From contig MU004236.1 in assembly GCA_010405405.1 (NCBI GenBank), positions 2,349,707-2,413,706 of the forward strand: DNA of 64,000 nucleotides, given 5' to 3'. The notes beneath the pieces were generated by a model. That model saw only the letters and a program-made list of their open reading frames with translations. It was not told the origin of the DNA and did not search any database. The translations under genes were made by a program, and so were the position numbers. Source of the stretch: Microthyrium microscopicum (lineage: Eukaryota > Ascomycota > Dothideomycetes > Microthyriales > Microthyriaceae). Below, piece after piece: positions 1 through 64,000 of the stretch (positions are counted from its first letter, which is position 1; every line of letters starts with the position of its first letter).

Positions 1-450
1 CCATCCTGAGTTCTTGTTCAGAAGAACCTCCTTGACTCCAGTGTAGTCAGCCTCAGAAAAGATACCACCGTGTAGTTTCTTTGTTTCTTCAACGGAAAGA
101 AGATCGTAATCAATGTCCACTCCAAAATGCTTGTAGTTCTCGACCATTTGTCGCCCTGCTGTACTTGTATCAACCCAAATGACGCCCTTTTCTTGAAAAA
201 ATGGTTTGAAGATAGGATCATTGCGCCAAAGATTCAATGCTTCTTGTCCAAGCTTCGCATAGATTAGGTCAACATAATCTGAACGTATTATCTTATTCCA
301 GTCCCAAGAGGCAGCCGAGTCGGAAGGAAAGGGCCGTCTGTCAATCAGGCTGATGGTGGCTCTGGGATATTTTCGAATAAGATGAAGAGCTGTGGAAGTG
401 CCAAAAACACCGGCTCCGACAATAATATACGAGGATTTGTCAGTGGCCAT
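1..450 (-). CDS. FAD-dependent oxidoreductase, DAO superfamily (N-terminal part, cut by window edge)
   Basis: The ATG is at 450 and the frame stays open for 150 codons to the window edge, so the C-terminus is missing. Residues 8-17 form a Rossmann dinucleotide motif (YIIVGAGVFG), followed by the acidic end of beta-2 (SLIDRRPFP). This is the FAD-binding start of D-amino-acid-oxidase-fold flavoenzymes. The pattern SAASWDWNKIIRSDY, following the Rossmann segment, resembles fungal sarcosine/fructosyl-amine/pipecolate-type oxidases, which oxidise C-N bonds and release hydrogen peroxide. The substrate cannot be told from this part. It is divergently oriented to the Zn2Cys6 regulator at 1432, which could control it. 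No intron is needed in the visible part. Family assignment is firm; the subfamily is inference. Confidence 0.85.
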   Translation of the reverse strand, partial: MATDKSSYIIVGAGVFGTSTALHLIRKYPRATISLIDRRPFPSDSAASWDWNKIIRSDYVDLIYAKLGQEALNLWRNDPIFKPFFQEKGVIWVDTSTAGRQMVENYKHFGVDIDYDLLSVEETKKLHGGIFSEADYTGVKEVLLNKNSGW

Positions 451-1431
451 ATCTATCTGAGTCTTGTTGTGTTGGGCTTATCGTGCTTGTTGTCAAGTTG
501 TTGTAGCTCAGATGGCCTCCAGCTCATCCCCTCCAGGCTATTCACGCACGTCTCGTATAAACCAGGTTAGCAGCGGGATACGAGACAGCTGTGACACAAG
601 ATTTTTACTGCCTCCCAGTGATACTGGGTCTTTGTACTTCGAAAGTCGTTGACGATTTTGACAAATTGAGGGACATTCATAACAGGAAAACATCAGGTCT
701 ATGTGGCGGACGACAGCCAAATTTGCTCGGATTATACCTTAAGGAAGTGCCAGCCTGTCTTACTAAAAAGAGGAGCTTCAAATCAAAAGTATGCACTGTG
801 ATGCTTTAATCTTCCTGGCCTTCTGTGAATTGAGAATCGAAGATAGAGTACCGAAAGGTCGACAGAATAAATGGCGCGCTCCCATCAACCATGATGTCTC
901 CCATCGCACCCTTCAGTAAGAAATTGCTTAAATTTGTAGCGCATTCGATGGAGAAACGACTCTATTTCTTTAGGGGAGAATAAATCATTTGATTCAAAAG
1001 CGTAGCAGATGGTAGCCACCGCAGTTGATGGGAGCACTCAGCGCACCATTTATTTTGTCTTGGTTCAACAGTTGCCTCGTGGGTATCTAGAAAGTACCTA
1101 CCTACCTACCCACAAGTTTCATCAGCGCCTTACCAAAGTACTCAGTACTATGCCAAGGTTGCTACCATTATTAATGGGACTCCGAAGGACGAATCGGGAG
1201 AATGGATTTATAAAAATTTGGAGGCGCTGTGAACTTGTGACGCATGTAATCTACGGGCCACGCACCCCGCATTGAATGAGTTCGCTAGGGTTGACGGCAT
1301 CTAATGCGGCAAGGTATGGGTTCAATTGTGGAGGGCTCTCTGGAGAGCATGGATGGTCTTCCTTTTTTGTTTCATACTCTTTGGGTCGCGAACACCTCAG
1401 ATTCTAACTTCATACCACTCCCCATGCTGCC
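451..1431. other. Divergent intergenic region between oxidoreductase and Zn2Cys6 regulator
   Basis: This 981-bp stretch separates two divergent start codons and should hold both promoters. Only short ORFs without family resemblance are present. A small CTAC-type tandem (about four units) lies near 1096-1112. I see no RNA gene. Confidence 0.6.
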
Positions 1432-3733
1432 ATGGATGAGAAAAGCCCCCCACGAAAGTTAAAGCGCCCTCGTGCTGCCCAGGCATGTGAGAGATGTCGA
1501 CTAAAGAAATACAAGTGTGATGAATCGATCCCTTGTTTCCATTGTAAAAGTAATCTATCCAAAATACTTGTCACTGGGACTCGCTGCTGACATACTATGC
1601 GCAGAGAGTAACCTGGAATGTGTCTATCAGAATGCCAATCGATATCGTGATGATGCCTATGCTTCACAGTAAGGGTGAAGAAAGTCCAAAGACTAGAAAA
1701 GATAAGCTGACTTGCATGGTAGCTATATCCAAACACTGGAGACAAAGGTCCGGGAGCTTACGGCTCAACTCATGGCAGTCGGGTCACCAGTCTCCCAACA
1801 TTCCTTGGATCCCGAAAATCGTGTGATATTAACGTCGAATCCGTTACCAAAGAGTTTGATGCCAGCTGCCGATGGTCAGCAAACCACCAGTAGTCGCCAA
1901 TCCGTCAGTGATGAGGCGGGAGATACTGCCGCAGAAGTAGAAATCGCAGATGTGAATCGACACACCAATGCCGTCGAGTTCCACGGTAGCACTTCTTCCA
2001 TGGCCTTTCTTGGATATCTGAAGCGTAGGCAGAGTCATCAAACAGGATATAGTGCTGCCGCAGAGGCACCGTCGCTTGTCTCTGCTTTACACAATCCTGC
2101 ATTTTCCCCACAGGCTCACCATCATGGCCCTGAGAAGAGCAGGAATATCTACTCTAAGCAAGCTCATATTTTCATTGAAGCTTACTTTGAGAACCTGCAT
2201 TTTGTGCATCCTCTGATAGACAAGGAGCATTTTATGGCTAGAGCGAACAATTTATGGTTTGGACATCACAATCCGGAGGATGAGAGCTTCGTACCTCTCT
2301 ATCTAAGTCTCATGTCACTTGGTGCACTTGTAAGAGTTTGGGACGAAGAAAGACTCGACGGACTGACAAGATTTGAATGGAGTCGAAAGCTTTTTGGTGA
2401 CGCTCAGGCGTACTTGAATGATCTTCGATTTTCCAATGATCTCGACACCGTTCAGTGCTTATATTTCATGGTACTTATATCCAAAACAACGATTAACGTC
2501 AACTAACGCTTCTCAAGGCAAAAGTATGTCAGAATGAACTAAACCAGCATTTAGCGTATATGTATCTCGGCCTGGCCATTCGGACTTGCCTATCAGCCGG
2601 ATTCAACCGAGAGTCACCAAATCCCAAATGTCATCAATCCGGCACTATTGCGAAAACTTGGTGGGGAATCTATTCGCTTGAGATTGAGATGAGCTTTTCA
2701 CTGGGTAGACCTGATACTTTAGGAATGGATGAGTATCACAATCGACGTTTGCCACCAATCGACGATTCAGAATACGCCATCATTCCGCTAATGGTACAGT
2801 TTGCGCACATCATCCGGAAAGTGACCATTTTGATATATCACAAGAAGTCAAAATGGCAAGAAAAAGTTAACATCGCATGCCAAATTGAGCAAGACATGGG
2901 CCAGTGGGTTGCCACGCTACCAGAGAAGATAAGACCATTCCCCTTGGAAAAGCGGTTTCTTGGAGCTCTCAAAGAACCCAAGTGGTGTCGACGACAGCGT
3001 TTAGTGCTTAATCTTCGTCAGTGTTTGCATCTTTTCCCCAATGATTTAACGCTGACATGATCAAACTAGGATATCACAATGTTCGAATGCTCTTGTTTCG
3101 ACCATTTCTGTCATATGTCGCACAGAATCACTCGATAGTAATGCATGAAGCTTTAGAACAGGCGATAAATAAATGCCTCGACTCGGCGAAGACTACGATC
3201 GAGCTGATACATGAGACCTACACCATTCACAGCTTTTTCAGAACTTGGTAAGAGCTATATAGTCTTCAAACTACCAATTTGCTCACATTTGCAAGGTGGT
3301 ATAACACGACATATGTCATGTTTGCGGTCTCTGTGCTACTACTATACATTTCAAGAGTTCGAACTCCACTCCAAAGCCCTTCCGTCGTCAAGACGATCGA
3401 AATGGCAGTGGAGATTCTGGACGCCATGGATGAGTCGGTTGTAGCACGAAAAACTGCCGTGATAATCAAAGATAGCCTTCGAGAAGCTATGGAGGCTTCA
3501 GCAGAACCTGCTGCTCCAACCTCAACTACTACAAACACCTTGGCCACAAACTCTCAGCTTTATGTCGATGAATACTTGGATATGGTAAGCTGCCCTCGGA
3601 ACATACGACTTTCTCGCCTCTTGCTAAGGATGAATAGAATCTATTTGCCAGTCTGGATTTCCCGGACTATTCGCTTCAAGACATGGCTAGTTTGTTTGAC
3701 GAATTCAGTCGAACGCCTCATACTCCTATCTGA
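1432..3733 (+). CDS. Zn2Cys6 fungal transcription factor with Fungal_trans domain
   Basis: The seven-exon model 1432-1549, 1605-1668, 1723-2470, 2518-3016, 3070-3247, 3296-3584, 3638-3733 totals 1992 nt, or 663 residues. The binuclear zinc cluster is complete: Cys19, 22, 29, 35, 38 and 45, with the first intron between the fifth and sixth Cys. A short coiled-coil linker follows (SYIQTLETKVRELTAQL). The middle region matches the fungal-specific transcription factor domain (PF04082): the segment around AYMYLGLAIRTCLSAGF, then RYHNVRMLLFRPFL, then an NTTYVMFAVSVLLLY helix. Such proteins bind CGG half-sites as dimers in the nucleus and often control adjacent catabolic or secondary-metabolite genes. 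The flavoenzyme genes on both sides make a pathway-specific role plausible, but this is inference. The single-nucleotide position of the first acceptor (1604 or nearby) is the least certain point. Confidence 0.88.
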
Positions 3734-4098
3734 ATATCAAGTCCCGATTGATTCTCCGGATGGAATCCACTGTGGCAGTTCAAAAGTCACACCACGGCAA
3801 TGCTCGCGCTACTAATCGGGAGCATGCCGAGGGCGACCGGATTTTCCGAACTTCACCTGTACGACCATATTAGGAACACAGTTGCCCTATTCCCTGCACA
3901 CTCGGAAGAACAGAATTCGCTACTAGTACTCGCTTGATTGCCATCAGCCTGAAAGAGATACCAGCTTGCAGTGTGTGGCATAGACAACTGCTTGTCTGGA
4001 TTTGGTAAGAGCCTTTACAATCTGGCCCTACTTCAGCCTCATTTAGTGTTGATGTCACTCATATTTCCACTTCAGCAACTCTCCACCACATAATCTCA
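3734..4098. other. Intergenic region / promoter of the FAD monooxygenase
   Basis: This 365-bp gap lies between two co-oriented genes. It should hold the 3'UTR of the regulator and the promoter of the monooxygenase. Apart from the CGG inverted repeat I see nothing in it. Confidence 0.5.
3838..3848. promoter_or_regulatory. Candidate Zn2Cys6 site, CGG-N5-CCG
   Basis: An inverted CGG pair separated by five bases (CGGATTTTCCG) lies 251 bp upstream of the monooxygenase start codon. Zn2Cys6 dimers commonly bind inverted or direct CGG triplets with defined spacing. A single site of this length can occur by chance. Confidence 0.3.
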
Positions 4099-5571
4099 AT
4101 GGTAAGCTAAATTCCGCGACATTCTGGAGCTATTTTCGAATGACTGACCGTCTTCAAGGCAACGCAACCCGAAAAGCTCAAAATAATCATTGTTGGAGCC
4201 GGGCTCAGTGGTCTTGGAACCGCGATATCATGTTCTCTCGCCGGCCATGAAGTCGTGGTCCTAGAAGCGGCCCCAGAAATCGCCGAGGCAAGTTCTTCAT
4301 GCCTGTCTATCTAGAAAAGTCACGTTAATAATTTTCGAAATTCTAGGTTGGTGCTGGCCTGCAAATGACCCCCAATGCCACAAGGTTACTACAACACTGG
4401 AATGTATCAAAATCCTTTTGGGCCAAAGGAGCTGAACCAACATCGTTATCAGTTCATCGCTACACTGGCGAACTACTGGCCCATGAAGAATCCTATGATC
4501 TGAAAATGCGCCAGCGCTATGGCGCACCCTTCACAGACATGCATCGCGCAGACTTGCAGATAGCACTACTGGACCGCGCAAAAGAATTGGGGACTCAATT
4601 CTTTCTAGGTGAAAAGGTCGAAACCATTGACTTCGCCAAACCTTCTGTCAAGACATCGTCAGGCAAGACCTACACCGGGGATCTCATCGTCGCTTCCGAT
4701 GGACTCTGGTCGCGCTGTAGAGAACTAATGCTCGGCAAAAAGGACGAGCCACTGCCTACTGGCGATTTGGCTTACCGCATCGTCCTCAGTCTTGATGAAA
4801 TCCAAGATACGGATTTAAGAGAATGGGTAGCCAAACCAACAGTACACTTCTGGATCGGACCAAACACACACGCGGTCGGCTATTCGATGCGCGATGGTAA
4901 GATGTATAATATCGTACTTCTCTGTCCTGACACATTGCCGGATGGTCTGGCAAAGCAAGCTGGCTCAGTAGATGAGATTCGCACCTTATTCAAAGGCTGG
5001 GATCCAATTCTCACACGCTTCCTTAACCACGTCAAGAAGGGCGTAGATAAGTGGAAGTTGATGCATTTGGAGCAGATGCCGCACTGGGTGAATGACGAGT
5101 CGAATTTGGTCTTCATGGGCGATGCGTGTCATCCAATGCTGCCATATCTTGCGCAAGGCGCCAATTCATCGCTTGAGGACGCGGCGGTTTTGGGCGGGTT
5201 GTTGGCGAAGTTGACGAACAAGAGACAATTGCCGCGTGTACTACGGCTGTACGAGCGGTTGCGAAAGGAGCGTGGGGAAGCGATTGTGAGAGAAACGTTC
5301 AATCAACGGCGCGACTTTCATAGGGTTGATGGACCGGAGCAAGAGGCGCGAGATCGACAATTCAAGAGCAAGTTAGGGAAGGATCTGGGTACAGATGCTT
5401 TCCCAAGTCGATGGTATGTTATGACAGAGTTGAGATTGACTGGTATGGTGCTAACGCGTGTATAGGACGTGTCCGCAGGTTCAGCCGTGGTTGTATGGGT
5501 ATGATGCGATCAAGGAAGTGGAGGATGCAGTACGCAAGAATCCACTGTTTGATGATGGAACGAAACTTTAG
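4099..5571 (+). CDS. FAD-dependent monooxygenase (salicylate hydroxylase-like)
   Basis: Exons 4099-4101 (the ATG alone), 4159-4287, 4347-5413 and 5466-5571 total 1305 nt, or 434 residues, a usual length for the family. The group A flavoprotein hydroxylase signature is complete: GAGLSG at residues 14-19, the DG motif (SDGLWSR, Asp about 162) and the GD motif (MGDACHPMLPY, about 301-311) that contacts the FAD ribityl chain. These enzymes use NAD(P)H and O2 to hydroxylate aromatic or polyketide-like substrates. Two splice oddities are visible. An intron directly follows the ATG, and the second intron starts GCAAGT (a GC-AG intron), which gives the conserved junction AEVGAGLQ. The co-oriented Zn2Cys6 gene 365 bp upstream suggests a small cluster. 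The substrate is unknown; salicylate is only the nearest well-known family member. Confidence 0.9.
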
Positions 5572-6998
5572 GTTTGTTGATATATTGCATATTCCAAGTT
5601 GGTAAAGGCATTGTTTAACCTTTGGATTGGTATAGAGGTTTCGATAGTCGGGCGGATACATTGTTTGTAGTTCCAAGACTCACTGAATATAGAGTTTTCA
5701 CGCAATGTTGATCGAATGGTGATTGTCGTAGGCTGCTGACGAAGATATGTTTCAACTTATCTGCTTCATGATATGGTTCTTACACGCAAGGTTGTCGTTC
5801 AGCACAGGGGGAAACAAAACAGCGGAGTTAATGGAGAGGACTGCTTGTGTCTTCAGATTTCCTGAAACACGTGTCCTCAATACCACGTCTTTTGCAGTAT
5901 TTTTCCAAGACATCAAGCAAGTGGAAAATGCTTGTCATAAAGTTTTTTAATGCTTGGCTATCGAGTGCAGGAAAAGAGCGCGTATGTATGCGTTTGCTTT
6001 AGGATATAATCTTACCTCGTAGCAAGCGTCCGACGGCAACGTGTTCTGGCATAGTTTGGAACAAACCTAAAATTTAAAAATCTTGGGAAAGTCGGGATGA
6101 TGTTGAGCAATAATTGGCGTGACGGATTCAAAACGCGTACAGAAGCATACAATGTGGGGTTGAGGAGTTGATTGTAACAGCTTGACCTAGAAAGTGCGGC
6201 ATAGGGCATGAAAGCTCAATAATACGGAGTATGATCTCAAAGGTAAAGTGTCAGACAGCGTAAAGTCAGCGGCTGGAGGCATTCAGTTATGTTGAACCAA
6301 AAGTTTTTGTTGATGTTGACGAAGATGGTGTCGAGTCGAGCAGAGACTCCAGAGAGGAATGGCAGTTGATCTTGGTACTCTAGATCAGTCTAGCCTGATT
6401 CAGAGGTGACCCTAGCAAGCTGTTTGCCAATAACATCACGAGAAAGACACCTTGAGGGCGTGACTAATCACGTCATCGCGCATAACAGTCCAGACTGGGC
6501 AACTGCAAGTGGGCAAACCCCAGCCTTTCCCATTTTTGGCGTAGTCATACACAGCAACTTGCAAGGTCCCGCCGCGCCCACCTTTGCTGCCAGGCACCAC
6601 CAGGAACCACATCAATCTCCACCTGCTATCTCGCCTACTTTCCACGCGATATCTACTAATAAACAACTACTCAAAACACAAGTGCGGCACATACCGCTTG
6701 CTGTGCCCTTCGTTTTTTCCCTGCAACCTGCGCAGCTCAGATATCTACATCCGCCCAGAGCGACTATGCGCCGCGTTGCGCGTTTGCATTCCTGATGACA
6801 TGTTGCTGTGATACGGCGTGTTCCAGCACATGTCCAGCATTCCAACAGCGTCAGAAACTGCACGATTTGGAGGACAAGAATACGCTTGCCGGAGAACTGG
6901 GCCAGGTACGTACCCTCCTCTCATGAGTTATACAAGAGCCGCCACTGCTCAGATCTGCCTTTTGCGCCTGCCATATATGCACATATCAAGTTATCATT
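5572..6998. other. Intergenic region
   Basis: This stretch of about 1.4 kb lies between the monooxygenase stop and the coiled-coil gene. I find only short ORFs without family features. The 6.4-7.0 kb part probably includes the promoter and 5' leader of the downstream gene. A coiled-coil-like frame ending in a good donor at 6906 lies at 6850-6905 (see rejected items). Confidence 0.5.
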
Positions 6999-9296
6999 AT
7001 GTTGTCGCTTCTGCCTCAGCCTGTCCCAGCGCCCTTACTCTTGCCAGAGTATGGTGCAATGGACGATCCGAGTCATTTCCCCAACTCCAACTCTTCATTT
7101 CTGGATCAGATGGCTCGCACCACCTCACAGTCGCTAACCTTTATGCTTCAGGCTTTGCTGGCGCGCCATGAGAATTACGTTGCTGAAGCTGAGAAAGAAC
7201 GCCGTCGCATGATGGACACTATCCAATCACTAGAGGAGAAGAATTCGCAGCTAGAGGACACCAATAAACGAACTATCCAGGAGAATCGCGACCTTCTCGA
7301 TCAACTTGAATCACTGAATGGCGCAGTTAAGGACTCGGAGGCCAAAGTTCAATCGCTGAGTGACGTTTTGCACTCTACCGAGTATGAGTTGGAGCGCATG
7401 AATGGATTGGCAAGTCGGACAGAACAGTTGCATCAGTCGTTGGCACAGTTGGAGGATGATCTTGCTGCTTCCAATTCAGCGGTCGTGTCGACTAGAGACG
7501 AGCACAAGGCAGCCACCTTACGCTGGCAGAGAGCGGAGAGAACTATCACGGAACTACAAAGGGAGATTGAACAGATTGAAGTTGAGGCAAAGATAGAACG
7601 AGAAAGACATGCCGATGTTTGTGCCACTAGCCGGGGCGATCACAAAGATGCTAACGATATACAGGTTCTTTCTCGGATGGAAAGAAGAAGAGCGGTGGAA
7701 AATCAGCTACTTCAAAATCGACCCTGGAAACGCACCGAAGATAGTGAAAACGGCGTGGTTTCTCACTTCGTCAAAGATATTCTGCAGGACAATGCCAACT
7801 TACAACTCGGTATCATGGAGCTTCGAGACATGCTCCAAAGATCCAATGACGAAGTGGAGCAACTGAGGGATCAAGTTCTACTCTCGCCATCTCTAAACGA
7901 AGCTCCTGATCCATCAGGTGCCCAAACGCCAACCCTGGGCTCAGAACTGGGTGGAACAACGAGAGAGTTGCATGTGCATCATCACTACCATCCGCCAGCA
8001 AAGACAGAGACTAGAAAGCCTCGAGCGCCGGCTCTCCGCAGAAAAGGCAAGCAGCGGCCCAGTGTATCACATACACCTCGATCTTCGATTTCACTGGGCC
8101 CGTCCACTCCATCATCATCTTCAGCAATCCTCAACAACACATCTGTAACAATTCCGACAAATCGGAATTCGAAGCGATGGTCTACGCAGTCGCACCAAAC
8201 TGGCTTTACTAGTTCCTCATCACTCCCAAGCTCACCATACACCGACTCAATATTTGACCGAGCATTTCCTGATACAGCTACGGATATCTCTCGACCTTCA
8301 AGTCCAGACAGTCTTAGCCTCTCGCCGCGAAATTCAAGCGGCTTTGGTGGCTATGACATGTCGAAACGAAGCTCGATTGAAAACACGATTTCCAATCCTC
8401 TCATTGAGCCTCTGCGACGGTCCATATCAGAAAATTCTGCTTCTTTCTCGCAGAAAGCAGAAAGTCCGTCCCGGGAATCTATCCATGAATTACCTACAAC
8501 TCATTCTATTATCCTTGAAGAAAACGAAGATTTGGACTCTTTGTCACATTCGCCTGCAAAGAAATCTCAACAACCATCTAATACTCAACCTATACAAATA
8601 CACTCACCCATTCGACCTACCCTTAGACGTGCAGCATCGCACGAATCCCTAATATCAATCCATGGCATGGATATACATACACTCAACACCCGCCCTTCCC
8701 AGCTGTTGCTAGGAAAATATGTCGCAGCTCCAACTACTTCTGCAAGTCAGATCGGCCTATCCGACGCGAATGCACTTGCAGTACGCTCTTCACCCAGAGA
8801 TCCACATCCAGTTCGATCAAGCAGTCAGTCCTACCTAAGCAGTATCGCTGCTGTGCAAAACACCCGGACTCTTGCCCGGAAAGAAAGCAAATCCTCTATT
8901 GGCCGCGTAGGAGGATGGATGTTTGGCAAATGGAGTGTTGGCATTGGCGGCAGCGCTGCAACCAAAGACTCCTCTCCAGTACCCGCCCCTGCTCTCTCAA
9001 TCACGAACGACACTGGAAGACCTGCTTCAATTGATCACCAGTCCAACGACTCGGCTAGCATCAAGTCCAACACCACCACATCTACCACAGATCATCCAGG
9101 CGGCCAATCCATACCGTCTCGGTCCACCCCATCCCGCTCACTGGCAGCGTCACCTCGCAAGATGTTTATGCGTAGCCCAGGTATCAATCAATCAGGTCCG
9201 ATTGGCTGGCTCCCGCCACCTCGCAGGCTTGATCCTATGCCAGTTATGCGTACTTTAGATATGGAGGCTTTACAAGAAGGACTGGAGGATGGATGA
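6999..9296 (+). CDS. Conserved ascomycete coiled-coil protein of unknown function
   Basis: Exons 6999-7616 and 7665-9296 give 749 residues. The N-terminal part has a conserved-looking block (DPSHFPNSNSSFLDQMART) and then roughly 200 residues of heptad-rich coiled coil (LARHENYVAEAEKERRR onward). A segment NGVVSHFVKDILQDNANLQ and a histidine-rich motif (ELHVHHHYHPP) follow. The rest is a long Ser/Pro/Thr-rich, probably disordered tail. From memory this is a conserved ascomycete family without a function I can name. The 48-bp intron 7617-7664 (GTTTGT..GCTAAC..ACAG) keeps the frame and has no stop. Removing it gives ERHAD-VLSRMERRRAVE, which fits the family better than the unspliced reading. The start at 6999 is preferred; 7059 (MDDPSHF) is a possible alternative. 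Confidence 0.8.
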   Translation: MLSLLPQPVPAPLLLPEYGAMDDPSHFPNSNSSFLDQMARTTSQSLTFMLQALLARHENYVAEAEKERRRMMDTIQSLEEKNSQLEDTNKRTIQENRDLLDQLESLNGAVKDSEAKVQSLSDVLHSTEYELERMNGLASRTEQLHQSLAQLEDDLAASNSAVVSTRDEHKAATLRWQRAERTITELQREIEQIEVEAKIERERHADVCATSRGDHKDANDIQVLSRMERRRAVENQLLQNRPWKRTEDSENGVVSHFVKDILQDNANLQLGIMELRDMLQRSNDEVEQLRDQVLLSPSLNEAPDPSGAQTPTLGSELGGTTRELHVHHHYHPPAKTETRKPRAPALRRKGKQRPSVSHTPRSSISLGPSTPSSSSAILNNTSVTIPTNRNSKRWSTQSHQTGFTSSSSLPSSPYTDSIFDRAFPDTATDISRPSSPDSLSLSPRNSSGFGGYDMSKRSSIENTISNPLIEPLRRSISENSASFSQKAESPSRESIHELPTTHSIILEENEDLDSLSHSPAKKSQQPSNTQPIQIHSPIRPTLRRAASHESLISIHGMDIHTLNTRPSQLLLGKYVAAPTTSASQIGLSDANALAVRSSPRDPHPVRSSSQSYLSSIAAVQNTRTLARKESKSSIGRVGGWMFGKWSVGIGGSAATKDSSPVPAPALSITNDTGRPASIDHQSNDSASIKSNTTTSTTDHPGGQSIPSRSTPSRSLAASPRKMFMRSPGINQSGPIGWLPPPRRLDPMPVMRTLDMEALQEGLEDG
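7617..7664 (+). other. In-frame, stop-free 48-bp intron
   Basis: The stretch has a GT donor, a GCTAAC branch-site consensus and an ACAG acceptor, and its length is a multiple of three. An automatic ORF call reads through it and adds 16 residues inside the coiled coil. Confidence 0.7.
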
Positions 9297-10396
<1,100 letters not shown>

Positions 10397-10550
10397 TAGT
10401 TCGATTAGAGGACCCGAATTGACGACTTTTGCATCCTATATTCCCTGTCTGACTTTGCAGCTGCGATTGATACTCTAGTTTATTGTCGATCTAACTGGAG
10501 GATGCTAATATTGCCACAGCTCAGTTACTCGCAAAAACCCGAAGACTGGT

Positions 10551-12246
10551 TTAGAATTCCTCCGACATATCATCACTGTCTATGTCATCACTATCTACAA
10601 CAATTGTTTTTCGCTTTGTTCGCATCAGTTTCCGAAGTCTGGTCTCAAGAGCACAAACCAAGGCAATCAAATCTTCCATATCCAACGCCAAAGGCTCCGC
10701 CACCGCCTGGTAGAACGCCTTTGCTACGCCATCCAGATTATCCACATGAGTAATTCGCAAATACTCCGCACCCGGTCGATGATGACCAGCCGGGAGCTTC
10801 TTTTGCGCCTTTTTAACCTTCAAACCAGCCTGCACCTCCTTGAGCCTTTTCAGCTGCGCCTCCCGAACCTCCACCTCATCTACCTCCACCAGCTTCCTCG
10901 GCTTCTCCTCGATAGGGAACATCTCAAATATAGCCTGCTGATGCTCATCTTTCTTCGACATTGCATACAACTCATCTGGCCGAGCATATGTATCAGCAAA
11001 CCAATCCATGTACTGATCCAGCCTTTCCTCCGAGAGATATAGCACGTCCTTTTCCGTCATATCGATAGCTTCTGCGTGGGTCATGACTCGCTGGTTTGCG
11101 CGCGCCTCATTGCGCTTCTTGCGGCTTTTATGCCACGCTTCCCAATCTAGTGTTGCCATAGCTGGCTCGGCATTGGTCTCAGGCACCACGAGTTTTGCGT
11201 CAAATGGGAATATTAATTTTGTGGCGATAACGACTAGCGCGGCAAGTTGCTGCTCTGGTACGTCTTTCCGCCATTCTCGTCGTGAGCGTTCAGGGAAGTG
11301 AAAGTCAAACTCTAGTAGTGCGGCCAGATGTTTGACGGCTGGGTATATCTCTAGTGGCAAGGCGACGTCTTGGATAATTCGATATAGACACAGTGGGACA
11401 TTGAGCGCGGGTAATTCGAGACCTATTTCTTCCTTGTAGGCAGCGAATAGTAGGGCGGTTTTCTCCTGTATTCTTGTTGCGCTGATGGCGCCAGGTGGGC
11501 GCAGCAGGTTGAGTGATTGGGGTGATATTCGATCTCGCATGTCTTGGGGAAGATAGGCGGGTGCGTTTACAAAAAGGAGTTGTTCGCTGCCTGCCCAGCG
11601 TACTAGGTCGCCGAGAAGGACTGGTATGCGGAGGATGAATGCTGCTAGGTAGCAGAGAGAGATCGTCTCGTCGATGGTGGGTGGTTGGTTGAACTTTAGT
11701 TTCTTAAGAGAAATGTCTTGTTCTGCGTCGAGTTGTGTGTTGAATATTTCTTGCGCTGTGCTGTCGAACTTGAATGTGAGGGCGTTGAGGCGCTGCTCCC
11801 ATAATGCGCAGAGCAATTCCTGAACCATGTCAGCGCGTCAGTACATAGACTCTCTAAGTTGAAAGATACCTCAAATTCGGCGGGAAATTTCTGCTCTTGA
11901 CATAACCACCAGCTTTGTTTGCGTAGAATCCATTGATGACATAAAAGCATCAAGTTTATCTGGTCGTGGCCAACGAGAACTGTAGCTTGTCAGTTGTCGT
12001 GAACTGCCAGAGCTTGTGAGTGTAATTACTATTGGATTTCTTCTTCTCTCGTTTCTCTTTCTTCTTTCTAGTTGTCGTTCCTAGTAGATGGTATTCTTCG
12101 ATTTCATCTCCGGATCCAGTATCTCCTATGAATCGCTGTTTTGTGTGGCCGTATTCGCAGGTTTGACTGCCATCGTTGTTTGACCTCCAGAGCGAGGAGT
12201 CACAATTCTCGATGCCACAGACGTCGCCTTCAACGAGAACATCCAT
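10551..12246 (-). CDS. RRN7: RNA polymerase I core factor subunit Rrn7 (TAF1B family)
   Basis: Exons (minus strand) 12030-12246, 11870-11979 and 10551-11819 total 1596 nt, or 531 residues. The N-terminus has an RRN7-type zinc ribbon with Cys10, Cys15, Cys30 and His34 (CGIENC ... TCEYGH). The next block (INLMLLCHQWILRKQ) and the TFIIB-like cyclin-fold region, with LCYLAAFILRIPVLLGDLVRW, match the family. Rrn7 is the TFIIB-like subunit of the core factor that recruits RNA polymerase I to the rDNA promoter. The start at 12246 leaves the usual short leader before the ribbon. The two introns (50 bp each) have clear branch sites. It is a single-copy housekeeping gene, transcribed toward ubiquitin-L40 and divergent from the P450. 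Confidence 0.88.
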
Positions 12247-13383
12247 GCCCACAATATAGTCTGAAAGTGCTCACAGTTCAGTAAAGAGTTGAGGTTGTGG
12301 TTGAAAAGTCGAAGGAATTGGCTGGTGAGGTTGAAGAGTGTTGGCCAATCAGGTCGTGGGCATTTCAACGACATGGCGACTCCTGAAGCCTCCGTAAGCA
12401 CAGCATCAGAGCTGTTCCCCTCCATTTTGAGTTCCGACATTCTACAATGGGCAGCCTAGAGGTTGTAGTGACACTAGCTCTGGCTTTGTTAGGCTATATA
12501 CTGTCCGAACACTTCCTACCAAAGCATGATCCAAGAGAACCTCCACTGGTGAAGTCGGTGATCAAGGTGCCTTTCATAGGCCACCTCCTTGGTATGCTGA
12601 GGTATGGCCATCGATATTACGCAAAAGCAGGGTACGTAAGGTCTTTCGGTCAAGAGTGGCTGCTAAATTTTATCAGCGGTGAAGACCCACCGCCAATATT
12701 CACGATAGACATGTTGTTGACGAAGACAAATATTGTCACAACATTGAAGCTCATGCAGTCGGTTCAACGAAATAGCAAAACACTCTCATTTGATCCTTTA
12801 TTGACCTCTACTGCCGAACGAGTGATTGGAGTTCGCGGAGAAGGACTGAAAATACTGAAAGAAAAGGCCATTGGAGGCCATGGCGTCAAGTTGGTCTCCT
12901 AAAGTTGTACTTTATGGCAAGGCTAATATGGACGGTGTAGCGCCTCGATGGTTCAAGCTATGCTTCCGACACTTCTAGGGGATGGACTTGACAAAATGAA
13001 CAAGACCATGATTGCTTTTGTTAAGCTTTCCATTGATGACTTGGTAAACGAACACGAGCCATTCGACTTGTATGCTTGGATTCGCCATGCCGTAACAATC
13101 GCAAGTACAGATGCAGTCTACGGCTCTCAAAATCCGTACCGGGATCCTGAGATCGAGCAAGCATTCTGGTTAGTCAACATGCGTATTCGAGGCATTATCT
13201 GTTAAAGTGATTGACTTTACTACAGGGATTGGGACACAAATATCGTAGCGCTTATGCCGAACATCCTGCAATCCATCATTGCCAGAAAGCCTCTACTTGC
13301 TCGCGAGAAAATTGTCGAACGCATGAAAATATATTTCAAATCTGGTGTTCCTGCGGATGCCTCTGAAATGACTAAATCGAGAT

Positions 13384-13388
13384 GGAAG
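13384..13388. repeat. Left target-site duplication GGAAG
   Basis: GGAAG directly precedes the left 295-bp LTR. The same five bases directly follow the right LTR at 37722-37726. It lies inside a P450 exon and codes for part of Trp-Lys. Confidence 0.95.
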
Positions 13389-13683
13389 TAACGGAATACG
13401 GTCCGTGCAGCTCAGGGAATGCAGAATCGGTGAAGGGAATATTAAAGAATCTAATTAACTAACTACTATAATAACTATAGTATTTATACCCTATTAAAGA
13501 CGTAAAACGTATCTTCTTAGAGCTTAGAATTTAGGCTATAATAGAGATAAAAGTAATATATAAAAAGGAGTAGAAAAAATAAAAAGATATAATAGCTAAT
13601 AAAGGCTAAATTTTAGTATTTTTACTTCTTAATCCTAAATTAAGACTAGTATAGATCTAAGGTTTAAAATAAACCTTTTATTA
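13389..13683 (-). repeat. Element A LTR, left copy
   Basis: This 295-bp repeat pairs with 37427-37721. The first 50 bases, next to the P450 exon, still contain CpG, CpA and TpG (ACGGAATACGGTCCGTGCAG). The rest is heavily mutated. Confidence 0.93.
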
Positions 13684-14222
13684 TACTCTCTAAGTTTCTA
13701 ATCTATAAATCTTAAAATATACTTAGTATTAAGTATAAAAGAATATTAATTTTTAGGTTTTCTAAGACTAAGCTATTAAAATATTAAAACTAGTTAAAAT
13801 AGAAAATAAAGAATACTATTAGATAGCCTTAGTATAGAAAATCTAGCTTATATAAAAATATAAAAGATTTAGTAATTTATAGTAGTAGTAAAAGTATTTA
13901 TAACGTTTTAGAAAGAATCTTTCTAAGCTAGTACTAAGTACTTTATATTTACTAAATTTAGTATCTTTCTAAACTTTTTATATTTTTATAGAGAAAGAGT
14001 TTTTATTAAACTATTTACTAGTATTTTATCTATAGAAACCTATTTAATAAAGATATAGCCTTTTATAACTTTTTAATAAAGCTAAAACTAATATATATTA
14101 ATATACTTTAATTTAGAAGATAAAAGCTAAGCCTACTTTATTATAATACCTATTATTTAGGTATTATTATTTAATATTAGTATTTTAATATTAGGATTAA
14201 ACTTAAGCTATAAAAAGAGGTA

Positions 14223-14444
14223 TATAAGGAGCTATTAGGCACAATTAGGTAAGTAGAATATAGCTAATATTATAGGATCTACGTATAGAGAAAAGAGATC
14301 TAGAGATAGAGCTATAGATATAAAGATATAGGGCCTAAGGGATCCTTAGATATACTAACCCTAAACAAAATAAAGAGATCTTATCTATAGGATTAGATCT
14401 CTAGATCTAATACTAAAATACTAAACCTATAAGGATTCTTTATA
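14223..14444 (-). repeat. Element B LTR, left copy (3' LTR)
   Basis: This 222-bp repeat pairs with 29316-29537 without length difference. The left target duplication AGGTA is at 14218-14222. Confidence 0.92.
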
Positions 14445-15479
14445 TAATTCTTCCTTTTTAAAATAGACTTCTTAAGCTATTCTAATCTATTTTATTCTAG
14501 GCTAGACTAGGCTAGTCTAATCTAATCTAGTTTAGTCTATATAAATACTAAACTCCTTTATATATATTACTACTAAGAGATATATAATACGTTATCTACT
14601 AACCCTAGTAACTATTAAAACCTATTAATAAAGGTAAAGATATTTATTTAAGATAGTCTATAGTATTTAATAGTCTTAATAGTAGCATTATTAAAATAAG
14701 CTAAAAATAAGGAGTATAAAACTATAAAAATAAAATACTTTTATACTATATAATCCTAATCTATAAATAAATTATTAATATTATAATCTTCTTTTTAGTT
14801 AGGCTTTAGTAGCTTTTATAAGGGATATAGACCTAGTTTATTAAAATATAGATAATAAAACTCTAAGATAGCATTAGGTACGTTAAGTATATTCTACTAT
14901 AATTACTAACTCTTATTATAATAATTATTCTACTTAATCCTATATTTTAAAACCTTACTTTTACTATAGCCTTCCTATTTACTATTAATAATAGCGTCTA
15001 TAAGCTATTCTTTTTCTTTACCTTTAACTTTACTAATAATAGCTAGTAGAGAGTTAACTTCCTTAAGAAGCTTAGCCTTATTATTAATAGGGTATAATAA
15101 CTAAGTATAAAATACTAAATATATTTTTATTAACTTAAGTAAGTCTAACTTATAAGTAATACTATTAATCTTATAAAGGACTTTAAATAGTCCTACGCTT
15201 TTATTATTAAGCGTTTTTAAAGGGCATATTATATTATAATTATAAATATTAAAATAAACCTAATTTCCTAAATAAAGATTAGATACTAAACGCTAATATT
15301 TATTAGCGTAGAGCTTTTACTATAACTAAGCCTATACTAACTATTTCTTTAGAAATTAGTATAACTTCTCTCTACTATTTTAAATATAATCTACTAAGGT
15401 AACTTCCTTATAAGCTACTATAGATTTATATAAAGCTTTAGGTAGTAAATAATAAGCTAACTCTAATCCTAATTTTAAA

Positions 15480-15760
15480 AGAAAGCTATTCTAAGCTTTA
15501 AATAGTATAAAACTTATAGTAGTACTTACTACTAAGTTAACTATAAACTTAGTAAAGAATAATAATAAGGCCTAATTATTCTAGTCTTAGTTAATAAATA
15601 AGTATAGATATTATTTAAATATAGTAATTAAAATCTCTATAATTCTATTTATTTTAAAATACTAAGCTATACTTAGTCTTAAGATAATACTAATACGTTT
15701 ATAAAGGTAGCCCTAAAATACTAATATAAACTAGATCCCTCTATCTAATAGGATAGAATC
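15480..15760 (-). pseudogene. Decayed Gypsy integrase of element B
   Basis: The minus-strand translation keeps the order and spacing of the conserved C-terminal part of the integrase core, with stops at former Gln and Trp codons, as RIP produces. It is separated from the element's reverse transcriptase by the element C insertion. Confidence 0.55.
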
Positions 15761-16245
15761 TAGCTAACTATAAAGCTTCTAGACGTAGTTAATAAATACT
15801 ATAACTATTATTTTAACTAATAGGTTAGGAAGGGTAATAAATCTTTAAGACTATATAAAGTAATTAACTATAACTATAATATAGTAATAGATAATTCTTT
15901 AGTATATATATCTTAGTAAAGAAATAGTAAAGTTAATAGAAATATCTAACTAAGTATAATTTAGTAGTAAGAAGGATCTTAATAAACCTTACTTCTTTTA
16001 ACGTATAGGTTTAGCAAAAATATAATAATAGCTCTTAACAAAAGTCTTTACTAACTTTAATATATATAGCTACTAGTAGTCTTACTATAAATAGTAATAT
16101 ATTATTATAACTCCTCTATATCCTATAACCTTATATTAATAAGCCTACTTTATAACTTTATAACGTAAATAGATAGTAAAAATAAAGAGCTTTTATTAGT
16201 AAAGCACTATACTATCTAGTATAGCTTTATAATTTATTAACTTAA

Positions 16246-16471
16246 TGTAATGATTCCTCTTTATAGGCTTTATAGTAGTGTTATAAGAGAGATCTTATTA
16301 TAAGATTACGCATTAGACTTAAAGAAGTTAGCGTGCCTAAGGATCTACTAAGTAGACTTACTTTCCTTGTAGATCTATAGCTCTTCTAAATCTTCTTCTT
16401 TCTCTTTCCTATTCGTAGATTCTAAAATATAATCTAATTATCTACTTACTTAAGTTCTATAGCTCGTTATA
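16246..16471 (+). repeat. Element C LTR, left copy (5' LTR)
   Basis: This 226-bp repeat pairs with 23672-23897. It is more heavily C-to-T and G-to-A mutated than the right copy over most of its length, but keeps the unmutated TGTAATG start. Confidence 0.93.
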
Positions 16472-19400
16472 TAATCTATAAACTATTTAAATATCTATAT
16501 GCTTATACTACGTACCCTAAAATTTACTTCTAAAGAAGTACCTATATAGATTAATATCCTACGTATATAGTCTTAAACCCTATTAAAGATCCTTTATAGA
16601 TTTACTAAATTTATTAGCTTTGCTAACTCCTTATCTAATTAGAGTGTTAGGATTTCCTAATACTCTTAGACTTACTAATAACCTAAGTATTAATTACTCC
16701 TTATCCTTAGTTCTATAAAATACTAAAGTTTATCTTCTATACTACTACTAAATATCTATAATTATACTTAATATACTTACTATTAAAACGTATTAAATAA
16801 ATAAGCGTTCTTTCCTAATACTCTTCTTTATTATTTATAACTATAGCTAATAAGGCTTCTACCTAATAGACCTAAGTTAATAGCTATATAGCCTACTTAC
16901 TATCTCTAGTTACTTATACTTAGCCTTATAATTAGCATTAATTCTTATTTTCTATATGCTTATATAATCTATCTCTATTACGTTGCTTCTCTACTATATA
17001 TACTAAGTATTAAAGTAGACTTAATACCTAAGATATAGTATAACTAAATACTACCTAAAAAATAATAGATTTAGTAGAAAACGTCTTAAGACTATTAAAA
17101 CTATTAGAACTAAACTTAAGAGCGTTATTAAAAAATAAAGATAAGTTAAAAGATAATTATCTATTAGAATAAGGCTATAAAAGTAAAGAAACTAAAGTAT
17201 TAAAAGATGCCCCTTAAAATACTAGTTAAATAACTTTACTAAACTAAATAAATATAGAAAATAACTAACTACTAGCTCCTTTTTAACCTAATAATAATAC
17301 TAGACTTTCTCTTAAAATATATAAATAGCTAATAAAACTACGCTAATAAGTTAAAGGCCTTAGAGTACTACTTATATTAATATTTTATTACTCTATAATA
17401 ATAGACCTTAATTAACTAGTTACTCTAATTATTAATAAGAACTCTCTAATCTTTTAAGCTACTTAAGTACGAAAGATACTTAGTAAAAAAGGCAATAAGC
17501 TAAAGAATATAAGAGTATATTTCTATTATAAAGAAAAGTAATTAGACTTTTATTACTATTCTTACTACTTAATTAAATTAAGTATAAACCTAGAATATTT
17601 ATTAAAAGAAAAGCTTATACTAGATAACTTAGTTATATAGCTTTATGCTTTTCTATTAGCCTCTTAAACTATAGCTTATCTCTTTAAAATTAAGTAAAAT
17701 ATAAATACTTATAATATAGACTTAATCTATACTCTCTAGAAAGAAGCTCTAAAAGCTTAGAGAGAAATATAGAACTTAGCTAAAACTAATAATAAACGCG
17801 TAAAGCAAATTACTTACCTTAAAGCGTAAATCTAAAATAATACTATTATCTTTAAAGAAGTAGTAACTACTTATTAGAAGGTATAAGAACTATAATATAA
17901 TAATAATCTACTTAAGAAAGTACTTACTACTTATATTAATAAGATTAGTAAATATTATAAAGCTCTATAAGAGAAGGTAAATAAAGCTACTATCCTTTAA
18001 GCTTAAGTTAACGTCTTCTAAAAAAAACCCTTAGTTACTAAGGTAACTAATTTTTATTTTAATCGTAACGAGTTAGTAGATAATAATCTATTTTATTAAA
18101 CCTTCTTAACTTAAGATATAGACTAACCTAACTTAAATATACTTCTAAAAGTACTAAACTTATATTAAACTACTCCTTTTTCTAACCTTAACTTAGTTAA
18201 TAGCACCTTTCTTTTTAAAATATAAAGTAATAAGCTTTTACTCTTCTTAGAAAAGGATAAGTAGAAGTATTATACTTAAAAAGATAAAGTATTAGATTAC
18301 CTTAATAATAATATATAAGTCTATTTTATAGAAGCCTTTAAGATCTAAGTTATCTAAGGAGTAATAAAAGATTAGGCATTTAGTACTATTAATAAGTAAA
18401 GTAACTATAAGTTAATTAATCTATATTTATCTATAGTAAAGATATAGTCTAATTTAGACTATAAGTATAATATTAAAGATAGCTATATTACTACTAAGAC
18501 TTAGCTTAAAAGTTAAGAAGCTATAATAAAGCCTACTAAGAAGCTTAAATAATTCCTAGCTTACTTCTTAGAGAACTTATAAGAAGCTAAGCTTAGTAAT
18601 TAAGATAAGATTATTAAAATACGTCTCCTTCTACTCCTAAAGTTTATAAAAAGAATACTCTTTATAGAGTTAAAAACATTTACTAACTTCCTTAAGAACT
18701 TATATACTATTACTTATTATATTAAATACGTCTCTTCTACTAATTTATAAAGCTATAATAATAATAATTATTTAGTAGCTAAGAGTAGTGAATAAAAACT
18801 AAAGTTTAACTATTCTTTAAATATCTATAATGCCTTAAAGGCTAATAACTATTATATAAAGTATAGAGAGAAGAGCTATAGCTATTAATATAACTTAGTA
18901 CTATATAAAGATAAAGACGCTCTTTTAAATACTAAAATCTAACTAAAGGTTACTACTATTATTATAGAGTTTACTACTATCTATAATTAAATTACTACTT
19001 AATCTCCTTAGTTCCTAACTATAGAGAATAATTATAATAAGTATAATTATAATAATAATATAGAAAACTAAAAGCTCTTCTATAGAGACGTATAAAGAAG
19101 CTAAATAAGTAAGAAATATATAATTAGTAACGAAAAAAGAAGGAACTTAATCTTAAGCTAATTCTCTCTAAAGAATAAATCTAATATAAGGTTAATAAGA
19201 CTATCTAACACCTAGAAGGTAATCTCTAATAAGCGTTATTCCTAAAGCCTATTATATTTAATAATATTAAACTAGCTATTATTAAGATATTCCTTACTTC
19301 TATAGTATATAATTTCTATCCCTAAGAAGTAGCTACTATACCTATAGTAAGTAACTAATAAACTATCTCTAATACTATATTCTCTTTAAAATAAGGCTAC

Positions 19401-20279
19401 TACTTAAAAATTAATATCCTTATAAATACTAGTAATAGAGTAATAAGAATTATTTACTCTAACTTTATTAAATAATATAGGATCCCTACTATTAATCTTT
19501 TTGTCCTCTAAATTATATAATTAGCTAATAGTAAAGCTATTACGAAAGTTAATAAAGCTACTATAGTTAATATCTATTTAGAAAGGTATATTAAATAAAT
19601 CTACTACTTTATTATAAATATTACTAACTATAACTTTATCCTTAGTAATCCTTAAATTAACCTCTATGAGGTTACTCTTAAAGAAGATAAAAAATAAATT
19701 TACTTTAACTTAAACTACTACCTTATATACTACTTACTAGTAAGCTACTTAATCTTAGTAAATTATAAAGGCTACTTAGTTAATCTAATAGACCCTTACT
19801 TTAAAAACATTACTATAATTAGTACTACTACTTTTATTAAGTTACTAAAATAAAGCTAGTAATTTAATAAAATCTAACCTAATAACTTTAAAGATAAAAA
19901 GGAAAAGAAACTTCTAAATTTAGATCCTATACTAAAGAAAGATATTACTATTAACTTAAGCAAAATCTTACCTAAGGATTTTAAAAAATAGTAAGAGAAA
20001 TATAATAAGCCTTCTCTCTTATAAGAAGAGATTCTTAAACGCCTACTAAAGGAATATTACTATTATATAAACGTCTTTAACTTAAAGTTAGATAATAAAC
20101 TTATACTATACTATAGTAAATAGGATTACTTTATTAATATTATCCTAAATGCTATAATCCTTAAACGCTACTATAATAACCTAAGTTACTAAGAATTTCT
20201 TATTATTAAATAATATATTAATTAAATACTTAATTAAAATTAAGTTTAAGCTAATAAGTTATATTATACTATACTAATA

Positions 20280-20760
20280 CTATATATATATAAGCTAAGA
20301 GAAGGAATTTAAGTTTATATTAATTATTATAGACTTAATAAGATTATATAAAAGAATTATAATATCCCTCTATAGCTACTAAAAATACTTACTTATATCT
20401 ATTATATAAAATACTTTTCTAAATTTAACGTTATTACTACCTTTATATATATTTATATTAAACCTAGTAATAAATATAAAACTATATTCCTAACTTATTA
20501 TAGGTTATATAAATTTAAAGTTATGCTCTTTAGCTTTACTAAAGCCCTAAGAACCTTCTAAGCTTATCTTAACTATATCCTAATTAATTACCTAAATAAC
20601 TTTATTATAAGCTATATAGATAATCTATTAATCTTTAGTAATACTAAAGCTAGCTATACTACCTATACCTACCTAGTCCTAAAAGTAATAAGTAAAGTAA
20701 GATTATACTTAGATATCTAAAAGTATAAATTTAATACTTAATAAGTTAAATATCTTAGCC
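20280..20760 (+). pseudogene. Decayed Gypsy reverse transcriptase of element C
   Basis: The plus-strand translation around 20510-20640 (YKFKVMLFSFTKALRTF, a stop, then YIDNLLIF) keeps the spacing of the conserved palm region, with stops and substitutions explained by C:G to T:A transitions. The catalytic dyad is not intact. Confidence 0.75.
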
Positions 20761-21059
20761 TAATTATTACTACTAAAGGTATTAAGATAGACCTAAAGAA
20801 AGTTTAAAGTATAATTAACTAGTAACGTCCCTTTTTAATAAAAAATATTTAAGCTTTCCTTAGCTTTATTAACTTCTACTACTAATTTATTCTTAAATAT
20901 TTAAAGACTATAGTATTATTAATAGTACTTATAAAGAAGGACGCTATAGTAATTTTTCCTTAGAACCTTAACAAGCTAGAGGAATATATATTTAAGAAGC
21001 TAAAGTAAGACTTTATATTTACTAAGATATTATATTACTTTAACTATATAAAAAAAATA

Positions 21060-21240
21060 TAGCTAAAAATAGACGCCTTAGATTAGATTTATACTATAGT
21101 CTTCTCTTAAAAAGATAATAATAAGAAGCTTTACCTAGTTACGTACTTCTTAAAGAAGATAACCTTAATAGAATATAATTATAATATTTATAATAAAGAG
21201 CTTCTAGCTATTATCTATATATTTAAAGAATAGGAATTAG
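21060..21240 (+). pseudogene. Decayed Gypsy RNase H of element C
   Basis: The plus-strand reading shows KIDALD followed by a stop and then YFLKKITLIEYNYNIYNKE, the expected spacing of a Gypsy RNase H start and its following block. Confidence 0.65.
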
Positions 21241-22079
21241 AGCTATTTAGCTCTATTAACCCTATTTAAGTATTCTCTAATTATTATAACCTTTAAATAT
21301 TTATAATAACAAAACATCTCTCTTAATAATAAGCTAAATAAACTAAGTTCTTTTCCTAGTTTTACTTTAAGATAAAGTACTACCTAAGTATAGCTAATAG
21401 AAAGGCTAATACCCTTACCTATTAGTTATAAGACATTCTATAAAGTAATAATAACTTTTACGTCTTTTAATAGGTCTAACCTTTACTATTCTTATACTAA
21501 TTTAATATAAAATACATAGTAAAGCTAGCTATATTACTTATTAAACTTACTTACCTCTTAATACTATACTTAGCTACTATTACTTAGGATAAGTTAGATA
21601 TTTCTAATCCTATAGGTAAGCTACTTAATTCTATAGGAAAGTTTCTTAATAATAATAAGACGCCTAAGAGTAAGCTACTTAATTCCTTAGGAGATAACTT
21701 ATTCCTAGATTTTAATAATAACTAGTTCCTATAGGATATTATAAACGTAATAAAGTATAATAAAATAATAATAATTATTTGCTATGCTAAAACTAACTAC
21801 TAGCTCTTTTTACTCTTTAGTACTCTAAAATAAGAGTAAATTAAGCCTAGAGACTATATAGTAGCTACTAATAAGATAATCCTTTACTATAACTAGATTT
21901 TTATTTTTTAAAGTAAGCTTTAGCGTTACGCTATATAGAGTATATATAGCTATAAAGCTATAAGCTATAGTAAAGTAATAATAACTTACTACTACTTATA
22001 AGAAGATTACTAATAGCCTAAGATATTATAGAATATTAAGAGCTTTATTAAAGGCTATAAATACGTATTTACTAAACCT

Positions 22080-22600
22080 ATTTACTAAAAGAAGTAAGGC
22101 TTCCTATATTAATTCCCTCTCCCTAAGTATATATAGTTAGATATCTTTATTAACTTTACTATTTTACTACCTTACTATTTATACTAAGGTATAATCTACT
22201 AATATATTATAGTAGTTATTAACTAATATATATAAACCTAGCATTTTATTTCGCTACTAGACCTATTTATAGACTTAATAGTACTAGCCTTTATTAACTA
22301 TATATAGAAGCTTATTAGCTAACTATTAATAATTCTTTTAGACTATAGTAACTAATTTATTTCTATATTCTAGAAGCGCTTATATAAATGCGTAGATACT
22401 ATACTCTATCTTAGTATAGCCTTTTACCCTAAGACTAATAGTATAATAAAAATCTTAGTTATTATACTTAAGTAATTCCTATACGCGTTTATTAACTAGG
22501 ATTAAGATAATTAAGTAGCCCTTCTACTCTTTACTAAATTTATAGTTAATTCTACTATAAATACTACTATAAGAGTTATACTTTTTAAAGCTTAAAATAA
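22080..22600 (+). pseudogene. Decayed Gypsy integrase of element C
   Basis: The plus-strand translation keeps an AFYPKTNSIIKI segment and flanking blocks in the order of the integrase catalytic core. A likely C-terminal domain remnant follows at about 22860-23060. It is heavily stop-interrupted. Confidence 0.65.
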
Positions 22601-23657
22601 ATTTAACTCTTAATTAGGTCTTAAGTCCTTATATTGCTTCCTAAAACCTATAAACGCTTCTATAACTACTAATAAAAAAGCTATTAATATAGATACAATA
22701 TAGATAAGTTGCGCTAAGATACATAATTATCTAATAAAGTAATTAATCTAAGCATAAGCTTAGTAAGCAGAATACGCTAACTGCTATTACTACGTAGCCT
22801 TAGACCTAATACTAAGTAACTAAGTTCGCTTAGATACATAGAACTACCCTACTTTACGTTCTTTAAAGACTCTAAATAATAAGAATATAAGCCTCTTCTA
22901 TATAATTAAGAAGATTAATACTATTACCTATAAACTTAATCTTTCCTCTTCTATAAAGATACATAATATTTTCTACGCCTAGGTTTTCTACTATATTATA
23001 GATAACGCTAAGCTACTTAAGTATACTAATTTACTACTAATAGTTATTAGAGAAACTATAGATAATAATGAATAGTCTATTAATGCTATTATTAATAGCT
23101 ACTTTACTAATTAATATAAGAAGCTATAATATAAGATTAAGTATACTAGTTATAATAAAGCTAAATAGTATAATTAAATAGCTACTAAGAATATACTAAA
23201 GCTTATTACTAAGTTTTATACTTAGCACCTTAGTAAGCTAGGCCTATACCCTACCTAAATACTATTAATATTAGAGCCTACTAACGATAGTATTAATTAT
23301 AACTCTAATAGCGTTCCTACTAATTAGGAGAAATAAATAATTATACTACTAATTCTCTTATATTAATAGAATTACTAACTACTAGACTACTAAGACTTAA
23401 GAACTAAAGTATTCTAAAGATATCTTAAGGTTCGTTAATGCTTCTTAATAGTTACTTTAGTAAGCTAAAGGTTAAGATACTCTAAATAACTAGTATAGTT
23501 AGTATTATACTATAGAAGGATTAAAATATTACTTATTACTAAAAGTTTATTAGATTAGACTAAACTAGGCTAGACTAGACTAGACTAGACTAAATTAGAA
23601 TAGAAGGAACTAAGAAAGTAGTTATAATTAATAATCTATAACCTAAAGAGCTATACT

Positions 23658-23668
23658 AAAGGAGGGGG
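23658..23668 (+). other. Polypurine tract of element C
   Basis: AAAGGAGGGGG lies three bases before the right LTR. Its G run survived because it offers no CpA/TpG target. It fixes the orientation of the element. Confidence 0.75.
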
Positions 23669-23671
23669 TTA

Positions 23672-23897
23672 TATAATAATTCCTCTTTATAAGCTTTATA
23701 GCGATATTATAAGAGAGATCTTATTATAAGATTACGCGCTAGACCTAAGGGGGTTAGCGCGCCTAAGAATCTACTAAGTAGACTTACTTCCCTCGCAGAT
23801 TTGTAGCTCTTCTAGATCTTCTTCTCTCTCTCTTCTGTTCGTAGATTTTAGAATATAATCTAATTATCTACTTGCTTAAGTTCCACAGCTCGTCACA
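23672..23897 (+). repeat. Element C LTR, right copy (3' LTR)
   Basis: This 226-bp repeat pairs with 16246-16471. It keeps more of the pre-RIP sequence (for example TTAGCGCGCCTAAG and CACAGCTCGTCACA). Confidence 0.93.
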
Positions 23898-25094
23898 CTT
23901 AATATACTCTTAATTAAGAATATTAAAAGGTAAGAAGTAGTCTTTTTATATTTTAGCTAGCTAAATTATAATTAATAGCTTATTAACCTTACTTACTTTT
24001 ATTACCTCTTTTAAGAACTATTCTAAGGTAAAGTCTAAGAATTCCTTATTAACTAGTAGAGAATTATCTAAACTAGCTAGAGCCTTATTCTAAAGGCTTT
24101 CTATAATAAGTTCTAAATATAACTCTCCTATTATAATAGTATCTAACTTATCTACTATAATTATAGCTACTTATAAAAAAGATAAAATAATAAGGTTAAT
24201 AAAAATTATAGTAAGTTTAACTACTTTTTTCATACTAAACTAGTAAAGAAATAAAAGTAGTTAATACTACTAAATAATCTATAGATTATTATTACTTTAA
24301 GAAAGATCTTAGAAACGTCTTATAAGAGCGTTAGCTTTACTATTAGCTATTTCTAGATAATATTTAATAAAAAAGTAGAATTATAATAAGAATTTAGCCT
24401 ATTATATTTAATAATAAGTAAGCTTCTTTATTTTTATAAATATCTAGAGGTTTTAATAATCTAAGAAGACCTTAATAACGTCTTCTATACTAAAGAGTTT
24501 AGGTTCTTATTCTTTAAAAGCTTAAATAATAGCTAATAGTTCCTTATTATAAATATTATAATTATATTTTATAAGTATTATCTTTTTAGATAGAAACGTA
24601 ATAAGTTTAAGATCTCTATTAGTATCCTTTTATAATAATACTATTATATATACCTAATCTAAAGTATCTATTTCTACCTAAGTTTTCTTATTATAGTTAA
24701 AGTAAATAAAGATAAAAGTAGAAGTAAAAGCTTCTTTAAGAGCTTTAAATACTCTCTCTTTAAGCCCCTTTAGATTCTATAAGAAAACTATAATAACGTC
24801 TTTTCTTATAAGATTAATTAATAGCGTTATTATAGCTAAGTAGCTAAATATAAAGTAATAATAAAAATTTATAAATCTAAGAAATATCTAAGTATTTTTT
24901 AAGTATACTAGTTATTTCTATTCTAATACTACCTAAACTTTAATAAGATCTATTTTAATACCCTTAGTAGTAATAATTAAACTAAAATATTTAACTTCTT
25001 AAACGTAAAATTTAGACTTCTTAATATCTAAGAATAAACCTATATATTCTAATATATTTAAAATAAGATAGATATATACGTTATATTTTTTTAA

Positions 25095-25350
25095 TATTTT
25101 ACTAAAGACTAAGATATTATTAAAGTAAATAGTAACGAAATTATTAAGGAATTATATTAATATATAGTTAACGTAAAATTAAAACGTTCTTAGTCCTTTT
25201 ATAAGACTAAAGAGAAGGACGTTAAATTTAAAGAGGCTATATCTAGTAAGAAAGGCTATTTTATACTTATCTCTAGGTTTAATCTAAATTTATTTAAACG
25301 CTATAATAATATTAAATTTTAAATAAAACTTTATATATATTAAATATATA
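25095..25350 (-). pseudogene. Decayed Gypsy reverse transcriptase of element B
   Basis: The minus-strand reading shows FKFNVLLFSLIKGLRTF, a stop, and then FLNNFVTIYFNNILV, which matches the palm region of Gypsy reverse transcriptases in spacing. The metal-binding aspartates appear as Asn, as expected from RIP. Confidence 0.7.
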
Positions 25351-28300
25351 AGTATTTTATTAATAAGAGGAGAAATATTACTATTCTTAATAATAATTTT
25401 ATTAAGTTTATAATAATTAATATAAACTCTAATACCTCTATCTAGTTTACTAATATAAAGTATTAATATAGTATATTAAGACTTAGAAGGCCTTATAAAC
25501 CTATATATTAATAATTACTCTATATATTACTTTATTATTAATACCTACTTTAAGAATATTAAAATAAGGTAACGTTTTAGTATCTTTATATCTAGAATAA
25601 GATTAATAGTATAATTAAATTTATCTTAATATAATATAAAAGTATTAACTCATTTTAAATTAAAAACCTTAAAGTATTATTAGAACTCTTCTAGAATAAG
25701 CTTTAGTATTTCTTCTTATAATATATATAAGCTATCCTACTTATCCTACTATTTAATATAATCTTCTTTAAAGATAACGTAAGTAAAGAGATTTATTACT
25801 TTTTTATTATTATTATCTTTATCTATTATTCTATTATCTTTTATCTTTTTAAAATCTTCTAGCTAAAAAGCGTTAATAATAACGTCTTTATACTTTAAAA
25901 GCTTCTTAAATACTATAGCTAATATAAATATAATATCTATATTATTAAAAAAAGGAAGGTTAATCGTACGTTCTTTTAGATCTATAAATATTAGATAACG
26001 TAATATAATATAATTAGTAATATATTATATACTACTAAAGATTAAAGTTTTTAATCTTTTATAAAGATTAACTTTATATTAATCTATCTAAAGCGCTTTT
26101 AATATTAAGTTATATAAGGCAACTTCTATAATAAAATAGCTAAGCTATTTAACGTAGTAGCTAATATAAATATTAATAAGGGCAGCCTTATTAACTATAA
26201 AAATAGACTTACTATTAGTAAGCTTAATAATTTAAAGTTAAGTTAGGTTAAATATAATATACTATATTATCTTAAGTAGTAAGAATTAATAATACTTATA
26301 GCATTACTACTTATATTAATTAGGATACCTATATTAGAATATACTTTACTATATAGAATATAAACTTACTCTACTATAGTCTACTAAAATCTAATAATAA
26401 AGTCTTTCTTTTTAATATCCTTTAGCTATACTATAAGTATAATAAAAGCTAGTAATATATAAATAACTTAAGAATATACTAGTATAATATAACTCTTATA
26501 GACTACTTCTTTATATTTAAGGCGCTTAATATAATAATATAAATATCTAATAATAACCTTTTTATTTTTATAAAATATCTTCTTAGCTTTTTACTTATTA
26601 GTTTTAATATTAGGTAGTTAAGCATTAGGTTAGTTATCCTAATATTTCTTTTATTTATTTTACGCTTTATTCTTATTTAGCTTCTCCTTATAGCTTAGTA
26701 AAGAAGCATCTAGTTTAATAAATAGTAATTATCTTTATTTTAAGCTTCCTTAATAAAGGGTTATTAACCTTAACGTACGTATATAAATACTATAATTAAT
26801 TAAGCAACCTTAGCTTTAATCTTCTAATTAAATAATAGCTCTTAATCCTTATAAAGTAGGTTCTTAGTATTAGTATAATATCCTTTTTTACTATAATAAA
26901 TATAACATTTCTTAGCTTTTAGTACTTAGAATATATTTAAGGATTAAAAGATATTATTAGTTTTAGCGTTAGTATTATTTCCTTAATTAAAAGATTAATT
27001 ATTTCTTTAACGTAAGTTATTCTAATATAGGTTACTATTATTTAGATTTATATTAGTATTTAGTTTATAGTTAATATAATAACTAACGTTATAAAGTTAA
27101 ATATAAAAGGTAGTAAAGTCTTTAATATTATAAGCTACTAAGAAATTTATAAACTTCTTTAGGATTAGATCTTTAAGTTTAATAATCTTCTTACGTTTAT
27201 TAAGTTTTATATTTATAAAGTTAGCTTTAAATTATTCTAAGAACCCTTAAAGAGTCTTAGAATCTTTTATTTTAGCTTTAGGTAACTTTAACTAAGCTTT
27301 AGTATCCTTAAAACTATTTTTAGAATAAAAGTAGCTATTTAGATTAGCTTATATTTTATTTATATACTTATATAAGTTCTTTAATTCTCTACCTCTCTAA
27401 ATAATAGTAAAGTTATAAGTAGTATTAGTAAAGTATTAGTAAATAAACTTAATCTTTTTCTTTTCTATTAGGACGTATAAATATATTTTATTATTAAGTA
27501 GAATATTAAGTATCTTCTTCTTCTATATCTTATACTTAGTTATATTAATTCTAGTAAAGTTACTAAGTTCTTTAAAATAAAGGTAACTACCTACTACGCT
27601 TATAGTAGTTAATAATAAAGTTAGATATTATATATCTATAAGTTAAGTATTACCTAATACTACTAAATATATAAAATTTAATATATAATAACCTAGAATA
27701 GTATTATCTTCTAAATCTTTATAATTAATATAAAGAGGTAGTACTATAACTAATACTACTTATAGCTATTCTTCTAGTTTAGTAATCTTAGTATATAGTA
27801 AGCTAACTAATTCTTAATACTAAAAATTAGTAGCTTATTTAGTCTTTAACTTTATAATAGCCTATTATTTAGACTAGCGTACTATATTTAATTTAATAAT
27901 ATAATTACGTTATAACTAGTTAATATAGGCTTAAACGTCCTCTATTAAATATTACTAATCTATAGCTTTATTTTATAAGGTTTTAAACAACTTCTTAAGA
28001 TAAGTTATATTAAAGTTTAATTCTAAGAAGTTCTTTATAATAGTATTCTATACTAATCTTAAAAACTAATAGTAAAGAGCTATAGTTTATAATATTACTA
28101 ATATAGTATAAAGTTATTTAAAGAAATCTTTAAGATAGCTAAATTTAATATAATAGTATAAGAAATCTTCTTCTTTAATAGTAAGATATTAATCTTATAC
28201 TAGGTTTAATAAGTCTACTTTATTTTAGTAAATTACTAATACTTATTTTCTCTATTTTAGTTTAATTCTATATAAGGCCTATATAAATAAAGGCTTATCT

Positions 28301-29315
28301 ACTACTAATAGAGTAATATTATAGTTTAAGTCTATAAATATAATAGGTAAATAGGAAAGAAATCCTAAAAAGACGTTTAAAGAGTTAAGTTAACTAAGTA
28401 ATAAATCTAATTAGAGTTATATATCTTTTAGAAGACGTACTTTATTATTATCTAATACTTCTACTATACGTTTCTTTCCTTTAATTACTTTTACTATAAA
28501 AAAGCTAGCAATCTAAGTAGTACTAAAGGTTAGCGCCTTTTTCTTTAATTCTAACTCTTTTATTAACGCTATAATAAGTACTACTTTAAAAGTTTTCTCT
28601 ACTTCCTAAATATCTATAGTATTCTAACGTAGAAATTTAGCGTCTTTATTATTAGAGAGTCCTTTATCTTTCTTAAATATTAAAAAGAGTTTAATAGTAT
28701 CTTAAACTCTAAGTAGTTTATATTAAAGAATTAACTATAAGGTTAATATCTAATTAGCTTTTATATCTAATATAACTAACATAGCCTTTAAGAAGTATTT
28801 ATATAAGTCATAAAAAGGTAGAGAACGCTCTAATAAATAAGATTATAAATATTTACGTTTAAGATAAAGAAAATAAAGTAGTATACTATAATTAGCGTGC
28901 TAATTATTCTAGTAATCTATAATAATATTATTTCTATTATTATTAGAACTAATCTAATAGAATAATAGATATTTTTAGATAAAAAATAAAGTATATATAA
29001 GTAGATAGTAAGTAGAGAAGATATAGAAACGTCTTTATAGATTATTAGTAAAAGAATACAGTAAGATAAACACTTTAACTACTTTATACTCTTTATTTTA
29101 GTAAACAACGCTAAAAAGGCGCTTATTTAATTAAGTATTTATAGCTTTACTAGTACCTTCTATAAAGATCTAAATAACGCTAATCCTAACTAAGAATAGT
29201 ACTACTAATTTATTATTATTATTTAATAAATTTAAGCATAACTTTAGTTAGTAGCAATTTAGTAATATATAATAAATATATAGAATTATTTTTTAGTATA
29301 AAGGTACGTAAATTA

Positions 29316-29537
29316 TATAAGGAGCTATTAGGTATAATTAGATAAGTAGAATATAGCTAATATTATAGGATCTATATACAAAGAGAGGAGATCTAGAGAT
29401 AGAGCTATAGATATAAAGATATAGAGCCTAAAGGATCCTTAGATATACTAATCCTAAACAAGATAAAGAGATCTTATCTATAGAATTAGATCTCTAGATC
29501 CAACACCAAAATACTAAACCTATAAGGATTCCTCACA
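29316..29537 (-). repeat. Element B LTR, right copy (5' LTR)
   Basis: This 222-bp repeat pairs with 14223-14444. Its last 35 bases, with CCAACACCAAAA and CCTCACA, are less mutated than the left copy. The right target duplication AGGTA is at 29538-29542. Confidence 0.92.
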
Positions 29538-29542
29538 AGGTA

Positions 29543-29740
29543 TTAGATTAAGATTAGCTCTTTTAAGGCATTTAAAAGAAATAAAAGTTTTACTTCTATT
29601 ATAGATATTAAGACTATCTTCTAACGTAAAGATTACTAGCTAATAAGTTTTCTAAATAAGTTAAATAAGAAACCCTAGATTAATCTTTAAGTCTCTTAAT
29701 TATCTATAAATATAGTATTATAGGCTATAAGAAATACTTC
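29543..29740 (-). pseudogene. Decayed Copia RNase H of element A
   Basis: The minus-strand translation follows the C-terminal RNase H of fungal Copia elements in order and spacing. Stops stand at former Gln, Arg and Trp positions. Element B inserted just beyond its end. Confidence 0.65.
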
Positions 29741-32700
29741 TTTACTAGTAGTAAATACTTTAATAGTTCTATAATACTTAAGTATAAAGTATTTTATTGC
29801 TTAAAGATATAAAATAGTTCTCTTAATCTTATAGTAATAAAGCTTAGAAGGATTCTAGTTAAAATAGCTTAAATAAAAGGCTATATAATAGATATCTAGC
29901 CTATATACTATTATAAGGTAGATTATAAAGCTATAATATATTTAGAAGATATAGATTTAATCTTTAGATACCTATTCTTTATTTAGAATAAGTTTAATAA
30001 GATTTAAGATAAAAATAACGTATTTAGTCTTCTTTATAATATTAAGCTAGAATTTAGTACTAATTTTATTAATATACTAGTCCTATAAGATCTAAAGCTT
30101 TTAATTAGCTTAATCTTAAAGTATTTAAATATTAAGAAAGCTTTTTAAAGTACTTAAATCCTTTATAGTATAGCGTATACTAAGTTTATATTTTATCTTA
30201 TCTACTTCTACTTAATATACTTTTAGTAAAAGAAGGAAGAAATTATTAATATAATAAAAAAAGAAGATAAAATACTAAATATATTTAAAAAGATAAAAGT
30301 TTTCTAAAATAAGCTTAAACTTTATTATATAAAGAATAGCTCTTATATCTTAATACTATAGTAATAAAGATCTTAGTAATCTATAAAGAGTATAATAAAG
30401 TAGTAAAACTTTTCTAAGGATATTAAAGCCTTTAAAATATTAAACTAAAACTATTTTATCTAGAATAGTATTTAGAAAGATATTTATAGTATTAAATTAG
30501 TAAAGATCTAAATTAAACGTAGCTATTAATATAAGAATTATATATAATATATAGTAAGCTTTAGTAATAGTATAAATCTCTAGTTTTAAATTTTAGTACT
30601 ATAGATTTCTTCTTATATAGATTCTAGCCTTATATTTAAAAAGAAAGCTATTTAAATTATACTTCTCTAAAAATACTTACTTTAAGAGTAGAATAAGCTT
30701 ATTAATTTAAGAAGTATAGACCTCTTTAAATATACCTTATTCTTAAAGTATTTTAATCTTAATTCTAGTAACTAAAAGATACTAGTCTTAATTAAGGCAT
30801 TTTATTATTTTAAACTATATTTTTAGTAATTCTAATATATCTTTTTTATAGTAGTATTAAACTAAAGCTATAAAGAATATATAATATAATAAGATAAGGA
30901 AGTAAGGTTTATAAAGTACTAGATTAATAATCCTTAAAAATTATAGAATATAATTACTTCTTATAGCGCGTATAAAGATATTTTAAAAAGCTTAGATCTC
31001 TTATTTATACTTAGTAATATATTACTATTTTAAGCAAGCTATTAGAGTAGCTAGTAGTAGTACTAGTAGAATTATAGAAGTAGAATTTTCTAAAGTATTC
31101 TCTCTTAATTTAGTATATTCTTAAGTAGGTAATAGACTTATAAAAGGTATTAGATATTATAAAGAAGGCTAAGATAGTAGTAATAGTATAAAATTAGACG
31201 TTATTAGCTAATTGTTAAATATAAGTTAATTAGAATCATTTTTAGAAGTCTAATAATTATCTTATTCTTACTATTAAGTATCCTATGCCCCCTAATTTTA
31301 ATTAGGCTATTATTTAGCTTCTTATAAGTTAAATATACTACTACTAATATCTATTTTAAGATAAGAGAGTAGTATATTTAGAAATATATTAGTAAATTAG
31401 TTATTAATTATAGTAAGCATAGTAGTATTAAATTTAATAATTTTATTAATTATAATATTTTATGCTTTAATAATATAGTTATTTAAAGAAATCTAGACTT
31501 TAAAGATATTGCTTCTAATATAATTTATTAGCTAACTTTTAATTAAGTAAGATTAAAGCTTCTTAAGCTTTAGAATATTAGAATTATAAATATAGGCTTT
31601 TAAGCTAATAATTTAAACTAATAAGAAATCTAGTACTTATTTAAATACTATCTTAAAGAGTATTCTCTAATTTAGCTACTTCTTTAGGATCCTATTAAGT
31701 AGATATATTATTAAGTAAGTAAGTTTAAGCTATAATATATCTAGAAGGCTACTATATTATTTTAATACTTTTATAATAAATATTAGGATTTATCTTAATA
31801 CTTTTATAAGACTATTTTATAAAGCAATATAGGGTATAGATAGTTCTTTAATAATATTATTTAGCTAAATCTTATTATTTTATTTCTTACCTATTATAGC
31901 TTTATAATCCTTATAGATTTAAAGAACCTTATATTTAATATTACCTATTTTATAACCTATATTCTTAATAATAATAAATACGTAGCATAAAAATTAAATA
32001 TAGTTCTCTTATATCTTTTAAGGAAGTATTTTTAGTAGATAAAACTTTATAATAGTATAGTAAGTATAGATAATCTAATAATTATTATTATAGCCTTTCT
32101 TAACCTAAATTAGATTAATATAAAGCTTCTTAAAGGGCTTTAAGCCTAAATTTATTAATTAATAAGAGATTTATTTCTTTTACTTTATTTTAATATAGAT
32201 TTTATAGAAATAGTTATTATCTTTAGTATCTTTAAAAAGAGTAATGTTTAGAGTAATTTTTACGCCTTTAGTAATATATTCTATATAAGATACTATAGCT
32301 TTACTAATATAATCTATCTATTAGTACTATTTAGATATAAAAGCTATAGAAGTATAAGAAAGTAATAATATTATAAGAAAAATATAGTAAGAATTATTTT
32401 TAAAGAGAAAATAAACGTTAGAAGAGATAATTTTAGCTAAAAGCTTTCCTATTTTAATATACCTAATCTAGCTTATTTTATTATTCTAATAATATTTTAT
32501 AGCTTTTATTTTATAATAGGAAGCTAGATTCTTATAGAAGCTAGGTATATAAGCAATATTATAAAGAGTAACTATTTAGTATTCTTTAGAGCCTAAAATA
32601 ATAATATCTATATTACTATATTTTATAACTTATAAAGAGACCCTACTATAGATTAAAAAACTAAAAATACTCTTATATATTTTAAAGTAGGATTTATTAT

Positions 32701-32970
32701 TATAAATATATATATCTATTCTAGAATTAAGAATAAACCTTTTATTAAGAAATATTTTAACTACTATAGATATTATAACTTTTATAACTACTATTCTAAT
32801 ACCTATATATTTAATTAGTTTAGGTAGTTAGTTATTATTACTATACTTTTATTCTTACTTTTCTTAAAGGATATAATTTACTTTAGCTTTAAGTATAAGA
32901 TTCTTAAGGCTTTTCTTAACTTTAGCTTCTACTTTAGGGTTAAGATACTATTTATTTAAATATTTATTAA

Positions 32971-34878
32971 GAAAAAGGACCTTCTTTGGCTCCCACACGG
33001 CTTGATTCGCACTACTTCATTAATATAATTTAAATAAACCATCAGAATCCCTTTGCTAACGCTTAGGGATTACTTTTATAAATTTTTAGCTAGACGCCTG
33101 CACGCGCTACAGTATTATTACGGCTAGAATAATAGCTAAACTAAACGACTAAAACATAGAAGAACGAGACTCTAATTTTAAGAGCTATAAGAGCTTACTT
33201 AATAGTAACCCTTTAGAACTACTTAGTATAGTTAACATAGTAGAGATATCCCTATCTAAAATATAAAAAGGTATACAAAAAGGATTAGAAATAATTATCT
33301 TAAAATAAGTCCTCTATAATACTATAGAGGAGCTTATTAAGCTAAAGAACTACGTCCTTTATTAAGAGGAAGAGCCTCTAGTAGCTAAATACCTTACCCC
33401 TAAACCTATCTTCCTTAAAACTATCCTTAATTAGCTTAATAAGATTAAAGTAGTAGTTTAACATTATTCTACTATACTAGCTCTAAAGCTATATTCCTAG
33501 GTAGTAATTACTTCCTATACTAAACTATATATAAGCAAATTAAAAGGTTATTCTATTATTTTATAACTTAAGGTAGGATAATATATAAGGACTCTTCTAA
33601 AAGTCCTTAAGGAACTTAAAAAGATATTTATAGGTACTATAGGCATATGCCCTCTATAAAGTAATAATCTTTAAATTATCTTTAAAGACGCTAAATAAAA
33701 AAATTAGGCTTAGTACCTAACCATTAAAGGCGCGTAGGTACTTTAGTAAAATTATTCTATTAAAGTAGCTAGCGTATCCTTAAAAAGTATTAGTAATAGG
33801 GTTTATTATAGTAAGAAAGTAGATAATTATAACTTAGGGTTTATTAAGGCCCTAAATAAGAATAACTAGCACCTTTCTACTATTACTAGGGTAAGCTAGA
33901 TCTATAGTAATAAAATATTAATCTTAGAGAAGAAGAGATTATCCTTTATTATATATCTCCCTATAAAGGGTCTTTAAGAAACCACTATAGCTTAAAGGCT
34001 AATAATTAAAGGCGTATAGTATAGTTATAAACTCTAGGCTATAACGCTAGCTAGTACCTATTACTATTAGTATAGTATCTAGGGATATATATAGTCTTTC
34101 TATTTAGTAGAAGCTTACTATAGACACTATATAGATAAGTATAATATATAGAACTATAAAATAAAAAGTAAAAGTAAATAGTGCTTAAATTATAGTTATA
34201 AATATAATTATTAGAATAAATCCTATAGTATTTATAAGAGTATTACTTTAGTAGTAGACGCTCTTTAGGTAACCTTATTTAAACGTATTATTAACTTATA
34301 GAATAGCATAGCTTAATAGAATTATAGTAATATAAACTTATTACTAAAGAATAAATATATACCTATTGCTATACTAAAAGCTAGCCCTATAAAAGGCCCT
34401 AGAAAGCCTCTAGCCTTAGCTATAGCAAAATCTACTCTAGAATAGTAATCCCTTAACTTTATACCTACTTATCTAGAACCTTTAGGCATAGCTACGCCTA
34501 TAGCTATATTAAGAAGGAAGATTGCTATAGCTATCTTAGCAAGTATCTATAAGGCTACTAAAATAGCTCTAGTAAACCTAGTAGAGTTTAAGGAAGTAGA
34601 CGAAGAGGTTTAGATAAAGTTAGATAAGTAGGAAGAAGATTAAACGAAGTAAAAGTATTTTATAGAATGGCCTATTAATAGCTATAAGGTTAACGTTCTA
34701 TAATAGATAAATAGACGCTAGAGCGCCTATAGCGCTCTACTAGGGCAAATAGTATAGTTTTATTCCCTTAAGGGTTTCTACTATAAATAGTTGATATAGT
34801 CTGCATACGCTTATTAAAGTAGCGTATTTAGACCCCTTACGGGGTCTAAACGAACTAGACAATAAAGAGATTTATATA
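32971..34878 (+). mobile_element. LINE (Tad1-like) deletion derivative inside element A
   Basis: This 1.9-kb segment is flanked by a 14-bp direct repeat TAAATATTTATTAA (32957-32970 and 34879-34892), as expected for target-primed insertion. On the plus strand, about 34040-34260 reads as remnants of a zinc-knuckle region of a LINE ORF1-type protein (VEAYYRHYIDKYNI, CLNYSYKYNY). No reverse transcriptase region follows; the unit passes directly to a 3'-end-like sequence with a hairpin. Both ends are less RIP-mutated than the middle. The assignment to Tad1 type is inference from the knuckle pattern. Confidence 0.5.
34831..34846 (+). other. Hairpin near the 3' end of the LINE derivative
   Basis: GACCCC-TTAC-GGGGTC is a perfect 6-bp stem with a 4-base loop in a GC-rich island of an otherwise AT-only region. 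It could be part of the 3' recognition structure for LINE reverse transcription. Confidence 0.4.
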
Positions 34879-35956
34879 TAAATATTTATTAAATTAAAGA
34901 TAGAAATAATTATTATAGAGTTCTATTTTACTATAAAAATAAAGAGGAGTTATTTTTTTATCCTTTTAAGAACTTTATAATCTAGATATTAAGAAAAGTT
35001 AATAAGTATTTATATTTAAAAAAGTCTTCTTAGGTTAAAATATCTCTTCTTAAGTTTTTCTATTAAGAATAGTAGTAAAAGTAATACTAAATTATAATAC
35101 TAGTATAGTTTTCTTATTATAAATAGTCTAATATTTCTTAATATATTCTAAAAGAATAAGTTATTTACCTTTTATATAATAATAAGTAAATTATATTTAG
35201 GTACTAAGGTAAGAAGCTTAAGTAGTATCTATAAAAGTATCTATAAGCTATTTCTTAGAGATTCTATCCTTATTATAAAGAGAACTTTCTTTTTAAAGAA
35301 ATATCTAGTAAGTTAGCTAGAGTTATAATTCTTACTATTTATACCTTTTTCTTAAAGTATTAAATTCTTTATCTAGCTTTAAAATTATACTAGTTTAGAA
35401 AGAATAAATACTTTTCTAAAGTACTTAAAATATATCTTAAGCCTTAAAGATATTAGTAATATAGTTCTAAAGACTTTTAGATACTATTTTATTTAAGAAG
35501 TTATTAATCTTAACTATAACGTTTTTAGTATCTTAATACTCTTAGTAATCTAAATTATATATCTATAATAGGATATTATATTCTTAAGTAAAAATTAACT
35601 CTACTATTTAAGTAAGTTAATCTTTACTATTTTCTATAGATACTTAAGAAATAGTAAGTTCTACTAAATATATTTTAAATAAGTGTACTAATTCTTTTAG
35701 AAAAAAACTAGTTCCTTCTAAATTAATATAATCCTATATATCTAGAATATATACTTACTATTTTATAAAATTAATCTAGATATACTAGTTATTATTATTT
35801 TTTAATATAATTACTATAGAAAGATTACTAGTAGTTACTATTATAAATAATCCTTCTATAAGCTTCTATATAGTATACTTAGGAATAATACCTAGCTTTC
35901 TATAAAGACTAATATCTCTAATACTACTCTAATTAGAAAGTAAAAACTTAGTATAT

Positions 35957-37035
35957 AGAAGAAGAAGAAAAAGAAGAGGAAGAAAGTATTTTATACCTCT
36001 AAGAATTAAGGGATTACCTATTTAAGCAATTTATATTAAGTTTATTTAAAAGAAGTATGTATAAGCTTATAATAAGTACTTCTAGTAAATACTACTACCT
36101 TCTTAGAAATAGAATATAAAATAATTAGATACTTATATATCTTTACTAAGTATTCCTTCTACTCTACTTAGGAATAGAATATAAAATAATTAAATATTTA
36201 TATATCTTTACTAAATATACCTTCTAGTTATAGTATACTAAGCCTAGACTAAAGTACTAAAATTAAGTTAATAATAGTAAGATTACTAATAATATTTTAT
36301 AAGAATTTAGAATATACTTAAAAGTAGCGTAGGTTTTAGTATTACTATAGCTAAGGTAGTAAAAAGATTAAGTTCTTAAAGTTAAGGAATAATAATAGTA
36401 GTTTATATAATATTAATAATAAGTTTCTCTAAGAGATCTACTTAGTAGCTTAGGTTTATAAAAAAGGAAGTAGTAAGTATAGTAATATAGTTACTATTAA
36501 GAAGTTAGAAGATATTATCTAGCACTACTAATACTAAGACTATTAATATACTCTAGTACTACTAATACTAAAACTATTAACGTACTAAGATAATAAAGAG
36601 ATTAAGTCTTTAAAGGTAAGAACTACTAGTAGTTAAGTCCTTAAAGTTAAGAAAGTAATAGTAATAAAAGAACTATTAAAGACTAAAAAACTAAATAGTA
36701 ACTAAAAATAGTAAGAAGTATTATTTATGCTTTATTTCTATAAATACTAAAGCTATTAGCATATTTTAGTACTATTAATACTAAAGCTATTAGTATACTA
36801 AGTATTTAAGGAAGTAATAGCTTTTAAGAACTATTAAAGATAAGAAGACATTAAGATCTTAATAGTAAAAGTTATATAAATATTAAATATAGTAGAAAGA
36901 GTATTAGTAAAGGCGTAGATAAGATAAAGCTTAAAGTATATAATAAAGAAGAGAAAAAGAAGAGGAAGAAAAGAGAGAATAAAAGAATATTTATACCTCT
37001 AAGGTTTATAAAATTACCTTTTTAAGTAATTTCTT
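35957..37035. repeat. Direct repeat of about 80 bp at 35957-36035 and 36949-37035
   Basis: Both copies contain AAGAAGAGGAAGAAA followed by TTATACCTCTAAG and a TTACCT..TTTAAG..AATTT segment. They lie about 1 kb apart in the 5' part of element A and may mark an internal duplication. Confidence 0.5.
36108..36237. repeat. Two-copy tandem repeat, 65-bp period
   Basis: The unit beginning GAATATAAAATAATTA occurs at 36112 and again at 36177, with transitions between copies. It lies in the 5' (gag-proximal) part of element A. Confidence 0.6.
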
Positions 37036-37426
37036 AATTTAATCTATTAATTCCTTACTTTTTCTTATTATTAAATAACGTAATAAGGTTCTCTTATTAC
37101 TTCTTAATAATTTAAATAGATATTATAAATAGTAAAGTAATAAAGAGAGGTATAAGTTACTATAAAAAAGAATAGGTAAAATAAAGTACTTCTTAACTCT
37201 ACTCTAAAAGAGTAGTAGCTCTAAATAATAGTTCTAGCTTTAGTAATAATTATAACTTTAAAAGTAATATTATAAGTTAATCTATAATCTAAATATTAGG
37301 TATTAATACTAAAACTAGTATATAGTAATAGCTAAAATTTAGGAAATTATAATAATATAGTTTATAAAGAATTTACGTATAGAATAATAAAATAATAAAA
37401 GTATATTAGAATATTAGGCTTATAAC

Positions 37427-37721
37427 TAATAAAATATAGTTTATATAGCTTAAGGAATATAGAATTAATAAAGAAAATATTAAAGAATCTAATTAACTAA
37501 CTATTATAATAACTATAGTATTTATACTCTATTAAAGATATAAAACGTATCTTCTTAAAGCCTAGAATTTAGGCTATAATAAAGGCAAAAGTAATATATA
37601 AAAAAGGGTAGAAAAGGTAAAAAGATGTAATAGCTAATAGAGGCTAAATTTTGGTGTTTTTGCTTCCTAATCCTAGATCAGGACTAGCGCGGATCCAGGG
37701 TTTGGAACGAACCTTCTGTCA
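37427..37721 (-). repeat. Element A LTR, right copy (5' LTR)
   Basis: This 295-bp repeat pairs with 13389-13683 without indels. Its last 60 bases, adjoining the P450 exon, keep the pre-RIP sequence (GGACTAGCGCGGATCC, ending CTGTCA). GGAAG follows at 37722-37726. Confidence 0.93.
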
Positions 37722-38479
37722 GGAAGTCCATGCAAGAAGGCGATATGGACGCTGCAGATCGACACCGCATAGAAGCTGCCATGGCCTTTGGAGTCTTGAG
37801 TAACAGTGTCCCAACGGTTTTCTGGGTGCTTCTAGACGTCTTCTCTCGACCAGATCTTCTAGTCCAACTACGAGAAGAGATTGAGACAAACGCTGTCACT
37901 ATTCAGTCCAGGGATGGAAAACCAGCCCATATCATTGATCTCGCTGCTATTCGCGACAGCTGTCCGCATTTCGTATCAACCTTCCAAGAAGTACTCCGTC
38001 TTCGAAATCTGAGTGCTTCCACTCGCTCAGTAGTCAATGACATCGTGTTAGATGATCAATATCTCCTGAAGAAGGGCTCGCTTGTTCAGATGCCCTCGCA
38101 GTACTTCAACGTTCGAAAAGCAGTTTGGGGAGACGATGCTAAGTTGTTCGACTCCAAACGTTTTTTATCCAAAGAAGTTGGCACTGGAAAGACAAGGGGC
38201 TTTATTGCTTTTGGCACCACTCCGCACATATGCCCAGGACGACATTTTGCGAGTGGCGAAGTCCTTGCCATTGCAGCAATGGTGTTTCTGCGGTACGACA
38301 TGGTGGCTATTAATGGCTGGAAAGAACCGAAGCTCTCATCTACAGCGTTGACAGCGTCGATTACACCACCTAAAGATCCCTATTTGGTCTCGATCAGTGC
38401 AAGAGATGCGTACAAAGATACGACCTGGGAGTTTGCCGTCACTGAAGGTAAAGGGCGGTTCAACCTGATCATTGGATAA

Positions 38480-38892
38480 AGATTCATTCCAAGCGGACAG
38501 CATGACGGCAAAATAAAGGGGGTGCTGCTATGAACTACTCTCCATGTTCACGTTGGCGCCGCTCGCAATTAGACTGTTTTAGTTAGTACCGTCCAGGGCG
38601 GTCAGGCTTGGATATTTTCTCGATTGCGAGGGCAAAATTGTCAGTCTCTACTGAAAAGAGGTGGTAGCAGCCGTTGCATTGAACGACTTTTCTAGTCCAG
38701 ACTCCAGAATCAGATCAAGACTGGACTGCTGGACTGGATGTCTTGTTGTGCACGTGACTACGTGTCATTACCGCGTTGTGATGTTGACGAAACTTATCTC
38801 TCTTCATCAATCTTCTCTTTTTGCGCATCAAGTTATCCAACTCACTTTCCGAACTTCGCAGCCTCACGAACTCCGGCCGTCCTCCTCTCATC
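38480..38892. other. Intergenic region, promoter of the DUF7726-like gene
   Basis: This 413-bp gap lies between the P450 3' half and the next gene. It contains CACGTGAC at 38751-38758 and no ORF of note. Confidence 0.5.
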
Positions 38893-40027
38893 ATGTCGGT
38901 GATATATGGTTTGACCGCCAAAGGCATGGAGACTTTCGCTCGAACCGCTCCTTCGCATCAGCCTAAGCAAAAAATCAACCGCCAACCTCTGCGCGAGATC
39001 AACCCCAACAGAGGGTATTCCTTCAAAGAAATGGTGGAAATAGCCGATAAAATCAACAGTTTTGGAAAAGCTAAATCGCTTAAACGAAAATCGAATGATG
39101 CCGATCTAAACTCGAACCTTGACCTCGAATCCCAAGACCCTGACCTGGAGTCGGCCAGCGATCAGGACGATTGCGACACCATTCGCCACAAAATTCGAAA
39201 TCTGCTCGAAACGGGTGATATAACAATCAAAGCCTGGCTCGCCGAATTGGATGTCAGTGGGGGTGCCTATTATCGCTTCACAAAGCAGCATGGCAAGCAC
39301 AGTGGCCATAGCAGTGTCTTCTACGAGAAAGCCGTTGAGTACTTTGAGAAGCGAGAAGGCAAACAGCCTAGCAAGTCCAGAAAGAAGCGGACAGCCGTGC
39401 CAGCCCCTTCTCAATCATCGACGGCAAACATGGCTCATACCGATAAGTCCGGTGGTGAGTCAGATGAACCAGCTTTAGCACCTAGCAAAGCCAACTCCTC
39501 GGCCAGGAAGTCTGCTACAGATATACCGCTAACAGATTTCACCGGCATTGAGCTTGATGGCGAAGAAGATGACGTAGTCTCAATTTTCGACTCCTGTGAC
39601 GAAATCCGCCGAAAGATCAATGTATGTTAGCCACCTTCTTACTCTGTTATAATTTCCTAACTTCTAATAGGCATACCTGCGCAAGCCTAGTATGACTCGA
39701 ACGCACTTTTTGCGCGATCTTCATGCGCAGTTCCAGGGTCCACGCAAACCGAAGACAATGAGCTGCCCACAACTGGCAACGTTTCTTGGTCAAAAAGGCC
39801 CGGTGACTGGCAACCAAACCAATGTCTACTATGCCGCATATGTGTTTTTCGAAAAACAACGTTTGGCCGCTCGAAAACCAAAAACCCAACATCGCGAGGA
39901 TATGGAGGATGCATGGTGGATGGAGGATGGTGTTGATGTGACGATTAATCTTAAGAATGTTCGTTACATCGGAAGGGTAGGCATGTCTCTGGGCATCAAC
40001 AAGTTCGGGAAGCCTTTTACGTATTAG
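38893..40027 (+). CDS. Protein with two DUF7726-like domains, probably nuclear
   Basis: Exons 38893-39621 and 39671-40027 total 1086 nt, or 361 residues. Two related blocks are visible. The first (about residues 93-157) begins CDTIRHKIRNLLETGDI and ends FYEKAVEYFEKREG. The second (about 232-310) begins SCDEIRRKINAYLRKPSM and ends YYAAYVFFEKQRLAARK. This is the pattern of the fungal DUF7726 family, for which I know no function. A basic stretch (KSRKKRTAVP) separates the blocks and could be a nuclear localisation signal. The first in-frame ATG (38893) gives MSVIYGL. The intron (39622-39670) splits the second domain and has a consensus donor GTATGT. The block order suggests an internal duplication followed by divergence. 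Confidence 0.8.
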
Positions 40028-40505
40028 AGGCATGGTCAATCGCGCACTGCGCTTTACTACATATTGCTACATATTGCAAACATTAGCAAATGCTTAGCTT
40101 GTGAATTGTACATGCTCATACATATGTGAGGGTAAGGTAAGTTTTCGGTTTGATGTGCTCCTGATTGTTCCGATGCTAAAACTGTTAGGCTTGACTCTGA
40201 ACCAGCGCTATTGATGAGCCCCATCGCTGTTCATGAGTATTTTATCTTCTGAGAGGTTATGCGAAATGGTATGCTTACCGGTATGATACATCTATTTGGT
40301 AATAGACAGTACTCATGGTACCGTTTTGGTTTAGTCTACCATAGCGGTAGAAGACCGATTGGCTCAACCATGACCACGACAAGCCCCTGAATCCTCCACA
40401 ACTTATACACTGTTGGAGCCTTCTAGCTATTCAATCGAACTTACAACTGCGTTGATTATTTCAAATCGTACACCTTTCTCAAATTGCCAGTAATCACCAT
40501 TAGCC
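40028..40505. other. Intergenic region
   Basis: A gap of 478 bp between co-oriented genes. Nothing beyond 3'UTR and promoter sequence is recognisable. Confidence 0.5.
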
Positions 40506-41517
40506 ATGGCTTTACGCTGGGAACAGAACCCTGTAGGAGCACAAGTGCTCGTCCAGAGTATCTGTCTGAATGCCGTGAGTTGTATCTTTGTGGGAACAAG
40601 AATTTGGCTTCGTATCAGCAAACTCAGAAAATTGTATCTCGAAGACTACATTTTGACTCTCGCGCTTCTCGTATCCATTGCGCTGACCGTCGACATCGAA
40701 TTTCAACGAAGATCAGGTTCAGGATTGCACCGCTGGCAGCTTCAAAGCATGCACCTCCATCCAGGAGAATTTCTATTTGTTTGTATCCCATCAATCCTGA
40801 CATGCGCCTAACTTACCAGTGTCACAGTGGCTCTGGATGAGCATACTTCTCTATCAAACAACCATCTTTCTAACAAAACTCGCCCTGGCATTCCAATATT
40901 ACAGAGTCTTCAAGTTCCGAGTCCAGCGCATACAGTCCCTTATTCTTGGACTTTTTGTCACCCTTACCTATGTCCAGGTTTTGCTCACAACAATTGTATT
41001 TGTTTGTCGTCCAACGAAAAAGTTCTGGAATCCTGAGCTCGCTGGAACGTGCTTGCCATTACATGTCCTTGGTCCCGTCAATGGCGCCCTCTCTGTTATT
41101 GGCAATCTTCTTCTCATAGTTCTGCCTATCCCGGCTATAGGAAAGCTCAACTTGCCGAAGAGAACAAAGTGGGCGCTCTCTGTTGCCTTCCTTTTTGGCC
41201 TTGCTGAGTGTGTGGTGTCATTTGCAAGGCTATACACGCTCATTAAGGTCCTCTCAGCGAATGACATGCTGTATTACACTCGTTATGCCTCTCTCTGGAC
41301 TGTGGCCGAGGCGAATGTTGGTCTGATGTGCATATGTATACCAGCATTTCAGCCGCTTCTTAGCCGGTGGCTGCCTCGTGCTTTTGGAGGTACGAACCAG
41401 GATAGCACAAGACAGACGCAGCAGATGTCCAGGGGCTCAAGGTCAGGCTATGAGCGAGCTGAGAGCGGGTCTACTGCCCACACAAACCCCAATCGAGCGA
41501 GAAGCCCAGAAGTTTGA
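40506..41517 (+). CDS. Fungal rhodopsin-like (SAT4-type) integral membrane protein
   Basis: Exons 40506-40778 and 40828-41517 total 963 nt, or 320 residues. The protein has several hydrophobic helices. Segments such as LEDYILTLALLVSIAL, ILLYQTTIFLTKLALAFQYYRVF, FWNPELAGTCLP and WTVAEANVGLMCICIPAFQPLL match the fungal rhodopsin domain family (PF20684, formerly grouped with PTH11/SAT4 proteins). The expected short motif after helix 2 appears in a diverged form (GSGLHRW). The tail after helix 7 is hydrophilic and Ser/Arg-rich. Function in this family is mostly unknown; some members are proposed to be surface receptors. The first part of the model, up to the intron at 40779-40827, is somewhat diverged. 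Confidence 0.82.
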
Positions 41518-42009
41518 TTTATCGAGCTATCAAAATATCAACCTAGGAGTTGATAGGTTGTGCAGGCCAAGCTGTGATGAAATTATTGCCAATCAGGCTG
41601 AAACATGCGACGGGGCCGATTCTTGAAGAGCACGTCAATGGACTGTGGCATAGCATATCACGTATCAAATTGGACTGGAAATACCGGTCCTCGTATTCCA
41701 AACGGCAAACAACGTGTCAAGGTCAAATGCAGTATCGTCACGCAATACTTCGCCATGTCTGTCAACGCGGCGATATCATCACCTCCGAATGACCAAACTT
41801 ATGTTCTTTGCTTCACTCTATATGAGAAAGCAGTCGTGGTTGATACCTACAACATCTTCAAAGAGCAATCGGTGGCGTTATTGATGTTGTCATTGGATAC
41901 TATAGGAAGCATCGGTGAACATCGACATCTAGAACTGTGATACATGACAGAGCCATCACTTCACGAAGACCCGGAGTCTCATACCAGACACCCATTCCTC
42001 AGTCCTCGC
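41518..42009. other. Intergenic region between convergent genes
   Basis: A gap of 492 bp between the ends of two convergent genes. A 111-codon frame at 41605-41940 shows no family feature. I see nothing else. Confidence 0.5.
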
Positions 42010-43700
42010 TCAGCAAAGGTTTTGACCGCGAGCAGCGACCTCTTCTTCCAACTCCTTCACTGTCCGAAACTTGATCAATGGTCCTGACTTATTGAAGAAA
42101 TCTGAACTTCGATCCTCGAATTCCGGAATTGGCACAAGGCTGGGAGACGGAAGGCAGTTTGAGCTTAGCCAGTAACCAGCTTTGTGGTTAGCGTAGTCTC
42201 GTTCAGGTATGGGCAAGAATGGAATGGGGTCTCCAGTCACTGCTTCGAATTGATCGCAGTTGAGAACTTGCACATTGAATGTGACGCTCTTCGAAGCGTC
42301 CCACTTATGAACACCCTTATCCTCGACAATAACCTGCGTGATACCGCCGCCAGGAACACTAGCCTTGTCGTAACCCTGGTCAATACGAGTGCGGCCAGTA
42401 CCTCCTAACGACAACAGCAGATGGATCTGCGCGTCCTGTCAATAGTTAGATCGTCATACGGGGAGACATGTGTGAATTGCTCGCCTGGTGAATGTTGTAC
42501 TCGGTGAGGGTATAGTGATCTGGTTACATGTTAGTGTGCCGTCACAATAAAACGATCTCCGTACCTTCTAGTATTTTCCCCTGGAAGATCAATCGCTGCG
42601 GATCGAGAGGTAGTCCCTCTTTGTCTTGTATTTTCTTCTTAACGTCTTCGATGGTGTCTGTTCCTGCTACATTCAAGGTAATGGTTTTGCCAGTCAAGTA
42701 TTTGACATGTATAGTACCAGATGAAAAGGCCTGCAGTTGAGAGTCTCGCTCAACATTGATGATGACGATCTGATAGAAAAAGCATGTTAGGCAATGGTGC
42801 AAAGCATATACCGAAGATACGCACTTCCTCAATTTTCATATCCTTCAATGCTTCTCCAATATACTTGCACCCTAAAACAAATTAGTTGAGTCCTGCTACG
42901 TAGAGGGTGGCCGTTACCTGTCAATGGCTGCTCGTCGATCTTAAGATTATCGCATGGCAGAAAGTCAACTCGGGGATCAGAGTATAGCTGATGCCGTAAA
43001 TGTTGGATAGTTTCGGTAAGCTCCAACTCAACAGAGGTTGCAATTCCATCAGCTCCTATGACACGAACAATCTTTCTATGGATCATCATCGGCGTAATCT
43101 CGAATCGCAAGCCACCGACACATCCAGGATTGGTAATCTGCGTTTCCAACATGGAATCAGAATCAACGGTTCTGGCCACAAATTGGCGGATTTTGCCAGG
43201 CTCGGAGACTACGCCATCCAGCCAAATTTGGTCCTGCGTAAGTATGTAGTCTTGGACCGACTCTCCTCTGCTCATCTTGACCTGACGTCGAAGCAATGTT
43301 CCAATGTTCTCGTCGAAGGGTTCGCCAGAGATGACATTGACTCCTCCAGCATAGACCTTGACTACGTAAGGCTTTTTAGACCAGAAGTTTATCATCATGG
43401 CTTCTCGCTCTATTCGGTAACGTGTCAAAATGGAAACTGGAGCTTCATAAGCAGGCTAGACTCACGATGCATCGGGAAGAATAATCCTCCCTTGGTAACC
43501 ATATCGACAGGCAAATTGGCACTGTAGTCTTTCACTTCGAAGAGCGGAAACGTGTCGATGAGATTTTGTTGCGGTAAGAGGCTATCGCCATAGCCCTCAG
43601 TAGCCTTCAATCGAAGCAAACGAGAGAAGAATATTTCGAGGTCATCAATTTTGATGGCTTTGGTTTTCATCTGTATCTTAGGAATCCAAGGAGATGACAT
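42010..43700 (-). CDS. Protein with internal ubiquitin-like domain
   Basis: Six exons (minus strand) 43466-43700, 42918-43409, 42825-42871, 42565-42769, 42485-42519 and 42010-42435 total 1440 nt, or 479 residues. Residues 1-258 form a conserved-looking N-terminal region ([50 protein letters not shown]). Residues 278-350 are a ubiquitin fold ([57 protein letters not shown]). A 129-residue tail follows the Gly-Gly (349-350). The double Gly is preceded by LSL rather than the LRLR of ubiquitin, so cleavage and conjugation cannot be assumed. From memory, ascomycetes carry proteins of this architecture without an assigned function. The fifth intron begins GCGAGC (GC-AG). The exon structure is supported by exact frame closure. 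Confidence 0.82.
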
Positions 43701-44402
43701 GGTGGGCGAGTTCTTGACAAAGTCGGAGGATTGATCGTAGTCAAAAAGGTTAGAAGGTGCAAGAAATCCGATAGTGGAGATAGAGAAGAGAGTGTCACAA
43801 AAACGATTGTGAATCGTGAGCTGGTGAGAACTTGAGAAGGATCAAATGTTAGGCGGAGTTATGTTAAGGAAGGCTTCAAAATATCATGTGCGCTCAGGTT
43901 GCCTGGCAAACAATGAAAGCGGCAGGAGCAATCCACCCAGGTAGCTAGCCGTCAATGGTAGCTACTGTATCAGGAAAGAACCCTGGAGCAATGCAGATGC
44001 AGCGAGGCAAGTACGATCGGGCTGAATATAGAAAGTCAAGTACCTCGGGTCCTTTCTTTGCTTCTATCAGGCATGAAAACTCCCCAAGTAGTCCCACGAT
44101 GTATTCATTGTATTAAACAGTACGAAAATTGGGCATGCATGTTTGCGCAGGCTGAGAGTGGCTGGGCCTGCGCCACCCCCCGCAAGGTGAAGCCGCTGCT
44201 TGAACTTCAACAGAACCTCTGACTGACGCCTCTACTTCTCAAATTAGTGATTTCTACAATAGCTTTGATGTTTATACTATAGACATCTATTTGCCATATA
44301 AACATTGGCTCTGAACTTGATACCGTAATTATCGGGGCTCATCTCAAAAACAGAGTTGATAAAGAGACACATTCACTTCCTAGTACAGGCAATTAAACGA
44401 AC
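43701..44402. other. Intergenic region
   Basis: Promoter side of the ubiquitin-like gene. No ORF with family features and no repeat is seen. Confidence 0.45.
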
Positions 44403-44616
44403 ATGAACTACGCAGTCATGGCCAAGTCTTCTATTGCCTTGACAGCAATTCCAAGTGTCGTTCTCTTGTTGGCCTACAAACATGCTGACAGGTTGGTCTC
44501 GCGTTGTGTTAACTGCCGTCCCTGCGCATCATACTCGCAGCCTGGAGAGCAAGAAGGCACTTGACATCGATCGCATCGGCTACACAGTCACCTGCCGAAT
44601 TTACTTTGTAGCATAG
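44403..44616 (+). CDS. Possible small spliced ORF (54 residues) with one hydrophobic segment
   Basis: Exon 44403-44491 and exon 44541-44616 join through a 49-bp intron with GT donor, GTTAAC branch-like site and CGCAG acceptor, giving 54 codons and a stop. The N-terminal half has a hydrophobic stretch (IALTAIPSVVLLLAY) that could span a membrane. I know no family for it. Such a small spliced frame may be chance. No homology can be offered. Confidence 0.25.
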
Positions 44617-44907
44617 CAGCACAGAGATATCAAGTGGAACATTGACTCGATTCTAGTGCAGCCATATGTTACACAACTAACCACGTTAAGATCGTGAGCA
44701 AACGAATAACATTATGAGACTTCCCAGTCACGTCGCCCTGCGAGTTCTTTCTTTCTTAGCTTGCGTATGCCATCTACAGACCTTGCTCGACCTTCAGAAT
44801 CAAGTGCTATATTACTTATAATGTGATATCTTGAACCATAATTCAATTCCTGAACTGGCCTCCTTCCAAGGTGTCGCAAGATATGATTTATACAAAGACA
44901 ACAAGCG

Positions 44908-46859
44908 ATGGTAGGCGCCATCACTCAGTGGACAGCATTGAGATTTGAAGGGCTAAAATTTGAAGCTTTGCGTCGCTATTTCTCTTATCCGCCCTTCCTG
45001 GGCAAGAAGAATATTCGTCTGCTGGAAATGGTTTTAGAAAGCGATATAGTGTGCTCGAGGAGGGCAAATTTTATGACTGTTCCATTGCCTAAACTCATCT
45101 AAATCTGAAGCAGAAAGTTCAACATGATCGAAGCAAACATCGATGATCCAGCAGGTATTCCAGCATACACTGCACTTTCATACACGTGGGGGAATCATAA
45201 TAGCACTGTGACCATCACAATCGAAGGTTCCCCTCTGGACATATCACAAAACCTGGGTGACGCTTTATGCCAAGTCGTCCAAAAGGCATACAAAACTAGT
45301 CCATACCTCTGGGTGGATCAAATATGTATAAATCAGAGGGATTTAGCCGAGCGTGGAGATCAGGTCCGCTACATGGGCTACATCTACGAAAGGGCGGCGG
45401 AAGTGTGTATTTGGCTCGGCGATGGGACTCCAGATGGAGACCACGATCTCGCTATCGATGTGCTAAGCTCCTGGCCACAAGACTTTTGCAACTCAAGAAG
45501 ACCTTCTGAAGGACCCTTGCTCTTTCTCATGGAGCAGAATGGATCCCACAGCCAAGGGTAAGATGCTCTCAGCTTAATCCTCACTGAAAGCCATAACTTT
45601 ATCACTTACCTCATCTCAGATCCTGGTCAGAGGTAGTCCCCTCCTTGTCATCCGAGTCAGCTTGGAATGCTGTCAACAAGTTAAGCCAACGACTCTGGTG
45701 GTCACGAGCCTGGGTTGTACAGGAAGCAACTGGACCCGCTCCTACTTATTGTATGGTAGGGTCAAGATCAATTCCCTTCCCGAACCTCGTAAAGCAACTT
45801 CTTGTAGCTAGACTTATCACCAACATGCCCAGCTTTCCACTTGGTCCGCTGGTGGCACGATTTGCATGGAGTATGCTCATGATCTCCGATCTACGCCCCC
45901 ATCAGCAACTCAAACTTCTCGATGCGCTACAGTTTCTTCGTATTCTATCCTGCAACGATTCGAGAGATAAGTTATACGCCATATTGGGTCTTATCGATGA
46001 CAACACCGTAATCATTGTTCCAGACTATTCAAAGTCAATGACACAGGTCTATACAGACGTTATTCGTTTTTGTATTGGTACATACCCGCCACTGCATAAA
46101 CTTGACTTTCTCGGCTATGTAGCCCATGAAACTGTGGATGAAGACTGGCCATCTTTCGTACCAAATTGGACCCGATGCCCAGAGTTCAACGCTTTTGCCA
46201 AAACGCAACAGGAATTCAAAATGGCGGATCGTCTATATAACGCCAGTCTAGACCATACAGGCCACATTAGCATAGACAATGGGATTCTAAGCGTAGATGC
46301 ATTCGATGTAGACACTGTAGTGGAGGTCGGGGATGTCTGCGAGACTCCAGATCTTGCCGATATCGAACGCTGTCTCAAATCTTAGAAACTAGAAAGGCCC
46401 GAACTCAGATAATTCAACGGACAAACCGAAGAGGAAGCATATCTTCACATCTTGATTGCCGATACCTATCGCAGATTTGATTGCAGGTTAGAACGAGGCT
46501 GTCAGTTTGATCCGCGAATTCTCCAATCTGGGTTCAAAGGCGAGCTTCCAGTCGAGCGGTTCAAGTATACACATCATATGCGAGCATCTATGCGGTGTAC
46601 GGTGACTAATCGAAGGCTCTTTCGAACAAAGTTGGGGTATATGGGCATTGGACCAAGTTCTATGTGCGTCGAGGATCGCGTATGCGGCTTCCTAGGTGGT
46701 CAAATGCTGTATGTGATCCGCCACCACAGCGATTTCAATGTTAAGGAGCCAAAATTTCACTTTGTGGGGGAGTGTTATGTTCATGGACTCATGGATGGGG
46801 AAGCCGTCAAATATATGAAGAATGGCACCGTGGATAGCTATCGAATGCATTTGTGCTGA
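44908..46859 (+). pseudogene. HET-domain (heterokaryon incompatibility-type) gene with two in-frame stops
   Basis: Exons 44908-45050, 45114-45557 and 45620-46859 total 1827 nt and keep one frame throughout (608 codons). The HET domain (PF06985) is clear: IRLLEMV, then YTALSYTWG, SPYLWVDQICINQ, RAAEVCIWLGDG, WWSRAWVVQEA and DKLYAILGL. The typical C-terminus (RTKLGYMGIGP, VGECYVHGLMDGEA) is also present. Between them lie TAG at 46383-46385 (codon 451) and TAA at 46410-46412 (codon 460). Family alignment from memory runs straight through this place, and I found no intron of correct phase that removes the stops. TGG to TAG and CAA to TAA are single C:G to T:A changes in TpG/CpA contexts, the RIP preference. 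HET proteins can trigger cell death on non-self recognition; this allele is probably dead or truncated. Confidence 0.75.
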
Positions 46860-47014
46860 GGAGCTAGATGATAAGCAATCGAGTCTGGTTCCATACGTTG
46901 TCAATAAGAATGTGTTACAGTGTTTACATTGTTCCAATTGCACTAGTAATACAGCTTTAGGTACCATACCATAGCTTCCTCCTGATAGCATCCAGCGCAC
47001 AACATATCAATCAA

Positions 47015-47623
47015 CTACTTCTCCGAATGATGATTCATTCCAGGGGAAAGTTCCATAAAGTCCTTTCCCAAAGGGTATGCCTCAACGACAGTCTTATATT
47101 CTGCCGTAGTGACATAGCCCGAAGGCCCCATCAAGTCAATCAGCTGCCCATCGCGAACCGCGCGAACCTCCAGAGCCTGGCTTGAATCAGAAGCCTTAAG
47201 ATGCAAGACGACCGAATCCACCACGAGCTGGACGCGAGATTGCTTCCAGAGTTTTCCCTCAGTGCTGTTTGCGAGAAAATTTCGCACACCAGTTTCGCCC
47301 AATGCGGCATGGTCGTTCTTCATTGGCGCTTTGGGGTCTTCAATTCCAAAGTCGTGTAGTATTGCTCCCAAGGCGTGGACTTCTTCGTCGACTATCTTGT
47401 TGTAGGCTGGGTTGCGGTTGATGATGAGGGACCCGAAGACCCAAGAGCGCATGCTGTGGTTGAAGACACCCCCATCTTCGTGCGCTTTTGTGTAGGAGAT
47501 GGCATCGCGAACAATAGGAGTGTCTATCACGCTGACGCCGGCGATGGTTCGATGGGGTATTTCAGCCAATAGTGGGGAACAATTTCCTAGCAGGAACAGA
47601 GATGAAAAGACTACTGACTTCAT
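47015..47623 (-). CDS. Secreted HD-domain protein, cyanamide hydratase-like
   Basis: This single-exon gene of 202 residues starts at 47623. The N-terminus looks like a signal peptide (VVFSSLFLLGNCSPLLA). The HD metal-binding pattern follows: His56 in FNHSMRSWVFG, His83, and His90-Asp91 in LGAILHDFG. The sequence DTPIVRDAISYTKAHED before it and the overall order resemble fungal cyanamide hydratase/HD-hydrolase proteins (PF01966). These bind one or two metal ions; the substrate here is unknown. The gene is convergent with the HET gene (155 bp apart) and co-oriented with the flavin oxidase upstream. Confidence 0.82.
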   Translation of the reverse strand: MKSVVFSSLFLLGNCSPLLAEIPHRTIAGVSVIDTPIVRDAISYTKAHEDGGVFNHSMRSWVFGSLIINRNPAYNKIVDEEVHALGAILHDFGIEDPKAPMKNDHAALGETGVRNFLANSTEGKLWKQSRVQLVVDSVVLHLKASDSSQALEVRAVRDGQLIDLMGPSGYVTTAEYKTVVEAYPLGKDFMELSPGMNHHSEK

Positions 47624-48448
47624 TGTGGTTTTTCAAAATCGAGAATGAGTTGATGGCTTTTCCTTGTACTGCCTTCGAGGCAATCCTTATATACCAAAAG
47701 CGGTCACTCGTGAAACTAGATCTCAACTTTTTCAATGCCCTTGGCTTTTCGGCCATCCTACTCAATCCAGGGCTCTCAAGCTTAGAAATATGCTCACAAC
47801 TTCGCTTAGAACTCAAGTCTTACAAGCTTGGGGATTTCTGTAGCATCGCTTCATCTAACAGAAGGCTCAGGCTTCAAGGGACGTACTTCGTACATGCAAT
47901 GTATGAAGTATATCGACCAAGTAGGCGAGTAAAAGAGCTTCGTTGGGACTGCAAGCCCATGAGGTTCAATATAAATATATTGCCCTTTCCGCACTCGTGA
48001 AAAATTGCCATCCCGTCCACCCTCGCCGAAAGTTGCCATCCGCGGGCTTAAAAGTTTTGAACAAGATAGACCTGTGCTTTCGCAGCTTCTTGGTTGAACG
48101 TTCTTAGAGTCTTGTTGGAGAAATTGGGCGATTAGATGTTGCTGGAAGCACGGGAAGCAGGAAGATAAAAAGAGGGCTTCGTTATTGAACGAACCTGCCT
48201 CTTCGGGGACAAACTAAGTGAGCCGTTTCGTCGAGTATTCCATCGATCGATTCCATACACATCGAATGAACAGGTAGATGTTGTGTCATTGGGAAGGCGC
48301 CACTTAGAGTATGTTACCCTTTCCTCAAAGCTCTTGACAATATTTCGAAAACAACTCAACGAGGTAGAGTTAGTATTACCACAGGGATATTGCTTAGGTT
48401 GATTAGGACTAGCTGAAGAGCTCTATAAGATGCTACTAACAACGGTGA
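47624..48448. other. Intergenic region
   Basis: A gap of 825 bp containing the promoter of the HD-domain gene and the 3' side of the oxidase gene. The frame at 47572-48000 shows no family feature. Confidence 0.5.
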
Positions 48449-50451
48449 TTACTTTGGCAATCGCACACTCTGAGGGTTGTGAAACGTATCCTTTGGATCA
48501 TATGTAGCCTTCAACTGCTGTAATTTGGCGTAGTTAGACTTCCAGTATGCCTGTTGTGCCCCTTGGAGTCGAGGGTCTATATAGCCCGGGTATGCTCCAT
48601 TTGCTTGGAGTCCGGGCGTGCGATCGGTCATTGTCTCCATCAATCCGGTTACAAATTGGACAGCACTAGAGGATCGTTAGTATAAAAGCTGATCTGAAGG
48701 ATGTTAGCCTACCTGTCTGGCAATGGCAACAGCCCATTCGACACGTATGGCTGAAAGTAGAATAAAGTATCTCTATGGGCATATGCGGTAGCATCCATTG
48801 GTACATCATTCGTGGCACCTGCAATTTGTCAGTATAAGATTAGAAGAGTGGAGTTAAAACGCTCTGGAAAGACAATTTGGTCGTTTCCAGCGTAGAACCG
48901 GAATCAATTAGAAGCACCTTCTATGGTAGCCACCATATGCAATGGGAGATACGGCGCTTTTGGTTCTAATGGATGCCGTCAAAAAATATGAATTGGCACA
49001 GGGGAATCTTACCGCCTTGCACGTCGAAGATGGCGAACCACAATAAGCTGAGCGGTGATTTGGTATCAAGAAATGCCAGGAAAGAGTCGATGGCTGCATC
49101 AGAAAGCAGAGTAGTTGGTGTGAATGCCAGACTTGCAGCGTAAAATGAATTTGGGAACCAGCCAGCAACCTCCAACCCCATATTTTCAGCCCAGAAACCG
49201 ACAGTACCAAGCCAGTTGTTTAAGACCAGTGTATGTGCTGCTGAAGCGCCAGAGAAGATGCTGGTCATATTGAGCGCGTCCCATTCTGCTGTGTTGCCGA
49301 AGAAAGTCCCGGAGATGACAAGACCAAGCGGTGTGAAGATGGCATTACTCGAGAATCTGCGGTCAAGCGCAGTGTTGGAGGCAAGTTTCTGCCAATCTTT
49401 AAACTGCTCTGCGTGCTGAGAAAAAGGAAGGCCGGAAAACGTATAGCTGTATTGCACAGTCTGAGAAGGCGGAGCGTGGGTGATGATGTCGAATTGAGTG
49501 ACGATTCCAAAGCTAGCGCCACTGCCTTTGATAGCCCAGAGAAGATCCGGATTGGAGGTTGCTGAAGCTTGGGTAATGGTGCCATTGGCTAGGACGACAG
49601 TGGCAGATTGACTGTGAGGTTGGTCAGATGGAGATCAAGGATTACCTACCTGGCATAAAGACACCTTGTGCTAGATACCAGAACTCAACATTTGATCGAG
49701 CGTGCCGTGGTATCATGGTCCAACGAAGAGGGTCCTTGGACAAAGCACTTACATATGATCGAGAGCAGTTCCCCACATCCTCGAAGCAGGACCAAGGCCG
49801 CCCATTGTAGCATGGCCCCCAATGCCAACCTGCGGACAAGTACCATGAGCGAAAGCCCGATTCGTTGTCGACATCTGTTTGTTCAAATCCTGGAGTAGGT
49901 TTCCAGCTCCAACATGAGCGATCTGTAACTCATTAGCATGGAGTAACCCAGATGACAAACTTCTCTGCATAACCACTTACCCAGTTTCCTGTCGCATCCC
50001 ACACAAACCTCTTCATATTCCTCAGATCAACAACAACAGTCTCATTATCGCCACCGCCATATGCTACATCGCACCGTTAGCAAGGATCACACAGCATCAA
50101 CTTCATAGCTCTCGAAGGGTATTACAATCCTTACCATAGTTAGCATAACCATGCCCTCCGGACTTCGCTTGCACACTCTTCCCAAATTTGCTCGCGCACT
50201 TCACAGCTGCGGCTACATCCTCTGAGCTGTTCGCATACACCACGGCGAGTGGATGTACTGGAATGGCAAGGTTATACGGCACCGTTTTGAGGCCGAAGAT
50301 GGGGTCGGATCTGAGGAGGACAGAAGAGGCAGGGAGGGAGGAGAGAAGACACGCAGGGAGAGTATTGGATGAGGGTGCGTTGCCTGCTGCTCATTAGTAT
50401 TGGGTTTGAAAGAGCGTGAAAGACCGAGCTTGATATTGGAGGAATACCCAT
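48449..50451 (-). CDS. FAD-linked oxidase, berberine bridge enzyme-like
   Basis: Seven exons (minus strand) 50448-50451, 50135-50386, 49981-50063, 49753-49922, 49013-49611, 48713-48818 and 48449-48665 total 1431 nt, or 476 residues. The FAD_binding_4 domain holds KSGGHGYANY (His80) and HGTCPQVGIGGH (Cys142), the two residues that can carry bicovalently bound FAD in this family. DLLWAIKGSGASFGIVTQF follows. The C-terminal BBE motif is complete (YAKLQQLKATYDP ... NPQSVRLPK). These enzymes oxidise carbohydrates or small secondary metabolites with O2. The first coding exon is only ATGG, followed by a 61-bp intron. With this start I see no signal peptide, so a missed upstream exon remains possible. 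Exon sums and family alignment support the rest. Confidence 0.85.
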
Positions 50452-51378
50452 GGCGAAGTTTAAGAGGTAATGGGATAGAAGATCAGCAGTGACCGTGACG
50501 AGAGGCTGTAATAGCCTTTTGGAAATAATGGTATGGAGGTCGTACGGATGGCAAAATTCATCCATTTGCCAAAAGATCCTGATTTGCGTGGACGATGTCT
50601 TAGGGAGTTGTTGCGGTCACTGATCCTTAACACTGGCTGGCCCTTCCTGCCGTTTGTAGTCACCTTGCTCTTGCCATATGTCTGGTGCTCCGTCAATATG
50701 AACATAGTCAAACATCACCCAATCAAGAAAATCATAGTCCACATAAGAAGCTATCCAGATGAATCAGATTACTATTGATCCGTCTATCCATCATTACATC
50801 AATTGTATATCGCCCCAAAACACACAAACTACACACCAAGCAGCCGTCAGTCGGCATCAGCCAGCGCAGTTGCACATTAAACAAAACGCATCTTTGCCAT
50901 GCCCCTTTTTTGTTTCGCAAAAACCTTGCAGAAAAGAAAAATCCTCATCGCTTTTGCTTAATAGCAGTGTCCATCACAATAACTCCAGAGCTAGACCCAG
51001 CGCTAATGACTATGCTGCAAAATATAACCGTGTATGAGACAGTAAAACGCGAAGACTCCTGAGCTCACAAAGACCTTTTGAAACCGGTAATGTCGTGCTG
51101 AGAACATGAAATGGGTTGAGGGAATGATGGGAAGGATTAAGATGCGGTTCGTGTTGGTGGTGATGATAGGTGATTGTGTATTTGTACTCTAGATGGGTAG
51201 AGTGAGTTGTTTAGAAAAGAGAAGCGCAGAGAAAACATAGAGGAACATAGATATAAGAGCTGTTAGGGGTATCATTCGCTGTTGTTAAGGTGGGCATTAA
51301 ACAAATGTATGCGGCTATGGCTATTTTTCCAGGCAGCATACTGAGTTGGCTATTTTTGTCTCCGAAAGCATTCTAATG
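50452..51378. other. Intergenic region and 3'UTR of the histidine kinase
   Basis: A gap of 927 bp between two minus-strand genes. Only short unsupported frames are present. Confidence 0.5.
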
Positions 51379-54300
51379 CTATGGCAAAGGGGTAGTCATC
51401 GGCGAGACATCGTCAGAGGCCGAAGGGCCGGAAACCGTGGGTCCCGTGGCAGGATGAATTGGAGGCGCACTCGCGGCCACAGCTGTCGGCTTAGGCGACT
51501 GAGTGCGGCTGGTTGAACTGGAGAAACCACCAGACATTGGCCGGTTACGCACACTTGGTGCGCTGTCGGTGAATTCATCGGCACAGTACGTCTTAAGCAC
51601 TAGTCGCAGCCGGGCAATTTGGATAGGCTTGGAGACAAAGTCATCCATGCCAGCATCTCGACAGCTTTTAACGTTGGTGTCGTCCGAATAAGCGGAGAGA
51701 GCAACGATCGGTTTGCGACAGCCATATTCCCTGATTAGCTTAGTGGCTTGCACGCCGTCCATGATAGGCATTTGCACGTCCATGAAGATGAGATCGTACT
51801 CGGAGTTGCTCGCCATGCTTTCCTTGACTCTGTCAAGCGCCTGTTGGCCATCTTCTGCTACATCAACATTATGTATCTTTTCCAGCCTGAGCATTCGAAG
51901 CACAACGGTTTGATTCATCTTGTTGTCTTCGGCGATGAGGATACGTATTTTCCTACCTCCAGTCTTGTCTGGCTCTGGAGGCGAGTCATTGGACTTTGCT
52001 GGCGCAAAGAATGGGGCGCTGAGTCCCACGAGTCTTGGCTGGGAGTCTGGATCGAACGCTGGTGTAGAAGAAGAGGTGGGCGTAGGAAAGTTTTCAGGCT
52101 GTGTACTGTGATCATTGGTGCTGACCGCTAATGGTTTTTCGTCGAGGCTTCCTCTGGGTGAAGCACGAGAGATGGTCTCGGCGCTCCCAGTGCTACCAGC
52201 TCTACTGGCTAAATGACGAAGGGGTATTCGCATAGTAAATGTGCTGCCTACGCCCTCTTCACTTTTGAGTGAAATTGTTCCATGCATCAATGTTGCTAGT
52301 TGTCGACAAATGCTCAAACCCAAACCAGTGCCGCTGTATTTCTTGCTCAAGGAATAATCGCCTTGGAAAAAGGGCTCGAATATCCTGTCCTGAAGCAGAA
52401 AAGGTACGCCTGGTCCCGTGTCATGTACTTCAAACTCAAACATTAGTTCGCGAGCATGAGGTGGCGGCGAATTGGTCCGTATTGAAAGACCAGGCTCCAA
52501 AGAAGAGGCACGATCTGAACGTCCAGAATATTCCGATGTATTGGAATAGACTCTGGATCGTGAGTTGCGACCAGAACCGTGCCTCGAGGTGAATGATTCT
52601 TTGCGCGTGATCTCTGGCTCTCCAGTACATCGAATAGTAACAAGTACATTGCCATTCTCGGGTGTAAACTTGAGGGCGTTCGATGTGAGATTGATGACCA
52701 CTTGCAAAATCCTGGTTTTGTCACCCCAGACAATCATATCCTTGACTCTGCCAGTTCCATGTGGTCCATTGGCTGAGCGGCCTTCACCGGTATTGTCAAA
52801 AGAGTTGCTGTCTGTTACGCCCTCAAAGTTCACTCTTAGATCAATCTGTCGGTCCTTGGCCATCCTATCAAACACTGCAAAGATTTGCGTGCTGATGTCG
52901 CGAGTGCGAAACTCCTTCTGTTCGAGAGTGATTGTAGAGACTTGATTTTTGCTGAAGCTTAGCAAATCCTCAATCAGCTTTTGCAGTAAGTCACCCTGTG
53001 AGTATATTGTTCTCATGTCTCTCTTCAGAGCAATGATATTGTTTTCAGCTTGCGCTGTTTGGGCTGTACCAATAATTCCATTCAGCGGTGTTTTGAGTTC
53101 GTGTGAAATGTTCGCCACGAACAGGGTTTTCATCTCGTTGGCTGCCTCAGCTGCTTTTTTACTCTCCTCAAGCTCCGCAGTTCTTTGACGCACTCTTTCT
53201 TCAAGTTTTTCATAGTTTACCATCAACTCGTCGCACATTTCATTGAATGTTGCCGTAAGATCAGAAAGCTCGTCCTTAATAAAGTGCTTATGGTCTTTAA
53301 CCTTGCTTGGAACTCGGAATTGTCTTCGCCTTCGATCGCCTCCTTCTCGCGGGTTTGCTTTTTTGCGGCGAAAGTGTAAAATTGAACCCACAAATCCCTC
53401 CTTTCTTGCCAGTGCCCGATCCGAGTGATCATCGTGACTTTCTGGACCTTCTACATCGCGACTTACCTCCCCGTCGCTCAAAGGATCCCGTGGGTCAATT
53501 GAATTGCTGGTTGCTTCGCGAAGTCTTCGGATGGGTCGGCTTGAGAAATGTGCAATGGGTACAACCATAACAATCAAGGCTGCCGCTGTGCCGAACACAC
53601 AGGTAATCAATATCGTTTTCAGATGGTTGATTGGCGCCCAGACTTCTGAGTGTGACTTCTCCACAACTATCAACCAGTCAACGATAGCGGAGTTCGGTAT
53701 GGCATAACCGACAGCGACAGTGATGTTGTTTTCGTTTGTGGTACTGACATCAGCTCCAGCATTGTTCAGCTTGTTGTTGTCCACGGTCATAGCCTGCTTG
53801 ATGATAGGATATGCATTCCAGGTAAAGTTAGGCTGAGGGCTGCCAAATGCATATTGTGAGTGACGATGTGCGGTGTTATTAGGTGGAACCACAAATCTGA
53901 TAGTCATGTCTGAGTCCAGAGCAGTTTGATTTTTGACGTCTTGGTTGTAAAATACCCCCGGTGGAAATTTGCTAGTTCTATTAGAAGGTCCAACCAGGAG
54001 TGTGACACCGGTGTTGTCAAGGCCTTCCATTGATTGTATAGGCTGTAAAATAAAAGTTGCTTCCACGATGATGCAAAGCCAACCCAAAATCGAATCAGAG
54101 GCTGAAGTAACTATGGGCAGTGTTAATGACATAAGACCGTAGCTCGCGTTGGTCATGTAAGGACCAAGGACAATCACGCTATCCGTATTGAGAGTCTGAC
54201 TTCTGTACATAACATCTGAGGTTCCGTTGGGATAAGTGAAGTTGGGATATAGATTTGGGGGATAGCCGTATCCCGGATCGCCAAGGAAGACATGAGAGCC

Positions 54301-55677
54301 ATTAGTATCAGCTACGGGCAAAGGTATCTGACCCGTGACTCCAGCGCCAGTTGCTTGTATGATGGTATTATTCGCGCCTTGACTTGTGGGAGGTCTTACG
54401 GCAGAAAAGATCTTGGCTTGCATCAAAAAGCCGCGCTGTTGGGCCCCATTCAAGGAAACACCTAGATCCTGTTGAGCTAACGTAATGTTGGCTGCATCCA
54501 TTCCATCGGGGTTCAGGTTGTAGTTCTCCAAAACACCTTGTATCAAAATGCGAGTGGATATGGATCGCACGCTGGTTTCGAGAAGTACCAAGCCGGATGC
54601 GACTTGAGCTGCTTTAAGAGATGCAGTTGTAGTTAGCGACGTGGCAGTCTATATAAGCAGTCAGCATTGGCTTTGATCCACGTCATGAGCAGCGAAGCAG
54701 CAAACAACGGACAGAGTGTAACGACCGGTTTGAAAGTGCGGGAAAAGGTTGTGATCATGTTCCAATAAACGTCGACCATTCTCTCGAAACCGAATCGAGG
54801 TTGTAAACGTAAAATGAGACAGATCTGGTAATTGTGTTGAATGCCATCAAGCGCAATGACTTACCACACCGAGTACAAAATTGTGATTCGTGATCTGCAA
54901 GTCATGTATCAGTCAAAGCAGATCGACTTAAAGTAGGAAGCATTATCATACCCATGTTGCAATTGTTACGACAGCCAATCCAATCAAACTTGCAAGAAGG
55001 ACAAGACCTGCTAACTGTACACGAATGCCAATCCTGACCATCTTTCTTTCCGGATCGTCAGATCCCAGGCTCGAGCTTTGAGCAGATGCTCGAGCCTGCA
55101 AAGGCGTGCGTGCCGGAGTAGTCGGGCGGGACCTCGGGGTCAAGGAGGATAAAGGTACTTCGTCTTTTACGGATTTGGCATGATTTGTGAATTTGGAGTG
55201 AGCGATGGACGAGCCGTAGGACGAAATGTTGGGTAGCGGAGTGGGCGAGACTGGCGACACAGCGCCCGCCGCGACGGATGTGGTATTGGGTGTATTTGTA
55301 GTTACGGCGTTGGAATGAACAGGCGGCGGCTGGATTGCTTGTCGCGCGGTTGAAGGAGGTTTGGATGATTGGGACTCGCGGGTATCGACAGCACCTAAGG
55401 AAGGTTGAACTAAGAAGGAGTGTGGAAGGCTTGGCACGCGTGAAATCGATTGATCGTGGAAAGAATTGTCGATGCTGGAATGAGGGGATGTAGACGTATT
55501 GCTGCCGAGGGAATAACTGGATGGCGATGGTGATGGAGGTGAAGTTGAAGATGGCAATGGCTTGCCGGAACCAGTGGGCGCAGCAGGAGCAAAGGACCTG
55601 CGAGACTGAGAGTGAATGTCCCCCAAGTCCAGGTCGGCGTCTGAAGGACGAGAGTGAAATTCAGAATCTAGACCCAT
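51379..55677 (-). CDS. SLN1: Hybrid sensor histidine kinase, SLN1-type osmosensor
   Basis: Exons (minus strand) 54952-55677, 54865-54894 and 51379-54648 give 1341 residues. After a Ser/Pro-rich cytosolic N-terminus, a first membrane helix (about 218-242) precedes the block LTTTTASLKAAQVASG and ISTRILIQ, typical of Sln1 sensor domains. A second helix lies at about 597-619, followed by a HAMP-like linker and coiled coil. The kinase core has the phospho-acceptor His768 in ANISHELKTPLNGI, the N box (NLTSNALKF), and G boxes DTGPG and GTGLGLS. The C-terminal receiver domain has the acceptor Asp1209 (DLIFMDVQMP). Sln1 acts at the plasma membrane and passes phosphate to Ypd1 and Ssk1 to restrain the HOG MAPK pathway. 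The second exon is only 30 nt. Confidence 0.92.
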
Positions 55678-57766
55678 TTGCGCATGAAGCTAGCCCGCTT
55701 GGGGATAGTGCTAAAGACCCCTGCTCCCTAAGTCCTCTCAGACTCTCAGACTCTCAGACTCTCGTCCTTTTTAACTTTACAAGGTAAAGAAAATACTGCC
55801 TGTCCAGTGGCCCGGTGTGGCCAGTTTTGTAAGCTGTTCCACAGCGAACGAGAATCCGATCCGATACTGGCTTATTCGTACATATATTTCGCCAATCGCG
55901 ATTATTGACGACCTGTACCAATTGAACGATAAGTTGGGAACATTGAACTTCGAGGGGGCCTTAATCTTCCAAGTCTGTGCTTTACAGCCTTTACAGGACG
56001 GTCCAAGTATTCCGAGGCTTGCTCAACGCGGACGCAAGTGACAAGTCAATCGCTGCACGTAATTCTCAAGCGTCGTTGAAGGTGAATTTGCGACATACAC
56101 TATTCTGACGTAGAGACTAGAGTAGTGTTGAATTTGACTTTAACTTTGACTTGGCTATCGAGCCTGAAGCAGAGTAGTGAGGCTGCTGCGATCCGTTGAT
56201 TTCCTGTTCCGGTCGCTTGGGTTCCAAAGTAACATGATTTTGGTCTGAAAGGCTCAGGCGACTGCAGGTTTGAGAGGCGCGATAACGTGCTTTCAGTCTT
56301 GGTGTGCGGACAGACGTGTGATCAAAGGGAGAATCAAAGATATTATTGGGGATTGTGAGAGTCGACTCCTGAGTCCTGAGTCTTGACCGGCGGGTTCACC
56401 GTTGAGTTTCGCCGAACGCGTGGCTAGCTCTTTGCTTCGTAACCAACAACAAGCTCCTCGCTACTGTATCATACAGTATCTCGTCCAGTAGCTGATTGTC
56501 GTACTCGTTCTGCTTCGTCCTTTCAAGCCAGAAAGGAAGAAAATGCTAGGACATTACAGTCGGTATCGCATGTCATGTTTAATACACCGAGCGTACCACT
56601 TCCAGGGTCTCAATCAGCAAGGCTTTATCCTGGCATACCTGGCAGTTCGCTAAGACTGAACAAGCACAATACCTAAGCCTCACGAGTCACCAACAAGTCA
56701 GAGGACGACGGAAGCGAGAATGATGCCGATCTTCAACTGTCCTGGAATATGTTACAATCATGATTATCTTGGCTGTCCACTAGGGCACAATGCTGGAAAT
56801 TGAATACCAGTCATTTTTCAGCTTTAGTATTGTCGCTGTGCCGAATACCCGTAATGAGAAAGGATCTGCATATAAAGATCAGTTCATATATAATCATAAA
56901 ATTTACAATTCCATGATGTGATTCAAATCGCATTATCTGCTTCATCTATTGACGAGCATCTCAACACCGGATACTCTGGCATTGTGTTTTCTATTCTATT
57001 CCTTGAAAACATCAAAAACTGCCAGCCACAGATATGCTAGTTTGGTCTACATTTCCCCACAAGGAAGCTGTCAAAAATGTTTCATGGCCCTGTCCTTCTG
57101 TTTGTTAAACATGCTCTAAACTTTTCCATTTTGTTTCCTAACCGCAATGCTGTTGGCGATTCGTTTCTGTTAACGTCAAGCCCCTGGATTCGCCTCTCAT
57201 CACTACCAGGGAAGCCTGGCGCGATCTTTCTCTCTAGAGTACAGTTGGAGCGTGGCAAACAATTTTTGCAAGTCTGATTTACAATGCAGCAATGTTTACA
57301 AGGGGACGAAATACGGCCTATGTGGCCGCAATTGTGACCCGAATTGTGGGACATCAAGGACTGGAATTCACTGGCATTCTTCAGCTCGAGGATACAAGCA
57401 AAAATGATTTTAGAAGGGTTGTCCAAAAGAATAGCCTAATGGATGATCCATCTTACATTGCTACCAAACTTTGGAACGAACAGATCATCAAAGACATCTA
57501 TCTAAGATGAAGTAGTTTGTCCCCGCCCACTTGTCCAGAACCAGATCGACAACTAGACTGTAACAAAAACAATGACCCCTTCCCGCTTCGTTCCTTGATT
57601 TTTGAATGGTTGCTTGAAAAGTGGATAGGGTGAAGAACAGTTCTAACGCGTTTCCCTAAATACCGCGCGGCTGGGCAATTTATGGAAATAAACGCAAGGG
57701 ACGTTTTTCTGTTTTTGTTTCCAAAACCCCATATTGAACCCACTCTCCAATGCTGTTATTGATCGC
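55678..57766. other. Long intergenic region upstream of the histidine kinase
   Basis: This stretch of about 2.1 kb has no gene I can support. It starts with a short tandem repeat and probably holds the 5'UTR and promoter of the kinase, plus the 3'UTR of eIF5A at its far end. Confidence 0.5.
55737..55764. repeat. Tandem repeat of ACTCTCAG-type 8-mer, about 3.5 units
   Basis: CTCAGACTCTCAGACTCTCA continues into a third unit and lies about 60 bp upstream of the kinase start codon, likely in its 5' leader. Confidence 0.7.
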
Positions 57767-58544
57767 TTATTTTGGAGCCTCCTTGGCGTCAATGCAAGAC
57801 TCCTCGCCCATGGCAGTGAGAACAATGACATCTGATAGAAAGAATGGAGGTTAGCTAAGAAGGGCATGCGGCAAAGCTGCTAGTGGTGGGAAACAACATA
57901 CTGAGGTCCTTGCCCTCCTCTTGGAACCACTTCTTAATCTTGTCACCAACATCACCATCTGGAATCTTGACATCGTCCTTGGTGGAACCATCATCGGACA
58001 TGAGAGACAGAAAGTCATCATCGGTAACATCAAGCTAATATCACTCTGTTAGCTGTTGATCAAAGATTGAGGATGAGGAGTAAATGCGCACAAGCTGGTA
58101 TTCCTGGCGACGAACGTTGGGAACATCCATGTTGTGGGTGGATGGGCACAATTCTTCGAGCTTCTTTCCGGTGAAGATGTCGATGGCTACAAGATGGACT
58201 TTCGCGTGACCGTGCTTGCCGGTTTTGGAGGTGGACATGTCTACAATCTTGCAAGGACGGTTCTTGATGCAGACGAAGCCGTTCTTGCGCAGAGCGGAAC
58301 ACTGCATCGGGTAGGTGGCTGAGGCACCGGCATCGGCGCTCTCGAAGGTGTGCTGCTCATGCTGGAGAAGAAGAGCTTAATTAGCAGATGGACAGAATGA
58401 TAGAATAAGAGGCTTTGCGTCGAGACTTGAACGAAGCACTACTGTGGGGGTTTTTGGGCTGCGCGAAATGTCGAGAAAAAGTGGCGGATGGATTTGGGCC
58501 TTGCGGGGTGGAGTATAGAAACATACCTGGGCGTCGTCTGCCAT
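57767..58544 (-). CDS. Translation factor eIF5A
   Basis: Four exons (minus strand) 58527-58544, 58092-58361, 57902-58034 and 57767-57831 total 486 nt, or 161 residues, the usual length. The hypusination loop [12 protein letters not shown] is intact, with Lys55 as the residue modified by deoxyhypusine synthase and hydroxylase. The C-terminal OB-fold follows ([29 protein letters not shown]). eIF5A binds the ribosomal E site and relieves stalling, for example at polyproline. The first coding exon is only 18 nt (MADDAQ) and is followed by a 165-bp intron. This is a housekeeping gene with a clear call. Confidence 0.95.
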
Positions 58545-59099
58545 GGTGACAACAGTAAGGAGATAGGATTGAGATGGTTGGAGTCGACGAGCAAGCAATA
58601 AAGCTCAACGAAAGGGAATAGGTTTGTTGGTGTGGGCGAAAGGAAATTTGGTGTTGAGGCAAGAAGAAATGGTCCAAACTGTCCGAGAAGCGTAACCCAC
58701 TGCCCCGCGTGCCCGCCTGTAGATTGGTTGCTCCTTCAATGTTCAGTATCGGCCCGGGAAAATCCCAAGCTCCGGCGCGCCATAAAATTTATCTACTATT
58801 ATTTGCTGTCCTTGGAATGGTCAGACCCACCCGCTAGCAACTACCTTGCTCTAGGTTTTGGGTAGTAGTACCAATTATTTCAACTACCACCCATGGACTA
58901 TGAGGTTGTACTTGGAGAGGGAATCTCATGGCATACTACAGTCCTACACATGAAGGAAATGCTGTCAAGCTTTACAATGCTCAGAACTGGGTTAGAAGTT
59001 CTTCACGTGATTATCATTCATAGCTTGAGTTGAGGTGTGGTGTTGATTAACCCTTCTATTATCTCAGAAGCTCATACTCTTAGGGAAGTCAAAGGGACG
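58545..59099. other. Promoter of eIF5A and transition to the AT-rich block
   Basis: This 555-bp stretch contains the eIF5A promoter. Composition is normal until about 59100, where CpA and TpG vanish within a few tens of bases. Confidence 0.6.
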
Positions 59100-60614
59100 A
59101 TATGCGTATTAAAAAGTAGTAGCGTAGCTATAATAATATTAGTATAGTATTTTAAACTTATTAAATTATATATACTAATTATAGTATAGCGTCTATCTTT
59201 TTTCTTAAAAGTTTAAAACTATATTATATTCTTTACTAGTATAAAAGCTTATATTTTTATTAATAACTATCTATCTTTTTATTATTATTAAACTATTATT
59301 ATCTAGGCTAGCGTCTTAAAATATATATTAAACTCTTCCTCTTATCTTATTATATTTTTAAAAAATAATATAAGTCTATATTAATAATTAAATAGACTAT
59401 AGTAGTTCCTTAGATAGTAGTATTTTAGCCTAGTTATCTTTACTCTAACGCTATATAATTAGTAACCTTTTTTTCTACTATAATTATCTATATATTTTAC
59501 TATAGTATATATTATACGTTTTATATACTAGTATAATATATTAAGTTTATATAGATACTATTATACTTTATATAATAAAATACTTAGCCTATATAATAAC
59601 TACTACTCTCTACTTTAGCTCCTTCTCTACCTAATAGTCTTATTACTAAAACTCTTTAGGTTAATATTTAAGATAAATATAAGATAGAAAAGATAATATA
59701 TAACGTCTTATATTTACTAGCTACTTAATAGTTAAATTTTCTTATATTACTTTATGCTTTTATTAACCTAAAGCTCTTAACATATAAAGGTAATTCTATC
59801 CTATTCCTAAATATATATTATTAGTATCCTAATTAGTAGTAATAAATATTAATAGATATATTAGTTAATACCTAAGATTTAGGTTTTTCTAATATAAAAT
59901 ACTCTTTATTTAATATTAAGAAGAAACTTACTAAGCTTTCTACTAACTTAGAGTTTTTTAAGAAAATCTATAAAATAGTTAATCCTTATAATATTAATAT
60001 TATTTATACCTTTTTAGATATATAAATATAGGTACCTTCTTAAGTTAAATTTATTATACTACTATTAAGAAATATATATTATAACTACTCTAGCACTAAA
60101 GAGTAGCTTACTTAGAATAAGGAAGTATAATATAAGTTAGAATAGAAAGCTTAAGATATAGTATATATAATTATAATAATAGTTTATAATATTAAATAGG
60201 CTTTAAAGTCTAACTTCCTTCCTATAGCTTTATTAATATACTTATATAGTATTAAGATAAAGAGAAGAGGACTTAAAGTTCTTAGTAATCTTAGCATTAG
60301 AAGTAGTTATACTATTATACTCTAGTTCCTTAATAAAGTAATAGAAGAAGCTTAAGTAGATAAAATTTAATAACTTTTCTTTACGTTTATATTATAAATA
60401 TTATTATTCTTAATCTTTCTACTTAATAATATATATAGCTTATAAAGTTACTATTATAAGCTATTATTCTTTAAGTCTTTCTATATATAACTTCTTACTA
60501 TATAGTAGTTATAATACCTTATTAATAGTATCTAATTATATAGTTAGTATAGCCTATATAGTCTAGTACTATATACTATTAGTTAGGCATTATAACTACT
60601 ATATAACTAGGAAG

Positions 60615-60681
60615 GCTATATAGTTAGTATGTTTAGATATTATTATTTTAGGTAAATTAATAACTATACTAACTATATAGC
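60615..60681. repeat. Inverted repeat, 16-bp arms
   Basis: GCTATATAGTTAGTAT at 60615-60630 is matched in reverse complement at 60666-60681. Arms this AT-rich can pair by chance, but further partial copies of CTATATAG lie on both sides. Confidence 0.4.
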
Positions 60682-63439
60682 TTATATAGCCTATATAGCT
60701 TATATAGTTATAGTTTTACTTTCTTTTTATATTTTACCTTTTAATTTATTATTTCTTTATATCTAATAATACTAATCTTTATATAGAAAGCTTTACCCTA
60801 AATAAAAGATCTAAATAAGTAACTTATCTATATCTATAATAATATTAATTTTAAGAATACTAAGCATTATAAAGTTAATAAGAAGAAGACTAAGATAATT
60901 TTTATAATTACTACTACTATTATAGTATGCTTTACTATTTTTATAGATATAGAGCTCCTTTAGTCTATATATAATTCTACTATTAGACTAAAGTAAGAAT
61001 ATATTATTAATAGTTTATTCTATATTAGGAATAAAACATTAGTATTATAAAATACTATATACTTTTATTCTATATAATAACGTATAATTTATAACTCGCT
61101 ATAGAAGGTTTATAGTAAAAAGATAGAACTAAAAAAGTAGTAGTAGTTAAAAAAGAAAAATAAGTCTAAAAAGAGTAAGCTTAGTCTACCTTAGTAGCTA
61201 ATAATTAATTATCTTATATTAGAAAAAATAGTATTCTATTAATTTAGTACTATTAATAAAAATAAAGGTACTATTTAGGGTATTTATACTATATATAAGC
61301 ATATATTTCTAGACTAGATAAACTATAAGTACTAATTAAGGCTAACTAATACTAGATTTAATATATTTAAAAATTCTTTAATTATAGTTTATAAAGACTA
61401 GTTAACTTATAAGCTAATTTAATAAACTAAGGTTAATTCTATAGACTCTCTTTTTCTATTTATATAGTATAAATAGTTATTATTTTACCTAGGATTATTC
61501 TATATTAGTATAGCTATTACTAATCTTATAGTTTAGACTTATTTTAATATTATTACTAGTAATATTAGTAATAATACTATTTATACTATTAAGTTAAATC
61601 TTTTCTTTTAAAACTAATTTATTTATATATAGGATAGATAAAAGATCTATTAGTTAGCCTTAGCGTTAGTAGTAAGCTTTTAAGCTTAGGTTTTAATTTT
61701 ATTTATATAGGTTATAATTAATAAGAAAAAGAGTATTCTAGTATTTACTATTAAGTCTAATTATCTTAATTATTAAAGTATACTAATAAATAACGTTACT
61801 TAGCTATCTTATTAAAAAGTTAGATAATTAAGTAACTTAATTATATAGCATACCTTTATACTCTAGGTATAAAATAGTAGGACTACTAATCTTATATATT
61901 TTACCTCTTCTTTAGTCTAGGTACCTCTAAACGCTAATTAACTTAATATTAATTTTTAAACTATATATTAATATCTTTAAGAGATTAAGTTATAGATTAT
62001 ATTTTATTATACTATTAAGTATAGGAACGTTAGTATATTTAAGCTTCTAATTAATTCTTTACTATTAATATTTTCTAAATTAGGTTAGTATAATTATATA
62101 GAGATAATAATATATTAGAGGTAGCTACTTATAGATAGTATATATACCTTAGTACTATAAAGGTTTCTTTTATAGTTTACGTTTATAAACTAAAAAAGTA
62201 AATTAGATATCTTTAAAGTAATAGATCTTAGTTTAGAGTACCTTAATTATACTTATAAGCTAGATATAAAATATTATAAGAACTTAATATATAATTTTAT
62301 AACTACTTTTAACTAATTTTATCTTACTAGTCTATTTTAGTACGTACTTTATAACCTCCTTAAGAGTACTTTTAGGAATATTAATAATAGAGTATATACT
62401 TCCTACTAAGCTAATATAGATATTTAGTAATAAGCTATATATCTTATAAAAAATAGATATTTTAGGCCTTACCCTAAAAGTAACTAGCTAGTTAAACTAT
62501 TTAATTCTAGAGATATTAAGCAATATAGCATAAATAACTTAGATAAGTATATTACTATTTTTAACTCCTCCTTTATATAAATAACTATAAGTAGTTATCT
62601 TCTTATATATAAACTATTCTAAGACTTAGTTAGGTATAGGCCTATTAATAGTCTTAGTAATAAGTATAGTAAGGATTTTAATAACTATATTAATAATTAT
62701 CTTAATATAAATAATAATAAGTTTATTAAACGTAATAGTATTAGTATATTTCTAAAAAAGATACTAATTAATATAGACCTAAATAAATAGAAAGTTTTAA
62801 GGCTAGAATAGGAAGCTAAGTAATAGTAACTAGAAAAAGAAGATAAATTATTTAGAGATAAAGCTAATATAGAAATACTTAATAAGAATAGTACTATTTA
62901 AGATATTATTCTATAGTATATACTAGTCTAGTATCCCTAAAATATAACTTCTATAGTAAAGTATTATATTACTATCTATTATAATAGTATTTTAGTTTAA
63001 TTTCTCTACGTAATATTATCTTTATTATAAAGATCTATAAATTTAGTAATAGTAGTAATAGGCGTAGATATATTATTCTTATTATCTAACTATTATTATA
63101 TTAGTTAAGGCATATACTTTTACCTTCCTATAAATTAGTTATCCTATATTATATCCTCTTCCTAGCTCTTATAGCGCATTTAATAGTATAAAAATTATTA
63201 AATTAAATAAGGCCTTTCTAGTTAGGAGGTCTACTCTTATTTAAGTCTTGTATTTAGTTACTAATCTTGTCTATAGCGCCTAATAGTAATAAATATACTA
63301 AATATAACGTAAATTTAGATAAGATAAGAGTTTAGATTATTATAGGATAGGCAAAGGGCAATAGTAAGTAAGATTAATATATTATTATAGATAGAGTATA
63401 CTTAGTACTAGTCGTTAAAATTATTATTTCTAATATAGG

Positions 63440-63665
63440 TAAACGTATTAAACTATTAAACTAGTACTTCTAACTATATAGAACGTATACTATATATAAG
63501 ATAGATTCTAGGGTTTAAACTAAGGCTTCTAACTATATAGAACATATAAGCTATATAAGACAAATTATAGAGTTTAAACTTAGGCTTCTAACTATATAGA
63601 GTATATAAGCTATATAAAACGTTTTTATAAGTTTAGACTAGGGCTTCTAATTATATAGAATATAT
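63440..63665. repeat. Tandem array of a 59-bp unit, four copies
   Basis: CTTCTAACTATATAG recurs at 63467, 63526, 63585 and 63644 (last copy with one change), an exact 59-bp period. The units also share a GTTTAAACT-type segment. Copies differ mainly by transitions. Confidence 0.75.
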
Positions 63666-64000
63666 CTACCTATCTTTTTAGTTATAATTATATAGTTTAC
63701 TAGTATCTTTTCTAAGTAGGAAAATTTTAACTTATTAGAGTATAGTATTAATAAGTAAGTATTCTATAATAAAGTATATATATAGATTAAAGCTCTAGTA
63801 ATCTACTTTACTCTATATTTATATTAAGTTAGAGTATTATTAGTTTTAGCTAGTTATATATCCTTAGCTTTTAGTATATTATTAAAGCTTTATATAAAGA
63901 CTATATATTACTACTCCTAATATTATTATAGAATTATAAAGGCTCTAAAAAAGTAAAGTTATATTAGCTATAGTATTTTATATTAACATTACTAATATAT

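Follow-up and report, generated by a model that had tools for sequence, protein, structure and literature searches.

What cut the P450-type gene that lies in two halves in the window (the whole stretch of 64,000 nucleotides that was analysed), and why does the heavy RIP of the DNA between the halves stop where it does? The reading favoured here, to which we give a probability of roughly 85%, is that an LTR retrotransposon (E1) cut the gene, that a nest of further elements followed, and that RIP exhausted this nest and spared the exons and the outer LTR ends because element homology ends there. Disruption of a gene by a retrotransposon is an ordinary kind of event, and the useful part of the locus is the polarity at the LTR edges, not the gene split. 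The anatomy of the insertion, the order of nesting, the confinement of RIP, and the polarity of the edges are documented in this window (coordinates in Table 1).

Table 1. Features of the interrupted gene and of the elements inserted into it (positions in the window).
Feature	Position	Strand	Remarks
5' half of interrupted P450-type gene	12447-13388	+	open spliced frame; includes left TSD
Exons of 5' half	12447-12631, 12677-12889, 12941-13168, 13226-13388	+	263 codons, no stop
3' half of gene	37722-38479	+	includes right TSD; 37727-38476 = 250 codons, then stop
TSD GGAAG of E1	13384-13388 (left), 37722-37726 (right)		exact copies
In-frame stop TAA	13389-13391	+	first three bases of E1 left LTR
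E1, LTR retrotransposon	13389-37721		9,013 bp without E2 (E4 still counted)
E1 left LTR, 295 bp	13389-13683		outer 50 bp keep 6 CpA/TpG, inner 50 bp 0
E1 right LTR, 295 bp	37427-37721		outer 50 bp keep 5 CpA/TpG, inner 50 bp 0
E2, Ty3/gypsy-type	14223-29537	-	7,658 bp without E3; LTRs 14223-14444, 29316-29537 (222 bp)
TSD AGGTA of E2 in E1	14218-14222 (left), 29538-29542 (right)		exact copies
E3, Ty3/gypsy-type	16246-23897	+	7,652 bp; LTRs 16246-16471, 23672-23897 (226 bp)
TSD CTTAA of E3 in E2	16241-16245 (left), 23898-23902 (right)		exact copies
E4, probable insertion in E1	32971-34878		less RIPed; between 14-bp direct repeat TAAATATTTATTAA (32957-32970, 34879-34892)

The insertion in the gene (13389-37721) comprises 24,333 bp. 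Both GGAAG copies are followed by a T, such that the junction match extends to 6 bp, and a codon boundary coincides with this 5-bp target duplication (TSD): the left frame ends there and the right frame starts there. The exons of the 5' half are separated by three GT-AG introns of 45, 51, and 57 bp; two alternative choices exist for intron 1, both open, resulting in 253 and 258 codons. The first-pass annotation had described two otherwise intact halves, joined at a GGAAG duplication into a frame of 513 residues and cleanly split by a 24.3-kb nested transposon, and this description is borne out: the codons of both halves sum up to 513 (263 + 250), both frames are open apart from the insertion, and nested LTR pairs are situated between the exact TSD copies. 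With a stop as the first codon of the LTR, the 5' frame is cut short, and the gene is therefore probably null in this sequence.

E1 is inserted in the gene, E2 in E1, and E3 in E2; an exact 5-bp TSD accompanies every one of the three, and the LTR pairs of 295, 222, and 226 bp, respectively, align without gaps. All three right LTRs end with CA, and the left ones start with TG (E3) or with TA (E1, E2), into which TG would be changed by RIP; the ends of the E2 and E3 LTRs were set with knowledge of the TSD, leaving them a few offsets of freedom. Position 2 of the E1 LTR is an A, where canonical LTRs have G; RIP may have struck there, at the very edge. Translations reading TAA/TAG as Q and TGA as W revealed RT-RNase H matches in E2 on the minus strand (RT_RNaseH_2, 1.3e-14; RT_RNaseH, 1e-13) and in E3 (RT_RNaseH_2, 3.5e-15; RT_RNaseH, 6.1e-12; furthermore a sub-threshold Tf2-1-like SH3 match, 3.2e-6). 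According to a self-comparison of the AT-rich parts, E3 is an inverted relative of E2. With its LTR pairs, 5-bp TSDs, inverted nesting, and RT-RNase H in E2 and E3, the organization is similar to that of fungal LTR insertions with nested Ty3/gypsy elements; it differs in nothing of principle, except that E1 is devoid of a domain match above the threshold. Apart from 13684-14217 (E1) and 14445-16240 (left part of E2), the Pfam scans covered E1 (29601-37404, six frames), the minus strand of E2, and the plus strand of E3. Rfam (gathering threshold) and ARAGORN (bacterial code) gave no matches in the window.

Concerning RIP, host DNA has on average 14.6 CpA+TpG per 100-bp bin (n = 325, minimum 7), whereas the 241 bins within the insertion have a mean of 0.63 and a maximum of 7. 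In each flank, the first five bins next to the insertion (12, 16, 13, 19, 11 and 16, 11, 13, 14, 13) are at the host background, in agreement with the earlier statement that the host exons show no RIP despite their mutated neighbourhood. Within the insertion, CpA and TpG are reduced to 0.09 and 0.05 of expectation, and TpA/ApT amounts to 1.66. The LTR pairs of E1, E2, and E3 differ at 55, 20, and 32 sites, and all 107 differences are RIP-type transitions, without any transversion or gap. Repeats are present in the window itself, as the LTRs are duplicated and E2 and E3 are related, and further copies of the elements probably exist elsewhere. The mutator is presumably a RIP enzyme. The changes exclusively from C:G to T:A between LTR copies, the exhaustion of CpA/TpG, and the restriction to inserted DNA are as in RIP of the Neurospora RID/DIM-2 type; the differences are the very high saturation, flanks free of visible leakage, and a rim without mutations at the element ends. 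In Neurospora, native duplicates still undergo RIP when either RID or DIM-2 alone is missing (PMC11969663), so that the RIP pattern found here does not name the enzyme.

This rim is best recognized in the LTRs, since each pair presents the same sequence once at an outer and once at an inside position, whereby position is separated from sequence. Among the six LTR ends, the outer 50 bp retain 6 and 5 (E1), 2 and 5 (E2), and 3 and 5 (E3) CpA/TpG, i.e., 26 altogether, whereas the matching 50 bp of the inward-facing copies retain 0 each. Of the differing sites of E1, 26 lie in the 5' half of the LTR and 29 in the 3' half, and the outer copy retains the base at 25 and 27 of them, respectively (Fisher's test, 2.9e-12); by the half-LTR test alone, the polarity of E2 (p 0.18) and E3 (p 0.24) is not significant, and the sparing at the left edge of E2 is weak (2 CpA/TpG, p 0.012). 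The unmutated zone runs on from the gene into E1: as the LTR pair, serving as internal control, reveals, RIP stops within E1, at a distance of about 50-130 bp from either outer end. The first-pass annotation was right that the host exons show no RIP, but a sharp stop at the insertion edge does not apply. In the literature searched, including passages of PMC3441728, no description of RIP edge sparing or of an unmutated rim at element ends was found.

The spared edges could also be explained by active host chromatin beside the insertion, which would exclude the mutator, the end of homology then not being the cause. E1 indeed adjoins genic DNA on both sides, its spared zone is continuous with the unmutated exons, and it is this gene-adjacent element that exhibits the strongest polarity. 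However, E2 and E3 keep CpA/TpG at their outer ends within RIPed DNA (0 and 1 CpA/TpG in the 50 bp outside E2, 1 and 0 outside E3), and closeness to unique DNA is therefore not required. We regard the chromatin explanation as unlikely. An effect of the end of repeat homology, which is the likeliest reason for the sparing, is favoured by its occurrence in elements that lie within RIPed DNA.

According to the favoured reading, E1 would have integrated into exon 4 of a CYP7/CYP8-like P450 gene, probably in a RIP-competent filamentous ascomycete as far as the host group can be deduced, and would thereby have made the target duplication and closed the reading frame. E2, afterwards E3 within E2, and, separately, probably E4 would have followed. 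RIP would have mutated the nest almost to exhaustion of CpA/TpG without entering the host exons, sparing the LTR elements over their outer ~50 bp (clearest in E1) and fading in across the next ~100 bp. The RIP machinery would read homology between element copies, which runs out at the outer ends; inward-facing LTR ends, flanked by homology to the left and to the right, would hence be fully mutated. Such fading toward a repeat end bears on repeat recognition and on the survival of genes beside RIPed transposons. More tentatively, the difference between outer and inner LTRs might be a general, quantitative footprint of RIP homology sensing, homology being needed on both sides of a mutated base over ~50-130 bp, also in elements nested in mutated DNA. 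If so, each RIPed LTR element would hold its own control, and the rim widths of different fungi could serve to compare the distance over which homology is sensed.

The assignment of the gene depends mainly on its 3' half, which matches PF00067 (E 4.5e-24, profile 277-454 of 462, right half only) and contains ExxR (EVLR) and the heme-cysteine loop FGTTPHICPG (ICPG). The consensus of this loop in P450s is FxxGxRxCxG; the Cys is present in the sequence, whereas the full motif is not matched. The closest PDB matches of the 3' half are CYP7A1 chains (3dax, 3sn5; E 1.4e-9), followed by a 12-alpha-hydroxylase (7lyx) and, more weakly, by prostaglandin I2 synthase (3b98), and from the names of these matches we take the label CYP7/CYP8. 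The best alignment to CYP7A1 chains, the ExxR motif, and the heme cysteine speak for such a likeness; the low similarity, the deviating loop, and the unrecognised 5' half are differences. The 5' half has no matches in Pfam, in NCBIfam, or, by phmmer, in the PDB (also at E up to 10), such that its P450 identity rests on collinearity. The earlier description as a P450 with membrane anchor, ExxR, and heme loop therefore stands for the 3' half, the ExxR motif, and the hydrophobic N-terminus, but with the deviating loop and a 5' half that matches no profile. No relatives were confirmed among 5 pattern matches in viral contigs for either half, nor among 38 in genome contigs for the 3' half, the collections containing no eukaryote genomes.

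With the 5' half matching nothing in these databases, one might suppose that the halves never formed one gene and that an unrelated left gene meets a right P450 gene at the insertion. We consider this very improbable, because an exact TSD lies between the halves, both frames meet it at a codon boundary, and the lengths roughly fit the CYP7A1 alignment: residue 260 of the CYP7A1 chain aligns 12 residues into the 249-residue right-half query, and 263 left residues precede. Furthermore, an N-terminal hydrophobic anchor is present (best 15-mer Kyte-Doolittle mean 2.43, from residue 6).

Slightly less credible still is a replacement of the outer ends after RIP by gene conversion from an unmutated copy, an option raised for solo LTRs of a fungal LTR element in PMC10787394; conversion would have had to affect all six outer ends while leaving every inner one as it was, and E1 possesses a mixed crossover zone, not a sharp tract end. 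Least likely is an assembly chimera, as a mis-join is not expected to produce, at each of the two junctions, LTRs that match, a TSD, and LTR ends left unmutated on their outward side.

Concerning age, the insertion had been proposed either to be recent or to mark a sharp limit of RIP. This is no real alternative, as RIP density gives no date and both may hold, and recency is only weakly bounded and not established. Both halves would remain open at even odds up to ~1.4% neutral divergence (nonsense changes alone; nonsense fraction 3%), and the absence of non-RIP differences among the 295 E1 LTR positions limits transversions plus gaps to at most ~0.5% per site (95%, Poisson). Total LTR divergence was discarded as a means of dating; this ordinary method fails for these elements, all LTR differences being RIP-type. 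At least two, probably three insertions into the nest occurred after the gene was cut. The locus is a candidate for an empty-site polymorphism, as proposed in the first-pass annotation.

E4 is probably a fourth insertion, into E1, to judge from its composition (19 CpA+TpG per kb vs. 4.1 and 2.7 in the adjoining E1 stretches) and from its flanking repeat, since random pairs of E1 windows (up to 1,000) never reached a match of 14 bp. Its left edge is spared (6 CpA/TpG vs. an interior mean of 0.61) and its right edge is not (1 vs. 0.61, p 0.46), with the edges set ~6 bp inside the 14-bp repeats in this test. E4 has no Pfam match above the cut-off, and neither pol domains of E1 (29601-37404, six frames) nor any other Pfam match exceeded it in this range, whereby capture of a host gene in E1 or E4 was rejected. 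Below the cut-off, E1 exhibits signals of Pol_BBD (copia-type, minus strand; E 0.011) and FHA_2 (E 0.099). Beside its right LTR lies GTTATAAGCC, which we take to be a minus-strand candidate primer site and which may, allowing for RIP, resemble part of the initiator tRNA.

Within the inserted DNA, self-comparison turned up three pairs of LTRs, whose ends were then refined on the sequence, along with two long matches in inverted orientation. E2 and E3, the second and third elements of this nest, lie in inverted orientation and match at 67-69%, with RT_RNaseH domains on the minus strand in E2 and on the plus strand in E3. The domain scan of E1, which sits in the gene itself, gave sub-threshold signals only (Pol_BBD, E 0.011; FHA_2, E 0.099). 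Within E1, a stretch at around 32971-34878 is less heavily RIPed, with 19 CpA+TpG per kb compared with 4.1 and 2.7 in the adjoining E1 stretches, and is flanked by a 14-bp direct repeat, a length found in 0 of at most 1,000 random window pairs. This stretch, which had no Pfam match above cut-off, is taken from its composition and flanks as a probable fourth insertion (E4), perhaps of non-LTR type. E1 inserted first, then E2, then E3, and E4 sometime after E1. At 36099-36226, E1 also carries a 63-bp unit twice, nearly in tandem, with copies 90% alike.

Features of the split locus, the nested elements and the neighbouring genes
Feature	Position	Description
P450 gene, left half	12447-13388	263 codons, three GT-AG introns
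Insertion	13389-37721	24,333 bp, flanked by exact GGAAG copies
P450 gene, right half	37722-38479	Frame opens at 37727, stop after 250 codons
E1		LTRs 295 bp, TSD GGAAG, 9,013 bp un-nested
E2		LTRs 222 bp, TSD AGGTA, 7,658 bp un-nested
E3		LTRs 226 bp, TSD CTTAA, 7,652 bp un-nested
FAD-binding protein	4365-5462	Pfam
Rrn7-type factor	10551-11828	Pfam
DUF7726 protein	38821-39627	Pfam
Hybrid histidine kinase	51379-54591	Pfam

In the nest interior (13500-37600), CpA is depleted to 0.09 and TpG to 0.05 of expectation, and the TpA/ApT ratio of 1.66 compares with 0.65-0.71 in four flank and exon stretches. Bins of 100 bp contain on average 0.63 CpA+TpG inside the nest (n=241) and 14.6 in host DNA (s.d. 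2.8, n=325). The host exons, described as RIP-free in the first-pass annotation, indeed bear no trace of it, the ten junction-side bins holding 11-19. A second AT-rich RIPed block (59000-64000; 4.6 CpA+TpG per kb over 59200-64000) reaches the window end, has a left boundary at which CpA+TpG falls from host level to zero across roughly 59075-59150, and has no blastn match to the nest at E 1e-6.

The LTR pairs at this locus constitute an unusually clear record of where RIP stops. All 107 differences within the pairs (55, 20 and 32 in E1, E2 and E3) are RIP-type transitions, with neither transversions nor gaps. In E1, the outer-end copy is the unmutated one at 25 of the 26 sites that differ across the 5' half of the LTR and at 27 of the 29 across its 3' half (half-LTR Fisher test, 2.9e-12), the polarity crossing over between LTR positions 132 and 181. 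At the six LTR ends, the outermost 50 bp retain 6, 5, 2, 5, 3 and 5 CpA/TpG, whereas the same 50 bp contain none in any of the six inner copies. The left edge of E4 is likewise spared (6 CpA/TpG, 4.4e-5). Against edge sparing count the half-LTR Fisher tests of E2 (0.18) and E3 (0.24), which are not significant, the left edge of E2, which is weak (2 CpA/TpG, Poisson 0.012 against E2's own interior), and the right edge of E4, which is not spared (1 CpA/TpG, 0.46).

Since outer and inner LTR ends have the same sequence, sequence context cannot cause the difference, and since E2 and E3 are rimmed though situated inside RIPed DNA, proximity to genes is not required. The outer ends would have in common that they mark the limit of homology to other copies; we infer that this homology end probably sets the limit of RIP, and a rim of 50-130 bp fits a length requirement. 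In Neurospora test crosses, the increase in AT-rich k-mers is reported to affect the duplicated sequence but spare the linker (PMC12543289), and linker mutation reportedly drops to nearly zero without DIM-2 (PMC11969663). Unmutated outer LTR ends are not described in the accessible parts of the RIP edge-effect literature found (mostly open-access papers, including PMC11969663, PMC12543289, PMC10787394 and PMC3441728), and an earlier description elsewhere is quite possible.

Concerning the gene, whose halves were analysed separately in every step, the coordinates, the total of 513 residues (263 + 250) and the GGAAG duplication around a 24.3-kb gap were all correct as first annotated. Two alternative choices for intron 1 of the left half yield 253 or 258 codons, both open. 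Immediately past the TSD, the left frame reads TAA, a stop codon made by the first three LTR bases, such that a left-half transcript would stop at 263 residues; ExxR and heme loop, both situated in the right half, would be missing from this product. Judged from this anatomy, the interrupted gene would be null here, and the locus is confirmed as an ordinary insertional pseudogene.

PF00067 is recognised in the right half at E 4.5e-24, over positions 277-454 of the 462-position profile; among the best 60 of its 130 PDB matches, two CYP7A1 chains, 3dax and 3sn5, rank first (E 1.4e-9), followed by 7lyx, a 12-alpha-hydroxylase. The left half has a hydrophobic N terminus; searches of Pfam, NCBIfam and the PDB gave no match to it. 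Its length is about that expected for the upstream part of a P450, and the right-half query (from 37730) aligned at its residue 13 with CYP7A1 chain residue 260, close on the 263 residues of the left half, which is thus a putative P450 part by position and collinearity.

RIP strength carries no age information. With a nonsense fraction of 0.030-0.032 per substitution, the 1,539 coding bases would remain stop-free at even odds up to around 1.4% divergence, a figure that frameshifts would lower, and the absence of non-RIP differences at 295 aligned positions of the E1 LTRs limits transversions and gaps to around 0.5% per site (95% bound). The recent insertion raised at first as one of two options is allowed by both bounds and shown by neither.

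The Pfam scan of the neighbours covered five of the 18 listed ORFs, two of the 18 being the P450 halves; none of the five is a biosynthetic backbone enzyme, and one (6999-9293) had no match above cut-off. The ORF at 9848-10399 opens with ubiquitin sequence and continues into a stretch resembling a ribosomal protein; by eye we take it to be a ubiquitin fusion gene. At 42829-43527, two ORFs (199 and 175 aa) overlap on opposite strands, and no more than one of them is likely to be coding.
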